This document shows, in pieces, positions 1 through 64,000 of a DNA stretch of 64,000 bases. The position numbers were made by a program, and so were the translations under genes. The notes below the pieces were generated by a model. That model did not search any database and was not told where the DNA came from. It was given only the letters and a program-made list of their open reading frames with translations. The stretch is from Bifidobacterium sp. GTDB lineage: Bacteria; Actinomycetota; Actinomycetes; Actinomycetales; Bifidobacteriaceae. The stretch's first letter is position 1; every line of letters begins with the position of its first letter. The stretch lies in assembly GCA_024104275.1 (NCBI GenBank), contig JAGGHK010000001.1, forward strand, positions 744,001-808,000, read 5' to 3'.

Positions 1-1991
1 TCAAGCAAATCCTTGGTGTATTGCTTCTGCGGATGGTCGAAGACCTCGTCGGTGGTGGCATGCTCGACGAGCCGGCCCTTCTGCATCACCACGACCTCGT
101 CGGCGATCTGACGGACGACAGCCAGATCATGGGTGATGAAGAGGTAACTCAAACCACGCTCGGCCTGCAAGTCGTTCAGAAGCCTCAGCACCTGATCCTG
201 CACCAGCACGTCCAACGCGGAAACGGCTTCATCACAGACGATGACGTCAGGATTCAACGCCATGGCGCGAGCGACGGCGATACGCTGACGCTGACCACCC
301 GAAAGCTCGTTCGGATAGCGCTGCATCACCGACTGCGGCATCTCAACCAGGTCGAGCAGCTCTCGGACGCGCTTCTCACGGCTCTTCTTGTCACCAATGC
401 CATGGATACGCAGCGGCTCCTCGATGGAGCGGTAAATCGAATACATCGGGTCGAGCGAACCGTACGGGTTCTGGAAGACCGGCTGGACATGCCTGCGGAA
501 ATCGAGAAGCGTTTTGCCTTCAAAGCCGCTGATATCCTTGCCTTCATAGGTCACCGTGCCGCTGGTCGGCTTCAAAAGCTTCAACACCATGTTGGCCACG
601 GTGGATTTGCCGGAGCCGGACTCGCCCACAATCGCGAGCGTGGTGCCGCGCTTGACCGAGAACGACACATCATCCACGGCCTTGAACATCTCTTTCTTGC
701 GCGGAAGCTTGAATTCCTTGGTCAAGTGGCTCACCGTGATGATGTGTTCACTCTTCTCAAGCGTTTCCTCGCCCTTGACATGATGTTCCATCAGGGCTTC
801 GGCGTTTTCGCCGTGCTCCTTGGCGGAGATGATGCGCTGGGAAGCCAGCGACGGGGCAGCGGCCACCAGACGCTTCGTATAAGGATGTTGCGGATGCTGG
901 AGCACCTCAAGCGACGGACCGGATTCGACGACCTGCCCCTTGTACATGACGACGATCTGCTGGGCGCGTTCGGCGGCCAGACCCAAGTCGTGGGTGATGA
1001 AGAGGACCGCGGTGCCGAGTTCGTCGGTGAGGGCGTGCAAGTGGTCAAGAATTCTCTTCTGCACGGTGACGTCGAGGGCGCTGGTGGGCTCGTCGGCGAT
1101 CAGCAGATCGGGGCGGCAGGCCAGGCCGATGGCGATCAGCGCGCGCTGCAGCATGCCGCCGGAGAATTCGTGCGGATACTGGCGGGCACGAGTCGCGGCA
1201 TCGGGCAGACCGGCTTCTTCCAAAAGACCCGAAATGCGATCGGTCATGGTGCTGCCGAGTACATACTGCTTGGCAATCGCCCATGCCTTGTCGTCGGAGA
1301 CACCAGCCTTGATCAGGTCATCGGCCACGCGCCAACGGGTTTCCGATCCGGGAACCCATTCGGCGGTGAAGTAGTCCATCTTCTTCTTGGCTTTGTCACC
1401 GGTCACACCGGCCTCACTCAGCGCGGCCTGTGCGGCCTTGAGCAGATCGGGAAGCTCCTTGGAACCGATGAAGGTCTCATCGTCCTCGCTTTTGACGGCC
1501 ACCTCGCTGCCGGCCAATGCCTTGGCCAGCTTCGAGCGCTTCTCGTGGGAGATGTCCATGTGGTTGGCCTTCAAGGCCTCTTCCACCTGGGTGCCGATAC
1601 GCCAGACAGGGTTCAGGTTGCTCATCGGATCCTGCGGGACCAGGCCCATCTTGTCGCCGAGAACCTGCTCGTACTGCTTGCGCGTGTAGTGCGAGATTTC
1701 CTCGCCTTCCAGCTTGATGGAGCCGCCCACCACATGGCCGGTGCCGGGAAGCAGACCCAGAACGGCCATGGCCGAGGTTGATTTGCCAGAGCCGGATTCG
1801 CCAACAATCGCCACCCACTGACCCGGGTAGACGTTGAAGGAGGCATCGCGCACCGCGTGCACCGCACGCTTATCGCCGGTGGTGAAGTCGACCTTGAGAT
1901 CCTTGACCTCAAGAATCGGCCCCTGCTCTTTCTGCATTTCGAAGAGTTTTTCGTTCTTTTCGTTCTTGCTATTGCTGTTCATTTCGCTCAT
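1..1991 (-). CDS. Oligopeptide ABC transporter, fused double ATPase (DppD-DppF type), 3' end cut by window
   Basis: Energises the peptide importer encoded just upstream; a cytoplasmic ATPase with two nucleotide-binding domains in one chain. The first Walker A (GESGSGKST) lies near residue 64 and its signature FSGGM near 275. The second Walker A, again GESGSGKST, is near residue 455, followed by LSGGQRQR near 564 and CDEAVSALD near 585. Between the first Q-loop (LVPQDPMSNLNP) and the first signature there is an extra segment of roughly 120 residues, rich in Lys, Ala and Asp, that ordinary DppD proteins lack. The start is the ATG at 1991, with GAGGAAACACG upstream and 16 bases after the permease stop. 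The reading frame is still open at base 1, so the C-terminus is outside the window. Family assignment is firm; substrate preference (di- or oligopeptide) is inferred. Confidence 0.93.
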   Translation of the reverse strand, partial: MSEMNSNSKNEKNEKLFEMQKEQGPILEVKDLKVDFTTGDKRAVHAVRDASFNVYPGQWVAIVGESGSGKSTSAMAVLGLLPGTGHVVGGSIKLEGEEISHYTRKQYEQVLGDKMGLVPQDPMSNLNPVWRIGTQVEEALKANHMDISHEKRSKLAKALAGSEVAVKSEDDETFIGSKELPDLLKAAQAALSEAGVTGDKAKKKMDYFTAEWVPGSETRWRVADDLIKAGVSDDKAWAIAKQYVLGSTMTDRISGLLEEAGLPDAATRARQYPHEFSGGMLQRALIAIGLACRPDLLIADEPTSALDVTVQKRILDHLHALTDELGTAVLFITHDLGLAAERAQQIVVMYKGQVVESGPSLEVLQHPQHPYTKRLVAAAPSLASQRIISAKEHGENAEALMEHHVKGEETLEKSEHIITVSHLTKEFKLPRKKEMFKAVDDVSFSVKRGTTLAIVGESGSGKSTVANMVLKLLKPTSGTVTYEGKDISGFEGKTLLDFRRHVQPVFQNPYGSLDPMYSIYRSIEEPLRIHGIGDKKSREKRVRELLDLVEMPQSVMQRYPNELSGGQRQRIAVARAMALNPDVIVCDEAVSALDVLVQDQVLRLLNDLQAERGLSYLFITHDLAVVRQIADEVVVMQKGRLVEHATTDEVFDHPQKQYTKDLL

Positions 1992-2007
1992 CGTGTTTCC
2001 TCCGCAC

Positions 2008-2985
2008 TCACGCCGTACGGCTCTTGGGGTCAAGCGCATCCTTGACGGCATCGCCCATCATGATGAAGGCGAGCACCGTGATGGCCAGCGCGGCCGACGG
2101 GTAGAAGAGGACCGAAGGATCGGTACGCAGGATGGTCTGCGCGTTGGAGATATCGCCGCCCCAGCTCACGGTGGTGGTCGGCAAGCCGATGCCAAGGAAG
2201 CTCAGAGTAGCCTCAGAGACGATGTAGGTCCCGAGCGATGTGGTGGTGACCACGATGATCGAGGCCATCGAGTTGGGCAGGATATGCCGCATCAGATTAC
2301 GCCATGGCGTCGAGCCGAGCGCAGTAGAGGCGGTGTTGAATTCAAGGTTCTTGGTTTCCATCACTGCACCTCGCGATATTCGCGCGGTCTGCGTCCAGCC
2401 AAACAATGTCAGCACGAGCACAATCTTCCAGACCGACCCGGAAGTGCGGAACATCTGCAGCACCACGATGGCGCCGAGCAACATAGGGATGGCCATGAAG
2501 ATATCGGTGAAACGACTCAGCACCGCATCGATCCAGCCGCCGAAGAAACCGGCCAGAGCACCGATCAGGGAGCCCACGACCATCACCAGCAACGTGGTCA
2601 GGATGCCGACGCTCAGCGAGGTGCGGGTGCCGTAGACGGTGCGGGTGAAGACGTCGCAACCTTGGGTGTCGTAGCCGAAGGGATGGCCCGGGCTGCCCTT
2701 CTCCAGAGAATGCTCCAGCTGGCAGAAATTGGGGTTCTGGCGGGTGAAGACACCCGGGAACAGCGCCACGAAGATGACGCAGAGAATCAATATCGCCGAA
2801 ACGATGAACAGCGGGTTCTTGCGCAGAGTCCTCCACGCGTCGGCCCACATGCTGGTGGCGGGTGCCGATTCGTCGACCGAATCGACTTCCTGAAGCTTTA
2901 CCGCATCCGGGGCGGCGACGTAGCGTTCCTGCCCGGGAAGTACACGGGAATCGGCCATGGTTGTATCTTTTGTTGTATCGCTCAT
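2008..2985 (-). CDS. Oligopeptide ABC transporter permease (DppC type)
   Basis: Inner-membrane subunit of the peptide importer, 325 residues. An N-terminal soluble stretch leads to a first membrane segment near residue 50 and a DppC-like ectodomain containing GHPFGYDTQGCDVFTR, which is typical of the OppC/DppC N-terminal family. Several more membrane helices and a late LGTYIVSEATLSFLG stretch follow. The start is the ATG at 2985, because AGGGGAGGAG sits just upstream; an in-frame ATG at 3063 lies inside the dppB-type gene and is less likely. It lies 17 bases after dppB and 16 bases before the ATPase gene, so one transcript is expected. Confidence 0.93.
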   Translation of the reverse strand: MSDTTKDTTMADSRVLPGQERYVAAPDAVKLQEVDSVDESAPATSMWADAWRTLRKNPLFIVSAILILCVIFVALFPGVFTRQNPNFCQLEHSLEKGSPGHPFGYDTQGCDVFTRTVYGTRTSLSVGILTTLLVMVVGSLIGALAGFFGGWIDAVLSRFTDIFMAIPMLLGAIVVLQMFRTSGSVWKIVLVLTLFGWTQTARISRGAVMETKNLEFNTASTALGSTPWRNLMRHILPNSMASIIVVTTTSLGTYIVSEATLSFLGIGLPTTTVSWGGDISNAQTILRTDPSVLFYPSAALAITVLAFIMMGDAVKDALDPKSRTA

Positions 2986-3002
2986 TTGGTCTCCTCCCCT
3001 GC

Positions 3003-3929
3003 TCACGCGTACCTGATACGCGGATCGAGCGCCGCGTAGAGCATATCCACGGCCAGGTTGCACACTACGAATATCAAGGTCAAGAGCGTGACGATGGAGA
3101 CCACCATGTTGCTTTCGCCTTTGAGAATGCTCTGGTAGGTGAGGAATCCGATGCCGTGCACGTTGAAGATGGTCTCGGAGATCATCGCGCCGCTCATCAA
3201 CGCACCCAAGTCCTGACCAAGATAAGTGACCACCGGGATCAGGGAGTTGCGCAGCACATGGCGCATAATGACCGAACCGTTGCTCATGCCCTTCGCGCGT
3301 GCGGTGCGCACGTAATCCTCGGCGATGTTCGAAGAGACTTCAGAACGTGTGAGTCTGATGATATAGGCCATCGAGACGGAACCGAGCACCATGGCCGGCA
3401 TCAGCAGGTCAAGGAAGCCGGGGTCGCTGCCCGCGGTGACCGGCAGCAGACGCCACTTGACGCCAATGAAGTACTGGGCGAGGAAGCCGGTGACGAAGGT
3501 CGGCACGGAAATGAGAAGCAGGGAGACGATCAGGATGACGGAATCATACCACTTGCCCTTTTTGAGGCCGGAAATGATGCCGAAGATGACGCCGAAAATG
3601 GCTTCGAAGACGAAGGCCATCAGCGCCAGCTTGATCGTGACGGGGAACGCCTGCCCAATCTCGTCGATGACCGGCTGGCCGGAGAACGTGTTGCCGAAGT
3701 TCAGTGTCAGCGCATTCTTCAGGAACAACAAGTACTGGATGATAAACGGCTTGTCGAGGTTGTATTCTGCGCGGATCTGGGCTGCAACTGCCGCGTTGAT
3801 CGGCTTGTCGCCGAACATCGCCTTCACCGGATCACCGGGAAGCGCGAAGACGAGGGCGTAGACCAACAATGTTGTGCCGAGAACCACGGGGATCATCTGC
3901 AGGATACGGCGCAGAAGATACTTGCCCAT
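3003..3929 (-). CDS. Oligopeptide ABC transporter permease (DppB type)
   Basis: The other inner-membrane subunit of the peptide importer, 308 residues, the usual DppB length. It opens MGKYLLRRILQMIPVVLG, the standard DppB first helix, and has the ALPGDP segment, about six helices, and the EAA-like loop near EDYVRTARAKGMSNG that contacts the ATPase. ATG at 3929. It is the first gene after a 277-base gap carrying two hairpins, so its expression probably depends on read-through from the binding-protein gene or on a promoter I could not identify. Confidence 0.93.
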   Translation of the reverse strand: MGKYLLRRILQMIPVVLGTTLLVYALVFALPGDPVKAMFGDKPINAAVAAQIRAEYNLDKPFIIQYLLFLKNALTLNFGNTFSGQPVIDEIGQAFPVTIKLALMAFVFEAIFGVIFGIISGLKKGKWYDSVILIVSLLLISVPTFVTGFLAQYFIGVKWRLLPVTAGSDPGFLDLLMPAMVLGSVSMAYIIRLTRSEVSSNIAEDYVRTARAKGMSNGSVIMRHVLRNSLIPVVTYLGQDLGALMSGAMISETIFNVHGIGFLTYQSILKGESNMVVSIVTLLTLIFVVCNLAVDMLYAALDPRIRYA

Positions 3930-4048
3930 CGGTTAACTCCTTATTTTCCTAAGCCCAGAAGTCCCAAAATAACTTGAAAGCACTGATAACCCCTGAAGCT
4001 TTTAGACATATGTATGTAAGTGTAGCGCAGGCACAAGTCAAGAATGTT

Positions 4049-4092
4049 GAAAAAATGTGAAGGTGACGTCATGGTAATCGTCACATTCACAT
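4049..4092 (-). terminator. Intrinsic terminator or attenuator between binding protein and permease genes
   Basis: On the minus strand a 14-bp stem with one mismatch (arms at 4092-4079 and 4068-4055, 10-base loop) is followed directly by a run of six T. It is the second of two hairpins downstream of the binding-protein gene. Confidence 0.75.
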
Positions 4093-4114
4093 GGATTTTG
4101 TTCAAAAGAAACAT

Positions 4115-4147
4115 AAAAGGGAGCGTATGTAAAAAACATGCGCTCCC
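4115..4147 (-). terminator. First hairpin downstream of the peptide-binding protein gene
   Basis: Minus-strand stem of 12 bp (arms 4147-4136 and 4130-4119, one G-T pair, 5-base loop), then TTTT. It lies 60 bases after the stop codon at 4207. With the hairpin at 4049-4092 it probably keeps the binding protein more abundant than the membrane and ATPase subunits. Confidence 0.75.
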
Positions 4148-4206
4148 GAATTCAACCGACGTTCCTTCCGGCTAAACCGCCGGACGGATGCTCATCGATG
4201 CATCAA

Positions 4207-5850
4207 TCACTTGTGCATCTGGACGAAGGTCGGGTAGGTCTGCCAATCGATGGCGAAGCCCTTGACGCCCTTGGCGGCGACACCGTCATTGGCCCTGTAG
4301 TAGAGCGGGATGGCGGGCAGGTCGTTCAGGAGGATCTCCTGGCCCTGCTGATAGAGCTTATTGGCCTCGTCGACGGACTTGGCGGCATACGCCTGATCCA
4401 TGATGGCGTCGAACTTGGGGTTCTTGTAGTCGCCATCGTTGGAGCCTTGACCGTCGGCGGCGGAGGACGCGAAGTTCTGCACCAGATAGTTCTCGGCCGA
4501 AGGATAATCAGGCATCCAGCCGGAACGGAAAGCACCCTTCACCTTGCGGTTGCTGATGGCGTCACGGAATTCCTGGAAGGTCGGCATCGGGTTGGTGGCA
4601 GCCACCTGCGAGCCGAGCGCGTTGTTGATGGAGTTGACGATCGCGTCGAAGACGGGCTTGGCGTCACCGTCCGAATTGTAGGCGATGGTCAACTGGTCGG
4701 TGTCCTTGGAGATGGCATCAGCCTTCTGCCACAGTTCCTTAGCCTTGCTCGGGTTGTAGCTGAGGTTCTCGTTGCCCTTGAGGGTGGCGGAATAGCCGGG
4801 GATCACCGGGGCGGTGAACTCGTGTGCGGGTTCGCCGATGCCGTTGAGCACCTTGTTGACGATGCCCTTGCGATCGATGGACATGGAGATGGCCTGACGA
4901 CGCAGTGTGCCCTCTTCGGTGCCGGCCTGGAAATGAGCGAGGTTGGCAGGAATGGTGAACTGCTGGATGGAGGAGCCCGGCTTGTTGTAGGCCTGAAGGC
5001 TCGAATCCTTCTGGAAGGTCTTCAGATCGGCCTGCGGCACGGAATTCAAGGCGTCGAGGTTGCCGGCCTGCACATCGGCGTAGGCGGCATCCATCTTGGT
5101 GTAGATCTTGAAGGTCACGCCGTCGTTCTGCGGCTTGTCGTCACCCTTGTAATTCGGGTTCTTCACAACCTTGATTTCGGTGTTGTGCTTCCAGGAATCG
5201 AACTTGTACGGGCCGTTGCCCACAGGGGCATTGCCGAAGGCCTTGGTGTCCTTGTAGAAGGAAGCCGGAAGAGGGGCAAAGCCGGAATAACCGACCTTGA
5301 TCGGGAAGGTGGCGTCCGGGGACTTCAAATCGACGGTGAAGGTGGTGTCGTCAACGACCTTCAGACCGGAAAGCTGTTCGTCGCCCTTGAGGCCGTCGGC
5401 CTTCTGCAGGTCGTCATAGCCCTTGATTGTCGAGAAGAAGGACGAGCACTTCTGCGCGTTCTTCGCATTGGCGACGTAGCTCCAGGCCTTGGTGAAGTTC
5501 TCGGCCTTGATCGGAGTGCCATCGCTGAACTTCAGACCGGACTTAAGCTTGATAGTGTATTGCGTGCCATCGGCGTTCGGCTTGATGGATTGGGCCTGGT
5601 CGTTTACCGGGTTACCCTTGTTGTCGAAGCGAACCAGCTGCGAGAACAGCCCACGCAGGACCATACCGCCGCCGGTTTCATTGGTGTTGCCCGGGATGAG
5701 CGGGTTCTGAGGCTCGGTATCAAACAGCGAAATGACGTTCTTGCCGCCATTGGACGATGAGCTCGACGAGGAGCCGGAGCCACCGCAGGCGCTGAGGAGC
5801 ATGGCCGCTGAGCACACTACCGCTGCAAGGGCCAGACCTTTCTTCTTCAT
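4207..5850 (-). CDS. Oligopeptide-binding lipoprotein (family 5 extracellular solute-binding protein)
   Basis: Captures peptides outside the cell for the importer, 547 residues, normal for this family. The N-terminus is a lipoprotein signal peptide with lipobox LLSAC (Cys near 22), then a Ser/Gly-rich linker and the SBP-bac-5 fold: GLFSQLVRFD, LKSGLKFSDGTPIKAENF, and late PLYYRANDGVAAKG. ATG at 5850 with GGAGAAATC upstream. It is the first gene of the importer operon, has a good promoter at 5944-5971 and is followed by two hairpins. Substrate range cannot be read from the sequence. Confidence 0.95.
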   Translation of the reverse strand: MKKKGLALAAVVCSAAMLLSACGGSGSSSSSSSNGGKNVISLFDTEPQNPLIPGNTNETGGGMVLRGLFSQLVRFDNKGNPVNDQAQSIKPNADGTQYTIKLKSGLKFSDGTPIKAENFTKAWSYVANAKNAQKCSSFFSTIKGYDDLQKADGLKGDEQLSGLKVVDDTTFTVDLKSPDATFPIKVGYSGFAPLPASFYKDTKAFGNAPVGNGPYKFDSWKHNTEIKVVKNPNYKGDDKPQNDGVTFKIYTKMDAAYADVQAGNLDALNSVPQADLKTFQKDSSLQAYNKPGSSIQQFTIPANLAHFQAGTEEGTLRRQAISMSIDRKGIVNKVLNGIGEPAHEFTAPVIPGYSATLKGNENLSYNPSKAKELWQKADAISKDTDQLTIAYNSDGDAKPVFDAIVNSINNALGSQVAATNPMPTFQEFRDAISNRKVKGAFRSGWMPDYPSAENYLVQNFASSAADGQGSNDGDYKNPKFDAIMDQAYAAKSVDEANKLYQQGQEILLNDLPAIPLYYRANDGVAAKGVKGFAIDWQTYPTFVQMHK

Positions 5851-5943
5851 AAGATTTCTCCTATCTTTTGTTATTGTGCAAAAACTTGCACATCAAACAA
5901 AAAAGGCCGGCAGACACGCCAACCTCATTGCTTTTCTCTTTTA

Positions 5944-5971
5944 TTTATACGCTAGCTTATGGATTATGCAA
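5944..5971 (-). promoter_or_regulatory. Predicted sigma-70 type promoter of the peptide importer
   Basis: Minus strand: -35 TTGCAT (5971-5966), 16-base spacer, -10 TATAAA (5949-5944), about 93 bases before the binding-protein start. A TATGGAT/ATCCATA inverted repeat surrounds the -35 region (about 5957-5984) and could be an operator. Confidence 0.6.
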
Positions 5972-6046
5972 GCTAATATCCATAGAATGAGCAGGAAAAA
6001 CTCAGTAAATGCAGCAGAAATTCAGGATAAAATGGATTTTCGTGTT

Positions 6047-7066
6047 TTACGCTCGCGGAAAAGCCTGCTTGTAGCGGGATTTGAGCTGTTCGATGGAGAC
6101 ATGTGTGTACCGTTGAGTGGTTTTAAGCGAGGAATGGCCAAGCATCTCCTGCACCTCGCGCAGATCGGCCCCGCCGTCGAGCAGATGGGTAGCGGCGCTG
6201 TGCCGCAAGGCGTGCGGTCCGATATCCGGCACACCGGCTTCCTCGGCTTTTTCGTGGACGACTTCACGTACGACGCGCTGATCGATGCGCGACCCGCGAG
6301 CGCCGAGAAACAAGGCATTGCATGAATCGTCGGGTTCGGTTGCCTTTGCTTTTCTTTGGCTGACATTTGCAGACTTGGCCGGTTTTGCCCGTTTTGAAGC
6401 GATATGAGACGGTTTACCGGGTTGTTTTCCAGCTTTGGCTTCGGCCAGCACCGGCCGTCCCAGAGCTGACAGCCACGCTTCAAGCGCACGGGACGCAGGG
6501 GCTCCGAACGGCACGACGCGCTGTTTGTCGCCTTTGCCGGTGACACGAACGGTCCTGGTATCAAAGGAGACATCGTTGATATCGAGTCCCGTGAGTTCCG
6601 CCACGCGGATGCCGGTGGCGTAGAGCAGCTCGACCATCGCCGCATCACGCAACGCGATGGCTTCGTCCTTGGGCTTTACGGAAACATCGGCGTCGACGGT
6701 ATCCATCAGCCGCTCGGCCTGGGATTCATTCAAAACAGTTGGCAGTGTCTGCGGGATTTTCGGAGTCATCAAGGTCGCCGCGGGATCGGTGGCGATGACG
6801 TCGTGTTCGTCGGCCCATGCGAAAAAGTTACGCACGGCCACGGTCTTGCGAGCCATGGAACTGCGGGCGTGATCACACGATTCGTGTGCCATCCAGCCGC
6901 GCAAATCCTCGAGCTTCACATCATTGAGGCTGGCCACACCATTGCTCGCAAGAAATCCCAAACATTCCAACAAATCGGTACGATAGGCTTTCACGGTGTT
7001 GTCGGAAAGGCCGCGATTTGCCTGGAGAAAGGCAAGGAATTGGTTTATCTGACGTTGATATTCCAT
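6047..7066 (-). CDS. xerC: Tyrosine recombinase, XerC-like
   Basis: Site-specific recombinase of the lambda-integrase family, 339 residues. It has an N-terminal SAM-like core-binding domain (residues 1-90) and a C-terminal catalytic domain with the Arg of ATGIRVAEL, the HALRHSAATHLL box, the LGHSSLKTTQRY segment and its nucleophilic Tyr. Compared with usual XerC (about 300 residues) it has an extra Lys/Ala/Pro-rich stretch of about 45 residues in the catalytic domain, after ALGRPVLAEAKAG. The start is the ATG at 7066, preceded by AAGGGGAG; an in-frame ATG at 7084 lacks such a site. A second recombinase at 16679-17686 resembles XerD, so the two probably form the XerCD pair that resolves chromosome dimers at dif. 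An orphan integrase is possible but no attachment sites or phage genes are near. Confidence 0.85.
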   Translation of the reverse strand: MEYQRQINQFLAFLQANRGLSDNTVKAYRTDLLECLGFLASNGVASLNDVKLEDLRGWMAHESCDHARSSMARKTVAVRNFFAWADEHDVIATDPAATLMTPKIPQTLPTVLNESQAERLMDTVDADVSVKPKDEAIALRDAAMVELLYATGIRVAELTGLDINDVSFDTRTVRVTGKGDKQRVVPFGAPASRALEAWLSALGRPVLAEAKAGKQPGKPSHIASKRAKPAKSANVSQRKAKATEPDDSCNALFLGARGSRIDQRVVREVVHEKAEEAGVPDIGPHALRHSAATHLLDGGADLREVQEMLGHSSLKTTQRYTHVSIEQLKSRYKQAFPRA

Positions 7067-7291
7067 TACTCCCCTTTTTGTCACCGAAACCGAAATCTTA
7101 CGAATCGATTCTATATTTATCGTATTTGGTTATTACCTTATTGTTCCATTCCTTTATTATTGTATTTCCCTCAGGCCACAGCACTCCCGACATTTCGACA
7201 TCGAAGCGTAAACCTGTTGCCGAGCGTGCAGACGACCTATGATGAAAGCATTACCATGTCTAAACGTGCCGTCAACGTGAAATGAGGAAAC

Positions 7292-7576
7292 ATGCCGCTG
7301 CCAAAATCGATTCCTGCCGGAGCACGTCTGATGGTACGTACGCTTGACGGGCGCGACCCGCAGACCGGTCGACAGCAATACCGGGATTTCATCGGCCATG
7401 TTCGCATCTGGGATGGTCAGATGCTTGCCATTACGCGCGACCCGGCCGCCAATGGCTCGCGGCCGGCAGAAGATGTTGATATTCCTCGCGATCGGATTGT
7501 GGCGCTGAAGCCGATTCCGGAACGGAAACAACGGCAGCAAAACAATGCCGAATCAACCGGCAAACGTGATGCCTGA
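7292..7576 (+). CDS. Conserved small protein of unknown function
   Basis: 94 residues, no signal peptide or membrane segment. The middle (GHVRIWDGQMLAITRDP, then VDIPRDRIVALKPIPERK) reads like a small beta-barrel (SH3-like) fold resembling the N-terminal module of actinobacterial Rv0428c-type acetyltransferases; that resemblance is an impression, not a search result. The start is the ATG at 7292 with GAGGAAAC just upstream. A possible 9-codon leader ORF (7257-7286) ends at the ribosome-binding site. Flanked by divergent xerC and convergent tyrA; no functional context. Confidence 0.7.
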   Translation: MPLPKSIPAGARLMVRTLDGRDPQTGRQQYRDFIGHVRIWDGQMLAITRDPAANGSRPAEDVDIPRDRIVALKPIPERKQRQQNNAESTGKRDA

Positions 7577-7645
7577 CGTTTCCGAAAGCCCGATAAGGCT
7601 TTATCGATACCAACCAAAATCCTATAATACGTAATACAAAATCAT

Positions 7646-8677
7646 TCAGACAGCGGATCGCTTCTCGACTTCGACCTGCCAAGGTTGGATGAAACGGACG
7701 ATGTGCTCACCACGGCGGGCGGAATCCAAAAACGTTTGTTGCCAGCCTGACTTGGGAATATCAATAGCGATTCGTTCGATATCTCCGGATTCGTCCGACT
7801 CAACCGATACACCGGATTCACCAGACTCGCGTTCGCGCAGCTTATAGTCGCGGAACGGCTGGCCGGCTTCAAAGAACCGGGTCAGAGCGGCATCGTCGTG
7901 GGCGTGAAGGTCGTCGGCGAATGATGTCAAGCGGCCGGCCAGATCACGCAGTAACGCTTCGACGTTGTCAGCGTCCTCCTCGATCATCGCGCGGGTGCGG
8001 TCGGGGTCGGTCAGGGCCACGCGTGTCATGTCGCGCCAGGAACCGGCGGCGAGCGCGGCGGCGATATTGCGGTCGGGGCTGGCGCTCAGTTCGTTGATGA
8101 ACGCGGTGGAAACGACGTGCGGGGCATGCGAAATCATCGCGGCGGCGCGGTCGTGCGTCTTGTTGTCAAGGACGATGATGCGGTTGCCGACAGATTCGGT
8201 AATCAACGCGGCCACTTTGAGGAAACGCTCGTAATCGGTGGTTTCGTCGACGGTAATCGCCCACAATGCATTGTCATAGATGGCAGGATCACTGGCCGCG
8301 AAACCCGAGAACTCCGTGCCGGCCATCGGGTGCGCCCCGACGAAGCAATCGGCGAGACCAGCCTCTTCGACCTGCGTTCGAACCATCCCCTTGACGCTGC
8401 CGACATCGCTCAATGTCGTTGTATTACGGTCCAGCACCGGGGCGAGCCTCTGCAGCATTTCAGGCATGACTTTGAGCGGATTACAAAGGAACAGCACTTC
8501 GGGTTTGGCCGCGGCCAGATCTTCCAATGTATTCAGGCAGGTAATCCCGTCCTGGCGTGCAACGGCGTAGGGCTTTTCGTTGTGGTTCCAAGCGACGACC
8601 TCAACGCCTCGCCCGACCAATCGCCTCGCCAGCGAGCCGCCGATAAGTCCGAGACCGACAATCCCGACCGATTTCAC
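7646..8677 (-). CDS. tyrA: Prephenate dehydrogenase
   Basis: Converts prephenate to 4-hydroxyphenylpyruvate with NAD(P), for tyrosine synthesis in the cytoplasm. Rossmann start VGIVGLGLIGGSLARRL at residues 4-20, then FVGAHPMAGTEFSGF and ISHAPHVVSTAF with its conserved His. The 343 residues include a Ser/Glu-rich acidic patch and a tail after residue 300 with no ACT domain. No ATG fits: the likely start is the GTG at 8677, whose last bases overlap the pheA stop (GTGA), with the adjacent GTG at 8680 as alternative. Overlap means translational coupling to pheA. Confidence 0.92.
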   Translation of the reverse strand: MKSVGIVGLGLIGGSLARRLVGRGVEVVAWNHNEKPYAVARQDGITCLNTLEDLAAAKPEVLFLCNPLKVMPEMLQRLAPVLDRNTTTLSDVGSVKGMVRTQVEEAGLADCFVGAHPMAGTEFSGFAASDPAIYDNALWAITVDETTDYERFLKVAALITESVGNRIIVLDNKTHDRAAAMISHAPHVVSTAFINELSASPDRNIAAALAAGSWRDMTRVALTDPDRTRAMIEEDADNVEALLRDLAGRLTSFADDLHAHDDAALTRFFEAGQPFRDYKLRERESGESGVSVESDESGDIERIAIDIPKSGWQQTFLDSARRGEHIVRFIQPWQVEVEKRSAV

Positions 8678-9834
8678 CACAGCAGTTCCCTTTCCTCTTT
8701 CGTCTCGACATCGCTCGCGTACACACGTTTGCGACATATCCCGCCCTGCGGCAGCATCCATGTGTCGACCGGCGGGTTTGGGTGCTCGCCTCTCGGGTAG
8801 ACGGCCAACGTCTTGACCCAATCCCCTTCGGCGACGATTTGGTGGAGCAAGTGGCTGAAATTGGCCTGCCACGGCGCGGCATCCAAGGTGATGATGAAAC
8901 TGTAGGTGCCGGCGTGGCCTTTGATGGGCCGTGACATGAGATTGGTCATGTTGAGCCCCTCGTCACGCACGGAATCAAGTAACTTGGCGATAACTCCGGG
9001 GCCGGTACTGAGCGGAATCACCGCGATGATCGTCTCGAAATCGACGGCATCATCTCGCCGGTAGGCCTGCAGGACGGCACGTACATCGCTCCTCGGGGCG
9101 ACCACAAGAAAATCGGTTTTGGCGCCGCTGAAATCCTGAACATTGCGTTCCAGCGTTTGAAGACCATACAATTTGCCGCACAAGGCAGGTCCAAGCGCCA
9201 CCTGCCCAGGCTTGACGTCACGGCACGCTGCAGCATTCGAGGACGCAGGCACCGGCGTGAGATTGTGCGCCCTGGTGAATTTTGTGCATTGGGCCAAGCC
9301 ATGCGGATGCGCCGTAATCTCGTGCAGCGGGGAAATGTATGACATCTGTTTGGCTGATGCCATACCTTGTTCATCGCACACACTGGCCGACGTTTGCGTA
9401 CCGTTGCCGCGATTCCCGTTATGCATAGCACCAGCCGCCGCACCATTGGCGTCGTCGACCCCCGCAACCGCAACATCTTCATCCGCACGCACAAAGGCAT
9501 CGAACGCGATATCCACGGTCAAACGGCTCAATCCAGCCAAATCTTTGGCATCGATGACGGCATCGAGATTCGGGACGACATAGCCTTCGACGCTGTTTTC
9601 CCAAGCAATGACGCCCCAGCCCAAGCCGGCCTCAACGTCACGGATGATGGAAGGAACATTTTCGCGCGCCTCAAGCGAGACGTTGCCATCTCGTCCATCC
9701 AGTATTTCTGCAGCGCTTGCCGCCGCCTGATGGGTGAAGGAGCCTTCGGGGCCTAGGAAAAACAGCGTGCTCGTGATCGGCGTCTTTGCCTGACTGTTGT
9801 CATTGCGGTTCGGCTTCTCGTTGTTCTTAGTCAT
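8674..9834 (-). CDS. pheA: Prephenate dehydratase
   Basis: Converts prephenate to phenylpyruvate for phenylalanine synthesis. N-terminal PDT domain opens with FLGPEGSFTHQAA (near residue 27). It is interrupted near residues 110-155 by a Gly/Asn/Ala-rich insertion and continues with HPHGLAQC and ALCGKLYGLQTLERNVQD. The C-terminal ACT domain (about 265-345, GVIAKLLDSVRDEGLNMTNL) is the expected Phe-sensing allosteric module. 386 residues, longer than the usual 280-310 because of the insertion and a C-terminal tail. The ATG at 9834 overlaps the upstream gene's stop by 4 bases and the stop overlaps tyrA, so three genes form one operon. Confidence 0.93.
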   Translation of the reverse strand: MTKNNEKPNRNDNSQAKTPITSTLFFLGPEGSFTHQAAASAAEILDGRDGNVSLEARENVPSIIRDVEAGLGWGVIAWENSVEGYVVPNLDAVIDAKDLAGLSRLTVDIAFDAFVRADEDVAVAGVDDANGAAAGAMHNGNRGNGTQTSASVCDEQGMASAKQMSYISPLHEITAHPHGLAQCTKFTRAHNLTPVPASSNAAACRDVKPGQVALGPALCGKLYGLQTLERNVQDFSGAKTDFLVVAPRSDVRAVLQAYRRDDAVDFETIIAVIPLSTGPGVIAKLLDSVRDEGLNMTNLMSRPIKGHAGTYSFIITLDAAPWQANFSHLLHQIVAEGDWVKTLAVYPRGEHPNPPVDTWMLPQGGICRKRVYASDVETKEERELLW

Positions 9835-10355
9835 GGTTGCGTTACCTCATCCGCAGCAGTATCGTCCGTTGCAGCTTGGCGATGTGCCGTTGAAAGTGCT
9901 TTAGGCGCGGGAATAACAAACCAGCTTTTGGGTAGGAACACCATGACGAACTGTATGATGATCATGCCGAGGAACCAGAACCAGAAAGCGTTCTGGCTGA
10001 AAAACGGGATACCGGAACTGTAGAACCCCGCCGGCAGCAGGATGTCACCTGACGTGGTGGCGATCGAGGCGACAGCGACGACACCCGAGGAAGCAATCAG
10101 ATGCATGGCCAGCCCCACTACCCCGCTGCGTGCACGGGCGCTCCAAGCCGAAAGTCCGATAATCAGCAGGGCAATCACCAAGCCGATTGGCACATTATAT
10201 TGTGTTCCAAGCCGATGCACCAGCGTGCCGCACACACCGGCCACAATGCCGGTCACCACACAGATCAGCACACGAATCCACGCATTGTATTGGTACGACC
10301 AAGGGAGGTACGTCTTTGGTGCGGCGGTTTTGGCAGATGCGGCAGGAGAAGTCAT
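9831..10355 (-). CDS. Small integral membrane protein of unknown function
   Basis: 174 residues with four hydrophobic helices: near VLICVVTGIVAGVCG, IGLVIALLIIGLSAW, AMHLIASSGVVAVAS, and FWFWFLGMIIIQFVMVFL, then a polar C-terminal tail. I do not recognise a family. The start is uncertain: ATG at 10355 (taken) or 10373, neither with a strong ribosome-binding site. Its stop overlaps pheA by 4 bases (ATGA), so it leads the pheA-tyrA operon. A role in aromatic amino acid transport would be speculation. Confidence 0.75.
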   Translation of the reverse strand: MTSPAASAKTAAPKTYLPWSYQYNAWIRVLICVVTGIVAGVCGTLVHRLGTQYNVPIGLVIALLIIGLSAWSARARSGVVGLAMHLIASSGVVAVASIATTSGDILLPAGFYSSGIPFFSQNAFWFWFLGMIIIQFVMVFLPKSWFVIPAPKALSTAHRQAATDDTAADEVTQP

Positions 10356-10404
10356 AGTGCCAGTATGCCCCATCGGGCGGTCAAAGGCAGCAACGCGTCT
10401 TCCT

Positions 10405-10535
10405 AACTGTCGCTTTTTACTTGCTTGCTCGACCCAACTAAGTAAAAAGCAACAAATAGAGACGCTAAATGTGTCTTTTTACTTAGCCGCCCTTAGCAAG
10501 CAAGTAAAAAGCGACAATTAGCCAGCAAGCCACGC
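10405..10535. repeat. Two-unit 62-bp tandem hairpin array
   Basis: Unit 1 starts at 10412 and unit 2 at 10474. Each has a left arm ctttttactt and a right arm aagtaaaaagc at the same offsets (positions 2-11 and 29-39 of the unit), giving two hairpins of 39 bp with 17-base loops. Crosswise, 10405-10429 and 10495-10519 are also inverted repeats (24 of 25 bases), so one long nested cruciform is an alternative fold. It sits between the typA terminator and the membrane-protein gene, in the promoter region of the pheA operon. Confidence 0.85.
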
Positions 10536-10563
10536 ACCGATCGGCCGTAGTCGGGAAACGTCA

Positions 10564-10610
10564 CAACGAAAATGCGCACCCACCATCCGCTTCGGATGAC
10601 GGGTGCGCAT
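10564..10610 (-). terminator. typA terminator
   Basis: Minus strand: arms ATGCGCACCC (10610-10601) and GGGTGCGCAT (10581-10572) with a small inner hairpin, followed by TTTTCGTTG. It lies 49 bases after the typA stop. Confidence 0.85.
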
Positions 10611-10658
10611 ATAGGCAACGATAGGTTGCGATGAGACTGAAGTCTGCTCAGCCCTTAT

Positions 10659-12587
10659 TTACTTCGCCTTTGCGGAGTTCTGGCGACGCTGGCGGGCGTG
10701 CCACTTGTACCATTCGTCGCGGTCGAGGATGACCTTGCGCACGCGGATGGCCTCGGGGGTGACCTCGACGCACTCGTCCTCGTTGGCGAAATCGAGCGAC
10801 TCTTCGAGGCTCATCTTGATGGGCGGGGTGAGCGTTTCGAGCACGTCAGCGGTGGAGGAACGCATGTTGGTCATGTGCTTGGCCAACGTGACGTTGACGT
10901 CGAGCTCGTCGGGCTTGTTGTTGATACCGACGACCTGGCCCTCGTAGACGTTGGACTGCGGCTCAATGAAGAAGTTGCCGCGGGCCTGCAGGCGCTGCAT
11001 GGCGTATGGGGTGGCGACGCCGGCGCGGTCAGAAATCATCGAACCGTTCTGACGGGTGGTGATCTCACCGGCCCATGGGGCATATCCGGCCGAGATGGAG
11101 CTGGAAATACCGGTGCCGCGGGTGGCGGTCAACAGGGCGGTGCGGAAGCCGATCAGGCCACGGGAAGGAACTGTGAACTGCAGGCGGACCCAGCCGGAAC
11201 CGTGGTTGGACATGGAGTCCATACGGCCCTTGCGGTCGGCCATCAGCTGTGTGACGGCGCCCATGTATTCCTCGGGCACGTCGATGGTGTCGTTCTCCAT
11301 AGGCTCGTTGAGCTTGCCGTCGATGGTCTTGGTGACCACCTGCGGGCGGCCGACGGTCAGTTCGTAGCCTTCGCGACGCATCTGCTCGGCCAGAATCGCG
11401 AGCGCGAGTTCGCCACGGCCCTGGACTTCCCATGCGTCGGGTCGGTCGGTCGGCAGCACCTTGATGGAGACGTTGCCGATGAGCTCGCGGTCGAGGCGAT
11501 CCTTGATCATGCGTGCGGTAAGCTTGTGGTCCTTGCCTTCGCGGCCGGCCAGAGGGGAATCGTTGACGCCGAAGGTCATGGAGATCGCCGGGTCGTCGAC
11601 GTGAATCAGCGGCAACGGTTTCGGGTCATCGGGGTCGACGATGGTTTCGCCGATCATGATGTCATTGACACCTGCGACGGCGACGATATCACCGGGGCCG
11701 GCCTCGTCGACCGGGGTGCGGTCGAGGCCCTGCGTGCGCAGGATCTCGGTGAGCTTGAAGTTTTCGAGCGAGCCGTCGACTCGGGAAAGGCCATACTGCT
11801 TGCCTTTCTTGAGCGTGCCGTTGTAGATGCGGACCAGGCCCAAGCGGCCGAGGTAATCGGAGGCGTCGATGTTGGTGACGTGGGCCTGCAGCGGCGCGCC
11901 TTCGGTATATTCCGGTGCGGGAATATTGGAGATGATGGTGTCGAAGAGCGGTTCGAGGTCCTTGTTGTCGGGCAGGCCGCCGTCCTTGGGCTGATTGCGC
12001 GAGGCGTAGCCAGCCTTGGCTGCGCAATAGATGACCGGAAGGTCGAGCAGGGAGTCGAGGTCGAGGTCGACGCCTTCCTCGCTGACGTCCTGCGCCAGGC
12101 CAAGCAGCAGATCGGTGGTCTCGCTGACGACTTCCGAAATTCGCGCGTCGGGACGGTCGACCTTGTTGATGCACAAGATCACCGGCAGCTTGGCCTCGAG
12201 CGCCTTGCGCAGCACGAAACGGGTCTGCGGCAGCGGGCCTTCGGAAGCGTCGACCAAGAGCACCACGCCGTCGACCATGGAGATGCCGCGTTCCACCTCG
12301 CCGCCGAAATCGGCGTGGCCGGGGGTATCGATGACGTTGATGGTGATGCCTTGGGGCTCGCCGTATTTGGCAGCCAGAGGGCCGGTGTATTGCACTGCGG
12401 TGTTCTTGGCGAGGATGGTGATGCCCTTCTCACGCTCAAGATCGTTGGAATCCATCACGCGGTCCGGCACTTCCTCACGCTCGTTGAACACATGCGACTG
12501 CTGAAGCATCGCGTTGACCAGCGTCGTCTTGCCGTGATCGACGTGAGCCACGATCGCCACATTTCGAATATCACCACGTACCGCCAT
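10659..12587 (-). CDS. typA: Ribosome-associated GTPase TypA/BipA
   Basis: Translational GTPase that binds the 70S ribosome and helps large-subunit assembly and stress adaptation. 642 residues. G1 [10 protein letters not shown] near 14-23, G3 [16 protein letters not shown]4 NKVD, then EF-G-like domains II, III and V and the BipA-specific C-terminal domain ([18 protein letters not shown]). ATG at 12587 with AGGAGAGG upstream. Transcribed alone, or by read-through from the Nudix-like gene 158 bases upstream, and followed by a clear terminator. Confidence 0.97.
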
Positions 12588-12745
12588 AAAAGCCTCTCCT
12601 AATTACCTTTTCTTGAGTGCTTATCAGATAGAACTACTCTAACCTTCTACTTACACACAAACCTTCACAATAGTATCCACGTATCCCGACACGGGTACGC
12701 TATTTGCAAAGCGTTGGAAAGCCGGATTTCTGCGGCCAACGAAGA

Positions 12746-13564
12746 TCACTCCGTGGTCAACGCAGAAAGCACATCGTCGCCGGCCCCGGAGCCGTTGAAC
12801 TCCGTGCCGGTAGATTCCGATTTGGGGTTGAGCTGCGTGTCCCAGGACTTCCATACCTCATTGCCAACGGCCACAACCCCGGGTACATAACGATAGACGG
12901 CTGCCGGTCTATGCCGGCCTTCCGCCAATTTATCCCCGGTATCTTCAAGCTGCCCGGAAGCCAGCATCTTGCGGCGGAAATTGCCCAGGTCAAAGCTGCG
13001 TCCGGCAATGGCCTCATAGACATCATGCAGCCGGCGGAGCGTGAAACGCGGTCCGACCAGCTTCGAAGCCACATCGGGATACGACATCTTCGAGCGCAGC
13101 CGATCCAAAGCGTATTTGATGATTTGCGCGTGATCAAAAGCGAGAGGCGGCAACGCGGATTCTGCGAACCACTGCACATTGTCTCCGTCTCGCAGCTCGT
13201 CGACCTGTGCGCTGCCAATCAACGCCCAGTAGACGATGGAGACCATGGGCAGGGCGGAACCGGAGCGGTGCGGATCGCCGAAGGTATAGAGCTGCTCCAA
13301 ATATTTGGGACGCAGGTTCGTGGTCGATTCCAGCGCGACATAGGCGGACCATTCCAGCGACCGCCCGGCGAGCAGATCGCCTCCGGGAAGGGCCCACATC
13401 CCCTTGAACGGCTCACGGACACGCCTCACCAGCGGTATCCACAACTCGTCTCGTTGGGCTTTTTGGTCATGTTCAGCGCATGAATGGGCGAGTGCGAAAA
13501 TGATAACGGAAACTCCGACCTCAGGCGGGCCGGCCTTGCGTTCCGTCACATTTCCTTGCCACAT
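12746..13564 (-). CDS. Nudix-fold transcriptional regulator, NrtR-like, with degenerate Nudix box
   Basis: 272 residues. Residues 15-150 look like a Nudix fold (VSVIIFALAHS at the first strand, then GMWALPGGDLLAGRSLEWSA). About residues 150-220 (FDHAQIIKYALDRLRSK, RFTLRRLHDVYEAIAGRSFD, NFRRKML) match the winged-helix domain of NrtR-type regulators. The catalytic REXXEEXGX segment of a true Nudix box is absent: after GGD one reads AYVALESTTNLRP. So I infer a ligand-sensing DNA-binding protein rather than a hydrolase, possibly for NAD metabolism as for NrtR; no NAD gene lies in this window. ATG at 13564 with AAGGAG upstream. It follows scpB on the same strand. Confidence 0.7.
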   Translation of the reverse strand: MWQGNVTERKAGPPEVGVSVIIFALAHSCAEHDQKAQRDELWIPLVRRVREPFKGMWALPGGDLLAGRSLEWSAYVALESTTNLRPKYLEQLYTFGDPHRSGSALPMVSIVYWALIGSAQVDELRDGDNVQWFAESALPPLAFDHAQIIKYALDRLRSKMSYPDVASKLVGPRFTLRRLHDVYEAIAGRSFDLGNFRRKMLASGQLEDTGDKLAEGRHRPAAVYRYVPGVVAVGNEVWKSWDTQLNPKSESTGTEFNGSGAGDDVLSALTTE

Positions 13565-13670
13565 GCTGCCGCGCTCCTTCGTTATCTTCCAAACTTGTTA
13601 CCCACAGCAAGACTACCAAGTCAAGATTACCGAGTGCGGCATATCGCCGTGCCACCAAGCACCATATTTT

Positions 13671-14501
13671 CTAAGCAACTGCGGGCAGGTCGGTCTCCGC
13701 ATTCTCGGCCTGATTGACCACATCGCTGGCTGCCGGCATGAAGGGAGCCAGCTCCGGGAGCTGGTCGAGGGATTCGAGACCCATTTTCTCCAGAAACAGC
13801 CCGGTGGTGACCAGAAACGCCGCGCGGGAATCGGAATCGGCGCCTTCCTCACGGATAAGGCCGCGCACGCTCAAGGCACGAACCACACCGTCGGAATTGA
13901 CGCCACGGATGGCAGCAATTTGAGCGCGGGTAACCGGCTGCTTGTAGGCGACGATGGCCAAGGCCTCAAGCGCCGCCTGCGAAAGCCGGGCCATCTGCCC
14001 GTCGGTGACGAAAGCCGAAACGACCGGCTCGAACACGGCCCGATTGCCATATTGCCAACCACGGGCGGTATGCCGCAACTCGAAACCCCGGGGGGCGAGA
14101 TTGTGAGCTTCATCGCCATCGTATTCGCGCTGCATCGATTCAAGCGCTGAAGTGACTTCGCCTTCGTCGAGCGCCAGCACGCGGGCCATGTCAGCGGCCT
14201 GCTGCGGTTGGTCGGCCACCATCAAAATCGCTTCAAGGCAGGATTCGAGCCCGCCTGGAAAATCCTCAACGCTAAAGTCCACATATTCAGGGCGCGTAGG
14301 AGCCGCATCCGGGCCTTCCCCGCGAGCAGGTTGCTCTTCACTGTCCTTGTTATCGGTTTCGCTGGAGGCTTCATCGAACGAAGCATCATCGATTTCAGAT
14401 ACTTTTATTTCGCTCATATCAACCTCAGCACCGTTGGGGCCGCGCACGTCCCCACTCGTCGACTCCACGCCGTTTTCGGCCATATCATTGGTCTCGCTCA
14501 T
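13671..14501 (-). CDS. scpB: Segregation and condensation protein B
   Basis: Kleisin-associated subunit of the SMC-ScpAB condensin that compacts and segregates the chromosome. 276 residues. The first 85 residues are an acidic Ser/Glu-rich extension, then the tandem winged-helix core: LESCLEAILMVADQPQQAADMAR, LSQAALEALAIVAYKQPVTRAQI (each typical of ScpB) and LIREEG. The ATG at 14501 overlaps the scpA stop by 4 bases, indicating coupled translation. The smc gene is in this window at 39033-42977. Confidence 0.94.
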   Translation of the reverse strand: MSETNDMAENGVESTSGDVRGPNGAEVDMSEIKVSEIDDASFDEASSETDNKDSEEQPARGEGPDAAPTRPEYVDFSVEDFPGGLESCLEAILMVADQPQQAADMARVLALDEGEVTSALESMQREYDGDEAHNLAPRGFELRHTARGWQYGNRAVFEPVVSAFVTDGQMARLSQAALEALAIVAYKQPVTRAQIAAIRGVNSDGVVRALSVRGLIREEGADSDSRAAFLVTTGLFLEKMGLESLDQLPELAPFMPAASDVVNQAENAETDLPAVA

Positions 14502-15391
14502 GCGAAATCACCCTCATTCACTTCAACGGCGCTGTCCCCATCATCGGCACCTGGTACCCATCGTAGATGCAAATCCTCAAAGGGACCGGCCTGTTTATAT
14601 TGCAGCACACCCTGTTTGAAGAAGAGGAGAATGGACAAGAACCTCGCCACGACCACCAACGTGCTTTTGGCGTCGGCGGTGAGTTCGGCAAAGGTCATCG
14701 ATCCGCCTTCCTCCAGGCCACGCAACCGGTTGCGCACAATCTGCGACTGCTGCTTCAGATCGACCTGCGCGACATGCAACTGGTCGAGCCGTACCTCGTC
14801 CGCCGGAGCGTTCAGGAACACGTCGACGGCGATTTTCGCCAAGTCCTCGGGACCCAGTGTCCATGCCAGTTCCGGCAACATCGCCGCGATGGCTGGATCG
14901 CTGAAGGCAGGGTGCGGAAAACGTCCGGAGTTGGCGGCGAACAGTTCACGGAAATCATTCGCCGCGCTTTTGAATGCCCGGTACTGCACAAGTCTGGCGA
15001 AAAGCAGATCACGTTCACGCAGGGCCTCCATGCTCTGCTCGTCACGTTCGCCATTCTCATCACTGGGCAGGATCGCGGCGCTTTTGGCCTCCACCAAGAC
15101 GGAAGCGACATCGAGAAACGCACTGACCTGCTCCATGTCGCGGGCCATGTTCAGACCACGCACGTATTCGATGAATTCCTCAGTGATGGCCGAAAGCGAG
15201 ACTTCCGTGAGTTCGAGCTTGCGGTTGGCGATCATCGTCAGCAAAGCGTCGAACGGGCCTGAATAAACGGAAAGATTGACCGAAAAGCCTTTATTACTGG
15301 CCTTTTGCAGGCCTTCGGCATCGCCATCACTTGCCGGAGCCGACGTCAAAGCCGTGTCATCAACGGGAGCGTTCAGCTCGTCTTCGCTCAT
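14498..15391 (-). CDS. scpA: Segregation and condensation protein A (kleisin)
   Basis: Bridges the SMC dimer with ScpB in the condensin complex. 297 residues. The kleisin N-terminal helices follow FSVNLSVYSGPFDALLTMI (near 35-55), with ISAITEEFIEYVRGLN-like helix next, DVASVLVEAKSAAILP in the middle and the C-terminal winged helix toward residue 260 (VVVARFLSILLFFKQGVLQ). The ATG at 15391 has GTGAGGTGTC directly upstream. It lies 73 bases after parA-like. Confidence 0.94.
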   Translation of the reverse strand: MSEDELNAPVDDTALTSAPASDGDAEGLQKASNKGFSVNLSVYSGPFDALLTMIANRKLELTEVSLSAITEEFIEYVRGLNMARDMEQVSAFLDVASVLVEAKSAAILPSDENGERDEQSMEALRERDLLFARLVQYRAFKSAANDFRELFAANSGRFPHPAFSDPAIAAMLPELAWTLGPEDLAKIAVDVFLNAPADEVRLDQLHVAQVDLKQQSQIVRNRLRGLEEGGSMTFAELTADAKSTLVVVARFLSILLFFKQGVLQYKQAGPFEDLHLRWVPGADDGDSAVEVNEGDFA

Positions 15392-15464
15392 GACACCTCA
15401 CTTACGTGATACATTCGATAGCGCGGCAGACCATCTGCATCGCACGATACCAAGAAAAAATCCC

Positions 15465-16601
15465 TCAATCCACGATGCCACGAGCGATGAGCTCGCGCGC
15501 GGTCTCGCGGTATTCCTTGGCCGTCTTGTGGTTGGGCGCGTAAATCGTGATCGGTGCGGCGGCGACGTTCGAATCGGGCAGCTTGATGGAACGGGAAATC
15601 ACGGAATGGAAGACCCTGTCCTGGAAAGCCTCGTAGATGCGCTGCAGCACTTCCTCGCAGTGCAGGGTCGCGGTGTACATCGTCACCAGAACGCCGTAGA
15701 CCTCGAGCTGCGGGTTGATGCGCGAGCGCACCTTCTCGATGGACTGCATCAACAACGCCACGCCGCGCAAGGCGAAGAATTCGGCAGCCACGGGAATGAT
15801 CACGCCGTCGGCGGCGGCCAGCGCATTGACGGTCAGAAGCCCCAGCGAGGGCTGGCAATCGATGATAATGACATCGTATTCGTCGCGCACGCCTTCAAGC
15901 ACGCTGGCAAGAATGCGCTCACGACCCACTTCGGTGACGAGCTGCACCTCCGCGGCGGAAAGGTCGATATTGGCCGGAATGATGTCAAGGTTCTCGAAAT
16001 CGGTGTGCTGCACCACGTCGTGGACGTCAAGCGAGGAGTCGAACAACGCGTTGTAAATGGTGGCATCCACGGTGTTCGCGTTGATGCCCAAGCCGACACT
16101 GGCGGCACCCTGCGGATCGAAGTCGACGATGAGCACGCGTCGGCCATACTGGCTCAGCGCCCCGCCGATGTTGATGGAACTGGTGGTCTTGCCGACACCG
16201 CCCTTCTGGTTGCACATCGCGATGATACGCGCCGGACCGTGGTGGTCAAGCGGTTTCGGCGCAGGAAACGTCTCATATTTTCGTCCAAGAAGATCGGTAG
16301 GCATGTCTTTCATGCTATCAACAGGCCTGTTCACGGCCTGTACAAAGGATTTTGAACCGCCTGAATGTTTCTTTTGAGCCTCATCGGAAACCGGCGGCAC
16401 ATGCACGGTACCCGGCAACGGCAGCTTGCCTTGCGTCACGCGTTTCGGCTGCTCCTCGCCGAGCCACCTCGCCGCGCTGAATCCGCCGTCGCGGTATTGG
16501 CTTTTGGACTTTTGCGTGGTCTCGTGGCCTTCGTTTTTGGCCCCGTTTTTGTTCATACCTTTATTACTGGCCCCGCGAGACTTTGCGTTTTTCCTTGCCA
16601 T
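15465..16601 (-). CDS. ParA/Soj-family chromosome partitioning ATPase
   Basis: 378 residues. A basic, Lys/Ser-rich N-terminal region of about 110 residues precedes the ATPase core, with the deviant Walker A KGGVGKTT, then VLIVDFDPQGAASVGLG and DVIIIDCQPSLGLLTVNAL. Such proteins bind DNA non-specifically as ATP dimers and act with a ParB-type partner; here no parB is adjacent. The gene sits upstream of scpAB, a common actinobacterial arrangement distinct from the parAB locus near oriC. The start is the ATG at 16601 (GGGAGAA upstream) rather than 16619. Confidence 0.9.
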   Translation of the reverse strand: MARKNAKSRGASNKGMNKNGAKNEGHETTQKSKSQYRDGGFSAARWLGEEQPKRVTQGKLPLPGTVHVPPVSDEAQKKHSGGSKSFVQAVNRPVDSMKDMPTDLLGRKYETFPAPKPLDHHGPARIIAMCNQKGGVGKTTSSINIGGALSQYGRRVLIVDFDPQGAASVGLGINANTVDATIYNALFDSSLDVHDVVQHTDFENLDIIPANIDLSAAEVQLVTEVGRERILASVLEGVRDEYDVIIIDCQPSLGLLTVNALAAADGVIIPVAAEFFALRGVALLMQSIEKVRSRINPQLEVYGVLVTMYTATLHCEEVLQRIYEAFQDRVFHSVISRSIKLPDSNVAAAPITIYAPNHKTAKEYRETARELIARGIVD

Positions 16602-16678
16602 CGAATTCTCCCGCCTCATCGCCTACACAATACCGACAATCATCCTAATACGTTCGTGAGTCAAACATTGGGCAACCG

Positions 16679-17686
16679 TCACCGCGCCCGGGGGTGAGCC
16701 GTGAGGTAGGTCTCGATAAGGGTTTCGGGACTGACGTGAGTGTAGATCTGCGTAGTGGTCACGGAGGCGTGACCCAACAACTCCTGTACGGTACGCACGT
16801 CGGCACCGCCTTGGATCAGATGGGTGGCGAAGGAATGACGGAGCGTGTGCGGGTGAAGCGGTTTGTCGATATGCGCGCGTTCCCCTGCCGTCTTGACGAC
16901 CTCCCAGACGGACTGTCGCGAGATGCGCCGCCCGCGTTTGTTCAGAAATATCGCGCGACGTTCCTTGCCGCCTTTGGCTTTGCCCTCGAGCTGCGGCCGT
17001 CCCAGCGAAACGTAACGTTGCAAAGCCTTGATCGCATACTCCCCCAGTGGCACCAGCCGCTGCTTCGAGCCTTTGCCGGTAAGCACCACCACCCGCTCGT
17101 CGGTATCGACATCGTTGAGATCGGCACCGACGGCCTCGGAAACGCGGCAGCCGGTGGCATACATGAACTCGAGCAACGCCTTGTCGCGCAACACTACCGG
17201 GTCGTCGCTGCCGCCCATCGAAGCGGCGTCAAGCAGGCGCGTCACCTCGTCAATGCTCAGCACGTCCGGCAAGTGACCGTTGGCTTTCGGCGCTTTGACC
17301 CGCGCGGAAACGTCATCGGCCACCACGCCCTGCGTCAATGCGAACTTGTGGAACTCGTGGACGCTGGCGAGCCGGCGGGCCTTGCTGCGCCCGCTTTCCC
17401 CTGCCTCGTCGAGCGCGGCGACATACGCCTCGACGTCATGGCTGGTGACACTCGCCAAATCCTTGAGGCCTTGCGCATCGAGCCAACCAAGATACTTGCG
17501 GATATCAGCCGCGTACGCCTTCACCGTGGATTTCACCAGGCCGCGCTCCACGTCGATATGCGCGAGGAACTGGTCCAGCAGCGCATCCCAGTCAACGTTC
17601 GTGCCGTTCGCAGCAGACTTCGTTTCCGCTTCCACACTCGCAGAAGCGCCGGATTGCACGCTCGACGTCACTTCCGATCCGTTCAT
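16679..17686 (-). CDS. xerD: Tyrosine recombinase XerD
   Basis: 335 residues. An N-terminal extension of about 25 residues, then the SAM-like domain (LLDQFLAHIDVERGLVKST) and the catalytic domain with the Arg of ATGCRVSEAVG, HPHTLRHSFATHLIQ, LLGHASVTTTQIYTHV and its Tyr. Together with the XerC-like protein at 6047-7066 it should resolve chromosome dimers at dif. ATG at 17686 with ATGGAGTC upstream. First gene of a likely xerD-parA-scpA-scpB transcript. Confidence 0.92.
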   Translation of the reverse strand: MNGSEVTSSVQSGASASVEAETKSAANGTNVDWDALLDQFLAHIDVERGLVKSTVKAYAADIRKYLGWLDAQGLKDLASVTSHDVEAYVAALDEAGESGRSKARRLASVHEFHKFALTQGVVADDVSARVKAPKANGHLPDVLSIDEVTRLLDAASMGGSDDPVVLRDKALLEFMYATGCRVSEAVGADLNDVDTDERVVVLTGKGSKQRLVPLGEYAIKALQRYVSLGRPQLEGKAKGGKERRAIFLNKRGRRISRQSVWEVVKTAGERAHIDKPLHPHTLRHSFATHLIQGGADVRTVQELLGHASVTTTQIYTHVSPETLIETYLTAHPRAR

Positions 17687-17814
17687 GACTCCATTTTCAC
17701 TTTATTAGGCGACTTTTAAACTTCAGGAATACGCGAAAACCACAATAGCCAAACGTAATACACAATTGCATTTTCCATCGTCAGCTCAATTTTATAATGC
17801 ACATTTACGAACAC

Positions 17815-17880
17815 AACGAAAAGACCTGTGCCATTCAAACGCCGTTATCAACAGCGCAAGAACCGCACAGGTCTTTCGTT
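17815..17880 (-). terminator. Terminator downstream of the backbone pilin gene
   Basis: Inverted repeat with arms at 17880-17865 and 17831-17815 (sharing GACCTGTGC) and a 33-base loop, 20 bases after the pilin stop; TTTTCGTT follows the stem on the minus strand. The long loop makes it an imperfect terminator. Confidence 0.55.
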
Positions 17881-17899
17881 AAATCGGAAGCTAAGAAAA

Positions 17900-19803
17900 T
17901 CAGCCTTCCTGATTCAGGGACTTCTCACTGCGACGGGTGTAGACGAAGATTGCACCCGCTACACCGAGCAGCGCCACCACAGCCAGTCCGACCACGATGG
18001 CACCCGCGCCGCCGGTCATCGGCAGCTGAGCGAACGAGTTGACCTCCTGCACCACAATCAGATGGGTGTCCTCATCGGCCGTATACCACTCAGCGGACTG
18101 AACCAAATTCCATAGATCAGCCGAGTTGGAGTACTTCGGCGCTGTAAGGCTGTTTGTACCACTGACGTTGATCGTCACAGTGAACGTCGAGGCGAACGGC
18201 TGACCATAGCCGGTAGACACCGTTATCTCCTTGACCGTGTAGGTATTCGAGCCCAAACCATCGACCTTGATCTGGCCTGTGGTAAGTTCCGCCAAGACCA
18301 CCGGTAGCCGAAGTCAGAGTATCCACGACATCATTAACACCAACGGTATTGCCAGCGATGCCGACTTTCTTATAGCTGCCGTCAGCCAACTTCTTGAACA
18401 GCATCGGATCGCCGAAAACGGGATCAAGTATCTGGAACGTCGCGCCAGAGAGCTTGGTGGTCGAATCGATCTTGGCCTGGACCTCCATCTGGAAGTGATA
18501 GAAGTGCAGCGCGACAGGATCGCCGGGGTTGGTGTCGGTGATGGTGGTGACCGTGCCGTCGGTGTTGGTATCGTCACCATTATCAGCGGCCGGCGGATTG
18601 CCGGTATCGTTCGAATACGAAAGCTTGAAACCGTTGATCATATCGGCACTCGTGGTGGCGGTGTCATTGACCTTCATCTTGTATTCGACACGGATGAGCT
18701 TGCCATAATACTGGTGACCGATAGCTACGATACCCGGGGAAAGGTTGAAGGCCACTTGTCCGCCATCTCCCGGAGTCACGGTGACTGCGTAATCGGTGCC
18801 AACCGCACCGACCGCTCCCTCTGTCAGAGTCTTCAATGCCGAGGCATCAGGAGCATATTCGCTGTTGGCTATTCTGATCGATACCGAACCCGGCACATAG
18901 GTCAGGCCGGAATGCGGCAGATCGGTAAGCTTGTAGGTGTAATGGCTGAAACCGGTGGTCAGCGGCACACTGCCGATAAGCTGATAGGTCAGTTCGTCGC
19001 CGATGGAGGCGGAACCATAATTCGGAGCGACAAGCTTCTTCTTGATGGTCGGCACATTGTTCTTGACCGTCACAGTACCGAGCGTCATCGCGGTATCATC
19101 CTTGAATTTGCTATAGGTCTGTGGCGCGGTGGACATCAACACCGTACCTGCGAGGATAGGTATGGAAGCCGGAGCGTTTGTTCCCGCAACCGCCGTAGTG
19201 CTACCCGCTCCCGTGGTGTCGACGACCAGATAGAGACCGATAGGCAAACCGGTGAGCGTGACCGACGTTGCGCTCGAACCGGCTGTGACCGCGTAGCCCG
19301 AACTGGCGATATCGGCTTTGATGTCTGTACGCGCGGCCAGTACGGTGACGAAATCACGCAGTTTGCCTTGCCAGCCTCCACCCGAGGCATTCGAGGTGAC
19401 ATCCGTGGAGCTTCCAGCCGATGACGGGAAGCCAAGCCATTGGGAGGCAACCTTGGCCATCACGTTGTTTTTCGTCCGCTGAAGGGATCGCGGTGCCATT
19501 GGCAGCCAGATATGCAGCGATCATGGACGTCTTATAACCGCTCGGCGTCGTGACGGACACGAACTTCAAATCGGCACCGTCAGCCTGGGCATCCGAATAC
19601 GTGGCCACTTTGATGGCCTTGAAGGTATGGTTGCCCAGCGACGCGCTTGTGCCGGTAATCACAAGCGACGCTGTGGCGGCAGTATCAACATCGACATGGG
19701 TATCAGCCATCGCCGAACCCGATGGAATCAGCGCGACCGCAAGCATGGCGGCTGCGGCGACCGCGGCACCGACGCCGCGTTTCAATCCTTTTGTCACATT
19801 CAT
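17900..19803 (-). pseudogene. Backbone (major) pilin, LPMTG-anchored, interrupted by two frameshifts
   Basis: Reads as a sortase-polymerised pilus shaft subunit of about 633 residues if two single-base insertions are ignored. Signal peptide: MNVTKGLKRGVGAAVAAAAM and onward to SAMADT. A pilin-like motif, VTVKNNVPTIKKKL, supplies the lysine region; an E-box-like YTVKEITVSTGYG precedes the anchor. The C-terminus has LPMTG, a membrane helix and a basic tail (YTRRSEKS). Frameshift 1 is near 19470: five A where four would join SADE to NNVMAK. Frameshift 2 is near 18290: one T too many joins LTSATGG to LAELTTGQ out of frame. ATG at 19803 with AAAGGAAC upstream. As written the product stops shortly after frameshift 1. 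Decay, sequencing error or variation cannot be separated here. Confidence 0.8.
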
Positions 19804-19968
19804 GATTGTTCCTTTTCTTTTTTCTAATACATCTTGTTCTTTCGTATCGTTTACGTTGGTAATTGGATTATCGTTTCGTGGCGTTGGATGCCGGGTCACC
19901 AGCCCGAAGACCGACAGGCGATGGGCTCTGAGACCCGCCGCGCCATCGGCAACATCCTCGCCGCCGAT

Positions 19969-22559
19969 TTATGGATCATCGGCCACCGCCTTTCCTTTTC
20001 GCATCTTTCTGCCGATAACCGCACAGATGATGGCCGCAGTCAGCAGCAACGCGGCAACGATGCCGACAATCGCGGGGATAAGCCTGCTATGCGAACCGGC
20101 CATCGGCAACTGACGAACCGGCGCAGTCAGGTGGCGAGCAATCCAATCGGATTCATTGGTCTCCGGATCGATGCCGTAGACCTTGACTTCCCCGGACGTC
20201 ATGCCGGTCGAAATCGTAAACGACCATGAGCCATCCAGCCAGTAGTGGTTTGACCTGTTGTGCCGTCCGGCCACTTGATATGGACAGGACGGTTTGCGGC
20301 AGGAACGGTGCCTGCCGCGTCGAGATGAGCCGTTCCGCTCACCGTGGTGGCAGGCTCTGTCACATCGAAGGCAAGGATGGGCGGGGTCATATCCACGGTT
20401 TGCGGCACGCCGGTGGAGAACCCGGAATCGACGCCACCCGCATTGTTGACCAGTTTCGCGCTGAACACATAGTCCTCGCCACTGGCAAGCTCGTCGGTGA
20501 AGAATGCAGGGTCAACTTCGCATGTCCAATTCTGCGTTCCGGCGTTCGCGAGAACGACCGTGCAGCCGCTGATGATGTCGCCCTCGTCAAAGGTAGAGTC
20601 CGAGGAATGTCGCGCGTGGACCTTCAACGTCTCACCGGCCGAATTCGGGCTGGCCGTGCCATGGATGACCACTTTATCGGTGCCCAGCAGCACGCCCCCG
20701 TTGACGTTCTTGGTATGCGGCACGTCGATCGACAAGACCGGCGGCGCGTCACTCGGCACCGTGAACTGCACCGTACGGATGTTGGAGAACTCCGAAGTCA
20801 TAGGTTCCGAATCTATAGTCACCGTCTGCGTGGCATGGTAGCGCTGCGATCCCATGACTTTTGTGTTGCCGTTATCGGCAATCGACCAGTTGCCGCTTGA
20901 GTCAACAACCGCCGTGCCGACCTCGCGGCCCGCCCTATCGGGGTTATTAGGATTGTTGGGATCGATAGGGTTGCCGTCGTCCTCGGCGTAGAGGGTGATG
21001 GTGGCCCCCGGCTCGCCGGTGCCGTAAATCGTCGGATGCTGGGCGACATACGCGTTTTCAACAGGCGTGGTGATCACCGGCGGGCGAACCGGCAGGCCGT
21101 ATTGGTTGAACACGGTATCGATGACCCAGCCCTTGTTGACCAGCGTCGCGATCTGGCTCTGGGTCATGGAAGTCGAAATTCCTGGCTGTGCCTGTCCATA
21201 CAGCGGATTGAAGATATCGCGCGGGCTGAAGCTCTGCCCGGGCGAAATAGTAGTTGAAATGCATGTACCGCTGGGATTGGTGACCGGCCATGTGACCAGT
21301 TTGAAATAGCCGTCAAGGCCCTGATCGGTTCTGGCCGTTGCAAAGTCGAAGGATCCGTCGGAGTTCTGTGCGGGCCTCAACCCGCCTCCCGGATATAGCG
21401 CGCGCAAATGCAGGGTGCCATTATTGTCGTTGAACGCGTATCCTGCGGTTTCACTCCATGCATTTTGCAGCAGCTTGTCGTTGATGGCCGTCTGCGAAAC
21501 CAGCTGGGCCTGTGGCGTCAAATCGTCAACCGGCACCCATTCGCCGTTTTTGAGAGCAATCCATTGGAAATAATATGAGGAAGTCGTAGAACATGGTGAA
21601 CTAGAGGAAGCACGATTGAACCATTTCACGAAGAATGATTTGGGCGGACCGATACCAGGATTGTAATCCGTGCCATTGGCGGGAAGCCCAAAATCAGTAA
21701 CCAGGCCCCAATTGGCCTGACCGCCGCTCCACAAATTCGGATTCCCGTTCCAACCGACCATGGCACGTGGCCCGTTGCACACCATTCCAGTCACGTTCAA
21801 GCCCAGACATGCGTCCTGATAGACGTAGGCGGGATAATTGCCCAGCATATTGACCATATTGTCGGTGTCGAGACCCAATAGTTCCGTAACCCCGTTGGGG
21901 TAAACCCCAAGTGTCGTAGGGACCTCAACCCAGAGATACTGGTTGAGTCTGGAACCTCCCAAATCGGTCGGACTGGTGGTCAACAACGGAGAGATGGCGA
22001 TGGCGCAGGTCACCGAAATGGTGAGGTAATCGTAATTCCCGGCAGTCAGCACGCTGTGGATGGTGAAGTAGTTGCCTTGGTTCTGCGCCCAGTTGATGGC
22101 ACCGTTCTTGCCGGACAATGTTTTTTTGTAATCAAGCGTATCGATGTCGCCGAGCGTCGTCAGATTCAGCGTGGAATTGTACCGAATCATCATGCCGCAA
22201 CTCTGACCTGGATGATTGAACCCATCGGAACACTTCGTAGCCATATCCGCCCAGTCCGACGCATCGGTATAGACCTGACCATGACGCACACGCACGACGA
22301 AATCGGCACGCATCTGTTCATTCGTGCCCAGACTATTGAGCACGATGTGCTGGTTATCGGCCAGCATCTTGGTCAGCTTCGGCTTGCTGGTGGGAGGAAC
22401 GGCACGCGACGAGATTCCGGCGGCGTTGGCGACGTTTCCCGAAGACTCAGATGCAAAGAAACCGACTCCGACTTGCGGCACCACAAAAAGAACCGCCAGC
22501 AGCAAAGCACATAGGGAGGTCATCAACCTGCTGATTCTTCCACCTTTGTGCAACATCAT
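19969..22559 (-). pseudogene. Large tip/ancillary pilin, LPMAG-anchored, frameshifted near its C-terminus
   Basis: Surface protein of about 860 residues if one missing base is restored. Signal peptide from MMLHKGGRISRL to about residue 45 with a long hydrophobic core. The body has an N-terminal adhesin-like region, then Ig-like modules beginning near PPVITTPVENAYVAQHPTI (TIYGTGEPGATITLYA, then VDSSGNWSI) and SIDVPHTKNVNGG. The sorting signal, LPMAG plus a helix and RKMRKGK tail, is in another frame: joining TGQTTTG to LDGSWSFTI needs one extra base near 20250. Without it the product ends at 20199 and loses its wall anchor. The ATG at 22559 has AAAGG upstream; an upstream GTG at 22574 is an alternative. 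Confidence 0.8.
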
Positions 22560-22616
22560 CGCCGCCTTTGGCACTACAGATACACCTTTTGGATAATCTG
22601 TATTATTAATTACTAT

Positions 22617-22646
22617 TGTATAACAAATGATACAAAATAGAAACAA
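22617..22646 (-). promoter_or_regulatory. Predicted promoter of the pilin genes
   Basis: Minus strand: -35 TTGTTT (22646-22641), 18-base spacer, -10 TATACA (22622-22617), in an AT-rich stretch about 60 bases before the large pilin start. It suggests the pilins are transcribed separately from the sortase. Confidence 0.5.
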
Positions 22647-22768
22647 AGCTGCGGATAAAAAGCACTTTTTTTCATGAGTTGATGCGTTTTGGAGAATATC
22701 TGAAAGCAGAAATACAAGGTTTGACAGAAAAGCTCTAAGCCCTGCTGGCGCATTACGTCAAACGAAAT

Positions 22769-23861
22769 CTACTCACAATGCCGCACAGGCCATTTACGCC
22801 GATGGTGAATCACAGTAACAATTATCCCGAAAGCGAGAATCACCAAGGCTACGACGCCTCCCGCAAGCACTCCGTCGCCGTAGGCGTCGTCAGGGTAGGG
22901 AATGTCCTTGGGGATCGGCCGGCGCTCGGCGGTGAGGACCAGCCTATGCGAATTGATGCCGTAAGGGGTGCAAGTCATCAACGTGAGGATGTCCTTGCCG
23001 GGCACAACGTTATAAAAACGCGTGTTATTGGGCAGAACGACATGAATGGACGTGATCTGGTAGCCAAAGGTGTGATTGAGCGTGTTGACGTAAATGACAT
23101 CGCCCTTTTTGAGCTCGTCAAGCCGTGTGAACAGCAGTTCGTAGGGTCTCCCGGTATGGCCCGTGAGCACGGAAGTTCGTCGATTTGCCGCCAACCGGCA
23201 GGCTAGTGCCATAAAGATGGCCGATGCCCTTGTCGAGCACCTCGTCCGAAGTGCCATGGTAAATCGGCAGTTTCAGGGAGATCTTGGGGATCTGCACCAC
23301 TCCCATCACTCCCCCGCCTTCGTTGAGCAGATCCTGATAGGTCGTGTCGCGCTGCGAACGGGTGACGATTGTGTTGCTGTCCTTCTTGCCCGCCGAATTG
23401 GAAGCGAAGGGATCGGCATACTCGCCAAACGACTGACGACCGGCGGCGATGCCCGCATTGTAGCGTTGGGCCGCCTCGTACTCCTGGGCGACGCGACCTT
23501 GCGGCCATTTTTTGACGCGGTTCATGGCAGCGACGGCTTCCTTTTCCTGCTCACGGGAGTTGAAGTATTGATTGACGGGCAACCAAAGCGCCAGCAGCAC
23601 CGCGCTCACCACGCACAGCGCCATCAGCGCCTTGAGCGCGTTGATCACCGTTCGTTTGCGATGGATAACACGATAATGGGCTTTGCCCGCCTGTAATACA
23701 TCTGCAAAAGAAACATCCTGAAATGTTGTGAGACCTATTTCGAGAACTGTATTGAGACCTGTTTCAAGACCTGTATCGAGATTGGTTTTGGAATCTGCCT
23801 TGAGGTCGGTTTTGGGCGCGCATCCGATATCACTACCACGAGTCCGCTTTGATTCGTCCAT
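22769..23861 (-). pseudogene. Class C (pilus) sortase, frameshifted
   Basis: Membrane transpeptidase that would polymerise the pilins downstream. About 363 residues when one surplus T near 23170 is removed, which joins GGKSTN to SVLTGHTGRP. It has an N-terminal cytoplasmic tail with four-residue TGLx-type repeats (18-49), a membrane helix (about 73-95), VVQIPKISLKLPIYHGTS, the catalytic His in TGHTG, the catalytic Cys in TLMTC followed by PYG, Arg in SHRLVLTAER, and a C-terminal helix as in class C enzymes. In the sequence given, the frame shifts just before the active-site residues, so the first product would be inactive. ATG at 23861 without a strong ribosome-binding site. Confidence 0.82.
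23715..23810 (-). repeat. Short tandem repeats in the sortase N-terminal tail
   Basis: Four degenerate 24-bp units coding for eight-residue repeats (TDLKADSK, TNLDTGLE, TGLNTVLE, IGLTTFQD). Each is built of two 4-residue halves with a central Leu. Confidence 0.7.
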
Positions 23862-24021
23862 AATCTATACGCCTTCCCTGATGGAGAATACGATGTATAA
23901 CGCGCTTGGGTTCACGAATCGCAGCGGTCTTCACGTAAGCACGCATACCAATGCAATCCGGACATGTCACACGTCTTTGTCTGACAATAGCACCAATCGG
24001 ATATCTCGGTTATCGATGAGG

Positions 24022-24061
24022 GACAAAACAAGCCCCGCATCTAAAGAAAATGCAGGGCTTG
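24022..24061 (-). terminator. Terminator of the infC-rpmI-rplT operon
   Basis: Minus strand: arms AAGCCCTGCAT and ATGCGGGGCTT with a 9-base loop, followed by GTTTTGT, 33 bases after the rplT stop. Confidence 0.88.
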
Positions 24062-24092
24062 AACCTATTCGCTTGTATTGCTTGAGCAGTGC

Positions 24093-24476
24093 TCAAGCGG
24101 CCACCGGGGCGTTGACGTCCTTGGGCAGCGCGGCCTTTGCCTTCTCGACGATGGTCTTGAAGGTGTCCGGGTCGGAAACGGCCAGCTCGGCAAGCGCACG
24201 GCGGTCGAGTTCGATGCCGGAAAGGCGCAGGCCCTGCATGAAGCGGTTGTAGGTGATGCCCTGAGCGCGGACGGCGGCGTTGATACGCTGAATCCACAGC
24301 TTGCGGAAGTCACCCTTACGCGCCTTGCGGTCGCGGAAGTTGTAGTTAAATGAATGGAGCAGCTGCTCTTTCGCACGGCGGTACGAACGGGAGCGCTGGC
24401 CACGGTAGCCCGAAGCCCTCTTTAAAACGACGCGACGCTTCTTATGAGCGTTCACTGCGCGCTTGACACGTGCCAT
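24093..24476 (-). CDS. rplT: Ribosomal protein bL20
   Basis: 127 residues beginning [19 protein letters not shown], the invariant bL20 start. It binds 23S rRNA early in large-subunit assembly and in many bacteria represses its own operon. A short Ala-rich C-terminal tail follows the conserved core. Third gene of infC-rpmI-rplT, 55 bases after rpmI. Confidence 0.98.
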
Positions 24477-24531
24477 ATTGTTTCCTCTAGCTTTCTATAA
24501 ACCTATTAACCCTTGTAAATCCAAGCCGATT

Positions 24532-24726
24532 TCAGCGGCCGAGCAGCTTTCGCATGTTCTTGCTCTGCGACGTGGCCAGCACCTGGTCGCGGGAGAGGTT
24601 GCGGCGCTTGCGCGCGGACTTGTGCTCAAGGTTGTGGCGCATCGAGGTGCCAGCCTGCATGAGCTTGCCCGTACCGGTGACGCGGACGCGCTTTTTCGCG
24701 GCGGAATTGGTTTTCATCTTCGGCAT
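24532..24726 (-). CDS. rpmI: Ribosomal protein bL35
   Basis: 64 residues, [20 protein letters not shown] onward, with the conserved [14 protein letters not shown]. Large-subunit protein, encoded between infC and rplT as in most bacteria. ATG at 24726 with GGAGGGCAGCA upstream. Confidence 0.98.
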
Positions 24727-24817
24727 TGCTGCCCTCCTATTTATCTTAAGGATATCGAATCATTCTTCGATGCCCTGTACCCGCCGACGTTGCCATCGGC
24801 CGGCACAAAATTTACTC

Positions 24818-25726
24818 TTACTTCTTGCTTGCCCTTGGCACCGGTTTCGCCGCTTTTGCGGGCTTTGCAGTCTTGGCTGCAGCTGCTGGCTTCGGCTTGG
24901 CTGCAAGCTTTTCAGCACCCGCGGCGGGCCTGGCCGACTTTGCCGGCTTATCCGACTTGGCAGGAGTTTCGGCCTTGCTGGCCCTGGGCGTTGCTTTGGC
25001 GGAAGACTTTGCAGAGGCTTTCGACTCCGCTGCTTTCGCAGGCTTTGCAGGAGCGGACGATTCAGCTGCCTTGATTTCATTGACAGCAGCCTTCGCCTGA
25101 CCAGCTTCCTGTGCCTTTTCCTTCTCCTTGGCCGCAAGCCTCGCCTTCTGACGGGCCTGACGGTCGGCACGGGTGTCGGCACCGCGACGGCGCTGCTCGG
25201 ACTTGGCGTGAATCTTCTTGCCCTTGGGAGCCAACGTCATGAAGATGTTGCGCCCTTCGTGCTTCGGATAGAACTCAATGGTGCCGTACTCGGAGACCTC
25301 ATCGGCTAGACGCTGCAAAAGCTCCACGCCACCGATGGGACGGGACTGCTCGCGGCCGCGCAGCATGATGGTGACCTTGACTTTGTCTCCGCCTTGGAGG
25401 AAGCGGATGACATGGCTCTTCTTGACCTCGAAGTCATGCTCGTCGATCTTCAAACGGAAACGGATTTCCTTGATCTCGGCCGCACTCTGGTTGCGACGCG
25501 CCTCGCGCTGCTTGATCTTCTCGTTGTACTTGTACTTGCCATAGTCGATGAGCTTGGCCACCGGAGGATCCGCATTCGGCGCCACCTCAACCAAATCGAG
25601 ATTTGCTTCCTTGGCCAGATTCAATGCGACCGAGGTCGCGATAACCCCGACCTGCTCGCTGTTCGGGCCGATCAGGCGTACCTTGGAAACGTGTATCTCG
25701 TCGTTAATGCGTGGTTCTGCGCTGAT
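24818..25726 (-). CDS. infC: Translation initiation factor IF-3 with long basic C-terminal tail; probable AUC start
   Basis: Binds the 30S subunit and checks initiator tRNA and start codon. The conserved protein begins EPRINDEIHVSKVRLIGP and ends near residue 180 with IFMTLAPKGKKIHA. No ATG, GTG or usable TTG lies at a sensible distance before it. GGAG ends at 25733, 6 bases before ATC at 25726, with another ATC at 25729, so I take an AUC start; infC of enteric bacteria similarly uses AUU for autoregulation. After the core there is a tail of about 115 residues, almost entirely Ala, Lys, Pro and Ser, that normal IF-3 (about 180 residues) lacks. An in-frame ATG 45 codons upstream (25861) would add a non-IF3 sequence and is less likely. 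Confidence 0.88.
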   Translation of the reverse strand: MSAEPRINDEIHVSKVRLIGPNSEQVGVIATSVALNLAKEANLDLVEVAPNADPPVAKLIDYGKYKYNEKIKQREARRNQSAAEIKEIRFRLKIDEHDFEVKKSHVIRFLQGGDKVKVTIMLRGREQSRPIGGVELLQRLADEVSEYGTIEFYPKHEGRNIFMTLAPKGKKIHAKSEQRRRGADTRADRQARQKARLAAKEKEKAQEAGQAKAAVNEIKAAESSAPAKPAKAAESKASAKSSAKATPRASKAETPAKSDKPAKSARPAAGAEKLAAKPKPAAAAKTAKPAKAAKPVPRASKK

Positions 25727-25980
25727 GATGAACTCCAATCCTTGCTGCTGTTCGATGCACCACCGGCGGAAACTTTCACCGAAATATTTTCGATGATTAT
25801 CGCAACAAAGATTCAAAACACAAGCATCGAAAACAATCGACGCAACGGAAAGCAAAGGCAAATGCCGAGCTTTCGATTCCTTGCAAATTCAAGGAATGTC
25901 TTGAACCCGAAGCTACGAAAAGCTTCCAGGTGGGGCGCACCCACTTTCTTGATTTCTCAAGCCAACAAACAAGTATACCA
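25727..25980 (-). promoter_or_regulatory. infC promoter and structured leader
   Basis: Minus strand: extended -10 TGGTATACT at 25980-25972, then about 240 bases of untranslated leader. It contains an 8-bp hairpin ATTCCTTG/CAAGGAAT (25900-25879) and another with arms GTGGG/CCCAC (about 25945-25930). A structured leader fits bL20-type autoregulation of this operon, but I could not match it to a known leader family. Confidence 0.5.
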
Positions 25981-26011
25981 CATACGCCGACAATGCCATA
26001 GGCGGCGGGCC

Positions 26012-26518
26012 TTATGCCAATGTATCGAAATTGGCGTATTCCAACTCTTTCTGGGCACCATTATCCTCAGCCTGCACCTGACCGGTGGGGTGGAAGCCGA
26101 TATGACGGTAGAATCCCTGTGCATTCTCGTTGGAATCCAGCACCCACAGCACGACGCGCCTGGTCGGCAACGCGTCAAACACCGCCTGCGCCAATTTGCG
26201 TCCGATGCCGAAACCTTGGCAACGATTGAGGACATAGATCGCCGCCAGTTCCGCAGTATCGGGATAATCGCTGGGTTTACGCGCGGGATTGACCAGCTCG
26301 GCGTAACCCACCACTTCGCCATCCACCAGCGCCACGAATACATTCGCGGGGTCGTGGCGTTCGGTGACCTCAAGTGCGAACTCGGGCGTAATCTTGTCGA
26401 CCAACCATTGCGGCAACTTGCCCTGATAGGTCTCGCGCCAAGTCTGAGAGTGCACTTCGGCCTTGGCCTGAAAATCGGCCGGGGTAATGTGACGAACGAC
26501 GAGGTGACGATCTGGCAT
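26012..26518 (-). CDS. GNAT-family N-acetyltransferase
   Basis: 168 residues of the Gcn5-related fold: HSQTWRETYQGKLPQW at the start, VFVALVDGEVVGYAEL for the central strands, and the acetyl-CoA loop NRCQGFGIGRKLAQAVF (about 95-112). It ends with WVLDSNENAQGFYRHIGF, typical of the family. Substrate unknown. ATG at 26518 with no strong ribosome-binding site seen; it lies 22 bases after the VOC gene on the same strand, so co-transcription is likely. Confidence 0.9.
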   Translation of the reverse strand: MPDRHLVVRHITPADFQAKAEVHSQTWRETYQGKLPQWLVDKITPEFALEVTERHDPANVFVALVDGEVVGYAELVNPARKPSDYPDTAELAAIYVLNRCQGFGIGRKLAQAVFDALPTRRVVLWVLDSNENAQGFYRHIGFHPTGQVQAEDNGAQKELEYANFDTLA

Positions 26519-26540
26519 GGATGAATACTTTATCTTGAAT

Positions 26541-26906
26541 TTACCTGTTGATTACGGCTTCGATATTGTTTCCATCCGGATCGTGAACAAAGGCCGCGTA
26601 ATAGTTCGGGCCGTAATTGGGACGCGGGCCGGGAGCACCATTGTCGCTTCCGCCCGCCTTGAGCCCCGCTTCATAAAACGCCTTCACCGCATCCTCGGTT
26701 TCCGCTGCGAACGCAAGGTGAATCGGCGAAGGAGTCGTGCCCTGCGCGGCTTCGACCCAGACGCTATCGCCATCCTTGCCGTCTGCGAACATCACGGCTC
26801 CGGGGAATTCGGCTCCCTGAACATATCCGAGAGGTGCCAACACTGCCTCATAAAAGGACTTTTCTGCGTCAAAATTGAGTGTATAGACACCGATATGATT
26901 AATCAT
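26541..26906 (-). CDS. VOC-family protein (glyoxalase/bleomycin-resistance fold)
   Basis: 121 residues. Paired beta-alpha-beta-beta-beta modules: MINHIGVYTLNFDAEKSFYE at the start, IHLAFAAETEDAVKAFYEAG at the middle and VHDPDGNNIEAV at the end. His4, the middle His and the final Glu are placed like VOC metal ligands. Reaction unknown; this small YycE/PhnB-like subgroup is rarely characterised. ATG at 26906. Confidence 0.88.
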   Translation of the reverse strand: MINHIGVYTLNFDAEKSFYEAVLAPLGYVQGAEFPGAVMFADGKDGDSVWVEAAQGTTPSPIHLAFAAETEDAVKAFYEAGLKAGGSDNGAPGPRPNYGPNYYAAFVHDPDGNNIEAVINR

Positions 26907-26929
26907 GATTCATTCCCTATGATTCAGTA

Positions 26930-27082
26930 GGCTCACATTTTTTCGAGGGTCTTAAAAAATGTGAGCCCGAAACGAACATTGCTCACGGCATAATATCATA
27001 ATTCCAACGTTTTCGGGCCATTGAAAAAATGGTAAATGTTCATTTGACTCGCATTTTTTGAAAGGTCCGAAAAATGTGAGCC
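26930..27082. repeat. Two related AT-rich hairpins with GC clamps
   Basis: Hairpin 1 (26930-26967) is a perfect 14-bp stem beginning GGCTCACATTTTTT. Hairpin 2 (27046-27082) repeats it with substitutions (CTCGCATTTTTT ... AAAAATGTGAG). Between them CCCGAAACG (26966-26974) and CGTTTTCGGG (27008-27017) are inverted relative to each other. It fills the divergent gap between the VOC gene and the thiamine pyrophosphokinase gene, and hairpin 2 ends 23 bases before the latter's start. Confidence 0.75.
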
Positions 27083-27105
27083 ATCAAAAGAGTAACCTCC
27101 ATATT

Positions 27106-27945
27106 ATGGCCTCTTCATGCATCATCTTCGCTGCCGGCACCTATTACGGCAATGAACCGCACCGCGGCGAACTGCCGGAAAACGCCTTTGTGGTGGCGGC
27201 CGACGGGGGGCTCGATCATGCGCGCACCTTGGACATACGTCCAAATCTGGTCATCGGTGATTTCGACTCCACGCAAACACAGATTCCACAGGGCGTGGAG
27301 ACCATACAGCTCCCGCCCGAACATGACGATCCGGACATGCTATCGGCACTGAAAGCAGCCTGGTCAAGAGGATATAGGGGCTTTCGTATGTACGGTGGAC
27401 TGGGCGGACGAATCGACCACACCATCGCCAACATCCAGATGCTCGCATTACTCGCGCACAACGGCGGGCACGGAATGCTTTTCGGCGAACACACCGTGAT
27501 CACCGCCATCTGCAACGGGTCAATCACCTTCCCCGCCAATGACTTGAGGACTGGCGACAATGCCGATGACACTGAGTCCATAACGACGAATCTCAATGGT
27601 CAAGACATCATTACCCACACTTCAAGCGCGAGTGACTGTACAGAAGCCATCGCTGCATACCGGTTGGTCTCCGTCTTTTCGCACACCGACGTTTCCCACG
27701 GAGTCACGGAAACCGGCCTCAAATACGAACTCAAGAACGGCACCATGCACAGCGATACCGTGCTCGGGGTAAGCAATGAGCTGCTCGACGGACGCCCGGC
27801 CTCCATCAGTGTGACCGACGGCACCCTCATCGTCACCTTCCCCTTCGCCGCTGCTTTGCCGACGTTCAAAACCAATGTCAAAGCCGCAGAAACGTTGGGA
27901 CCGCTGGCTTCGCACGTCTCTGCTCTGCTCAACAAGTCGCGGTGA
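27106..27945 (+). CDS. Thiamine pyrophosphokinase
   Basis: Transfers pyrophosphate from ATP to thiamine, giving the cofactor TPP. 279 residues. Motifs of the TPK fold: FVVAADGGLDHARTL (near 25-40), NLVIGDFDST (near 46-55), EHDDPDMLSALKAAW, and GGLGGRIDHTIANI. The C-terminal half is the beta-sandwich binding domain and is longer than usual, with an inserted Asp/Thr-rich stretch near residue 145. The start at 27106 is chosen because the family begins close to SCIIFAAG; an in-frame ATG 16 codons earlier is inside the hairpin region. No thiamine genes are adjacent. Confidence 0.9.
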   Translation: MASSCIIFAAGTYYGNEPHRGELPENAFVVAADGGLDHARTLDIRPNLVIGDFDSTQTQIPQGVETIQLPPEHDDPDMLSALKAAWSRGYRGFRMYGGLGGRIDHTIANIQMLALLAHNGGHGMLFGEHTVITAICNGSITFPANDLRTGDNADDTESITTNLNGQDIITHTSSASDCTEAIAAYRLVSVFSHTDVSHGVTETGLKYELKNGTMHSDTVLGVSNELLDGRPASISVTDGTLIVTFPFAAALPTFKTNVKAAETLGPLASHVSALLNKSR

Positions 27946-28057
27946 ATAAAACCAACTTTGTCTGATAGCACACGATTGAGTTATTTCTCGTATTCCATAC
28001 CCGAAGAGAGCCTAGTATCGAATCAGCAACGTAATGGCGCAATGAAAGGAACTCATC

Positions 28058-28492
28058 ATGGCCAATGCAACAGCCAATCCAAATTCCTCGGAACTCGATC
28101 CGGCGCAGCAGGACGGCAAGGTGCTTTTCGTCTGCTACAATCACTGCACCACCTGCGCCAAGGCACGCAAATGGCTCAATGAAAACGGCGTCGACTTCGC
28201 CGAACGCGACATCAAAGGCGATAACCCCACCACCACGGAACTCAAGCGCTGGTGGAAGGCGAGCGGCCTGCCGCTGAAGCGCTTCTTCAACACCTCGGGC
28301 ATGCCTTATCGAGAGATGAAACTCAAGAGCAAACTGCCCGAAATGAGCGAGGACGAGCAACTCAAACTCCTTGCAACCAACGGGATGCTGGTCAAGCGCC
28401 CGATAATTGTGAACGCTAACAAAGTTTTGGTCGGTTTTACCCCCGAAACGTGGAAAAACACCCTTTCTAGTACAGCAGACACGTTAAAATAA
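28058..28492 (+). CDS. ArsC/Spx-like thioredoxin-fold protein
   Basis: 144 residues. A 20-residue leader precedes the thioredoxin-like fold with [15 protein letters not shown]; the CTTC could serve as a redox pair, and the [10 protein letters not shown] arrangement is that of the YffB/Spx/arsenate reductase group. Later RRFNTSG-type ([14 protein letters not shown]) and [16 protein letters not shown] are also family features. True arsenate reduction is not supported by neighbours; a thiol oxidoreductase or Spx-like role is equally possible. ATG at 28058 with AAAGGAACTCATC upstream. Confidence 0.88.
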
Positions 28493-28563
28493 AGATGTTG
28501 GTAAATATACAGCGCAAAGGATGCGAGCCCGTATCCCCGAGCTGTTCCTTTAGGGAGAATTAC

Positions 28564-29619
28564 ATGACAGTAAAGATTGGTATTAACGGTTTCGGCCGCA
28601 TTGGACGCCTTGCGTTCCGTCGTATTTTCGAACTTCAGGCCCGCGGTGGCGAGGCCGGTGACATCGAAGTCGCAGCAATCAACGATTTGACGACCCCTGC
28701 GATGCTTGCCTACCTCTTGAAGTATGACAGCGTCCACGGCACCTTCCGCCACGATGACGGCACCCCGGTCGACGTTCAGTCCACCGATGACGCGATCGTC
28801 GTTGACGGCAAGGAATACAAGGTCTACGCCGAGAAGGATGCCCGCAACATCCCGTGGGTGAAGAACGATGGCGTCGAGTTCGTGCTCGAGTGCACCGGCT
28901 TCTACACCTCCGCTGCCAAGAGCCAGGCTCACCTGGACGCCGGCGTCAAGAAGGTCCTCATCTCCGCTCCGGCGAAGGATGACACCACCCCGACCGTCGT
29001 CTACGGCGTCAATCAGGAGATCTTGAAGCCCAGCGACAACATCGTCTCCTCCGGCTCCTGCACCACGAACTCCTTCGCGGCGCTCGTCAAGCTGCTCGAC
29101 GACAACTTTGGCATCAAGGTCGGCTTCATGACCACGGTGCACGCCTACACCGGCAGCCAGATGCTGCTCGATGGGCCTCGTGGTTCCAAGCCGCGCAACA
29201 ACCGCGCCGCCGCCGTCAACACGATCGAGCACTCCACCGGCGCCGCCAAGGCCATCGGCAAGGTTGTTCCTTCGGTCAACGGCAAGCTGCAGGGCCACGC
29301 CCAGCGCGTCCAGGTTCCGGATGGATCCTTCACCGAGCTCTTCACCGTGCTCAACAAGGAAGTTTCCGCCGACGAGATCAACGCCGCCGCCAAGAAGGCT
29401 TTCGAGAACAATGAGACCTTCGGCTACAACGCCGACAGCATCGTGACCTCCGACATCATCGGCGACACCCACGCTGGTGTCTTCGATCCTACGCAGACCG
29501 ACGTCAACACCATTGACGGCACCACGTTGGCCCGTACCGTCGCCTTCTACGACAACGAGTACGGCTTCACCTGCAACATGATCCGCACCCTGCTCCACTT
29601 CGCTGAAATCAGCAAGTGA
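28564..29619 (+). CDS. gap: Glyceraldehyde-3-phosphate dehydrogenase
   Basis: Oxidises glyceraldehyde 3-phosphate to 1,3-bisphosphoglycerate with NAD, the lower part of the bifid shunt. 351 residues. The NAD-binding start [17 protein letters not shown] and the catalytic SCTTN are intact, as are TVHAYTGSQ and [23 protein letters not shown] at 28564 with AGGGAGAATTAC upstream; codon use is strongly biased to C-ending codons, as expected of a highly expressed gene. Possible -10 TAAAAT about 80 bases upstream. A terminator follows. Confidence 0.98.
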
Positions 29620-29647
29620 GCGAGTCGCGGCGATAAGCTGCAGAACT

Positions 29648-29715
29648 GTTTCGCTACCACTAGCGAAACGTGATTCGTAATGAAAGATCCCCAATCGTTT
29701 GGTTGGGGATTTTTC
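29648..29715 (+). terminator. gap terminator, preceded by a second hairpin
   Basis: Stem ATCCCCAA/TTGGGGAT (29687-29710) then TTTTTCG. Upstream lies a separate 9-bp hairpin GTTTCGCTA/TAGCGAAAC (29648-29669). Confidence 0.9.
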
Positions 29716-29893
29716 GTATGTGGAACCTGTTTTTTCTATGCAACCAATCTTTATTCGCCTTTATGAATCGTGCCCTGATATGAATCATGCTCGGAACTTG
29801 ACCAAACCGACATCCCGCACAAAAGTTCATCGAATCGCCAAAGCACGAATCTGGAAACGATATCGATAAACCAGAAGATTAGACTTGAGGATT

Positions 29894-30403
29894 ATGAGCA
29901 AGAAACACAAGAAAACGGCGGGGACGGCCTCTACCTCGGCAACGCGCGAACTGAATGAAGCGGGAATCCCTTTTAAAATCTATGAATACGAGCATTCCTC
30001 AGACCATATGGATGAAGGATACGGGCTCGAAGGCGCGGAAAAACTCGGCGTCGACCCGCATCGCTCGTTCAAAACGCTTATGGCCGACACCGGCGACGAA
30101 CGGGTCATCGGCGTGGTACCGGTGAGCGGACACCTGGACATGAAATATCTCGCAGCAGCGGTCGGCGCCAAGAAGGCGGCAATGGCCGACCCGAAGGTGG
30201 CGCAACGCGAAAGCGGCTACGTGGTCGGCGGCATCTCGCCGCTGGGCCAACGCACCAAGCACAAGACCGTAATCGACGAAAGCGCGATGCAATATGATGA
30301 GATCATCGTCTCCGGAGGCAAGCGCGGCTTCAGCGTGGGCGTCAACCCGAATGATCTGGTGAAAGTGCTCGGCGCGAAAGTGGCGAAAATCGGCACTTGG
30401 TAA
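29894..30403 (+). CDS. ybaK: Cys-tRNA(Pro)/Cys-tRNA deacylase, YbaK/EbsC family
   Basis: Hydrolyses mischarged Cys-tRNAPro in the cytoplasm. 169 residues. The conserved Lys is in HRSFKTLMA (near residue 55), followed by VSGHLDMKYLAAAVGAKKAAMA, YVVGGISPLGQRTKHKTVID and SGGKRGFSVGVNPNDLVKV, all hallmarks of this family. ATG at 29894, with TTGAGGATT directly upstream, is preferred over the in-frame TTG at 29885. Stands alone. Confidence 0.93.
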   Translation: MSKKHKKTAGTASTSATRELNEAGIPFKIYEYEHSSDHMDEGYGLEGAEKLGVDPHRSFKTLMADTGDERVIGVVPVSGHLDMKYLAAAVGAKKAAMADPKVAQRESGYVVGGISPLGQRTKHKTVIDESAMQYDEIIVSGGKRGFSVGVNPNDLVKVLGAKVAKIGTW

Positions 30404-30470
30404 AGACTGCTCATTGATTCCAGATATTCAAAACGGATCTTCGCAATCCGCAATCTTCAAAAATCGTCTT

Positions 30471-30676
30471 CTTGGCGCGCCAAGAAGGCCGTTTTATCCA
30501 GAATTACGTTTCAATCTTCATATTTCGGGGTACTTGGCACACCAAGAAGCCACTCTTATCCAGAATTGTGGGTGATTCTTCTTATTTTGGCCCTCTTGGC
30601 GCGCAGAGAGGTCAATATCTGCAACTTTGAAGCCCCAAAGTTAACATTTTGGGCTTCTTGGCGCGCCAAGAGGTTT
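30471..30676. repeat. 62-bp tandem repeat array with CTTGGCGCGCCAAG palindromes
   Basis: Units begin at exactly 30471, 30533, 30595 and 30657 (period 62). Each opens with CTTGGC and a palindrome: perfect in units 1 and 4, degenerate in units 2 and 3. In unit 1 it extends to the 20-bp CTTCTTGGCGCGCCAAGAAG. TTATCCAGAATT is shared by units 1 and 2 at the same offset. The tail of an earlier unit (CAATCTTCA near 30450) suggests a fourth period upstream. It fills most of the 404-base gap between ybaK and the aldose epimerase gene; the rest of that gap shows only AT-rich promoter-like sequence. Confidence 0.9.
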
Positions 30677-30807
30677 AAAAACGGCACAAATATGGGTCAA
30701 TGATATGAATGATATATTCCCGTCGAATCTGTAGCGTCACGGAATCAGACTGAGCATCATATTAGAATAGTGAACGATAACAATAACGTTTCTCAATAGG
30801 AGTTGAT

Positions 30808-31758
30808 ATGACTTCACCAAACCTGCCCCCTCGTTCGGGCCAACAATTCACCATTTCGCATGGCGACTACACGGCAGTGGTCACCGAACTCGGCGCCACG
30901 CTGCGCAAGCTCACCTATCGGGGCAAAGACATGATCGCCTCGTGGGATCCGGATAAGACGGTGCCCTGCACCAACGGCGAACTGCTTGTCCCCTTCCCCA
31001 ACCGCATCGAGGACGGCGTCTACACCTTCGAAGGCAAGACCTATGAGCTGCCCATTGACGAACACGAAAAGCACAACGCCATTCACGGCTACGGCTATCG
31101 CGCCTTCTGGAAGCTGGAAAGCCTTGAAGAAGACAGCGTGTCGCTCACCTGGCGCACCGGCAATATGAAGGGGTATCCCTTCGACCTCTTGGTTCGTGCC
31201 GCATTCAGCCTCAGCGATGACGGGCTCAAGCTCACGTTGTCGGCGACGAACAACGATTCCGTCAATGCGCCATGGGCCTTGGCCATCCACCCGTGGATCG
31301 CCAACGGCTTCGACGGTTACGGCGACGAGATCGACGGACAGAATGCACAATGCAAGGTCACCATTCCGGCACATACCCACGTCACCGTCAACGAGCGTCT
31401 GCTGCCCACCGGCACCGAACCCGTCAGTGGCAAGTACGACCTTCGCCAATCCACCGCGCTGACCGAGCAGCCATTCGATGACGCATGGACCGACGTCGAA
31501 CGCGACGCCGACGGCAACGTATTCGCGACACTCGTGCGTCCGGACGGCCTTGCAGTGAGCGTTGGAGGCGACAAGACCATCACCTCGTTCCAGATGTGCA
31601 CGGGCACCGGATTTACACCCGAATCGCATCCGGCCGGCGTCGCCATCGAACCGCAGACCGCCTATGCCAACGCCTTCAACAGCGGGCGTGACCTCATCGT
31701 CATCAAGCCCGGCGAGACCAGCTCAACCAACCTTTATTTCAAGGCGGAGCAGCGCTGA
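30808..31758 (+). CDS. Aldose 1-epimerase (galactose mutarotase)
   Basis: Interconverts alpha and beta hexose anomers. 316 residues of the galactose-mutarotase beta-sandwich: PFPNRIEDGVYTFEGKTYEL, then NAIHGYGYRAFWKLE with the general-acid His, WALAIHPWIANGF with the second His, and TGFTPESHPAGVAIEPQT with the base Glu. ATG at 30808 with TAGGAGTTGAT upstream. The promoter region is occupied by the 62-bp palindrome array, which could carry regulator sites. Confidence 0.93.
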   Translation: MTSPNLPPRSGQQFTISHGDYTAVVTELGATLRKLTYRGKDMIASWDPDKTVPCTNGELLVPFPNRIEDGVYTFEGKTYELPIDEHEKHNAIHGYGYRAFWKLESLEEDSVSLTWRTGNMKGYPFDLLVRAAFSLSDDGLKLTLSATNNDSVNAPWALAIHPWIANGFDGYGDEIDGQNAQCKVTIPAHTHVTVNERLLPTGTEPVSGKYDLRQSTALTEQPFDDAWTDVERDADGNVFATLVRPDGLAVSVGGDKTITSFQMCTGTGFTPESHPAGVAIEPQTAYANAFNSGRDLIVIKPGETSSTNLYFKAEQR

Positions 31759-31800
31759 ACAATTCAACGGCGTGGAAAGCAATTGGAGTTGGAAACTTTC

Positions 31801-31888
31801 TGCTACAAATCGGTCACTAATGCCTCTAACCGGTCATTTTTACACTAAAAATCGTCGTTCTTGGGGCAGGATTGACCGATTTGGGGCA
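31801..31888. repeat. Dispersed palindrome, copy 1
   Basis: Imperfect arms at 31801-31824 and 31865-31888 sharing CAAATCGGTCA/TGACCGATTTG, with an inner CATTTTTACACTAAAAATCG. It matches the element at 43087-43178 in both arms and loop. It lies after the epimerase gene, before bL37. Confidence 0.75.
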
Positions 31889-32043
31889 TAACCGACAGAT
31901 GTGAGATACGACCGACCAGTTAGTGGTAAGAATACGGCAATCCGCATCGAAATCGAATAATTATAGGTTAAGTTCACTCCGTTCGGAGCCGAACGTAACC
32001 GGCCGAGGAACGTGCCACAGTGCATGAAGTCGCAACAACGTGC

Positions 32044-32049
32044 GATAAT
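32044..32049 (+). promoter_or_regulatory. Possible -10 element for bL37
   Basis: GATAAT 37 bases before the bL37 start; no convincing -35. Upstream is an inverted repeat GTTCGGAGCCGAAC near 31981. Confidence 0.35.
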
Positions 32050-32085
32050 GCCTAAGGCTTATTCATTAATGTAAAGGAGTCCATC

Positions 32086-32160
32086 ATGGGAATGCGCGGA
32101 CGTAAGCGTAAGGCACGCCGCAAAAAGGCGGCCAACCACGGCAAAAGGCCAAATGCCTGA
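32086..32160 (+). CDS. Ribosomal protein bL37 (24 residues)
   Basis: A very basic peptide, MGMRGRKRKARRKK followed by AANHGKRPNA. It agrees with the actinobacterial large-subunit protein bL37, whose C-terminal NHGKRPN is distinctive. ATG at 32086 with AAAGGAGTCCATC upstream and a terminator 28 bases after the stop, so it is an independent gene. Too short for automatic calling in many pipelines. Confidence 0.88.
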   Translation: MGMRGRKRKARRKKAANHGKRPNA

Positions 32161-32187
32161 GTTCCGTTAGGTACACAAAAATGACGA

Positions 32188-32216
32188 ATGCCTCGCAGCA
32201 AGCGGGGCATTTTTCA
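32188..32216 (+). terminator. bL37 terminator
   Basis: Stem TGCCTCGC/GCGGGGCA with an AGCAA loop, then TTTTTCATTT. Confidence 0.9.
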
Positions 32217-32252
32217 TTTCCAGGCACGCAAGTCAATCAACGACGAAAACCT

Positions 32253-32400
32253 TGATACCGCTCAGCAATCGTTTTTCGGCATTGCTGACTTTTCATGCCG
32301 AAAAACGGTCATAAGCCTTTAGATGAACGGTCTTCTGCATAGCGCACCTTCTCATGCCGAAAACCGGTCACTGCCGGTTTCTAAATGAACGGTTTTCTGC
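32253..32400. repeat. Degenerate hairpin array, period about 59-62 bp
   Basis: CATGCCGAAAA recurs at 32294 and 32353 (59 bp) and ATGAACGGT at 32323 and 32385 (62 bp); each pair forms an imperfect hairpin (12-13 of 16 bases). A small hairpin CAGCAAT/ATTGCTG precedes them. It lies in the 377-base convergent gap between bL37 and the anti-sigma gene. Confidence 0.65.
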
Positions 32401-32537
32401 AGCTTGATCCGCTTGTGCGGAAAATAGATTGCAAAATAAGATATTCCAGATCATAACTTCCATCAGCACTGACAAATACCAACGAAAAAGCCATTGTATT
32501 CAAAACGTGGCTAAACGTATAACAGTGCTCCAGACCA

Positions 32538-32831
32538 TTATGCCGACGCGACTTCGCCGCCGCAAGACTCTTCGAGGCAGCAACGGTCGAGCGTGGCCTC
32601 AAGCTTGGCGATGAGGCACTGCGGAGCTGATGCAGGACGCAACAAATCACGAAGTTCGGCAATCAAGGCCTTTTCACGGGCATCGCAGCAGGATTCGGGG
32701 TTGAAGCATTCGTCGTCGGGAACTCGGTTGCTGGAATCGTATCGGGAGATTTCGATGTCGGTACGGGTGACGCCATTGGAATGTTGGCTTTTCACCACCA
32801 CTCGGCTGGTACGCTCGATTCGTCCGTCCAT
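32538..32831 (-). CDS. Probable anti-sigma factor partner of the ECF sigma factor
   Basis: 97 residues, Cys-rich: CFNPESCC near 43-50, then PQCLIAKLEATLDRCCLEESC near the end. The spacing recalls the zinc-binding C-terminal half of RsrA-type redox anti-sigma factors, but the usual HxxxCxxC is not visible, so this is inferred mainly from position: it follows the sigma gene by 89 bases on the same strand. ATG at 32831 with AAAGGAG upstream. Confidence 0.6.
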   Translation of the reverse strand: MDGRIERTSRVVVKSQHSNGVTRTDIEISRYDSSNRVPDDECFNPESCCDAREKALIAELRDLLRPASAPQCLIAKLEATLDRCCLEESCGGEVASA

Positions 32832-32920
32832 CGTCGTTCTCCTTTCATGACTTCTAATCCACTATTATTACTCATTTTGGCCGTTTTGGGGTTCGCGGAT
32901 AGTGAAGACGTTGTTTTGGC

Positions 32921-33703
32921 TTACTTATCGGCCTTTTTGGTTGGTTTCGCGGGCTTTATAGGCTTTACAGGTTTCGCTGGTTCGGCTTTCTCTGCCAGCT
33001 CCGTTGATTCCGTAGATTTCTTGGATGCTGCAGATTTTGTCGATTCCGTAGGCTTATCTTTCTCCCCTGATTTCGCAGATTCTATGCCCATCTCCTTGCC
33101 GTAGCCTCGCTGCCGGGCGTATTCGGTCAGCTCGTCTTTGAGCTGCGAGCGCGCGCGGTTGAGCCGGCTCATCACCGTGCCGATCTTGATGCCCTGCTCC
33201 TTGGCGACCTGCTTGTAGGATTTGCCGTCGATGGCCGTATCGATGAAGACCTGCCGACGTTCAGGGGAAAGCGAATCCAACGCCTGCATGATCTCGGCCG
33301 GAGCAAAACCGTCCAGGTATTCTTGCTCCGCGGATTTCAATCCTTCCGACGAATGGTCGGAAGCGGAGTAGATGTCCCAATCGTCGTATTCCCCCGTGGA
33401 ATCGTTGGCGCGCTGGGGGCGGCGCTTGGCCTTGGCGTATTGGTTGAAGTAGGCGTTGCGTTCGATGGTGGTCATCCACGCTTCGAAATTGCTGCCTGGA
33501 CGGAAACTGTCGAAAGCCTTGAACGCGCGCTCATAAGCGTCCTGCACGAGGTCCTGCGCATCCTCCGGGTTGTTCGTGAACTTCATCGCCTGACGGTAAA
33601 GCGCATCGACGGCAGGCATCGCAAGGGCCTCGAAACGTGCGCGCTTCTGCGCTGTCGTCTCGTGCTCCTGCTGCTTGGTCTCTACCTGGTCGGTTTGCGT
33701 CAC
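32921..33703 (-). CDS. ECF-family RNA polymerase sigma factor, SigR/SigH-like, with repetitive tail
   Basis: 260 residues. Region 2 is DALYRQAMKFTNNPEDAQDLVQDAYERAF through NFEAWMTTIERNAYFNQY (about 30-90), region 4 SLSPERRQVFIDTAIDGKSYKQVAKEQGI (about 145-190). These resemble SigR/SigH, which control disulfide stress in actinobacteria. After residue 205 the protein continues about 55 residues as a Lys/Ser/Thr/Glu then Lys/Pro/Ala-rich tail not needed for sigma function. The start is GTG at 33703; no ribosome-binding site is visible, and TACAAT lies 8 bases upstream, so a leaderless transcript is possible. Confidence 0.85.
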   Translation of the reverse strand: MTQTDQVETKQQEHETTAQKRARFEALAMPAVDALYRQAMKFTNNPEDAQDLVQDAYERAFKAFDSFRPGSNFEAWMTTIERNAYFNQYAKAKRRPQRANDSTGEYDDWDIYSASDHSSEGLKSAEQEYLDGFAPAEIMQALDSLSPERRQVFIDTAIDGKSYKQVAKEQGIKIGTVMSRLNRARSQLKDELTEYARQRGYGKEMGIESAKSGEKDKPTESTKSAASKKSTESTELAEKAEPAKPVKPIKPAKPTKKADK

Positions 33704-33933
33704 GTTACTATTGTAAACGTTCGTCTCATATCGCCCGACACGCGCTTCTGCCGCATTTATTTAGAACTTTTCAATATAAGCATATGGTTTTATGAACATA
33801 TTTAATAGGGAAACTTGATACTATGTACAACGATATTTCTTGGGATTGGTTCAAAAGAGAACCACCGAGAAGTAAGAATATCGCCTTCTACATAATGTAA
33901 TGCAATGTCGGAATCGGAACGCACAATATTGTT

Positions 33934-34698
33934 ATGACTTCAACGAAAAACAATGTGGACGCCGACAACGCGGCAATCATGCTCAATGCCATCGCGCAAG
34001 CCCCTCAGCAAGATGAGGACACCACGCTCGGAACTGCTTGGCTGCTTGGCTTCGACACCGAGACTACCGGAACCGGTTCGGCTGACGCCATCGTCTCCGC
34101 CTCACTGGTTCTGCGCGACCCGGCGAAAGGCTACGCAGGCGATGTCGTGGCGGAATGGGTCATCAATCCGCACCGTCATATCAGTGAAGGCGCAAGCCGG
34201 GTCAACGGATTCACCGACGAATTTCTCGAGGCCAACGGCGCGGAACCCGCCGACGCCATCGCAGCCATCGCCTCCATCGTCACCGCGACGCAAGCCAAAC
34301 GCATCCCGCTGCTCGCCTACAACGCGCCTTTCGATGTGCGCATACTGGCCGGTGACCTCAAACGCTGGGATCTTCAAACGCTTCCCGACGAGCTTTTGGT
34401 CGTCGACCCGCTGGTCATCGACCGCGAGATCTCGCACCGCCGCGGCAAGCGCACGCTGACCTATACCACGGAATACTACGGCGTCGAGCCGCACGGAGAC
34501 TTCCACGATGCTACCGCCGACACCACCGCGGCCATGGACCTCATCAAGCCGATGTCCACCCTCTACCCGCAGGTCGGCAACCTGAAGCTCGGCGATCTCA
34601 TGGACTGGCAGCGGCAGGCGCACAAGAAGTGGAAGGATTCGTTCAACGAGTGGATGGAATCGCGTGGCCGCCGGCCCATCACCGACAACTGGCTCTAA
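33934..34698 (+). CDS. DnaQ-like 3'-5' exonuclease
   Basis: 254 residues of the DEDDh fold: Exo I FDTETTGTGSADAIVS (near 30), Exo II YNAPFDVRIL (near 130), Exo III HDATADTTAAMDLI (near 192) with the catalytic His. It resembles the epsilon subunit or an oligonucleotide exonuclease but has no polymerase-binding tail I recognise. The start ATG at 33934 lacks a ribosome-binding site; an AT-rich CAATATTGTT lies immediately before it. The 230 bases upstream hold nothing else I can identify. Confidence 0.88.
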   Translation: MTSTKNNVDADNAAIMLNAIAQAPQQDEDTTLGTAWLLGFDTETTGTGSADAIVSASLVLRDPAKGYAGDVVAEWVINPHRHISEGASRVNGFTDEFLEANGAEPADAIAAIASIVTATQAKRIPLLAYNAPFDVRILAGDLKRWDLQTLPDELLVVDPLVIDREISHRRGKRTLTYTTEYYGVEPHGDFHDATADTTAAMDLIKPMSTLYPQVGNLKLGDLMDWQRQAHKKWKDSFNEWMESRGRRPITDNWL

Positions 34699-34922
34699 AG
34701 ACCGTTCCGTATAACAGCCACAAAACCAGCGATGGCAAAGTCTCGATAAAAGAACGGCATATTTTACGGCGATACCTGTTTTTCGATGCGGGATCGAACC
34801 TGGTTTCCCATCGACATGCGGAAGATTCACCGTGTTGTGTAAGTTCCATTCGATTGTGGCAGGTTCCCTTTATTTCCGCTTCCATGATGCGCTAGCCTTA
34901 TGGGTGGCGAGAAAGGTTTGAT

Positions 34923-36485
34923 ATGGCTCTGACTCTGGCAACTGCGGTTGAATTGCTTGAACGGCATCATCTTTTGCGGGAAATTATCCAAGGCGAGACC
35001 TGGTCGCGCAACCCCGCTCGCTTTGCCGGGTCCGAAGACGATTTCACTTCCATTACCTACGACACCCGGCAGGTGCGTGAGGGCTCGCTTTTATGTTGCA
35101 AAGGCCAATTCAAAGCGGACTATCTTGCAGACTGCGACGAACGCGGGCTTCAGGCCTATGTTGCCAAAACGGATTTCAGCGCAAAAACCGGCGCCATCGG
35201 CATTATCGTGGACGACATACGCAAGGCGATGAGCTTGCTTTCCGCAGCTTTCTACGGGCGGCCGCAGGACGAACTGACGGTTATCGGCATCACCGGAACC
35301 AAAGGCAAGACGACCACCGCCTACTTCGTTCAGGCGATCCTCAACGCCGCTAGCGACGGCAAAGCCGCTCTGTTCTCGTCGGTCGACAACTGCCTCGATG
35401 GGCGTACCTACACGGCTTCCGCGCTGACCACACCGGAATCGATGGATGCGTTCCGCATGATGCGGCAGGCCGTCGATAACGGGATGCGCTACTTGGTGAT
35501 GGAGGTCTCCTCGCAGGCCTACAAGGTCGAGCGCGTCTACGGACTCACCTTCGACGTCGGCGCGTTTCTGAACATCTCCCCCGACCACATCAGCCCTATC
35601 GAGCATCCCACGTTCGAGGATTATTTGTATTGCAAACGACAGATTACGCCCAACAGCAAAGCGTTGGTGCTGGGAGCCGACTGCGATCACGCCGATCTGA
35701 TCGAAGAAGACGCTGCCGCCGCGGGCGTTCCTGTTACCACTTTTGCTTTGCACACCAGCGACGCACACGACAGCGGCACCAAAGCCGACACCGTTGCACG
35801 GCCGGCGGATAAAGACCGTACCGCGTTTCATATCGAAGTTGCAGGCACAACCGACACCTATAGACTGCGCATGGACGGCGATTTCAACTATGCCAACGCG
35901 GCTGCGGCACTGACCATCGCGCAGCTTGCAGGTATCGACCTCAATGACAGAAAAATCTCGCACGCCCTTGAAAACGTTCGCATTTCGGGGCGTATGGAGC
36001 AGTTCAAGGACACACACGGACCGAACGTCGCCATCGTCGATTACGCGCATAATTTTGCCAGCGTCTCCGCGCTGATCAACTTCGCGCTGGAGCGGTATGG
36101 CGCAAACAAACCACGTATTACACTGGTCAGCGGATCGGCCGGCGGCAAGGCCGTGGACCGGCGGAAAGAAATCATCGATGCCGCGCAACACCGCGTCGAC
36201 CGCATCATCATCACCAGCGACGACCCTGACAAGGAACGCGCGGAAGATATCTGCGAGACCATGCAAGCTGCCGTCAATGACCCCCATGTGCATGCCACCA
36301 TCATCGTCGATCGGCAGAAGGCCATCGAAGCCGCCATCGCCGAGGCGCAGGCCCACGATGGTTTCGACGTGCTGCTGATCGTCGGCAAAGGCGAGGAGCA
36401 GTGGATCAAAGTGAACGGCAAACACACGCCCTACGAGGGCGATACCCATATCGTCACCAGGCTGTTCGGCCAAACCGATTCATGA
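34923..36485 (+). CDS. murE: UDP-MurNAc-tripeptide ligase (MurE), probably Lys/Orn type
   Basis: Adds the third amino acid to UDP-MurNAc-L-Ala-D-Glu, an ATP-dependent cytoplasmic step. 520 residues in three Mur domains. Walker-like GITGTKGKTTTAYF near 122, TTPESMDAFRMM, MEVSSQAYKVERV, HISPIEHPTFEDY, and the C-terminal SGRMEQF. The specificity loop reads ITSDDPDKERAED where meso-DAP enzymes have DNPR, so a diamino acid other than DAP (Lys or Orn) is inferred. ATG at 34923 with GAAAGG upstream. It leads a three-gene set with the ligase and racemase that follow. Confidence 0.93.
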   Translation: MALTLATAVELLERHHLLREIIQGETWSRNPARFAGSEDDFTSITYDTRQVREGSLLCCKGQFKADYLADCDERGLQAYVAKTDFSAKTGAIGIIVDDIRKAMSLLSAAFYGRPQDELTVIGITGTKGKTTTAYFVQAILNAASDGKAALFSSVDNCLDGRTYTASALTTPESMDAFRMMRQAVDNGMRYLVMEVSSQAYKVERVYGLTFDVGAFLNISPDHISPIEHPTFEDYLYCKRQITPNSKALVLGADCDHADLIEEDAAAAGVPVTTFALHTSDAHDSGTKADTVARPADKDRTAFHIEVAGTTDTYRLRMDGDFNYANAAAALTIAQLAGIDLNDRKISHALENVRISGRMEQFKDTHGPNVAIVDYAHNFASVSALINFALERYGANKPRITLVSGSAGGKAVDRRKEIIDAAQHRVDRIIITSDDPDKERAEDICETMQAAVNDPHVHATIIVDRQKAIEAAIAEAQAHDGFDVLLIVGKGEEQWIKVNGKHTPYEGDTHIVTRLFGQTDS

Positions 36486-36539
36486 CACCGAGCAGATGCA
36501 TCCACCATTCCCGAAATTTTCAGAGGTAAGCTAAGAACC

Positions 36540-37784
36540 ATGAAGCAATTCCAACCGGTACTTTTGGGCAGCGATATCAACGCATATGGTATGGCCCGCG
36601 CCTTTAACGAGGCGTACGGCATCGTTTCGACGGCCTTCGCGCACTTCCAGCTTGCGCCCACCAGGTTCAGCAAGATTGTCGACGTCCATATCGTCGACGG
36701 ATTCGGCGAGGCCGAGACGTTCCGCAAGACGCTCATCGACTATGCCAAAACATTCAAATCCAGCCATCCCGACACCACGCTGCTGCTCATCCCCTGCGGT
36801 GACCTGTATGCGAACCTCTTGAGCCACAGCAGCGCGGACTTGGCGCCTTATTTCGTTTTCAATACCCTTGACCCGGCGCTCAACAAGCAGCTAAGCTACA
36901 AGAACACGTTCTACGAAACCTGCGAACGCTACGGGCTGCCTTACCCCAAGACCAAGGTCATGACCAAGGAAAGCGTGGCGCGAGGCGAATACAAAAACCT
37001 GCCATTCAACTTCCCCGTCGCCATGAAACCCGCCGATTCCGCGGCATGGCTCGACATCGACTTCCCGGGACGCAAGAAGGCGTTCGTCATCGAGACGCCG
37101 GAGGAGCTGGACAAGCTCATCAACCTCGCCTACGGTGCCGGCTATCACGCCGAGATGATCCTGCAGGACTTCATTCCCGGCGACGACTCGCATATGCGCG
37201 TGCTCAACGCCTACGTCGACCGCCACCACCGTGTGCGCATGATGTTCCTCGGCCACCCGCTGCTCGAAGACCCCACCCCCGAGGCCGTGGGCAACTACGC
37301 GGCCATCATCCCCGATTACAACGAGGAAATATGTTTGAAAATCAAAGCGTTCCTCGAGGACATCGGCTATGAGGGCGTCGCCAATTTCGATATGAAATAC
37401 GACGACCGAGACCATACCTACAAGCTTTTCGAGATCAACCTGCGACAAGGACGTTCCAGCTATTTCGTGACGCTGAACGGCTACAACCTAGCCCGTTACT
37501 TTGTCGAGGATCTAGTGGAGGACGCTGACTTCGACGGCAACACCGTCATCGGCCGCGGCAACAAGCTTTGGATGGAGATTCCGCGTTCGATTTTCCGCGA
37601 TTACGTGGTCGACGGCGAGGACAAGCAACGCGGCATGAAAATGATCGCCGATAGCGACTGGGGCACGACGCTGGAATATCGCAAGGACATGAACCCGATG
37701 CGCTGGCTGTTGATCCGGCACGCGTTCTCGATCTATAAAAAGCGCTATGCGGAGTATTTCAAGCAGAAAGCGGACCTCAAGTGA
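36540..37784 (+). CDS. ATP-grasp carboxylate-amine ligase, D-aspartate ligase-like
   Basis: 414 residues. An N-terminal Rossmann-like part (VLLGSDINAYGMARAFNEAYG), then the ATP-grasp core: NFPVAMKPADSAAW with the nucleotide-binding Lys, MILQDFIPGDDSHMRVLNAYVD, and LFEINLRQGRSSYFV with metal-binding Glu and Asn. The overall layout is that of the Enterococcus D-Asp ligase Asl, which attaches D-aspartate to the side-chain amine of the peptide's Lys. murE precedes it and a racemase overlaps its end, so I infer cross-bridge formation. Glu or Asn as substrate is not excluded. ATG at 36540, with GAGGTAAGCTAAGAACC upstream. Confidence 0.85.
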   Translation: MKQFQPVLLGSDINAYGMARAFNEAYGIVSTAFAHFQLAPTRFSKIVDVHIVDGFGEAETFRKTLIDYAKTFKSSHPDTTLLLIPCGDLYANLLSHSSADLAPYFVFNTLDPALNKQLSYKNTFYETCERYGLPYPKTKVMTKESVARGEYKNLPFNFPVAMKPADSAAWLDIDFPGRKKAFVIETPEELDKLINLAYGAGYHAEMILQDFIPGDDSHMRVLNAYVDRHHRVRMMFLGHPLLEDPTPEAVGNYAAIIPDYNEEICLKIKAFLEDIGYEGVANFDMKYDDRDHTYKLFEINLRQGRSSYFVTLNGYNLARYFVEDLVEDADFDGNTVIGRGNKLWMEIPRSIFRDYVVDGEDKQRGMKMIADSDWGTTLEYRKDMNPMRWLLIRHAFSIYKKRYAEYFKQKADLK

Positions 37785-38512
37785 AACGACCGTTTTTCGC
37801 CGTTATCGGCGGTATGGGAACGTTGGCGACCGAATCGTATATCCGGCTCATCGACAAGATGAGCGACGCCACCACCGACCAGGACTTCCTCGACTACGTG
37901 GTGTTCAACGACGCTTCCGTGCCCGACCGGACGGCGTTCATGTTGGGTGACAGCGCTGACGACCCGTTCCCCGTCATCGCCGATGACATCGTCAAGGCCA
38001 CGGCCATCGGCGCCAGCTTCATTACAATTCCCTGCAACACGGCCCATTTCATGCTGCCACGTTTCCAGGAACTCACCGACGTACCGATCTTGAATATGCT
38101 GACCGGTGCCGTGGAACGTATGAAGGCGACCCTGCCCGTCTCGACGCACCCGCGCGTGGGCTTCATGGGCACCGAAGGCTCCCGTCATTCCGGGCTCTAC
38201 CAACGCGAGATCGAAGCCGCCGGCTATACGTTCATCGAGCCCGATGACAAGTTGCAGAAGCGCATCGATTCGCTGATCTACGACGACGTGAAAAGCGGTG
38301 GGCCGCTGAGCCTCGACCGCTATCGCACCGTCATCGACACGTTCCTCGACAAGTCCGATTCCGCAAAATACCGTTGCGATATCGTGGTTCTAGGCTGCAC
38401 CGAACTTTCGGTTCTGAACGAGGCCTTCCCGCTCCCCGACCTGCCCATCATCGACGCCCAAACCATCCTAGCCGAGGATACCGTGGCTCGTGCGAAGGAA
38501 CTGAGAAAGTAA
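37781..38512 (+). CDS. Aspartate/glutamate-type racemase
   Basis: 243 residues of the Asp/Glu/hydantoin racemase fold. The two catalytic Cys are in TIPCNTAHF (near 86) and VLGCTELSVL (near 207), and the N-terminus FFAVIGGMGTLAT is typical of aspartate racemase. It would supply D-aspartate to the ligase upstream. The ATG at 37781 overlaps the ligase stop by 4 bases, so coupling is likely. Confidence 0.9.
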   Translation: MKRPFFAVIGGMGTLATESYIRLIDKMSDATTDQDFLDYVVFNDASVPDRTAFMLGDSADDPFPVIADDIVKATAIGASFITIPCNTAHFMLPRFQELTDVPILNMLTGAVERMKATLPVSTHPRVGFMGTEGSRHSGLYQREIEAAGYTFIEPDDKLQKRIDSLIYDDVKSGGPLSLDRYRTVIDTFLDKSDSAKYRCDIVVLGCTELSVLNEAFPLPDLPIIDAQTILAEDTVARAKELRK

Positions 38513-38523
38513 TCCGAATAGGA

Positions 38524-38553
38524 GTCTGGCTCCGATTAAAACCGAAGCCAGAC
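38524..38553. terminator. Hairpin between racemase and small membrane protein genes
   Basis: Arms GTCTGGCT/AGCCAGAC with a 14-base interior (GATTAAAAC). It lies between convergent stops (38512 and 38565) and may serve both; no strong T run, so termination is likely but not certain. Confidence 0.55.
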
Positions 38554-38564
38554 CGAAGCAACGA

Positions 38565-38729
38565 CTACCTCTGGCTATTACGCCAATCAGTTATTACCGT
38601 ATATACAATCAACATCACTAGAATGATATCGGCAACAACACTGTCCGCTTTGGCTATTAAGGCAGTGCTGAACACTATCAAAGCTTGCGAAATAATCGGC
38701 TCGTTGAACTTCTTTCTCCTATCGGACAT
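38565..38729 (-). CDS. Small membrane protein of unknown function
   Basis: 54 residues starting MSDRRKKFNEPI. Two hydrophobic stretches, ISQALIVFSTALIA and VVADIILVMLIVYTVI, with basic N-terminus and WRNSQR end, so two membrane helices with both ends inside are predicted. Start by GGAAGGAATTCC directly before ATG at 38729, a near-ideal site. No family recognised. It follows smc on the same strand after about 300 bases. Confidence 0.55.
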   Translation of the reverse strand: MSDRRKKFNEPIISQALIVFSTALIAKADSVVADIILVMLIVYTVITDWRNSQR

Positions 38730-39032
38730 GGAATTCCTTCCATTAGGCCACGCCACACAAGCGTGGCGATGTTACGCAAACCAAAAAGTTCACGCAATCG
38801 CCTGACTCGTGCTACCAAATCAGACGACGTAATTCATCTTACCGTTCAGGAAGAATATCTTGATGTCTGTGGTACACTGACATTATCAATTGTGGCAGTG
38901 CTATCCGTTTGGAATGAAAGTCCGGCAATAACACTTTTATCAGACGGTGTCTCAATTGAAGGACATGGAATATTTCCATGCTTTTGGCTCGGTACATGAC
39001 GAATGCTACCGGGCCAAAATCATATTCTCGTG
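38730..39032. other. Gap without recognised gene
   Basis: AT-richer than its neighbours. It holds short palindromes (CATGGAATATTTCCATG near 38964, GCCACGCTTGTGTGGC type near 38750) and a possible -10 TGATAATG on the minus strand for the small gene. No coding sequence with a ribosome-binding site was seen. Confidence 0.5.
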
Positions 39033-42000
39033 TTATTCGTGCTCGAGCTTCTGGCTCACGACTGCGGTGACGCCGTCGGAGCGCATCGTGACGCCGTAGA
39101 GGGCGTCGGCGATGGCCATCGTGCGCTGCTGGTGGGTGATGATGATGAGCTGGGCGTGCTGGCGCAGGTCGTTGAACGCGTTGATCAGGCGGGTCAGATT
39201 GATGTCGTCAAGCGCGGCCTCGACCTCGTCCATCACGTAGAACGGGCTGGGGCGCGCGGTGAAGATGGCGAAGAGCAGGGCCAGAGCTGTGAGTGAGCGT
39301 TCGCCACCGGAGAGCAGGCTCAGCTGCTTGACGCGTTTGCCTGCAGGGCTCGCTTCGACGATGACGCCCGTGGTGAGCAAATCGTCGGGATTCTCCAGAC
39401 GCAGACGACCCTTGCCACCCGGGAAGAGCGTTGCGAAGACCTTTTCAAAGGCGGCTGCCGTGTCATCGAAGGCGTTCTTGAACACCTCGATCATCGTGTG
39501 GTCCAGGTCCTTGATGAGTTTCAGCAGGTCATCTCGGCTCTTGGCGACGTCGTTGCGCTGGTCGTTCAGGTATTGGTTGCGGGTTTCGAGTGCGTCGAAC
39601 TCCTCGGCCGCCAACGGGTTGATCTTGCCCAGCGCCTTCAGGTCACGCTCGGCCTTGTGCAAGCGCTTCTCCTGCTCAGCACGCACGTACGGCACCATCT
39701 GGTAATGCTCGGCGTTGATGGGCACATCTCGGTCCGATCCGTACTGATCATTGGCATCTGCTGCATCTTCGTCTGAATCGTGCTGGGCATCGACTCCAGA
39801 TTCATCTTCGCCTAAACGATAACGGCGATCAGACTTCGTTGCGTCTTCGTCTGAGATGTTAAGACTATTGGACTCAGACGTGGTCACCGCATTGTCATCT
39901 TGAGCGTCCTCGTTATCGACCTCACCACGTGCAATCGTTGCGGTTCCGGATTTCTGAACGACGGGATCCGCGGGTAGTGCGGCGGCATCAGAACGATTGC
40001 CAAGTGTATTACTTTTATTGTTGCCTGCAATAGAACCATCCGTGTCGCCACTATTTTCAAGCGGAATCGGATGACCTTCGTCGTCAAGTACCGGAACCAG
40101 CTTATCGGGGCCGTATTCGTCAACCAACGCCTCAAGGCCCATGCCCAGCGTGTCCGAGACCTTCTGCTCGATCTGGCCGTATTGCGCGGCCAGACGCTCG
40201 CGGTTGACGTCCAGCTCGTGCTCACGTTGCTGCAAAGCGGCAACTTTCGGCTCGGCTTCGTCACGTTGCGCGCGCAGCTGTTTCAGCTCGGCATCATGAC
40301 TTGAAGCCGCCTTGGAAAGTTCATCTCGCTTGGCGACCACGGTCTTGAGCTCGGCGGAGACCAACGCGGCCATACCACGTGCATCCGCGGCGATTTGCCG
40401 GTCATGGGCCTGCTGATGTTCACGCTTCTCATTGAGCGCCTTCATCTTCGCGCGCCTTGCCACGGCTTCGGTCGCCTGATCGTGCAACAACCCAGCCTGG
40501 CGTACGAGCGAATCGGCCTTGCGATTGGCGTCGTTCCAAACGATCTTCGCCGAGACCTCCTGCTCCCGCGCCTTGTCAAGTGCAGTCTCGAGTTCGTGGA
40601 CGCGCTTGTCCAAGTCGTCAAAGTCTTCATTGTCGGTGTCGGAATGTTCCGCGGTTTCCAGCGCCTGGCTCAAGTCCTCAAGCTTGAGCTGATGCGTCTG
40701 CCGGTCATCATCGGTCTGCTTGATTTTCTCGTCGAGACCGTTCAATTGTCGAGTCAGCTGTTTGACCCGTTCCTCGACATTCTTGAGATTCTTGCGTGCT
40801 TGATCGGCCTTAACCTTCGCTTGAATGCGTCGTTGCGATTGCCTGTCGACCTCAAGACGTGCCTTGTCACGCGTTTCCGTTGCAGCCTCGATTTTCGGCT
40901 TAATCGTCGCCGTTTCGTCTTCGAGTTTCTTGGCTTCCGCCGTCGCCTTGTCACGCCGGGCAGCCAGCGACAAATCACTCTGCGAGCGCGAGGAACCGCC
41001 GATGGCACCCACAGCGTTGACCACTTCGCCTGATTTGGTGACAGCTTGGTTGAACCGCTTGCCCTCCACAGCTTCCAGCGCGGTATCCATATCTGGCACG
41101 GCGGCGACGTCATCCAACAAAAGCCGAACTGCACGAACAACACTGGCAGCAAAATCGGCATCTTTGGCGGAATCATTGACACTTACCAACATCGAGGCAC
41201 AACGCACAGGGTACTGGCTTTGGTCGCCTTTCCCACCGGTTGTTTCGGTTTCGGCATTCTCGCCAGCCCCACTGTCAAGCGGATGCAATACAACCGCCTG
41301 CCCGAGCTTGCCTTCGCTGGCACGCCGCAAGGCCTCTACCATATTGGATTTGCCAGGCACCACAATGGCACTGGCAAACTGGTCAAGCGCATGGGCGATG
41401 GCCTCTTCCCAACCGTCCTCGACGTGGATGAAATCGGCAAGCCTGCCCAGCGCAGCCACGGCGTCGTCCTGTTCAAGCTCGCCGGAAGCGTTACGGCTTT
41501 CCAGCGTCTCGTTCAGCGCATCGGCCTTCGCCTTGAGTGCCGTCACCTTGGCGGTCGTGGCCCGAAGCTGTTCTTGCAAAGCGTCAAGTTCTTCCTGACT
41601 CTGCTGCATCGCGGTTTTCGCCGTCTCAAGCTCGGCGGCACTATCCTCTTCGCCCGCATCTTGCGTTTCCGCTTCAAGAGTGTCGCGCTGTGCGGTGACA
41701 TCGTCACGCTGCTTGGCGATGGATTCGCGCTGCCCATTGAAATCCTTGGCACGGCTCTGCGCCAGTTCGATGGCGGATTCCTCACGGGTCTTGAGCTCGC
41801 GCAGATTGGCGACCTTCGAGGTGTGCTCCTGTGCGGCCTTGCGCAGTTCCGTCAAGGTCTGACGCGCCGCGGCGAGCTGCTTCTCATTGCCGGCGCGAGA
41901 TTCCGTCGCCTTGTCATACGCAATACGCATGTCGGAAACGGCCTTCTTCTGGGCTTCGGCCTGACCGTCCAATTCCTTGGCCCGAGACTCAAGAATGTCC

Positions 42001-42977
42001 GGGTCCTCGCCGAAGTTCGTAATCATCTGACCGGCAAGGGAACGCGCACGCTCGTCCGCCAACGAAGCCAGCGAACGGAACCGTTCCTCGATGCTCGAAA
42101 GCTCATGCCACGTCTCGTTGATTTTCTCCATGGCCGGACTGGATTCGGAACTCAGCGCCTCGACCTGTTCGATATGCACCTTGACTTTCGCCAACTCGCG
42201 TTGCGCGCCTTCCAGCTCCCGTCGCACATCACCCAAATCGTTGCGCAGCTTGGCGCTACTTTCCATGGATTTCTGGGCGTCCTCGGCGAAAATCCTCGAC
42301 TGGGCGTCACGCAAGGAAATCTGGATGCTCGCGGCCCGTCGCGAAATCTTGGCCTGACGTCCCAGCGGTCCCAGCTGCCGGCGAATCTCATGAAGCAGAT
42401 CGTCGGTGCGGGCGAGGTTCGCCTCGGTGTTCTTGAGCTTGCGTATCGCGCGTTCCTTACGCTTGCGGTGCTTCAAAATGCCCGCGGCCTCTTCGATGAA
42501 GGCGCGGTGGCCGGCGGGATCGGCCTTGAGGATCTCGTCAAGCCTGCCCTGACCGACGATGACGTGCATCTGCTGACCCAGGCCGGTGTCGCTCAACAGC
42601 TCCTGAATATCGAGCAGACGGCAGGGCGAGCCGTTGATGGCATATTCGGAGCCGCCATTGCGGTAGATGGTACGGCTGATGGTGACTTCGGTGTAGTCGA
42701 TGTCGAGCGTGCCGTCGGTGTTGTCGATCGTCAGGCTGACTTGCGCACGTCCCAGCGGCGGACGCGAGGAAGTGCCGGCGAAAATCACGTCCTCCATCGA
42801 GGTGCCGCGTAGGTTCTTGGCGCCCTGCTCCCCCATCACCCACGTCAGTGCGTCGACGATGTTGGATTTGCCGCTCCCGTTCGGGCCCACCACGGCCGTG
42901 ATACCCGGTTCAAAGCGCAAAGTGGTAGCGGAAGCAAAGGATTTGAATCCCTTGAGCGTCAGTTCCTTGAGATACAT
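39033..42977 (-). CDS. smc: Chromosome segregation ATPase SMC
   Basis: Condensin motor working with ScpA and ScpB. 1314 residues. Walker A GPNGSGKSN (near 32), coiled-coil arms, hinge around 500-650, returning coil, then the C-terminal signature LSLLSGGERSLTALALL and Walker B YVMDEVEAALDD. Between VPVLDDEGHPIPLE and VPYVRAEQEKRLHKAER there is an acidic, Ser/Asn/Asp-rich insertion of about 130 residues, making it longer than the usual 1180-1200. ATG at 42977. It is transcribed after folC across the hairpin-filled gap. Confidence 0.96.
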   Translation of the reverse strand: MYLKELTLKGFKSFASATTLRFEPGITAVVGPNGSGKSNIVDALTWVMGEQGAKNLRGTSMEDVIFAGTSSRPPLGRAQVSLTIDNTDGTLDIDYTEVTISRTIYRNGGSEYAINGSPCRLLDIQELLSDTGLGQQMHVIVGQGRLDEILKADPAGHRAFIEEAAGILKHRKRKERAIRKLKNTEANLARTDDLLHEIRRQLGPLGRQAKISRRAASIQISLRDAQSRIFAEDAQKSMESSAKLRNDLGDVRRELEGAQRELAKVKVHIEQVEALSSESSPAMEKINETWHELSSIEERFRSLASLADERARSLAGQMITNFGEDPDILESRAKELDGQAEAQKKAVSDMRIAYDKATESRAGNEKQLAAARQTLTELRKAAQEHTSKVANLRELKTREESAIELAQSRAKDFNGQRESIAKQRDDVTAQRDTLEAETQDAGEEDSAAELETAKTAMQQSQEELDALQEQLRATTAKVTALKAKADALNETLESRNASGELEQDDAVAALGRLADFIHVEDGWEEAIAHALDQFASAIVVPGKSNMVEALRRASEGKLGQAVVLHPLDSGAGENAETETTGGKGDQSQYPVRCASMLVSVNDSAKDADFAASVVRAVRLLLDDVAAVPDMDTALEAVEGKRFNQAVTKSGEVVNAVGAIGGSSRSQSDLSLAARRDKATAEAKKLEDETATIKPKIEAATETRDKARLEVDRQSQRRIQAKVKADQARKNLKNVEERVKQLTRQLNGLDEKIKQTDDDRQTHQLKLEDLSQALETAEHSDTDNEDFDDLDKRVHELETALDKAREQEVSAKIVWNDANRKADSLVRQAGLLHDQATEAVARRAKMKALNEKREHQQAHDRQIAADARGMAALVSAELKTVVAKRDELSKAASSHDAELKQLRAQRDEAEPKVAALQQREHELDVNRERLAAQYGQIEQKVSDTLGMGLEALVDEYGPDKLVPVLDDEGHPIPLENSGDTDGSIAGNNKSNTLGNRSDAAALPADPVVQKSGTATIARGEVDNEDAQDDNAVTTSESNSLNISDEDATKSDRRYRLGEDESGVDAQHDSDEDAADANDQYGSDRDVPINAEHYQMVPYVRAEQEKRLHKAERDLKALGKINPLAAEEFDALETRNQYLNDQRNDVAKSRDDLLKLIKDLDHTMIEVFKNAFDDTAAAFEKVFATLFPGGKGRLRLENPDDLLTTGVIVEASPAGKRVKQLSLLSGGERSLTALALLFAIFTARPSPFYVMDEVEAALDDINLTRLINAFNDLRQHAQLIIITHQQRTMAIADALYGVTMRSDGVTAVVSQKLEHE

Positions 42978-43086
42978 GGATTATTGGCTTCCTCTGCTCT
43001 TCCGCTTACCCTTGAGCACCCTTACGTAGCGCTTCGACTTTCTGTAGCTATCATACCGTCTAGGGCAACCCAACACCTCAGCTGTT

Positions 43087-43178
43087 AGTGCCACAAATCG
43101 GTCACTAGTGCCCCAAAACCGACATTTTTAACGGGAAAAATCAACGTCACGTGGCACTAGTGACCGATTTGTGGCACT
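43087..43178. repeat. Dispersed palindrome, copy 2 (perfect 26-bp arms)
   Basis: Arms 43087-43112 and 43153-43178 are exact inverted repeats with a 40-base loop, containing the self-complementary CACTAGTG. The element shares arms and loop with 31801-31888. It sits about 110 bases before the smc start on the minus strand. Confidence 0.88.
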
Positions 43179-43238
43179 AACCAGTCAAACGGCGGACTCC
43201 ACCAAATGTTTCATGCCGATTGATGCCACAACTGCAAC

Positions 43239-43398
43239 GAAAAGCACCAAAACCGGCCCTCAAAAGCGCTTTTCTCCTCAGTAAGATTGCGAATCAGTGA
43301 AAAAAGCACCAAATCAGGCCCAAAATAGTGCTTTTGCCACTGATTGAGGATTTCACAGAGGCGAAAAGCACCATTTTCGGTTTAAAATGGTGCTTTTC
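43239..43398. repeat. Three-unit 62-bp tandem hairpin array
   Basis: 36-bp hairpins at 43239-43274, 43301-43336 and 43363-43398, exact 62-bp period, 26-bp spacers. Arms read GAAAAGCACC ... GTGCTTTTC; unit 3 is a perfect 15-bp stem with a 6-base loop. The spacers flanking unit 2 add AATCAGTG/CACTGATT, lengthening its stem. Unit 3 lies 25 bases after the folC stop and could act as its terminator. With the palindrome at 43087-43178 this accounts for most of the 445-base folC-smc gap. Confidence 0.92.
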
Positions 43399-43422
43399 TC
43401 ACGGGTTATGAACTGGTCATGA

Positions 43423-45060
43423 TTACTGGGCGTCTTTTGCGTTTTCGCCATTGCCATTGGCGTGATGGCGAAGCTGGTCGGCGGTGGTGCCGGGCTCGGG
43501 CTCGCCTTCGAACGGGACCTGCTTGACTCCGAAATCACCGAACGCGTCGCCGAAGACCTCCGAGACGATGTCCTCGTCCTCGTCTTTGGCATTCTCGGAA
43601 TTGGCCTTATCATTGCCGTTCTTGCCGTCCGTTGCCTTGCCAGACACACGCTGGGCCTTGGGCAGCGCCAGTTCGGGGTTCTTCTTTTCCATCAGGAGCG
43701 TGCGGGCGTCGCCGGCGGTGACGAAGCTGCCGCAGATGAGTACGCCGTGGCCATAGCCGACACCCAGTTCGTCGTCGGCATCGACCATGTTGACGGCCTC
43801 CTGGAGGGCGTCGGGGAGGTTGTCGATGCGGGTGACGCGGTCACGGCCGAAGACACCGACGGCGATCTTCTCAAGCTCTTCGGCCGGCATCACACGGTCT
43901 CGCCACGAGTTTTCGGTGACGATGATATGGCTCAGGACCGGCTCAAGCGTACCAAGGTATTCCTCAACCTGCTTGTCTTTCATCATGGCGACCACGCCGA
44001 CCAGCTGCTCGAAGCTGTAGTTCTCCTCAAGTGCCGCGCGCAGCGATTCGGCGGCGTTGACGTTGTGCCCACCGTCGACGATGATGGTCGGCGAGGTGCG
44101 CACCTGCTCGATGCGGCCGGGGATCTTGACCCCACCCAGCGCCTCGGCCACGACATCTTGCGTAAGCTGACCGGCCACGGGAATAACCGTCTCGGCCGCT
44201 GCGAGCGCCGCCAAAGCGTTGTGCGCCTGGTGCTCGCCGAACTTGGCGACCGGAATATCCTCATAGGTGCCGTTCGGCGTGCGGAACGTAACCAGCTGAC
44301 CACCCACGGCAGGCTGGCGTGAGACGACCTCCATCTCCTCGCCGTCGCGGATCAGCGTGGCGTGCTCGGCCACCGCTGCCTGCTCCAAAATCGGCATGAC
44401 CTCGGCCTCGTGCGGCTGCGCACCGATGATGGCGGTGGATTCATGCTTGATGATGCCGGCCTTCTCAGTGGCAATCTTCTCGACCGTGTCCCCCAGCCAT
44501 TGCATGTGGTCCATGTCGACCGGCCCGATGACCGCGGCATCGCCGTTGAGCGCGTTCGTAGCGTCCCAACGCCCGCCCATGCCGACCTCGAAAATGGCCA
44601 CGTCAACAGGCGCGTCGGCGAACTTCCAAACAGCCATCGCCGTCAAAATCTCGAAATAGCTCATCGGAGCCTTGCCGTCGGCCTCCATCTTGTGGTCGAC
44701 CAATGCCACGAAATCCTTGATCTGCATCCAGGTGTCGATGAAATCATCGTCGGAAAGCTGCTGACCGTCCACGGCGATGCGCTCGTTGATCTTCTCAAGA
44801 TGCGGCGAAGTGTAAAGCCCGGTGCGCATACCATAGGCGCGGCAGATGGCCTCGGCCATGCGGGCGGTTGAGCCCTTGCCGTTGGTGCCGGTGATGTGAA
44901 TGATGCGGAACGTGTCTTCCGGATGCCCGAGCAGGTCAAGCATCAGATCCATGACCTCGAGATCATGGCCCAGCTCCTCGTGGGTGGTGCGCCTGCCCAT
45001 GATCTCGCGCTCGACCTGACGAATAGTGACCCCGTTGGTTTTCGGATGCTCGAATGACAT
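43423..45060 (-). CDS. folC: Folylpolyglutamate synthase / dihydrofolate synthase family
   Basis: Adds glutamate to (dihydro)folates or dihydropteroate with ATP. 545 residues. ATP loop HITGTNGKGSTARMAEAI near 52-70, then LYTSPHLEKINERI, FEVGMGGRWDATNAL, VDMDHMQWLGDT, and VDGGHNVNAAESLRAAL in the C-terminal domain. A tail of about 75 residues, acidic and Asn/Glu/Asp-rich, follows the core. The start is the ATG at 45060 (ACGAGGTCTT upstream) rather than 45081. Two divergent bases of context with pepP. Confidence 0.93.
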   Translation of the reverse strand: MSFEHPKTNGVTIRQVEREIMGRRTTHEELGHDLEVMDLMLDLLGHPEDTFRIIHITGTNGKGSTARMAEAICRAYGMRTGLYTSPHLEKINERIAVDGQQLSDDDFIDTWMQIKDFVALVDHKMEADGKAPMSYFEILTAMAVWKFADAPVDVAIFEVGMGGRWDATNALNGDAAVIGPVDMDHMQWLGDTVEKIATEKAGIIKHESTAIIGAQPHEAEVMPILEQAAVAEHATLIRDGEEMEVVSRQPAVGGQLVTFRTPNGTYEDIPVAKFGEHQAHNALAALAAAETVIPVAGQLTQDVVAEALGGVKIPGRIEQVRTSPTIIVDGGHNVNAAESLRAALEENYSFEQLVGVVAMMKDKQVEEYLGTLEPVLSHIIVTENSWRDRVMPAEELEKIAVGVFGRDRVTRIDNLPDALQEAVNMVDADDELGVGYGHGVLICGSFVTAGDARTLLMEKKNPELALPKAQRVSGKATDGKNGNDKANSENAKDEDEDIVSEVFGDAFGDFGVKQVPFEGEPEPGTTADQLRHHANGNGENAKDAQ

Positions 45061-45236
45061 AAGACCTCGTTTTGGTGACAAACCCTTGAAAAATAGACAT
45101 CACCATTCTATGAAACGGCCTCGAAAGCGCTAAGCCGAACGGCGAATGGCAAACCACATTCCCGACATTTCCTTGTCCCTCGACCGCACGGGTTATTAGA
45201 ATGGCAATCGAGATTTCACTAATTAGGAGAACTGGC

Positions 45237-46835
45237 ATGAGCGAAGTCATCACGGCAAACGACAAGGAATACGAAGCACGGGAAATGGCAGAGGCGCCGG
45301 GAGCGGACCAACCGATGGAAGACCGGACCAACAACCGCACGTTGCGACCCACGACTTCCAAGAAATTCGCGGAATTCATGAAGACCGGCTGGGACAACCA
45401 GGAGCCGGACATCAAGCCGCTGGAATCCAGCAAGTTCATCGGCGCACGCCTCGAGGCGCTGGGCAAGCGTTTTCCCGGCGAGCGCATCGTCATCCCCGCC
45501 GGCACGCCGAAGGTGCGCAACAACGATGACGACTACGCCTTCCGTCCCAATACGGAGTTTTCGTATTACACCGGACTTGGGCAGGATTACGAAGCAGGGG
45601 CGGTGCTCGTGCTGAACCCGGTCGATCCAGAAAGCCCCGAAGCCAAGGCCGGCAAGACGCATACGCCGGAGCTGTTCGTGGCCCCCCGCGCCGACAACAG
45701 CACCGAGGCCTATTACGTCGACGCCCATTACGGGGAATATTGGGTCGGCCCGCGCGCCGGCCTCAAAGAACTCAACGCGATGACCGGCATCGCCACCCAC
45801 GACATCGCCCAGCTGCCGGACGCTTTGGGTAAGGATGTCGGCACCGAGGCCGGCGCGGTGCGCATGCGCGTGGTTCGCTTGGCCGACCCGGAAATGACCG
45901 CAGAGGTCGAGAATGTGCGCGAGGCCAACGGCTTCCCCAACTTGACCACCAACGAAAAGGCCGATGACGAGCTGCAGGAGTTCGCCTCAACCGCCCGCAT
46001 GGTCAAGGATTCCTATGAAGTCGGCGAGATTCGCAAGGCCGTTGCCGCCACCAAGGACGGCTTCGACCGTATCCTCACCCGCCTGCCGGAAGCCGTCGGC
46101 AAGCCGCGCAGCGAGCGCATGCTGGAGGGCGAGTTCAACGCCGTCTCGCGCGAGGAGGGCAACACCGTCGGTTACGACACCATCATCGCTTCCGGCGAGC
46201 ACGCGCCGATTCTGCACTGGATGCGCAACACCGGCGTCGTCGGCCACGGCGAGATGCTGCTGATCGACGCGGGCATCGAGGTCGACAGCCTCTACACCGC
46301 CGACATCACCCGCACCTTCCCGGTGGACGGCAAGTTCACGCCGTTGCAGAAGAAGATCTATCAGGCGGTGCTCGACTCGCAACAGGCCGGCTTCGAAGCG
46401 GCCAAGCCGGGCGCCACCTATTCCGACATCCACCACGCCTGCATGCGCGTCATCGCACAGAAACTGCACGACTGGGGCATTTTGAAGGTCGACGTGGAGG
46501 AATCGCTCTCCCCCGAAGGCCAGCAGCACCGCCGTTGGCTCGCCTGCGGCGTGGCGCACCACCTCGGTCTCGACGTGCACGACTGCGCACAAGCTCGCTA
46601 CGAGTCCTACCAAGGCGCGAAAATCACGCCGGGCATGGTCTTCACCATCGAACCCGGTCTCTACTTCGCCAAGAACGACCTGCTGATTCCGCCGGAGATG
46701 CGCGGCATCGGCGTGCGTATCGAAGACGACGTCCTGATGACCGAAAACGGACCCGAATGGATCTCCAAGGATATCCCGAAGCAGATCGACGACGTAGAAG
46801 CGTGGATGGCGCAGCGCGCGGCCGCCAGAAAGTAA
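45237..46835 (+). CDS. Xaa-Pro aminopeptidase (M24B, PepP type)
   Basis: Removes an N-terminal residue before proline; cytoplasmic metallopeptidase. 532 residues. Creatinase N-domain contains EFSYYTGLG, then the pita-bread domain with metal ligands in LLIDAGIEVDSLYTADITRTF, VAHHLGLDVHD (His), TIEPGLYF (Glu) and GVRIEDDVLMT (Glu). A roughly 45-residue Asp/Glu-rich N-terminal extension precedes the fold. ATG at 45237 with AGGAGAACTGGC upstream. Confidence 0.93.
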   Translation: MSEVITANDKEYEAREMAEAPGADQPMEDRTNNRTLRPTTSKKFAEFMKTGWDNQEPDIKPLESSKFIGARLEALGKRFPGERIVIPAGTPKVRNNDDDYAFRPNTEFSYYTGLGQDYEAGAVLVLNPVDPESPEAKAGKTHTPELFVAPRADNSTEAYYVDAHYGEYWVGPRAGLKELNAMTGIATHDIAQLPDALGKDVGTEAGAVRMRVVRLADPEMTAEVENVREANGFPNLTTNEKADDELQEFASTARMVKDSYEVGEIRKAVAATKDGFDRILTRLPEAVGKPRSERMLEGEFNAVSREEGNTVGYDTIIASGEHAPILHWMRNTGVVGHGEMLLIDAGIEVDSLYTADITRTFPVDGKFTPLQKKIYQAVLDSQQAGFEAAKPGATYSDIHHACMRVIAQKLHDWGILKVDVEESLSPEGQQHRRWLACGVAHHLGLDVHDCAQARYESYQGAKITPGMVFTIEPGLYFAKNDLLIPPEMRGIGVRIEDDVLMTENGPEWISKDIPKQIDDVEAWMAQRAAARK

Positions 46836-46845
46836 AGAGGGGTAC

Positions 46846-47367
46846 ATGACCACACCATCGTTCATTGTCGAGCTGCGCAAGAAGATCGGGCATGATTTAT
46901 TGTGGCTCAATGGGGTAACGGGACTCGTGGAGGATTCGCGGGGGCGAATTCTGCTCGGGCAACGGGCCGATACCGGCGAATGGGCGATGGTCTACGGCAT
47001 CAACGAACCCGGCGAACAACCAGCCGACACCGTGGTGCGCGAAATCAAGGAGGAAACGGGCGTCGACGCCGAAGTGACCAATCTGGTGGCCGTCATCTCA
47101 TCGTCGGGTATCATCACCTACGCCAACGGCGATCGCACGCAATATATGGATCATTCCTTCCTTTGCCGCCTCAAGCATGGCGGCAACGCCGATCCGTTCG
47201 TCGGCGACGACGAAAGCCTCAAGGTCGGCTGGTTCTCGCGTGACGCCCTTCCCCAGCCGCTTGCCAAAAGCACTGTCGAACGTCTGAAAATTTTTGATGA
47301 ATACCAGCGCAACAAAGCTGCTGGTGACGCCCATGCCCTTTTCGTGGCTGATGGCCAACTTCGTTGA
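46846..47367 (+). CDS. Nudix hydrolase
   Basis: 173 residues with a complete Nudix box, GINEPGE then seven residues and REIKEETGV (near 45-67), unlike the degenerate one at 12746-13564. Likely hydrolyses a nucleoside diphosphate derivative; substrate not deducible. ATG at 46846 with AAGAGGGGTAC upstream, 10 bases after the aminopeptidase stop, so they are probably one transcript. The 214 bases to the next gene hold only a weak AAGC/GCTT repeat. Confidence 0.92.
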   Translation: MTTPSFIVELRKKIGHDLLWLNGVTGLVEDSRGRILLGQRADTGEWAMVYGINEPGEQPADTVVREIKEETGVDAEVTNLVAVISSSGIITYANGDRTQYMDHSFLCRLKHGGNADPFVGDDESLKVGWFSRDALPQPLAKSTVERLKIFDEYQRNKAAGDAHALFVADGQLR

Positions 47368-47581
47368 TTTAAAAGCAATTGCGCTTCAACCAAAGCAACC
47401 GGAAACCTGCTATCAGCATTCAGGCGTTAAATATCGACGGACTATATTTTGCTTCAAGACCTTCTTCACAATTGGATTTGCAGTTTTACGTTAACCTCGT
47501 TAATATATGAAGTCAGTTCATCAATATTCAATCGCTGTAACCAACGATTACGGATGCTGGAATGGCCCGAGGAGGTGTCAG

Positions 47582-48961
47582 GTGCACGAAAACAGTGAAT
47601 CTTCAACGCCTCAGCCTATTTCTTTGCCGGCTTTCTCGATCGACCATCTTGCCCCTTCTATGCCCGACTTTCCTGACGATCCCATTCGTGCCACCGCCCC
47701 GCAATCCGTGGTTTCGGAACGCAATCGTTCGAGGACCTTGTGGCATCTCTACCACTACGGCATCTCTTCGCGAGCGCAAATCGCCAAAGCGCTGGGGCTG
47801 ACACCCGCCGCCATCACCAAAATCACCGCACGTCTGATCGACGCCGGCGTCGTCACCGAAACCGGTGATATGAAAGGCAGCAAACGCCGCCGATCCATCG
47901 GACTCAAAATCGATAGCGGATGTTTCCACTTCATCGGCGTCAAATTCGCTCGCAGTTTGGTGCAGATCGGCGTCTTTGACCTGAAAGGCACGCGCCTGAG
48001 CCTCACCGACATGCCGCGCGTCAACGACAACACCATCGATGCCGCCATCGCCGCCACGCATAAAACCATCAACTCCCTGCTGGCAAGCGACCCCGATATC
48101 GTCGCCATCGGTATGGCGGTGCCCGGCCCCTATCTGCACGGCACCGGTTATGCGGCACTGGTTTCCAGCATGCCGCACTGGCGCAACATCAACTTCCAGA
48201 AGGAATTCGGCCAAGGCTGCCCTGTCCCCGTTTTCATCGAACAGGACGCGCGAGCCGGAGTGCTGGCACAACGGCTGTTCGGCGGACTTGACGATGCCGG
48301 AAGCCTGGCCTATTTCCTGCTCGGCGAAGGCGTCGGCCTCGGGGTCATCGAAAACGGCAGACTTGTTTACGGCAATCTCGGAGCCTCTACCGAACTCGGT
48401 CATGTCTCCATCGATGCCGTCAACGGCAGACAGTGCGAATGCGGGAATGTCGGCTGCCTTGAATGCTATTGCTCCGCGGGCGCAATCCACGAGCAGATCG
48501 ACAAACTGGGCATCGTTCAAGGCTCTTCTGCCATGACCCATATCGAAGCCTGCCAGGCGTTGTTCGCACTTGCCGAGAAGAAGAGCGGCGATGGCAGGAA
48601 GATCGGCAAAGCCCGAAGCCTGGTTGCCGACATCGGCCGTTACGTAGGCTACGGATGCGTGATCATCTGCAACGCCTTCAACCCGCGTCGCATCATCCTC
48701 GGAGACATCGGGGCGCTCGGCGGCGATCTGCTACTCGATGCGGCTCGACATGTGGTCGACGAACGCGTCATTCCCGAGATCGCGCAATCGACCGAAATCA
48801 CGCTTTCAGAGCTGCCTACAGACGCGGCCGTACTCGGAGCCGCAGCCACGGCCATCACCCGGTTTTTGGACCGTCCTTCCTATTTTCGCGCCATACACCC
48901 GCCAGGAAGCCGGGGACGACACGAAACGACAGTGCAAGGCCGAATCCGCGATGACTCCTAG
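47582..48961 (+). CDS. ROK-family transcriptional regulator
   Basis: 459 residues. About 50 residues of variable leader, then a winged helix (NRSRTLWHLYHYGISSRAQI, ALGLTPAAITKITARLI) and the ROK sugar-binding fold: AIGMAVPGPYLHGTG, FIEQDARAGVLAQRL, FLLGEGVGLGVIENGRL and zinc motif ECGNVGCLEC. The start is GTG at 47582, with GAGGAGG 6 bases before; a further ATG at 47507 lacks one. Sits just before the fructokinase gene on the same strand and probably responds to a related sugar. Confidence 0.88.
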   Translation: MHENSESSTPQPISLPAFSIDHLAPSMPDFPDDPIRATAPQSVVSERNRSRTLWHLYHYGISSRAQIAKALGLTPAAITKITARLIDAGVVTETGDMKGSKRRRSIGLKIDSGCFHFIGVKFARSLVQIGVFDLKGTRLSLTDMPRVNDNTIDAAIAATHKTINSLLASDPDIVAIGMAVPGPYLHGTGYAALVSSMPHWRNINFQKEFGQGCPVPVFIEQDARAGVLAQRLFGGLDDAGSLAYFLLGEGVGLGVIENGRLVYGNLGASTELGHVSIDAVNGRQCECGNVGCLECYCSAGAIHEQIDKLGIVQGSSAMTHIEACQALFALAEKKSGDGRKIGKARSLVADIGRYVGYGCVIICNAFNPRRIILGDIGALGGDLLLDAARHVVDERVIPEIAQSTEITLSELPTDAAVLGAAATAITRFLDRPSYFRAIHPPGSRGRHETTVQGRIRDDS

Positions 48962-49040
48962 CCAAAACAGGTAGTCTGGCAGACAAATCAGCATTTTCAA
49001 CATTTAAAACGTATAAACGGATGCAAGAAAGGATCACATC

Positions 49041-49937
49041 ATGACCAAACCAATCGTCGTCTCCTTGGGGGAACTGCTCTGGGACATGCTCCCCACCGGC
49101 AAACGCGCGGGCGGCGCCCCCGTCAATTTCGCTTATCACGCCGCGATGAACGGTGCGGAGGGCCACGCCATCAGCGCCGTCGGCGAAGACCCGCTAGGTG
49201 ACGAACTCGTCGAGGCCATCAAGAAGTCGGGCGTCGAATCCATCGTGCAGCGCAACGCCTGGCCCACCTCCACCGTCGAAGTGGCGCTCAAGAACGGCAT
49301 CCCGGAGTACACCATCATCAAGGGCGTGGCCTGGGACCACATCTCCTACACCCGCGAGCTGATCGAAATGGTCGAGAAGGCAGACGCAATCTGCTACGGA
49401 ACGCTCGCGTTGCGCAGCCAGGAGTCCCACGACACCATCGTGGAGCTCCTGAAGCACGCCAAGCCCACCGCCATGAAGTTCTTCGACATCAACATCCGCG
49501 GCGACCACTATTCCAAGGATCTGATCAACGAACTCCTTGGTTACGCCACCGTCTTCAAGATCAACGACGCCGAGTTGCTGCTTTTGCGCGACATGTTCGA
49601 CATCCGCGGCACCTCGGACGAAGAGGCCTGCAACTGGTTCATGGAGAAATACAACCTGAACTACGTCATCCTGACCGGTGGCTCGACTTTCAGCACTATC
49701 ATCGCGAAAGATGGGGAATCTTCGACGCTGGACACCCCGCGCGTCGACGTGGTCGATACCGTGGGCGCCGGCGATTCCTTCTCCGGCACGTTCACCGCCA
49801 AGGTGCTCACCGGCTCGTCGCTGGTTGACGCCCATCGCGCGGCCGTCAACACCGCCGCCTACGTCTGCACGAAGAACGGGGCCTGGCCGCAGTACCCGGA
49901 AACCATCCCGGACTATCTGGGCGAGGCCGAGAGATAA
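49041..49937 (+). CDS. Fructokinase (PfkB/ribokinase family)
   Basis: Phosphorylates a sugar, most likely fructose, with ATP. 298 residues. N-terminal VVSLGELLWDMLPTG and GGAPVNFAYHA, then TVGAGDSFSGTF with the catalytic Asp. ATG at 49041 with AAAGGATCACATC upstream, 79 bases after the regulator. The fructose preference comes from overall likeness to bifidobacterial fructokinase, not from a specific residue I can prove. Confidence 0.88.
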   Translation: MTKPIVVSLGELLWDMLPTGKRAGGAPVNFAYHAAMNGAEGHAISAVGEDPLGDELVEAIKKSGVESIVQRNAWPTSTVEVALKNGIPEYTIIKGVAWDHISYTRELIEMVEKADAICYGTLALRSQESHDTIVELLKHAKPTAMKFFDINIRGDHYSKDLINELLGYATVFKINDAELLLLRDMFDIRGTSDEEACNWFMEKYNLNYVILTGGSTFSTIIAKDGESSTLDTPRVDVVDTVGAGDSFSGTFTAKVLTGSSLVDAHRAAVNTAAYVCTKNGAWPQYPETIPDYLGEAER

Positions 49938-49963
49938 GGGCGAATCCATATTCATTATTAGCT

Positions 49964-50027
49964 CACACGCGATGTTGCTTTTCGCATAATATGTAATATT
50001 GATACGATACGAAAAGCAACATCGTGT
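49964..50027. terminator. Hairpin downstream of fructokinase gene
   Basis: Arms GATGTTGCTTTTCG (49971-49984) and CGAAAAGCAACATC (50010-50023) with AT-rich 25-base loop; the flanks CAC/GTG extend it. No clear T run; possible terminator and border of the following AT-richer block. Confidence 0.55.
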
Positions 50028-50140
50028 CATATATATGATATCTTTAAACGAGTTGAGAATTCACCCAAGGGATAGAGGTGGGAATAGTATTAAAAGACCG
50101 TTGTTTGATTACTATAATGCGCGGAAAGAGGTGGATTATC

Positions 50141-50662
50141 ATGATGGCCCTTGATATCGCAAACATGTTTATCATCAAGTATGGAAAGAAAGAGTACCTT
50201 ACCAACCTCAAGCTCAACAAGCTTGTCTACTATGCTCAGGCCGAATCATTAAAAGCCACCGGTAAAACGCTATTTGACGATCATATCGAAGCCTGGGAAT
50301 ACGGCCCCGTCGAGCGTAGCGTATACAACGCGTTCAAGGGATACGGAAAACGACGTGTGATACGGCCCGCACATGTTTCAACGCCACCGATTTGCGATGA
50401 AAATACACTGAGGGTTATCGATAGGGTTGCAGAACACTATGGTTCTCTTTCGGCCTTTGATCTCGTACGTTTTTCGCATCGTCCAGGATCAGCTTGGCAA
50501 AAAGCCTTCTCTCCAGATGTCGACAACGTAATCACAACTGAGATGATTATGAATTCGACCGATGGGGCTGATCGTCCGGATATCCGACATTCGTTGGCAC
50601 AGGGAGTAGCTACAGCAGAACGTGAATATCCAAACGCTCTACGCCTGCTCGAGAACTCCTGA
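50141..50662 (+). CDS. Panacea/SocA-domain (DUF4065) antitoxin
   Basis: 173 residues: ALDIANMFIIKYGKKEYLTNLKLNKLVYYAQAE and HIEAWEYGPVERSVYNAFKGYG are the core of the SocA-like Panacea domain, an all-helical antitoxin fold that pairs with diverse toxins. The Doc/Fic gene starts 3 bases after its stop, which supports the antitoxin call. ATG at 50141 (or the next ATG at 50144) with AAAGAGGTGG upstream. The coding sequence is visibly more AT-rich than the flanks, consistent with acquisition. Confidence 0.85.
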   Translation: MMALDIANMFIIKYGKKEYLTNLKLNKLVYYAQAESLKATGKTLFDDHIEAWEYGPVERSVYNAFKGYGKRRVIRPAHVSTPPICDENTLRVIDRVAEHYGSLSAFDLVRFSHRPGSAWQKAFSPDVDNVITTEMIMNSTDGADRPDIRHSLAQGVATAEREYPNALRLLENS

Positions 50663-50665
50663 CGT

Positions 50666-51136
50666 ATGCCAGCCAATCCTCCGCAGTATCGACCACTGCA
50701 GCTACATAACAAAGCTGAAGTCGAAGCATTTGTCGAATTTGTGATTAGCGTGCACGATCTCACGGTTTCAGAAGTGGGATTTCATGCAGGGAAGGATGGC
50801 GATGCCGAAAAAGCGGTGTCGCCATCCGTGTATGCTACGTTTGTCAGTGTCCGTTCCTCTACGTTCTGCGACATATTTGAGCAAATGGCGTTCTTCGCGG
50901 AGCATCTGTCAAAAGATCATCCATTTGGTGACGGCAACAAGCGTACGACAGTCAAATTGCTCATTGGTCTTATCCGCTCATCGGGCATCAAACTTGATAT
51001 GTTCGATTCACCGAATCCAGAGGACAACGAGTTGTATCAATGGATTCAAAAGCTTGTAACGAATAAAGCGGAATATCTCCAACTTGCCGATTTTCTACGC
51101 TCACGAGCCTCAATGGAACAATCCAGTAACCAATAA
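50666..51136 (+). CDS. Doc/Fic-family toxin
   Basis: 156 residues. The Fic-fold motif HPFGDGNKRTTVKLLIG lies near residues 85-101: HxFxDxNKR is the Doc form (phosphorylates EF-Tu), while HPFxxGNxR is the Fic AMP-transferase form; this one has features of both. The helix before it, FCDIFEQMAFFAEHLSKDHP, is also family-typical. ATG at 50666 directly after the antitoxin stop; weak ribosome-binding site suggests coupling. Confidence 0.85.
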   Translation: MPANPPQYRPLQLHNKAEVEAFVEFVISVHDLTVSEVGFHAGKDGDAEKAVSPSVYATFVSVRSSTFCDIFEQMAFFAEHLSKDHPFGDGNKRTTVKLLIGLIRSSGIKLDMFDSPNPEDNELYQWIQKLVTNKAEYLQLADFLRSRASMEQSSNQ

Positions 51137-51295
51137 TTTATACTCTGCGAAACGCGGCAACAATGTCAAACGCCACGAACTGACCTCGATGACATTTGAC
51201 ATATTCACTGCATGAAATCGTTATTCTGGTTTTCACTATAATTTGCTGACTTTATTGCCGTGTCGCAGACCATCTATTCGACATCCAGCGAAATC

Positions 51296-52639
51296 TCAGC
51301 GAATCCGACGTCCGGCGTACCAGACGTGTTCGACCTGCCAAGTCTTCGAATCGCTCAACAGAAGGTCGGCCGCATAGCCCGGCGAAAGCAGACCAAGCGG
51401 AGCACCCGTGACCGGGTTGGGACGGTCGAAGCCGAATGCGCGAGCCGGCCTCAGTGTGGCGGCTTCGACCGCATCGCTCGGAGCCATACCGAGTACATTG
51501 ACCGCGCGGGCAACCGAATGTTCCAGCAACAGCGTGGAGCCTGCGATGGCGCCGTTGGAGACCAGGCGGGCATGCCCGCCTTTCACCGTGACGTCAAGGG
51601 CACCCAGCTTGTAGGCTCCGTCCGGGCAATCCGTGGCCGACATCGAGTCGGTGATGAAAGCGATACAATGCGGCGCGAACTCGACCGCCATTTTCAAGAC
51701 CGGGTTCTGCACGTGGAAACCGTCGTTGATGAGCTCGATGGTGACGCGCGGATCTTCCACAGCCGCCGGAATCGGTCCCGGCTCGCGGTGTTTCAAGCCG
51801 TTCATCGCGTTGAAGATGTGGGTCAAGATTCCGGCTCCGGCCTCGAATCCGCGCTTGGCCGTTTCGTAATCGGCATCGCAATGACCCACTGCCGGCACGA
51901 CCCCGGCTTCGGCAAATCGCTTGATAGCAGAGATTCCATGCGGCAATTCCGGAGCGATGGTGATCTGGCGAATCGAGCCGTCGGCCGCTTCAAGCAGCTC
52001 GTCGACCAGATCATCGGTCGGGTCCTTCAGACAGTTCGGGTCGTGGGCGCCCTTGCGGGAAAGCGCAAGGAATGGCCCTTCCAAGTGGGCACCGAGCACA
52101 TCGGGACGCTTGCCCATCGCAGCCTTGACATTCTTGAGGTTCGCACACATCACATTCATCGGATCGGTGATCAGCGAGAGCACTTGGCGGGTGGTGCCGT
52201 GAACCAAATGGCCGGTACGGGCGATATCGATACCGTCCAAACCATCGTCGAACGAACGATTCCAAGAGCCATGCGCGTGGATATCGATATAGCCGGGAGT
52301 GAGATTCTTACCCTGCGCATCGACTTCTACCACGCCGCCTTTCATCTTCAATGGCGCGATTTCGCTCGAAGATGCGTTACCTTGATTCCCAACGGCATCT
52401 TCGGCAACTTCGTCAGGTCTCTCATCCGCAATGCCGAATCCGCGGCAAGCCGATACCAGAGACATTTCTCCGCTACCGGTCGCCTCGATTACACCATCGC
52501 GAGCAATGACCCAAAAGCCACGTTCAATACCCCGTGCGTCGATTTTCCGCGCGTTATGTACCACCAGCCAACGGATGGGCTCACCTTCGACGGCTTTCGT
52601 GACCTTTGCAACCGTTTGCTGCCTGTCTTCATCTGACAT
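51296..52639 (-). CDS. nagA: N-acetylglucosamine-6-phosphate deacetylase
   Basis: Removes acetate from GlcNAc-6-P before NagB. 447 residues. Amidohydrolase TIM barrel: YIDIHAHGSW metal His pair, GAHLEGPFLAL with the Glu ligand, VGHCDADYETAK with His, and FITDSMSATDCPDG with the catalytic Asp. The N-terminus WLVVHNARKIDARG is the small beta domain. An inserted Asn/Glu-rich stretch near residues 75-95 is unusual. ATG at 52639, 49 bases after nagB. Confidence 0.95.
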   Translation of the reverse strand: MSDEDRQQTVAKVTKAVEGEPIRWLVVHNARKIDARGIERGFWVIARDGVIEATGSGEMSLVSACRGFGIADERPDEVAEDAVGNQGNASSSEIAPLKMKGGVVEVDAQGKNLTPGYIDIHAHGSWNRSFDDGLDGIDIARTGHLVHGTTRQVLSLITDPMNVMCANLKNVKAAMGKRPDVLGAHLEGPFLALSRKGAHDPNCLKDPTDDLVDELLEAADGSIRQITIAPELPHGISAIKRFAEAGVVPAVGHCDADYETAKRGFEAGAGILTHIFNAMNGLKHREPGPIPAAVEDPRVTIELINDGFHVQNPVLKMAVEFAPHCIAFITDSMSATDCPDGAYKLGALDVTVKGGHARLVSNGAIAGSTLLLEHSVARAVNVLGMAPSDAVEAATLRPARAFGFDRPNPVTGAPLGLLSPGYAADLLLSDSKTWQVEHVWYAGRRIR

Positions 52640-52688
52640 TGCCGCTTCACATTCCTTCTTCTATTGTTTAGGATTGCTTCGTTATCAC

Positions 52689-53477
52689 TCAGATCTGTTG
52701 CCACGCCGGCTTATGCGCGTAGGCATAGCGGTAATAGTCCTTGTGCGCGAGCTTGGAGGCGGCGGCCTCATCGACGATGATGGTGGCGTGCGGATGCAGC
52801 TGCAGCGCGGAGGCCGGACAGAAGGCGCTGATGCCGCCCTCACAGGTCTCCCTGACAGCCTCGGCCTTGCCCTCGCCGAACGCGAGCAGGACCAGATGGC
52901 GCGCCTTCATGATCGTGCCGATGCCTTGCGTGATACAGTGGGTCGGCACCTGGTTGACATCGCCGTCGAAGAAACGGGCGTTGTCGATGCGGGTCTGCTC
53001 TGCCAGCGTCTTGATGCGGGTGCCGCTGGCGAGCGAGGAACCCGGCTCGTTGAAGCCAATGTGACCGTCGGTGCCGATGCCGAGAATCTGCACGTCGACG
53101 CCGCCAGCAGCCTCGATCGCGGCATCGTACTCGTGCCCGGCATCCTTGATGGTCTCGAGGTTGCCGTTGGGCACATGCACCTTGGCCGGATCAAGGCCCA
53201 GGGGCTCCACCACCGTGCGGGTGATGGTGCTGCGGTAGGACTGCGGATGTGCCGGGTCAAGGCCGGCGTACTCGTCAAGCGCGAATCCGCGGACCTGGCT
53301 GACATCGAGCTTGCGTACCTTGACCTGCGCGGCAAGATGGCGATAAGCGGCCAGCGGACTCGAACCCGTGGCCAGCCCCAGCACTGCATCCGGTTTGTTC
53401 TCGATCAGGTCCGCGACGCACTTGGCGTAGATCTCGCCGGCCGCGTCCTCGTCCTTCGTAATGATGATTTCTGCCAT
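52689..53477 (-). CDS. nagB: Glucosamine-6-phosphate deaminase
   Basis: Converts GlcN-6-P to fructose-6-P and ammonia. 262 residues. AVLGLATGSSPLAAYRHL, FALDEYAGLDPAHPQSYRS with the catalytic Asp, GIGTDGHIGFNEPGSSL with the catalytic His region. ATG at 53477 with AAGGAGAAATCAAT upstream. Middle gene of ROK kinase-nagB-nagA. Confidence 0.97.
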   Translation of the reverse strand: MAEIIITKDEDAAGEIYAKCVADLIENKPDAVLGLATGSSPLAAYRHLAAQVKVRKLDVSQVRGFALDEYAGLDPAHPQSYRSTITRTVVEPLGLDPAKVHVPNGNLETIKDAGHEYDAAIEAAGGVDVQILGIGTDGHIGFNEPGSSLASGTRIKTLAEQTRIDNARFFDGDVNQVPTHCITQGIGTIMKARHLVLLAFGEGKAEAVRETCEGGISAFCPASALQLHPHATIIVDEAAASKLAHKDYYRYAYAHKPAWQQI

Positions 53478-53522
53478 ATTGATTTCTCCTTAGAATATTG
53501 GTACTTCAGTAAAATCCATAGA

Positions 53523-54620
53523 TTATTTCGTCGCTACAGCGGCCATGGCGCAGGCCGCACCTATGCACCCGATCGGCTGGCGCGCATCCACGAGCGCGAC
53601 CCGCTCATCAAGTCGCAACGACGCGATGAACGGACTGTCGGCCGCACGGGTACGCAGCAACGAGCGAATCTCCTGCAACAGGGGCGCTCCCGTCTTGGCT
53701 GTCCCCCCACCAATCATGATCACCGAGGGATCGACCGTGACGGCGAGTACGTCGATGGCATCAACAATGGCATCAATGATTGCGGACAACGCATCGCATG
53801 CCGCAGCATGTCTGGTATCACCGGCATCATGAGCCACAGCGATGAGATCGGGCATAGGCGGGCTGGCGAAAGGCCACTGCCGCTCGATGGCATTCCCTCC
53901 AGCCACAGTCTCCAGACAACCTCGCTGTCCGCATGCGCATAGCCAGCGGTGCGGATCTACCGGTATATGGCCTATCTCACCGACAGCTCCACTGAACCCA
54001 CGATCCGGCTTCCCGCCACGCAGGATCCCCGCAGCCATGCCGGTACCCAGATTCAAGAAAACAAACGTATCGTCCGACGACACCACCCTGCCGCCATGAC
54101 CCTGCAAATCCGGATTGACCGCGTAGGCGCCCAAAGCAGCTGCATTGACATCGTTTTCCACGCACACTGGCACACCGGTTGCCCGACGAACCTCACCAGC
54201 CAAATCGAGGCGGGTGATGCCGAGATTAGCCACATTCTCTACCACGCCGGCATTGACATCCACCCTTCCCGGTACACCGATGCCAATGCCGACGATTTCG
54301 TCCACATGCACCCCGTTTTCGCCCGTCAGTGCGGAAACGACCTGTGTGACGTCAGTGACGACCTGTCGCGCGCCGCGCCTCGCAGGGACACGAGTCTGTG
54401 CCAGCACACGCGCATCACCTCTGGACCCGAAACGAAGCAACGCACCCGCGATTTTCGTTCCTCCGACATCGACGCCGATATAGCATCCCGGTTTCATGAT
54501 GAAAGCCGAGTGCGACGAACGCTTCTCATCGGATAAATCACCGTGCTCAGCATCGCCTTTTGCGTCCATTAGGTTCATTCTTTCCGAATTGCCTCCCAAC
54601 GTTTCATCCAGAGCCATCAT
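53523..54620 (-). CDS. ROK-family sugar kinase, probably GlcNAc/glucose kinase
   Basis: 365 residues. No DNA-binding domain, so a kinase rather than regulator. CYIGVDVGGTKIAGALL (near 45), VCVENDVNAAALGAY with the catalytic Asp, FLNLGTGMAAGIL and zinc site CACGQRGCLE. The first 40 residues are an acidic extension; the ATG at 54620 is accepted because GGGAGGA precedes it. Position upstream of nagB-nagA suggests it makes GlcNAc-6-P, but glucokinase activity is equally compatible. Confidence 0.8.
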   Translation of the reverse strand: MMALDETLGGNSERMNLMDAKGDAEHGDLSDEKRSSHSAFIMKPGCYIGVDVGGTKIAGALLRFGSRGDARVLAQTRVPARRGARQVVTDVTQVVSALTGENGVHVDEIVGIGIGVPGRVDVNAGVVENVANLGITRLDLAGEVRRATGVPVCVENDVNAAALGAYAVNPDLQGHGGRVVSSDDTFVFLNLGTGMAAGILRGGKPDRGFSGAVGEIGHIPVDPHRWLCACGQRGCLETVAGGNAIERQWPFASPPMPDLIAVAHDAGDTRHAAACDALSAIIDAIVDAIDVLAVTVDPSVIMIGGGTAKTGAPLLQEIRSLLRTRAADSPFIASLRLDERVALVDARQPIGCIGAACAMAAVATK

Positions 54621-54675
54621 TCATCGTCCTCCCAGTTTCCGCCGCTCTTTCGCCAATGACCACACTTTTCTGCGG

Positions 54676-54712
54676 CTCCGCTCCCCGGTCAACGCCTGAC
54701 CAGTGAGCGGAG
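54676..54712 (-). terminator. Hairpin after the uridylyltransferase gene
   Basis: Arms CTCCGCTC/GAGCGGAG with inner ACTGGTCA-type pairing, between lnpC and the ROK kinase. No T run, so it may attenuate or stabilise rather than end transcription. Confidence 0.45.
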
Positions 54713-54785
54713 TGCCCTTCCGCTTGCCTTGCCGTCCGTCACTCCATCAATTTATAGACGGCATGGCATCCGACGTCGTCGGACC

Positions 54786-57663
<2,878 letters not shown>

Positions 57664-58800
57664 ATGACCTCATCCGACCACGTGAGCACACTCGTCCTTA
57701 AAACTCCTGGCAGAGCAAGCAAAGCCAGTCCATCCGACGTCCGCAGGAACAACCGTTCCCTTATCTTCTCGTTGCTGTTTCCAGGTTCGCAATATTCACG
57801 TGCCGATTTAGGTCGACTGACCGGACTTTCCCGTGTGGCCATCTCGGATGTGGTCAATAGCATGCTTGACGATGGCCTTATTCGGGAAAACGGCTATGAG
57901 ACAAAAACAAACGGAAAAGGCAAACGCGGAACACTGCTGGGCATCGACCCGACAAGACTGCGTATCATCACCATCAACCTTTCAAACGCCCACTTCATAC
58001 AGGGGGCGGTGACCGATTTACTAGGCAATTCCTTAAAACAGGCGGAGATTGCCCTGAGTGTAAAAAAACGAGTCGATATCGGTACCATCTCAAATCTCAT
58101 CGCCAAACTTGCAGAAGGCTGCGAACATATCATCGGCATCAGCATCGCGGCCGTAGGTGTGGTGCATGACGGTGTAATCAACCGATCCACCGAATTCGAT
58201 TGGCGCAATATCGATCTTGAGACACCTCTTGAACGCCAGTTCAAGAAACCGGTCATCATCACCAACGCCGTGGTCTGCTCCATGCTGACCGAGCGTTTTT
58301 TCGGTCACGCCGGTCCAAACATGCTGTTTGTGGAGGTTGACCGCGGCATAGGAGCGGCAACACTTCTCGACGATGCCGTTATTATCGGCGAGAACCATGC
58401 GGGGGGCGAAATAGGCCACATCTCAGTGGATCCCAATGGCCCGAAATGTCCATGTGGCAAACGCGGCTGCCTGGAGATGCTTGTGTCTTCGCCCGCACTA
58501 CGGACGCGAATGCGGGGCGCCCTACCAGACGAACAGGTGAGCATTCTCACGGAAGCGGGAGGCCGATTAGCTTCCGCATTGGCCACGCCAATCGGCTTGC
58601 TCGACATGAACGACGTCTGCATTTACGGCCCCGCCGATATCGTCAACACCGCATTTCTTAATGCTGCACAACAATACCTTGACCGCACCACCACTTCAAC
58701 CTTCCGGCACCACACTGTAGTCCGACGATGCGAATGCGGTCCAAACACCACAGTGCGGGGAGCCGCCATAGTCATGGTACGAAACCTTCTTGAACGATAG
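57664..58800 (+). CDS. ROK-family transcriptional regulator of LNB/GlcNAc use (NagR-like)
   Basis: 378 residues. Winged helix (RRNNRSLIFSLLFPGSQYSR, GLSRVAISDVVNSMLDDGLI) then ROK fold with FVEVDRGIGAATLLDDAVI and zinc site CPCGKRGCLE. In B. longum a ROK repressor (NagR) controls lnp and nag genes; by position this is the counterpart. It is transcribed toward lnpA and ends 29 bases from the lnpA stop, so the two transcripts converge without a visible terminator. Confidence 0.85.
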   Translation: MTSSDHVSTLVLKTPGRASKASPSDVRRNNRSLIFSLLFPGSQYSRADLGRLTGLSRVAISDVVNSMLDDGLIRENGYETKTNGKGKRGTLLGIDPTRLRIITINLSNAHFIQGAVTDLLGNSLKQAEIALSVKKRVDIGTISNLIAKLAEGCEHIIGISIAAVGVVHDGVINRSTEFDWRNIDLETPLERQFKKPVIITNAVVCSMLTERFFGHAGPNMLFVEVDRGIGAATLLDDAVIIGENHAGGEIGHISVDPNGPKCPCGKRGCLEMLVSSPALRTRMRGALPDEQVSILTEAGGRLASALATPIGLLDMNDVCIYGPADIVNTAFLNAAQQYLDRTTTSTFRHHTVVRRCECGPNTTVRGAAIVMVRNLLER

Positions 58801-58829
58801 GCGCCTGGCCCTCCCCCACACCACAGAGC

Positions 58830-60992
58830 CTAGAGACGATTCCACTGGATACCGCTGGGCTCGAGGTCGAAGTGTACGACCTGGCCTCGGGGAGTCCGCA
58901 CATCCGTGGATTGCGGCCCCCCGGTGTTGTTGACCACGCAATACCATCCGGTCTCAGGGAAGCAGGCAACTTCACAATTCGGGTTCGAAGAACTATAGGC
59001 CTCATAATCCTGCTCACGATGGCTCGACCAGAACAATGCACGTTCAAGCAACCGAGCGTTGACTACCGAGTATGGCAAGCCCGAGATGTAGACGCTTCGA
59101 CCCTCACCATACTCGTTGGAGGCAAGCTGAACCTGGCCATCGTCTGCGCGGAGCAGGGTCGTCTGTTCATTAATCGGATAAGTGTTGAGAATTGGCTCAC
59201 CAAAATCTATGACCGTTCCTTCAGGAATATCGGCTGTGATGAAGCTTTCAGCTGTCACTTCGGGGAAATACTTATCGACTGAAAGGGTTTGGAACCGTTC
59301 CTCATCGATGCCCAGCACATCAGCCAGTTGGAAGAATCTTCCCTGCCACTGCAGACTGGATGGCTCACCAACGCCGATAAAAGCGCCGCCGCGCCGCACC
59401 CAGGAACGCAGCAATGAAATCAAACGTTGATCCTTCCATATTGGTCCCCCGGTGAATGAGGTGTTGGCGGAACCAGCGTTGATAATTACGTCAATATCGG
59501 AATCGATACCCTGGCTGAGCACATCATCGAAACTGATGAAACGCACATTGACGCGCATACCCGAAAGCGCTTCAAGGATGCCGTAGAACGAGTACGTCTG
59601 CTTATTAGGCAACGCATGCGCCACGGTGTACGCCATCCATGAACGCATTCTTCCCCAAGAATTGAGAATCGCCACGTTAAGGGCGCCCTTAGCGGGTCGG
59701 CCTCCTGTCTTTTCCTGCAAGTCACGGAATTGGTCGGCAATCCGGGATACCGCTTCGACGAACTTGGGGAACTTCGCCGCCAGAGAAAGATAGCCGCCGT
59801 AGCCCATCCGCGAGATGGGGCTGCGGAGAATGGCACGTCTTGCCTTACGCCAGTTGTCCCAGGCCTCAATACTGGGATCGTTACCTTCATAGAATGTGTC
59901 AGGGAAGAAATAGGGAAGGAAACGCCCCTCAGTGTATTTCACACCTTTGATGTCCGAAATCATACGTGTGGTGGTGCCGTCCCCGATGGATCCGACTACA
60001 GCATCCAAGCCAAGGTCCTCGAATCCGTCAAGATACGGCTCTGTTCCAATCCACTGATCGCCGAGGAACATCATGGCCTCTTTACTGGCCTGATGAGTCA
60101 TCGAAACGAGTTTTTTCACGTTGGCTCGCACGAAGCGAGAAAGGAAGGCAATCCAATCGCGTTGCGCCTGACGCGGAACACGGAACGAGGAGTTGTAACA
60201 GCCTTCATCCACGAAGTCCTCCGGACGCAAGCGATAGCCATATTCGCGCTCGAAATCATCGAGGGCCTGCGGCGAGACGGTGCACGCGCACCCGAACCAA
60301 TCGACAATCTTCTCGCGCCGTTTCTGATCAAAGAGCAGCGTGAACTGGTAAAAGAAGGTAGTGAATCTAACCACGTCGGTCTGCGGATTGTCCTTGAGCC
60401 ATTTTTCGAACGTGTCGAATACGAACTCACGCGTGGCGTTGTGGTAGATGTCGAAAGGAATCTCGTGTTCCTTATCGCCCCAGTCGTTGGTGAGATGGTT
60501 GTACATCTCCACCGGATCCCAGATAATGTAGGCCAGGAACGAGACCGTATACTCATGCATGGGCTCAGCATGTAGCACCACGGCCACATTGCTCTCCCGC
60601 TTGAGCGTCCAATCCTTGATATCGACCACCTCGCCGGTCGTCCGGTCGACGACCTCCCAATATCTGTCAGGATCGGCGTCATAGTTCGGCTTCAACTGCT
60701 CATCGAAGAAACCTGACATAAAAGGAATCTCCACGGTGCCAGAAGTGGCGAGCACCCGCTGGCTGAGCAGATAAACCTGCGGCGTCTCATCCATATGCAG
60801 GGTAATCCATTCATTATGGGCGCGTGTTGGAAAGTAGGCACTGTATATCTTCTTGCCGAGTTTCAACATCTCGTCATCCAACGCAGTGCCATCCGAGTTC
60901 CGAATCGCGTCCGCTCCCCACAATTGGGCAAGCTCCTTGGTTTTCTCCGCGAAATTCTCCTCGCTAGGAATGGTAAAACGTCCCTCGCTCAT
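58830..60992 (-). CDS. lnpA: 1,3-beta-galactosyl-N-acetylhexosamine phosphorylase (GH112)
   Basis: Phosphorolyses lacto-N-biose or galacto-N-biose to galactose-1-P and N-acetylhexosamine in the cytoplasm. 720 residues, near the family's usual length. The Asp at position 312 in FLGDQWIGTEPY matches the catalytic acid reported for the B. longum enzyme (Asp313, from memory). Other recognisable stretches: ISRMGYGGYLSLAAKFPKF and VIINAGSANTSFTGGP. The C-terminal beta domain ends with WYCVVNNTGGPQ. ATG at 60992 with AAGGAATTAAC upstream. Confidence 0.96.
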   Translation of the reverse strand: MSEGRFTIPSEENFAEKTKELAQLWGADAIRNSDGTALDDEMLKLGKKIYSAYFPTRAHNEWITLHMDETPQVYLLSQRVLATSGTVEIPFMSGFFDEQLKPNYDADPDRYWEVVDRTTGEVVDIKDWTLKRESNVAVVLHAEPMHEYTVSFLAYIIWDPVEMYNHLTNDWGDKEHEIPFDIYHNATREFVFDTFEKWLKDNPQTDVVRFTTFFYQFTLLFDQKRREKIVDWFGCACTVSPQALDDFEREYGYRLRPEDFVDEGCYNSSFRVPRQAQRDWIAFLSRFVRANVKKLVSMTHQASKEAMMFLGDQWIGTEPYLDGFEDLGLDAVVGSIGDGTTTRMISDIKGVKYTEGRFLPYFFPDTFYEGNDPSIEAWDNWRKARRAILRSPISRMGYGGYLSLAAKFPKFVEAVSRIADQFRDLQEKTGGRPAKGALNVAILNSWGRMRSWMAYTVAHALPNKQTYSFYGILEALSGMRVNVRFISFDDVLSQGIDSDIDVIINAGSANTSFTGGPIWKDQRLISLLRSWVRRGGAFIGVGEPSSLQWQGRFFQLADVLGIDEERFQTLSVDKYFPEVTAESFITADIPEGTVIDFGEPILNTYPINEQTTLLRADDGQVQLASNEYGEGRSVYISGLPYSVVNARLLERALFWSSHREQDYEAYSSSNPNCEVACFPETGWYCVVNNTGGPQSTDVRTPRGQVVHFDLEPSGIQWNRL

Positions 60993-61110
60993 TGTTAATT
61001 CCTTCTATCAGCGTGCGGTCTACACATAGATAGCGGTCTTCGGCAAGTGCCCCGACATACGCCTGGGACCGCCCTCTATCGACACCGACTATTTTCTCAT
61101 TGCAAAATAT

Positions 61111-61290
61111 TCAGCGATGTGTGTTGTTGTACAGCCAAAGCATGAAGACCACCCCTACAAGGCCGACGCACTCCACGCCGAAACGGCTCCATGAAGTTGA
61201 CCTCTGCCCCCAAACAGACAATCCGACAAAGACGACACACATCAGCAATTGCGCAGCAATCTTCAGTCCCGAACGCCATTTGTCACTCAT
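61111..61290 (-). CDS. Small membrane protein between permease and lnpA genes
   Basis: 59 residues beginning MSDKWRSGLKIAAQ. Two hydrophobic stretches, LLMCVVFVGLSVW and CVGLVGVVFMLWLY, separated by GQRSTSWSRFGVE, so two membrane helices. The ATG at 61290 overlaps the permease stop (ATGA) and has GGAGGTATCAA upstream, an excellent site. This makes it a real co-translated gene although very short. No family recognised; an accessory subunit of the sugar importer is an inference. Confidence 0.75.
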   Translation of the reverse strand: MSDKWRSGLKIAAQLLMCVVFVGLSVWGQRSTSWSRFGVECVGLVGVVFMLWLYNNTHR

Positions 61291-62237
61291 TTGATACCTC
61301 CCATATTCGAAGTCTCAAGGAGCTTCTTTTGAACAAACACATAGAAAATCAGCACCGGTACCATGACAATCACCATGCCGGCATATAAACGGCCATAGTT
61401 GGTGGCCGCCTTCTGTGTCTGCATCAGATTCAGCAATCCGACCTGGACCGTACGCTTATTGGGATCAGTCAGCAGCGTCTGCGCGATGATGTAATCATTC
61501 CAGTAACTCAGGAAATCAAAAAGCATCGCCATCGAGATCGCAGGACCTGCCATCGGGAAAAAGATCCTCGTCATTATGGTGAACTGGGACGCGCCATCAA
61601 GCAGGGCCGCCTCCTCATAGGTCACGGGGATGGACGCGAAGAAATCTTTCAGCAGGTAAATGGTGAAAGGCAGCGATGTCGCCGCATACACCACCGCAAG
61701 CATGAATCGATTGTTGACAAAGAACCCGTTGGGGAACAACGCCGACAGAGACTTGTCCGCCCCTACCAACATCAGAAAAATTGGGACGACGATGTAGTTG
61801 ACGTTGATGAACAAGCCCGCCTGAATCGCCACATTGATGATTTTCTTGCCCGGAAAATCAAATCTCGCCAACACATAGGCACAAGGCAACGACACCACCA
61901 GAACGATGACCATGGCCATGAGCGTGACCAACACCGAGGTGACAAAGTAGCTGCCCAAGCTAGCGTCACGGAAGGCATCTACATAATTCTGCCAGTAGAA
62001 GCCTTTCGGCCATGCCCACGGGCTACCATAGAACTCGTTCTCTTGCTTGAACGAAGCAACAAACACCCACAACACAGGAATCAGAATCGTCAGCGCCGAA
62101 AGGGTAATCGCCACCTGCCCCACTGCGCGTCCAATTGTCCATGCATGGCTATCATGATGGCTTCTGGAGATATGGACGCGTTGACCAGAAGATCGTCCGT
62201 TTTTTGCCGTTGTAGCTATTCGCATAGTCGAATTCAT
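61287..62237 (-). CDS. LNB/GNB ABC transporter permease (MalG type)
   Basis: 316 residues, about six helices. EAA loop EEAALLDGASQFTIMTRIFFP near residue 215 contacts the ATPase, which is not encoded here and may be shared. The N-terminal 30 residues are polar and His/Ser-rich. ATG at 62237 with AGGAGGGGGAG upstream, 14 bases after the other permease. Confidence 0.93.
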   Translation of the reverse strand: MNSTMRIATTAKNGRSSGQRVHISRSHHDSHAWTIGRAVGQVAITLSALTILIPVLWVFVASFKQENEFYGSPWAWPKGFYWQNYVDAFRDASLGSYFVTSVLVTLMAMVIVLVVSLPCAYVLARFDFPGKKIINVAIQAGLFINVNYIVVPIFLMLVGADKSLSALFPNGFFVNNRFMLAVVYAATSLPFTIYLLKDFFASIPVTYEEAALLDGASQFTIMTRIFFPMAGPAISMAMLFDFLSYWNDYIIAQTLLTDPNKRTVQVGLLNLMQTQKAATNYGRLYAGMVIVMVPVLIFYVFVQKKLLETSNMGGIK

Positions 62238-62251
62238 CTTTTCTCCCCCTC

Positions 62252-63187
62252 CTAGAACTGCATCACTTCACGTTTGGTCGCTTGGTTGACGACCAACGAG
62301 AGAATGAAACTGAAGAGGAACAGCACCACGCCTATGGCCATACCGTAGCCGTAGGTCGAATTGGTGTACGCCTGATTGTACATATAACCCAGCACGGTCT
62401 GCGAGGCACCGTCCGGGCCACCATTGGTCATCGCCGTCACCAGAATGAAACTCATATTAATCGAGCTGATGATGAAGAACGTCAAGGTGGTACGGATGTT
62501 CTGCCATATCAGAGGTATCGTAATCGAGAAGAGCTGACGTATCTTCCCGGCCCCGTCGATTTGGGAAGCCTCGTATAATTCAGGATTCACACCGGCCATG
62601 GACGACATATACATGACCATGTAATAGCCCAAGGCCTGCCACACCATCGCGAACGCGATGGAATAGATGACGATGCTCTGGTCTCCAAGCCACACCCGTT
62701 GCAGCGCCTTGAGGCCAAGAAAACCAAGAGTGCCGTTGACCAATCCCGTTTTCTGATCGTAAATCGCCGAAAAGATAGCGGCGATGACCACGGATGAGAG
62801 CACCGAGGGAATGTAGAGCACAAATCTCAGGAAACCTGACCCCGCAATCCGATCCTGGGTCAGTACCGCTGCGAATATAATAGCCAACGGCAACGTCACC
62901 ACGGCCACCAACACCAACAGCAATACCGTGTTCTGGCAGGCGTGAGCGAACTTCATGTCATGGCTCAACGTGACAAAATTAGAAAAACCAACGAATTGTT
63001 TTTCATCGGAAAAGCCACTCCACTTATAAAAGGACATCCGAAATACATTAAACGTCGGAATTACCATAAAAATCAGAAATAAAACCACCGTGGGCAGTGC
63101 ACATACCACACCGAAGATGGAGTGTTGCCGCTCCAGCTCAGTCTTTTTCTTTTTGGACCTCTTACGCGTCCGAGACGAAGCCACCAT
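62252..63187 (-). CDS. LNB/GNB ABC transporter permease (MalF type)
   Basis: 311 residues. A strongly basic start (MVASSRTRKRSKKKK) precedes helix 1; the EAA-like loop is NPELYEASQIDGAGKIRQLF near residue 205. Partner of the MalG-type permease. ATG at 63187 with GAGGGAGACAAG upstream. Confidence 0.93.
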   Translation of the reverse strand: MVASSRTRKRSKKKKTELERQHSIFGVVCALPTVVLFLIFMVIPTFNVFRMSFYKWSGFSDEKQFVGFSNFVTLSHDMKFAHACQNTVLLLVLVAVVTLPLAIIFAAVLTQDRIAGSGFLRFVLYIPSVLSSVVIAAIFSAIYDQKTGLVNGTLGFLGLKALQRVWLGDQSIVIYSIAFAMVWQALGYYMVMYMSSMAGVNPELYEASQIDGAGKIRQLFSITIPLIWQNIRTTLTFFIISSINMSFILVTAMTNGGPDGASQTVLGYMYNQAYTNSTYGYGMAIGVVLFLFSFILSLVVNQATKREVMQF

Positions 63188-63235
63188 TTTCTTGTCTCCC
63201 TCTACAACTTACAAAAACATTGAAAACCACTATGC

Positions 63236-63272
63236 TGTGGTGGTGGCCTCGAACGAGTCCGGGACCACCACA
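63236..63272 (-). terminator. Hairpin between binding-protein and permease genes
   Basis: Arms TGTGGTGGT/ACCACCACA with an 18-base loop, 56 bases after the binding-protein stop on the minus strand. Weak T content; likely an attenuator that keeps the binding protein in excess. Confidence 0.5.
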
Positions 63273-63327
63273 TCAACTGCCCATATCACTCAACCGCGAG
63301 ATGATCAGGCGACAAACCAGCCAAAGA

Positions 63328-64000
63328 CTACTTGGACGCTGCAGCGTTCAACGCGTTACTGGTCTCGTTGAGCGAGTTTTGCCAATCGGCAAGGCTCTTC
63401 TTGCCTGAAGCCACGGAATCAATGGCAGTGTAGAGATCGTCCTTAATGTTCTTACCCTCGACGGAAGCGGTGGCGGAGAAGGAACCGGTGATGGCCTTGA
63501 CACCCGGCACCTTGTAGCCGTCATAGAAGATCTTCAGCGAATCATCGACCTGATCAGCTGCGCCCTTAATCGGCTGGATGGCACCGGTCTTGGCGAAGAT
63601 CTTGGCCGCGGCGTCAGAATAGAAATAGGCCATGAACTTCTTGGCGGCATCCTTGTTTTTGGCCTTCGCGGGAATCCACAACGCTTCGATGGTGGTGTTG
63701 ATGTAGCGGGTGCCATTGGCCTTGACCGCAGGAGCGGGCATGAAGCCCCACTTGAATCCATTGGTGCGCGGGGCCTTCTTCATCTCATTGACCACCCAAG
63801 TGCCATTGGGCATGAAGATAGATTTGCCGTCAAGCACCGACTGTTGGTTCTTGGTGAAGTCCTGGGTGTTGGCATAACCGACGGTATTCGGGTTCAGATA
63901 TTCGGTCACGAGTTTCTGCACCTTCTTGAGCGAATCGGTGGCCGGATCGGTCTTCCAAATGTCCTTCTTATACGTCATGACATTGTCATAGAAGTCTTTG
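63328..64000 (-). CDS. LNB/GNB-binding protein of ABC transporter (family 1), 5' part outside window
   Basis: C-terminal 223 residues. SIFMPNGTWVVNEMKK, TIEALWIPAKAKNKDAAKKFMAYFYSD and GKKSLADWQNSLNETSNALN are typical of family 1 sugar-binding lipoproteins. Position before the permeases and lnpA identifies it as the GltA-type LNB/GNB-binding protein. The frame is open at base 64000, so the signal peptide lies beyond the window. Confidence 0.9.
   Translation of the reverse strand, partial: KDFYDNVMTYKKDIWKTDPATDSLKKVQKLVTEYLNPNTVGYANTQDFTKNQQSVLDGKSIFMPNGTWVVNEMKKAPRTNGFKWGFMPAPAVKANGTRYINTTIEALWIPAKAKNKDAAKKFMAYFYSDAAAKIFAKTGAIQPIKGAADQVDDSLKIFYDGYKVPGVKAITGSFSATASVEGKNIKDDLYTAIDSVASGKKSLADWQNSLNETSNALNAAASK

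Follow-up and report, generated by a model that had tools for sequence, protein, structure and literature searches.

The closest described counterparts of the arrays reported here are the REP/BIME elements, short extragenic palindromes that occur in many copies and in regularly spaced groups, and the same features are found here. In E. coli, IHF, gyrase and Pol I all bind such elements (PMC2817692), which carry a terminal GTAG or CGTC tag (PMC3733652). BIME-2 arrays are strong gyrase sites, and the E. coli gyrase motif is long, symmetric, degenerate, G/C-phased and recognized by indirect readout; it spans 130 bp, with a 10.75-bp period in two outer regions of ~46 bp on either side of a distinct 36-bp centre, and it has been likened to nucleosomes (PMC6379681). 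The arrays described here consist of two to four units whose A/T-rich spots recur at ~10.3-bp intervals, out of phase with G/C. Nucleosome-type rotational positioning signals offer a parallel to such phased A/T spots, yet the present arrays are short, bacterial and have a fixed sequence-specific core in each family. Their pitch of 61–62 bp is numerically like that of type I-E CRISPR arrays; unlike in CRISPR arrays, however, the spacers have a common A/T pattern and the units are dispersed over at least 21 loci of one genome, and no cas family was matched among 30 scanned genes of the 40 that flank the arrays of family B in that genome. No paper on these arrays was found in the open-licence PMC literature.

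The window, that is, the whole 64,000-nucleotide stretch of Bifidobacterium sp. DNA that was analysed, contains four such loci, whose features are given here without strand. Direct reading and a recount bore out the 62-bp spacing that the preliminary description had claimed for three of them (A, B and D). At locus A, CTTTTTACTT is found at 10413 and 10475, positions that had been given one too low although the spacing was right; the first hairpin (10408..10454, TGTCGCTTTTTACTT...AAGTAAAAAGCAACA, sequence read directly) is followed 62 bp on by the second (10470..10516). Locus B, flanked by genes for an aminoacyl-tRNA editing-domain protein and an aldose 1-epimerase, holds four ~54-bp modules at a 62-bp pitch (30451..30690, edges projected): CTTGGC... 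starts at 30471, 30533, 30595 and 30657, three steps of exactly 62, and the core search places the cores at 30472, 30534, 30596 and 30658. The first palindrome, CTTCTTGGCGCGCCAAGAAG, occupies 30468..30487; the second core (30534..30545, TTGGCACACCAA) differs from the consensus by two changes, the third (30596..30607, TTGGCGCGCAGA) is damaged in its right half, and the fourth (30658..30669) reads TTGGCGCGCCAA. Locus C (32270..32401) has degenerate hairpins with lags of 59 (at 32293) and 62 (at 32323), as had been described. At locus D, AAAAGCACC recurs at 43240, 43302 and 43364, two steps of 62. Its three modules, with extents projected from the family profile, lie at 43230..43283, 43292..43345 and 43354..43407 (arms 43240-43273, 43302-43335 and 43364-43397), separated by projected linkers of ~8 bp and weak family conservation (43284..43291 and 43346..43353). 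The third module is immediately downstream of a minus-strand Mur-ligase-like gene ending at 43423, 15 bp from the locus.

The recurrence of 62 bp is genuine and well beyond what chance would give. Counted without regard to family, hairpin-linked exact direct repeats of ≥9 bp at lags of 30–150 numbered 20 in 564 kb of the same genome, window included, and seven of these events, from six arrays, were at a lag of 61–62; three of these arrays are the window's own, and three further events at 122–124 are double steps in the same arrays. Among the stretches sampled, C13:150001-170000 was chosen for its match to family A and C12:80001-100000 holds an already known D site; the remainder were chosen without regard to arrays. 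The same count in 305 kb of other Bifidobacteriaceae gave 39 events, none at 58–62 and five at 63–64. Genome-wide, CTTGGCGCGCCAAG had 60 forward matches at up to one mismatch vs 1 for the reversed control. The proposed genome-scale excess at 62 bp is thus present in the part of this genome that was sampled.

Contrary to the earlier view that the arms are locus-specific, the sequences of loci B and D, and more weakly of A, belong to families dispersed in this genome, that of a Bifidobacterium related to bee-gut strains, with Bifidobacterium sp. ESL0784 and ESL0682 as its nearest named relatives. In family B (TTGGCGCGCCAA), all 42 pairs of exact cores, searched over 47–77 bp, are spaced by 62 (37 pairs) or 63 (5 pairs); an array with an N run between its two visible cores (L011, spacing 123) was excluded as a 62 unit, as was a singleton (L024) from the arrays. 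B pairs occur in four of 112 Bifidobacterium genomes, with at least 22 clusters in the source genome, and none was found in the scans of genome_contigs and viral_contigs, sets that may lack records close to the window's genome. Family D (AAAAGCAC...GTGCTTTT) forms pairs in 10 of the 112 genomes; among the pairs listed, which come from nine of these (G102 in part, G034 left out), 103/108 are spaced by 60–63, 76 of them by 62, in a search over 48–76. Family A is a rarer third family with the same spacing, and a further array of it, at L014:3059, beside the window's locus A, also has a lag of 62. The unit length is kept in orthologous gaps: the D locus has three units here and four, three and two in three relatives, at a spacing of 61–62. 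No array is present in the orthologous gaps of ESL0682 at locus B and of G102 and G054 at locus A, while G100 carries a different family, with a 51-bp period, at locus A. The claim that no mobile sequence family is involved is not supported, because the families are dispersed and lineage-restricted and units have been gained or lost between species. The central claim, that sequence-unrelated palindromes have the same geometry, stands: B and D lack a common core and yet have the same anatomy.

In both families this anatomy is a dyad-symmetric module of ~54 bp followed by a weakly conserved linker of ~8 bp, with A/T-rich spots near ±5, ±15 and ±26 bp that repeat every 10.3 bp. Where terminal units face outward (78 B ends and 90 D ends), information content is near background past about ±27 bp. 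Across 66 B units, the power of the A/T signal reaches 89 at 10.33 bp, and the next harmonic has 20. A free period fit over 8.5–13 bp, made on the family-defining arrays and with the B core adding to the signal, settled on 10.3 bp for both 28 B arrays (power 3.95) and nine D arrays (4.02), as compared with a power of 0.38 for 154 background windows; background intergenic DNA likewise has a weak peak at 10.3. All 28 B arrays with at least three cores surpass the most coherent of these background windows. At this period 62 bp does amount to six helical turns, as had been suggested. Among the minor families, F and G lie above the background 95% level of 1.64, and A (1.34) and E (1.30) below it; the further A array has its maximum at 12.3. 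Locus C, which could be placed in none of the families, peaks at 9.4 bp, with a power of only 0.67 at 10.3. The profiles of B and D coincide in phase, with no one register preferred (their correlation is 0.41–0.50 for shifts of 0, ±10 and −31 bp); once both cores are masked, it is 0.35. That two unrelated families have one phased ~54+8-bp design suggests a single physical constraint on the DNA between genes.

In orthologous B units it is the A/T content of these spots, rather than their base identity, that has been conserved. W positions were taken from 18 units at 11 other loci and tested on 13 orthologous pairs of B units: A/T was kept on both sides in 203/208 cells at W positions vs 134/442 elsewhere; W-to-S changes were found in 5/208 vs 115/442 cells (Fisher p 5e-16, a nominal value since some loci enter the 13 pairs more than once) and A–T swaps in 17/208 vs 11/442. 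This conservation of content without identity favours binding as the common mechanism, one of those proposed at the outset. Duplication as the sole generator explains little, as the resemblance between neighbouring units is only somewhat greater than that between units from different arrays (0.567 vs 0.488).

Elsewhere in the genus, an exact 62 is rare in the sampled stretches, which show periods of 51–53, 60–65, 82 and others. An exploratory set of 33 arrays, some of them homologous (L045/L046), had periods of 44, 46, 51 (five arrays), 52, 61–65 (18 arrays), 82 (two arrays), 84, 87, 99, 104 and 105, and pointed to steps of about 10.35 bp. On a hold-out set of 39 stretches, whose 10 arrays had periods of 51, 52, 53, 60, 60, 61, 67, 71, 90 and 96, a rule of whole helical turns for the genus was not borne out (R 0.42, p about 0.18 at 10.33). 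Within family D there is a weak hint of whole-turn steps, four of the five outliers among the pairs listed being at 51 or 72 bp; one D pair, at 56 bp, is half a turn off.

Several known kinds of element offer rival explanations of these observations. The arrays might be selfish elements of the REP/BIME kind, extragenic palindromes that a transposase spreads and that multiply in tandem, so that 62 bp would simply be the length of the copied unit. The dispersed, lineage-restricted families, the different unit numbers of orthologous arrays, the slightly greater likeness of neighbouring units and the other family at locus A in G100 all fit such an origin. However, the Y1/RAYT transposase (PF01797) was found in none of the four B-bearing genomes (the E. 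coli control was positive; G000 is 94.85% complete), and the 30 genes scanned of the 40 flanking B arrays in the source genome gave no transposase or integrase match, one having no family match at all. No GTAG or CGTC tag was evident in an informal look at the base counts of B and D. Copying also leaves unexplained the module size, linker and A/T phase common to two unrelated families, in which the arrays differ from REP/BIME, as well as the swapping of A and T with exclusion of G/C, and we consider this origin unlikely. Strong gyrase sites of the BIME-2 type would share with the arrays a long, symmetric, phased layout, but the arrays have conserved cores and modules of only ~54 bp, and their maximum is at 10.3, the power at 10.9 being small (B 0.22, D 0.15). 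Although this comparison is with the E. coli motif and not with Bifidobacterium gyrase, it makes gyrase sites a very improbable explanation.

Gene context and base pairing bear on two further possibilities. D has an orientation and lies preferentially at 3′ ends (of 46 intergenic clusters, 13 are convergent and 3 divergent), its arms consist of an A-tract, a GC stem and a T-tract, and its outer arms pair slightly above expectation (ratios up to 1.26); with locus D so close to a gene end, bidirectional intrinsic terminators or RNA hairpins come to mind. Yet of 85 D sites (a set with a few chance singletons, one of them within an ORF), 58 have inner blocks of the A..A or T..T type, 26 have mixed ones and one has pairing ones, so the stem is not extended. 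B, in turn, is a loop-free palindrome that has no bias to 3′ ends, whose orientation relative to genes is like background and whose pairing, in 33 units, shows no excess over that expected from column composition; family A has its T-tracts first, and an Rfam scan of the window gave no match at gathering thresholds. We rate terminators as a quite unlikely explanation, and D arrays may additionally act as such. Selection against pairing in D was also considered and dropped, D being shown to be a plain oriented repeat. Bifidobacteria are rich in LacI regulators, and the core of B is perfectly palindromic over 12 bp, as would suit operators of the LacI type or similar. All 41 B arrays lie clear of called genes. 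However, 3/21 B arrays in the source genome lie between convergent genes, the genes flanking B have mixed housekeeping functions, and the AraQ/MalR1 operators that have been described (PMC6882875) differ in sequence. We regard operators as scarcely probable.

We give an even chance to the reading that the arrays are tandem sites for a putative sequence-specific DNA-bending or wrapping protein. Each unit would be a double-stranded DNA site with a ~54-bp dyad module (five turns) and a ~8-bp linker, which places neighbouring modules six turns apart on the same helix face. The putative protein would read the GC-rich, family-specific part (TTGGCGCGCCAA in B, GCACC...GGTGC in D), and the flanking DNA would be bent or wrapped with its A/T-rich minor grooves pressed inward at the phased spots. 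Two to four consecutive modules would then make a short wrapped or strongly curved intergenic patch, plausibly a chromosome-architecture or supercoil-anchoring element. Such binding, the wrapping and its handedness, and the architectural role we infer from the sequence pattern, and phased A/T could also serve curvature alone, without wrapping. The wrapping model has a possible, if rather doubtful, extension to a nucleosome-like bacterial array: related proteins of differing specificities would each wrap their own ~54-bp dyad module in a 10.3-bp register, stacked every 62 bp and presumably left-handed, given a period of less than 10.5 bp; the sequence that is recognized would evolve and be swapped between families while the particle geometry stayed fixed. 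HU, encoded by one gene in each of the four genomes, is no more than a generic candidate for the binder, and Lsr2 (PF11774) was found in none of the four, with the control detected in Corynebacterium glutamicum. If a protein does wrap these modules, they would provide compact, genome-encoded sites for studying how local chromatin is built in a bacterium with a single HU gene and no Lsr2 match.

The preliminary description, in which hairpin arrays at four intergenic loci of the window share a 62-bp period, is borne out by direct reading and a recount: array A (at 10413/10475), array B (at 30471/30533/30595/30657) and array D (at 43240/43302/43364) each repeat at exactly 62 bp, and the fourth, C, is degenerate as claimed, with lags of 59 and 62. 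The window covers G000:C11:744001-808000 of a genome that spans 2.16 Mb in 19 contigs. Its closest relatives by the aldose epimerase of the window are Bifidobacterium sp. ESL0784 (92% identity) and ESL0682 (91%), followed by B. commune (80%); we call this group the bee clade, after the isolation source of such strains. Two large hairpins, both carrying AAAAATGTGAGCC, also lie at 26930–27073, with a lag of 115.

Arrays B and D, and more weakly A, belong to dispersed families. In the own genome the B core, CTTGGCGCGCCAAG, has 60 forward matches with at most one mismatch, versus 1 for a reversed control, and B loci form at least 22 clusters (10 two-core, 5 three-core, 6 four-core and 1 single) spaced by 62 bp (33 cases), 61 (2), 60, 63 and 123 (one each, the last spanning a run of N). 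Of 112 Bifidobacterium genomes, four carry exact-core pairs, spaced 62 (37) or 63 bp (5) within the 47–77 bp searched, and the 41 B arrays of four genomes show spacings of 62 (70), 63 (6), 61 (4) and, once each, 60, 69 and 123. None of these 41 overlaps a gene called by the simple codon-usage caller written for this analysis; own B arrays lie between codirectional, divergent and convergent genes in 15, 3 and 3 cases, against 131, 44 and 30 for background gaps of at least 150 bp. Among the 40 genes flanking own B arrays, the 30 scanned against protein families have housekeeping functions, apart from one MarR regulator and one without a family match, and yielded no transposase or cas family match.

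The D motif, AAAAGCAC N18 GTGCTTTT, usually has a 34-bp frame (also 33, 35 and one 31-bp variant among the matches listed) and was found in all four genomes searched; D pairs occur in 10 of 112 Bifidobacterium genomes. Among 108 distinct pairs listed, the spacing is 62 in 76, 61 in 21, 60, 63 and 51 in three each, and 72 and 56 in one each. D is an oriented element, approximately CAGTGAG AAAAGCACC AAAA nnGGCCC AAAA TGGTGCTTTT CGCCTCAG, that tends towards gene 3' ends: 30 clusters lie between codirectional genes, 13 between convergent and 3 between divergent ones, and 1 is inside an ORF. The window D locus has an SMC gene and a gene for a Mur-ligase-like protein as its neighbours. Next to it, at 43085–43180, stands an element of 96 bp whose 28-bp inverted ends (TTAGTGCCACAAATCGGTCACTAGTGCC) match perfectly; it is missing from the orthologous gaps of the relatives G102 and G054 and unrecognisable in a third, G100.

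Further arrays at 61–62 bp include a second one of family A (L014:3059, lag 62) and, outside A, B and D, L071:7598 (labelled E), L099:2442 and L100:6717 (F), L076:15546 and L034:8987 (G) and L036:9190. A family-blind count of hairpin-linked exact repeats of at least 9 bp at lags of 30–150 gave 20 events in 564 kb of the own genome, 7 of them at 61–62 bp from six arrays, three of these in the window; 11 events in 480 kb of G102, G054 and G100, 4 at 61–62 bp; and 4 events in 147 kb of named bee-clade loci, among them lags 61, 62 and 64. In 305 kb of other Bifidobacteriaceae, 5 of 39 events fell at 63–64 bp and none at 58–62. A genus-wide rule of whole-helical-turn spacing, at which exploratory arrays hinted, was not borne out by hold-out data. 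Other repeats were seen in passing: paired long-armed hairpins (CCTTTGTATGTTCGCG) 64 bp apart in L045:6394 (B. scaligerum) and L046:6458 (B. olomucense); tandem hairpin arrays of 51- and 63-bp period within one 21-kb stretch of B. leontopitheci (L048: 9386–9760, 17494–17560, 18907–19250) and of 104–105 bp at L186:10028–10300; and repeats that match exactly at lags 71, 72 and 143 (11, 10 and 14 events) in L028 (G000:C11:650001-670000), which point to a further tandem array, possibly a CRISPR.

Orthologous arrays differ by whole units. The D locus is kept in three relatives, with four units in G100 (62, 62, 62), three in G054 (62, 61) and two in G102 (61); at the window's B locus ESL0784 retains two decayed cores, still 62 bp apart, and ESL0682 has no B array. 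Neighbouring units are 0.567 alike versus 0.488 across arrays (14 pairs; 0 of 5000 permutations as high), so local duplication contributes. In the A-locus gap no array was seen in G102 or G054; that of G100 (L227, by typA) instead holds a tandem repeat, AAACGCAAC, with three steps of 51 bp, and different families thus occupy one gap.

B and D share no core sequence. In both, the inner linkers of ~8 bp show only weak conservation, no more than 0.38 bits, and in the outward-facing half of the end units (78 B ends, 90 D ends) information content drops close to background past about ±27 bp. B inner units are 97–100% A/T at 4.5–5.5, 14.5–17.5 and 24.5–26.5 bp from the centre; D is 93–100% A/T at 4.5–7.5, 100% at 13.5–16.5 and 76–87% at 25.5–26.5 bp. 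A/T power of the B unit is 89 at 10.33 bp versus 20 at the next harmonic, and among arrays of at least three units a free-period fit peaks at 10.3 bp for 28 B (3.95) and 9 D arrays (4.02), where background windows also have a weak peak (0.38); each of the 28 B arrays is more coherent than any of 154 background windows. In phase, B and D have matching profiles, though no single register stands out: the correlation is 0.41–0.50 at shifts of 0, ±10 and −31 bp, and 0.35 once both cores are masked. Of the single arrays, those of F and G pass the 95% background level (1.64), with peaks at 10.2–10.4 bp; window array A (1.34 at 10.3 bp) and E (1.30 at 10.0 bp) stay below it, and C, the second A array and L045 peak at 9.4, 12.3 and 10.7 bp.

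Conservation was followed in 13 orthologous B unit pairs, with A/T positions set from 18 units at 11 own loci that were then excluded. At these positions 203 of 208 cells have A/T in both members of the pair, versus 134 of 442 in the rest of the spacer; A/T and G/C replace one another in 5/208 versus 115/442 cells (Fisher p 5e-16, a nominal value since certain loci are represented in two or more pairs), A–T swaps number 17/208 versus 11/442 (p 0.0015), and core identity is 149/156. Part of the swaps may stem from exchange between units or spacer inversion rather than point changes. Base pairing in B is not above expectation. This pattern of kept A/T, swapped identity and no excess pairing is what readout of DNA shape would leave, whereas neither RNA pairing nor mere copying would produce it. 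That the arrays are terminators or RNA hairpins seems improbable to us, if slightly less so because the outer arms of D form marginally more pairs than expected.

The dyad modules with their sequence-specific cores, spaced on one face of the helix and with conserved A/T content, point to a putative protein that would bend or wrap DNA at the arrays. Relaxed DNA has a period of 10.5 bp, and a shorter one would fit a left-handed wrap. For the E. coli gyrase motif the period is 10.75 bp (PMC6379681), unlike the 10.3 bp of the B and D arrays. The four genomes encode one HU each, and neither Lsr2 nor a Y1 transposase was found in them. Our confidence is trimmed a little by families A and E, which do not reach the 95% background level, and by the non-unique B–D register; at what we judge an even chance, the tandem modules are sites of a sequence-specific DNA-bending or DNA-wrapping protein.
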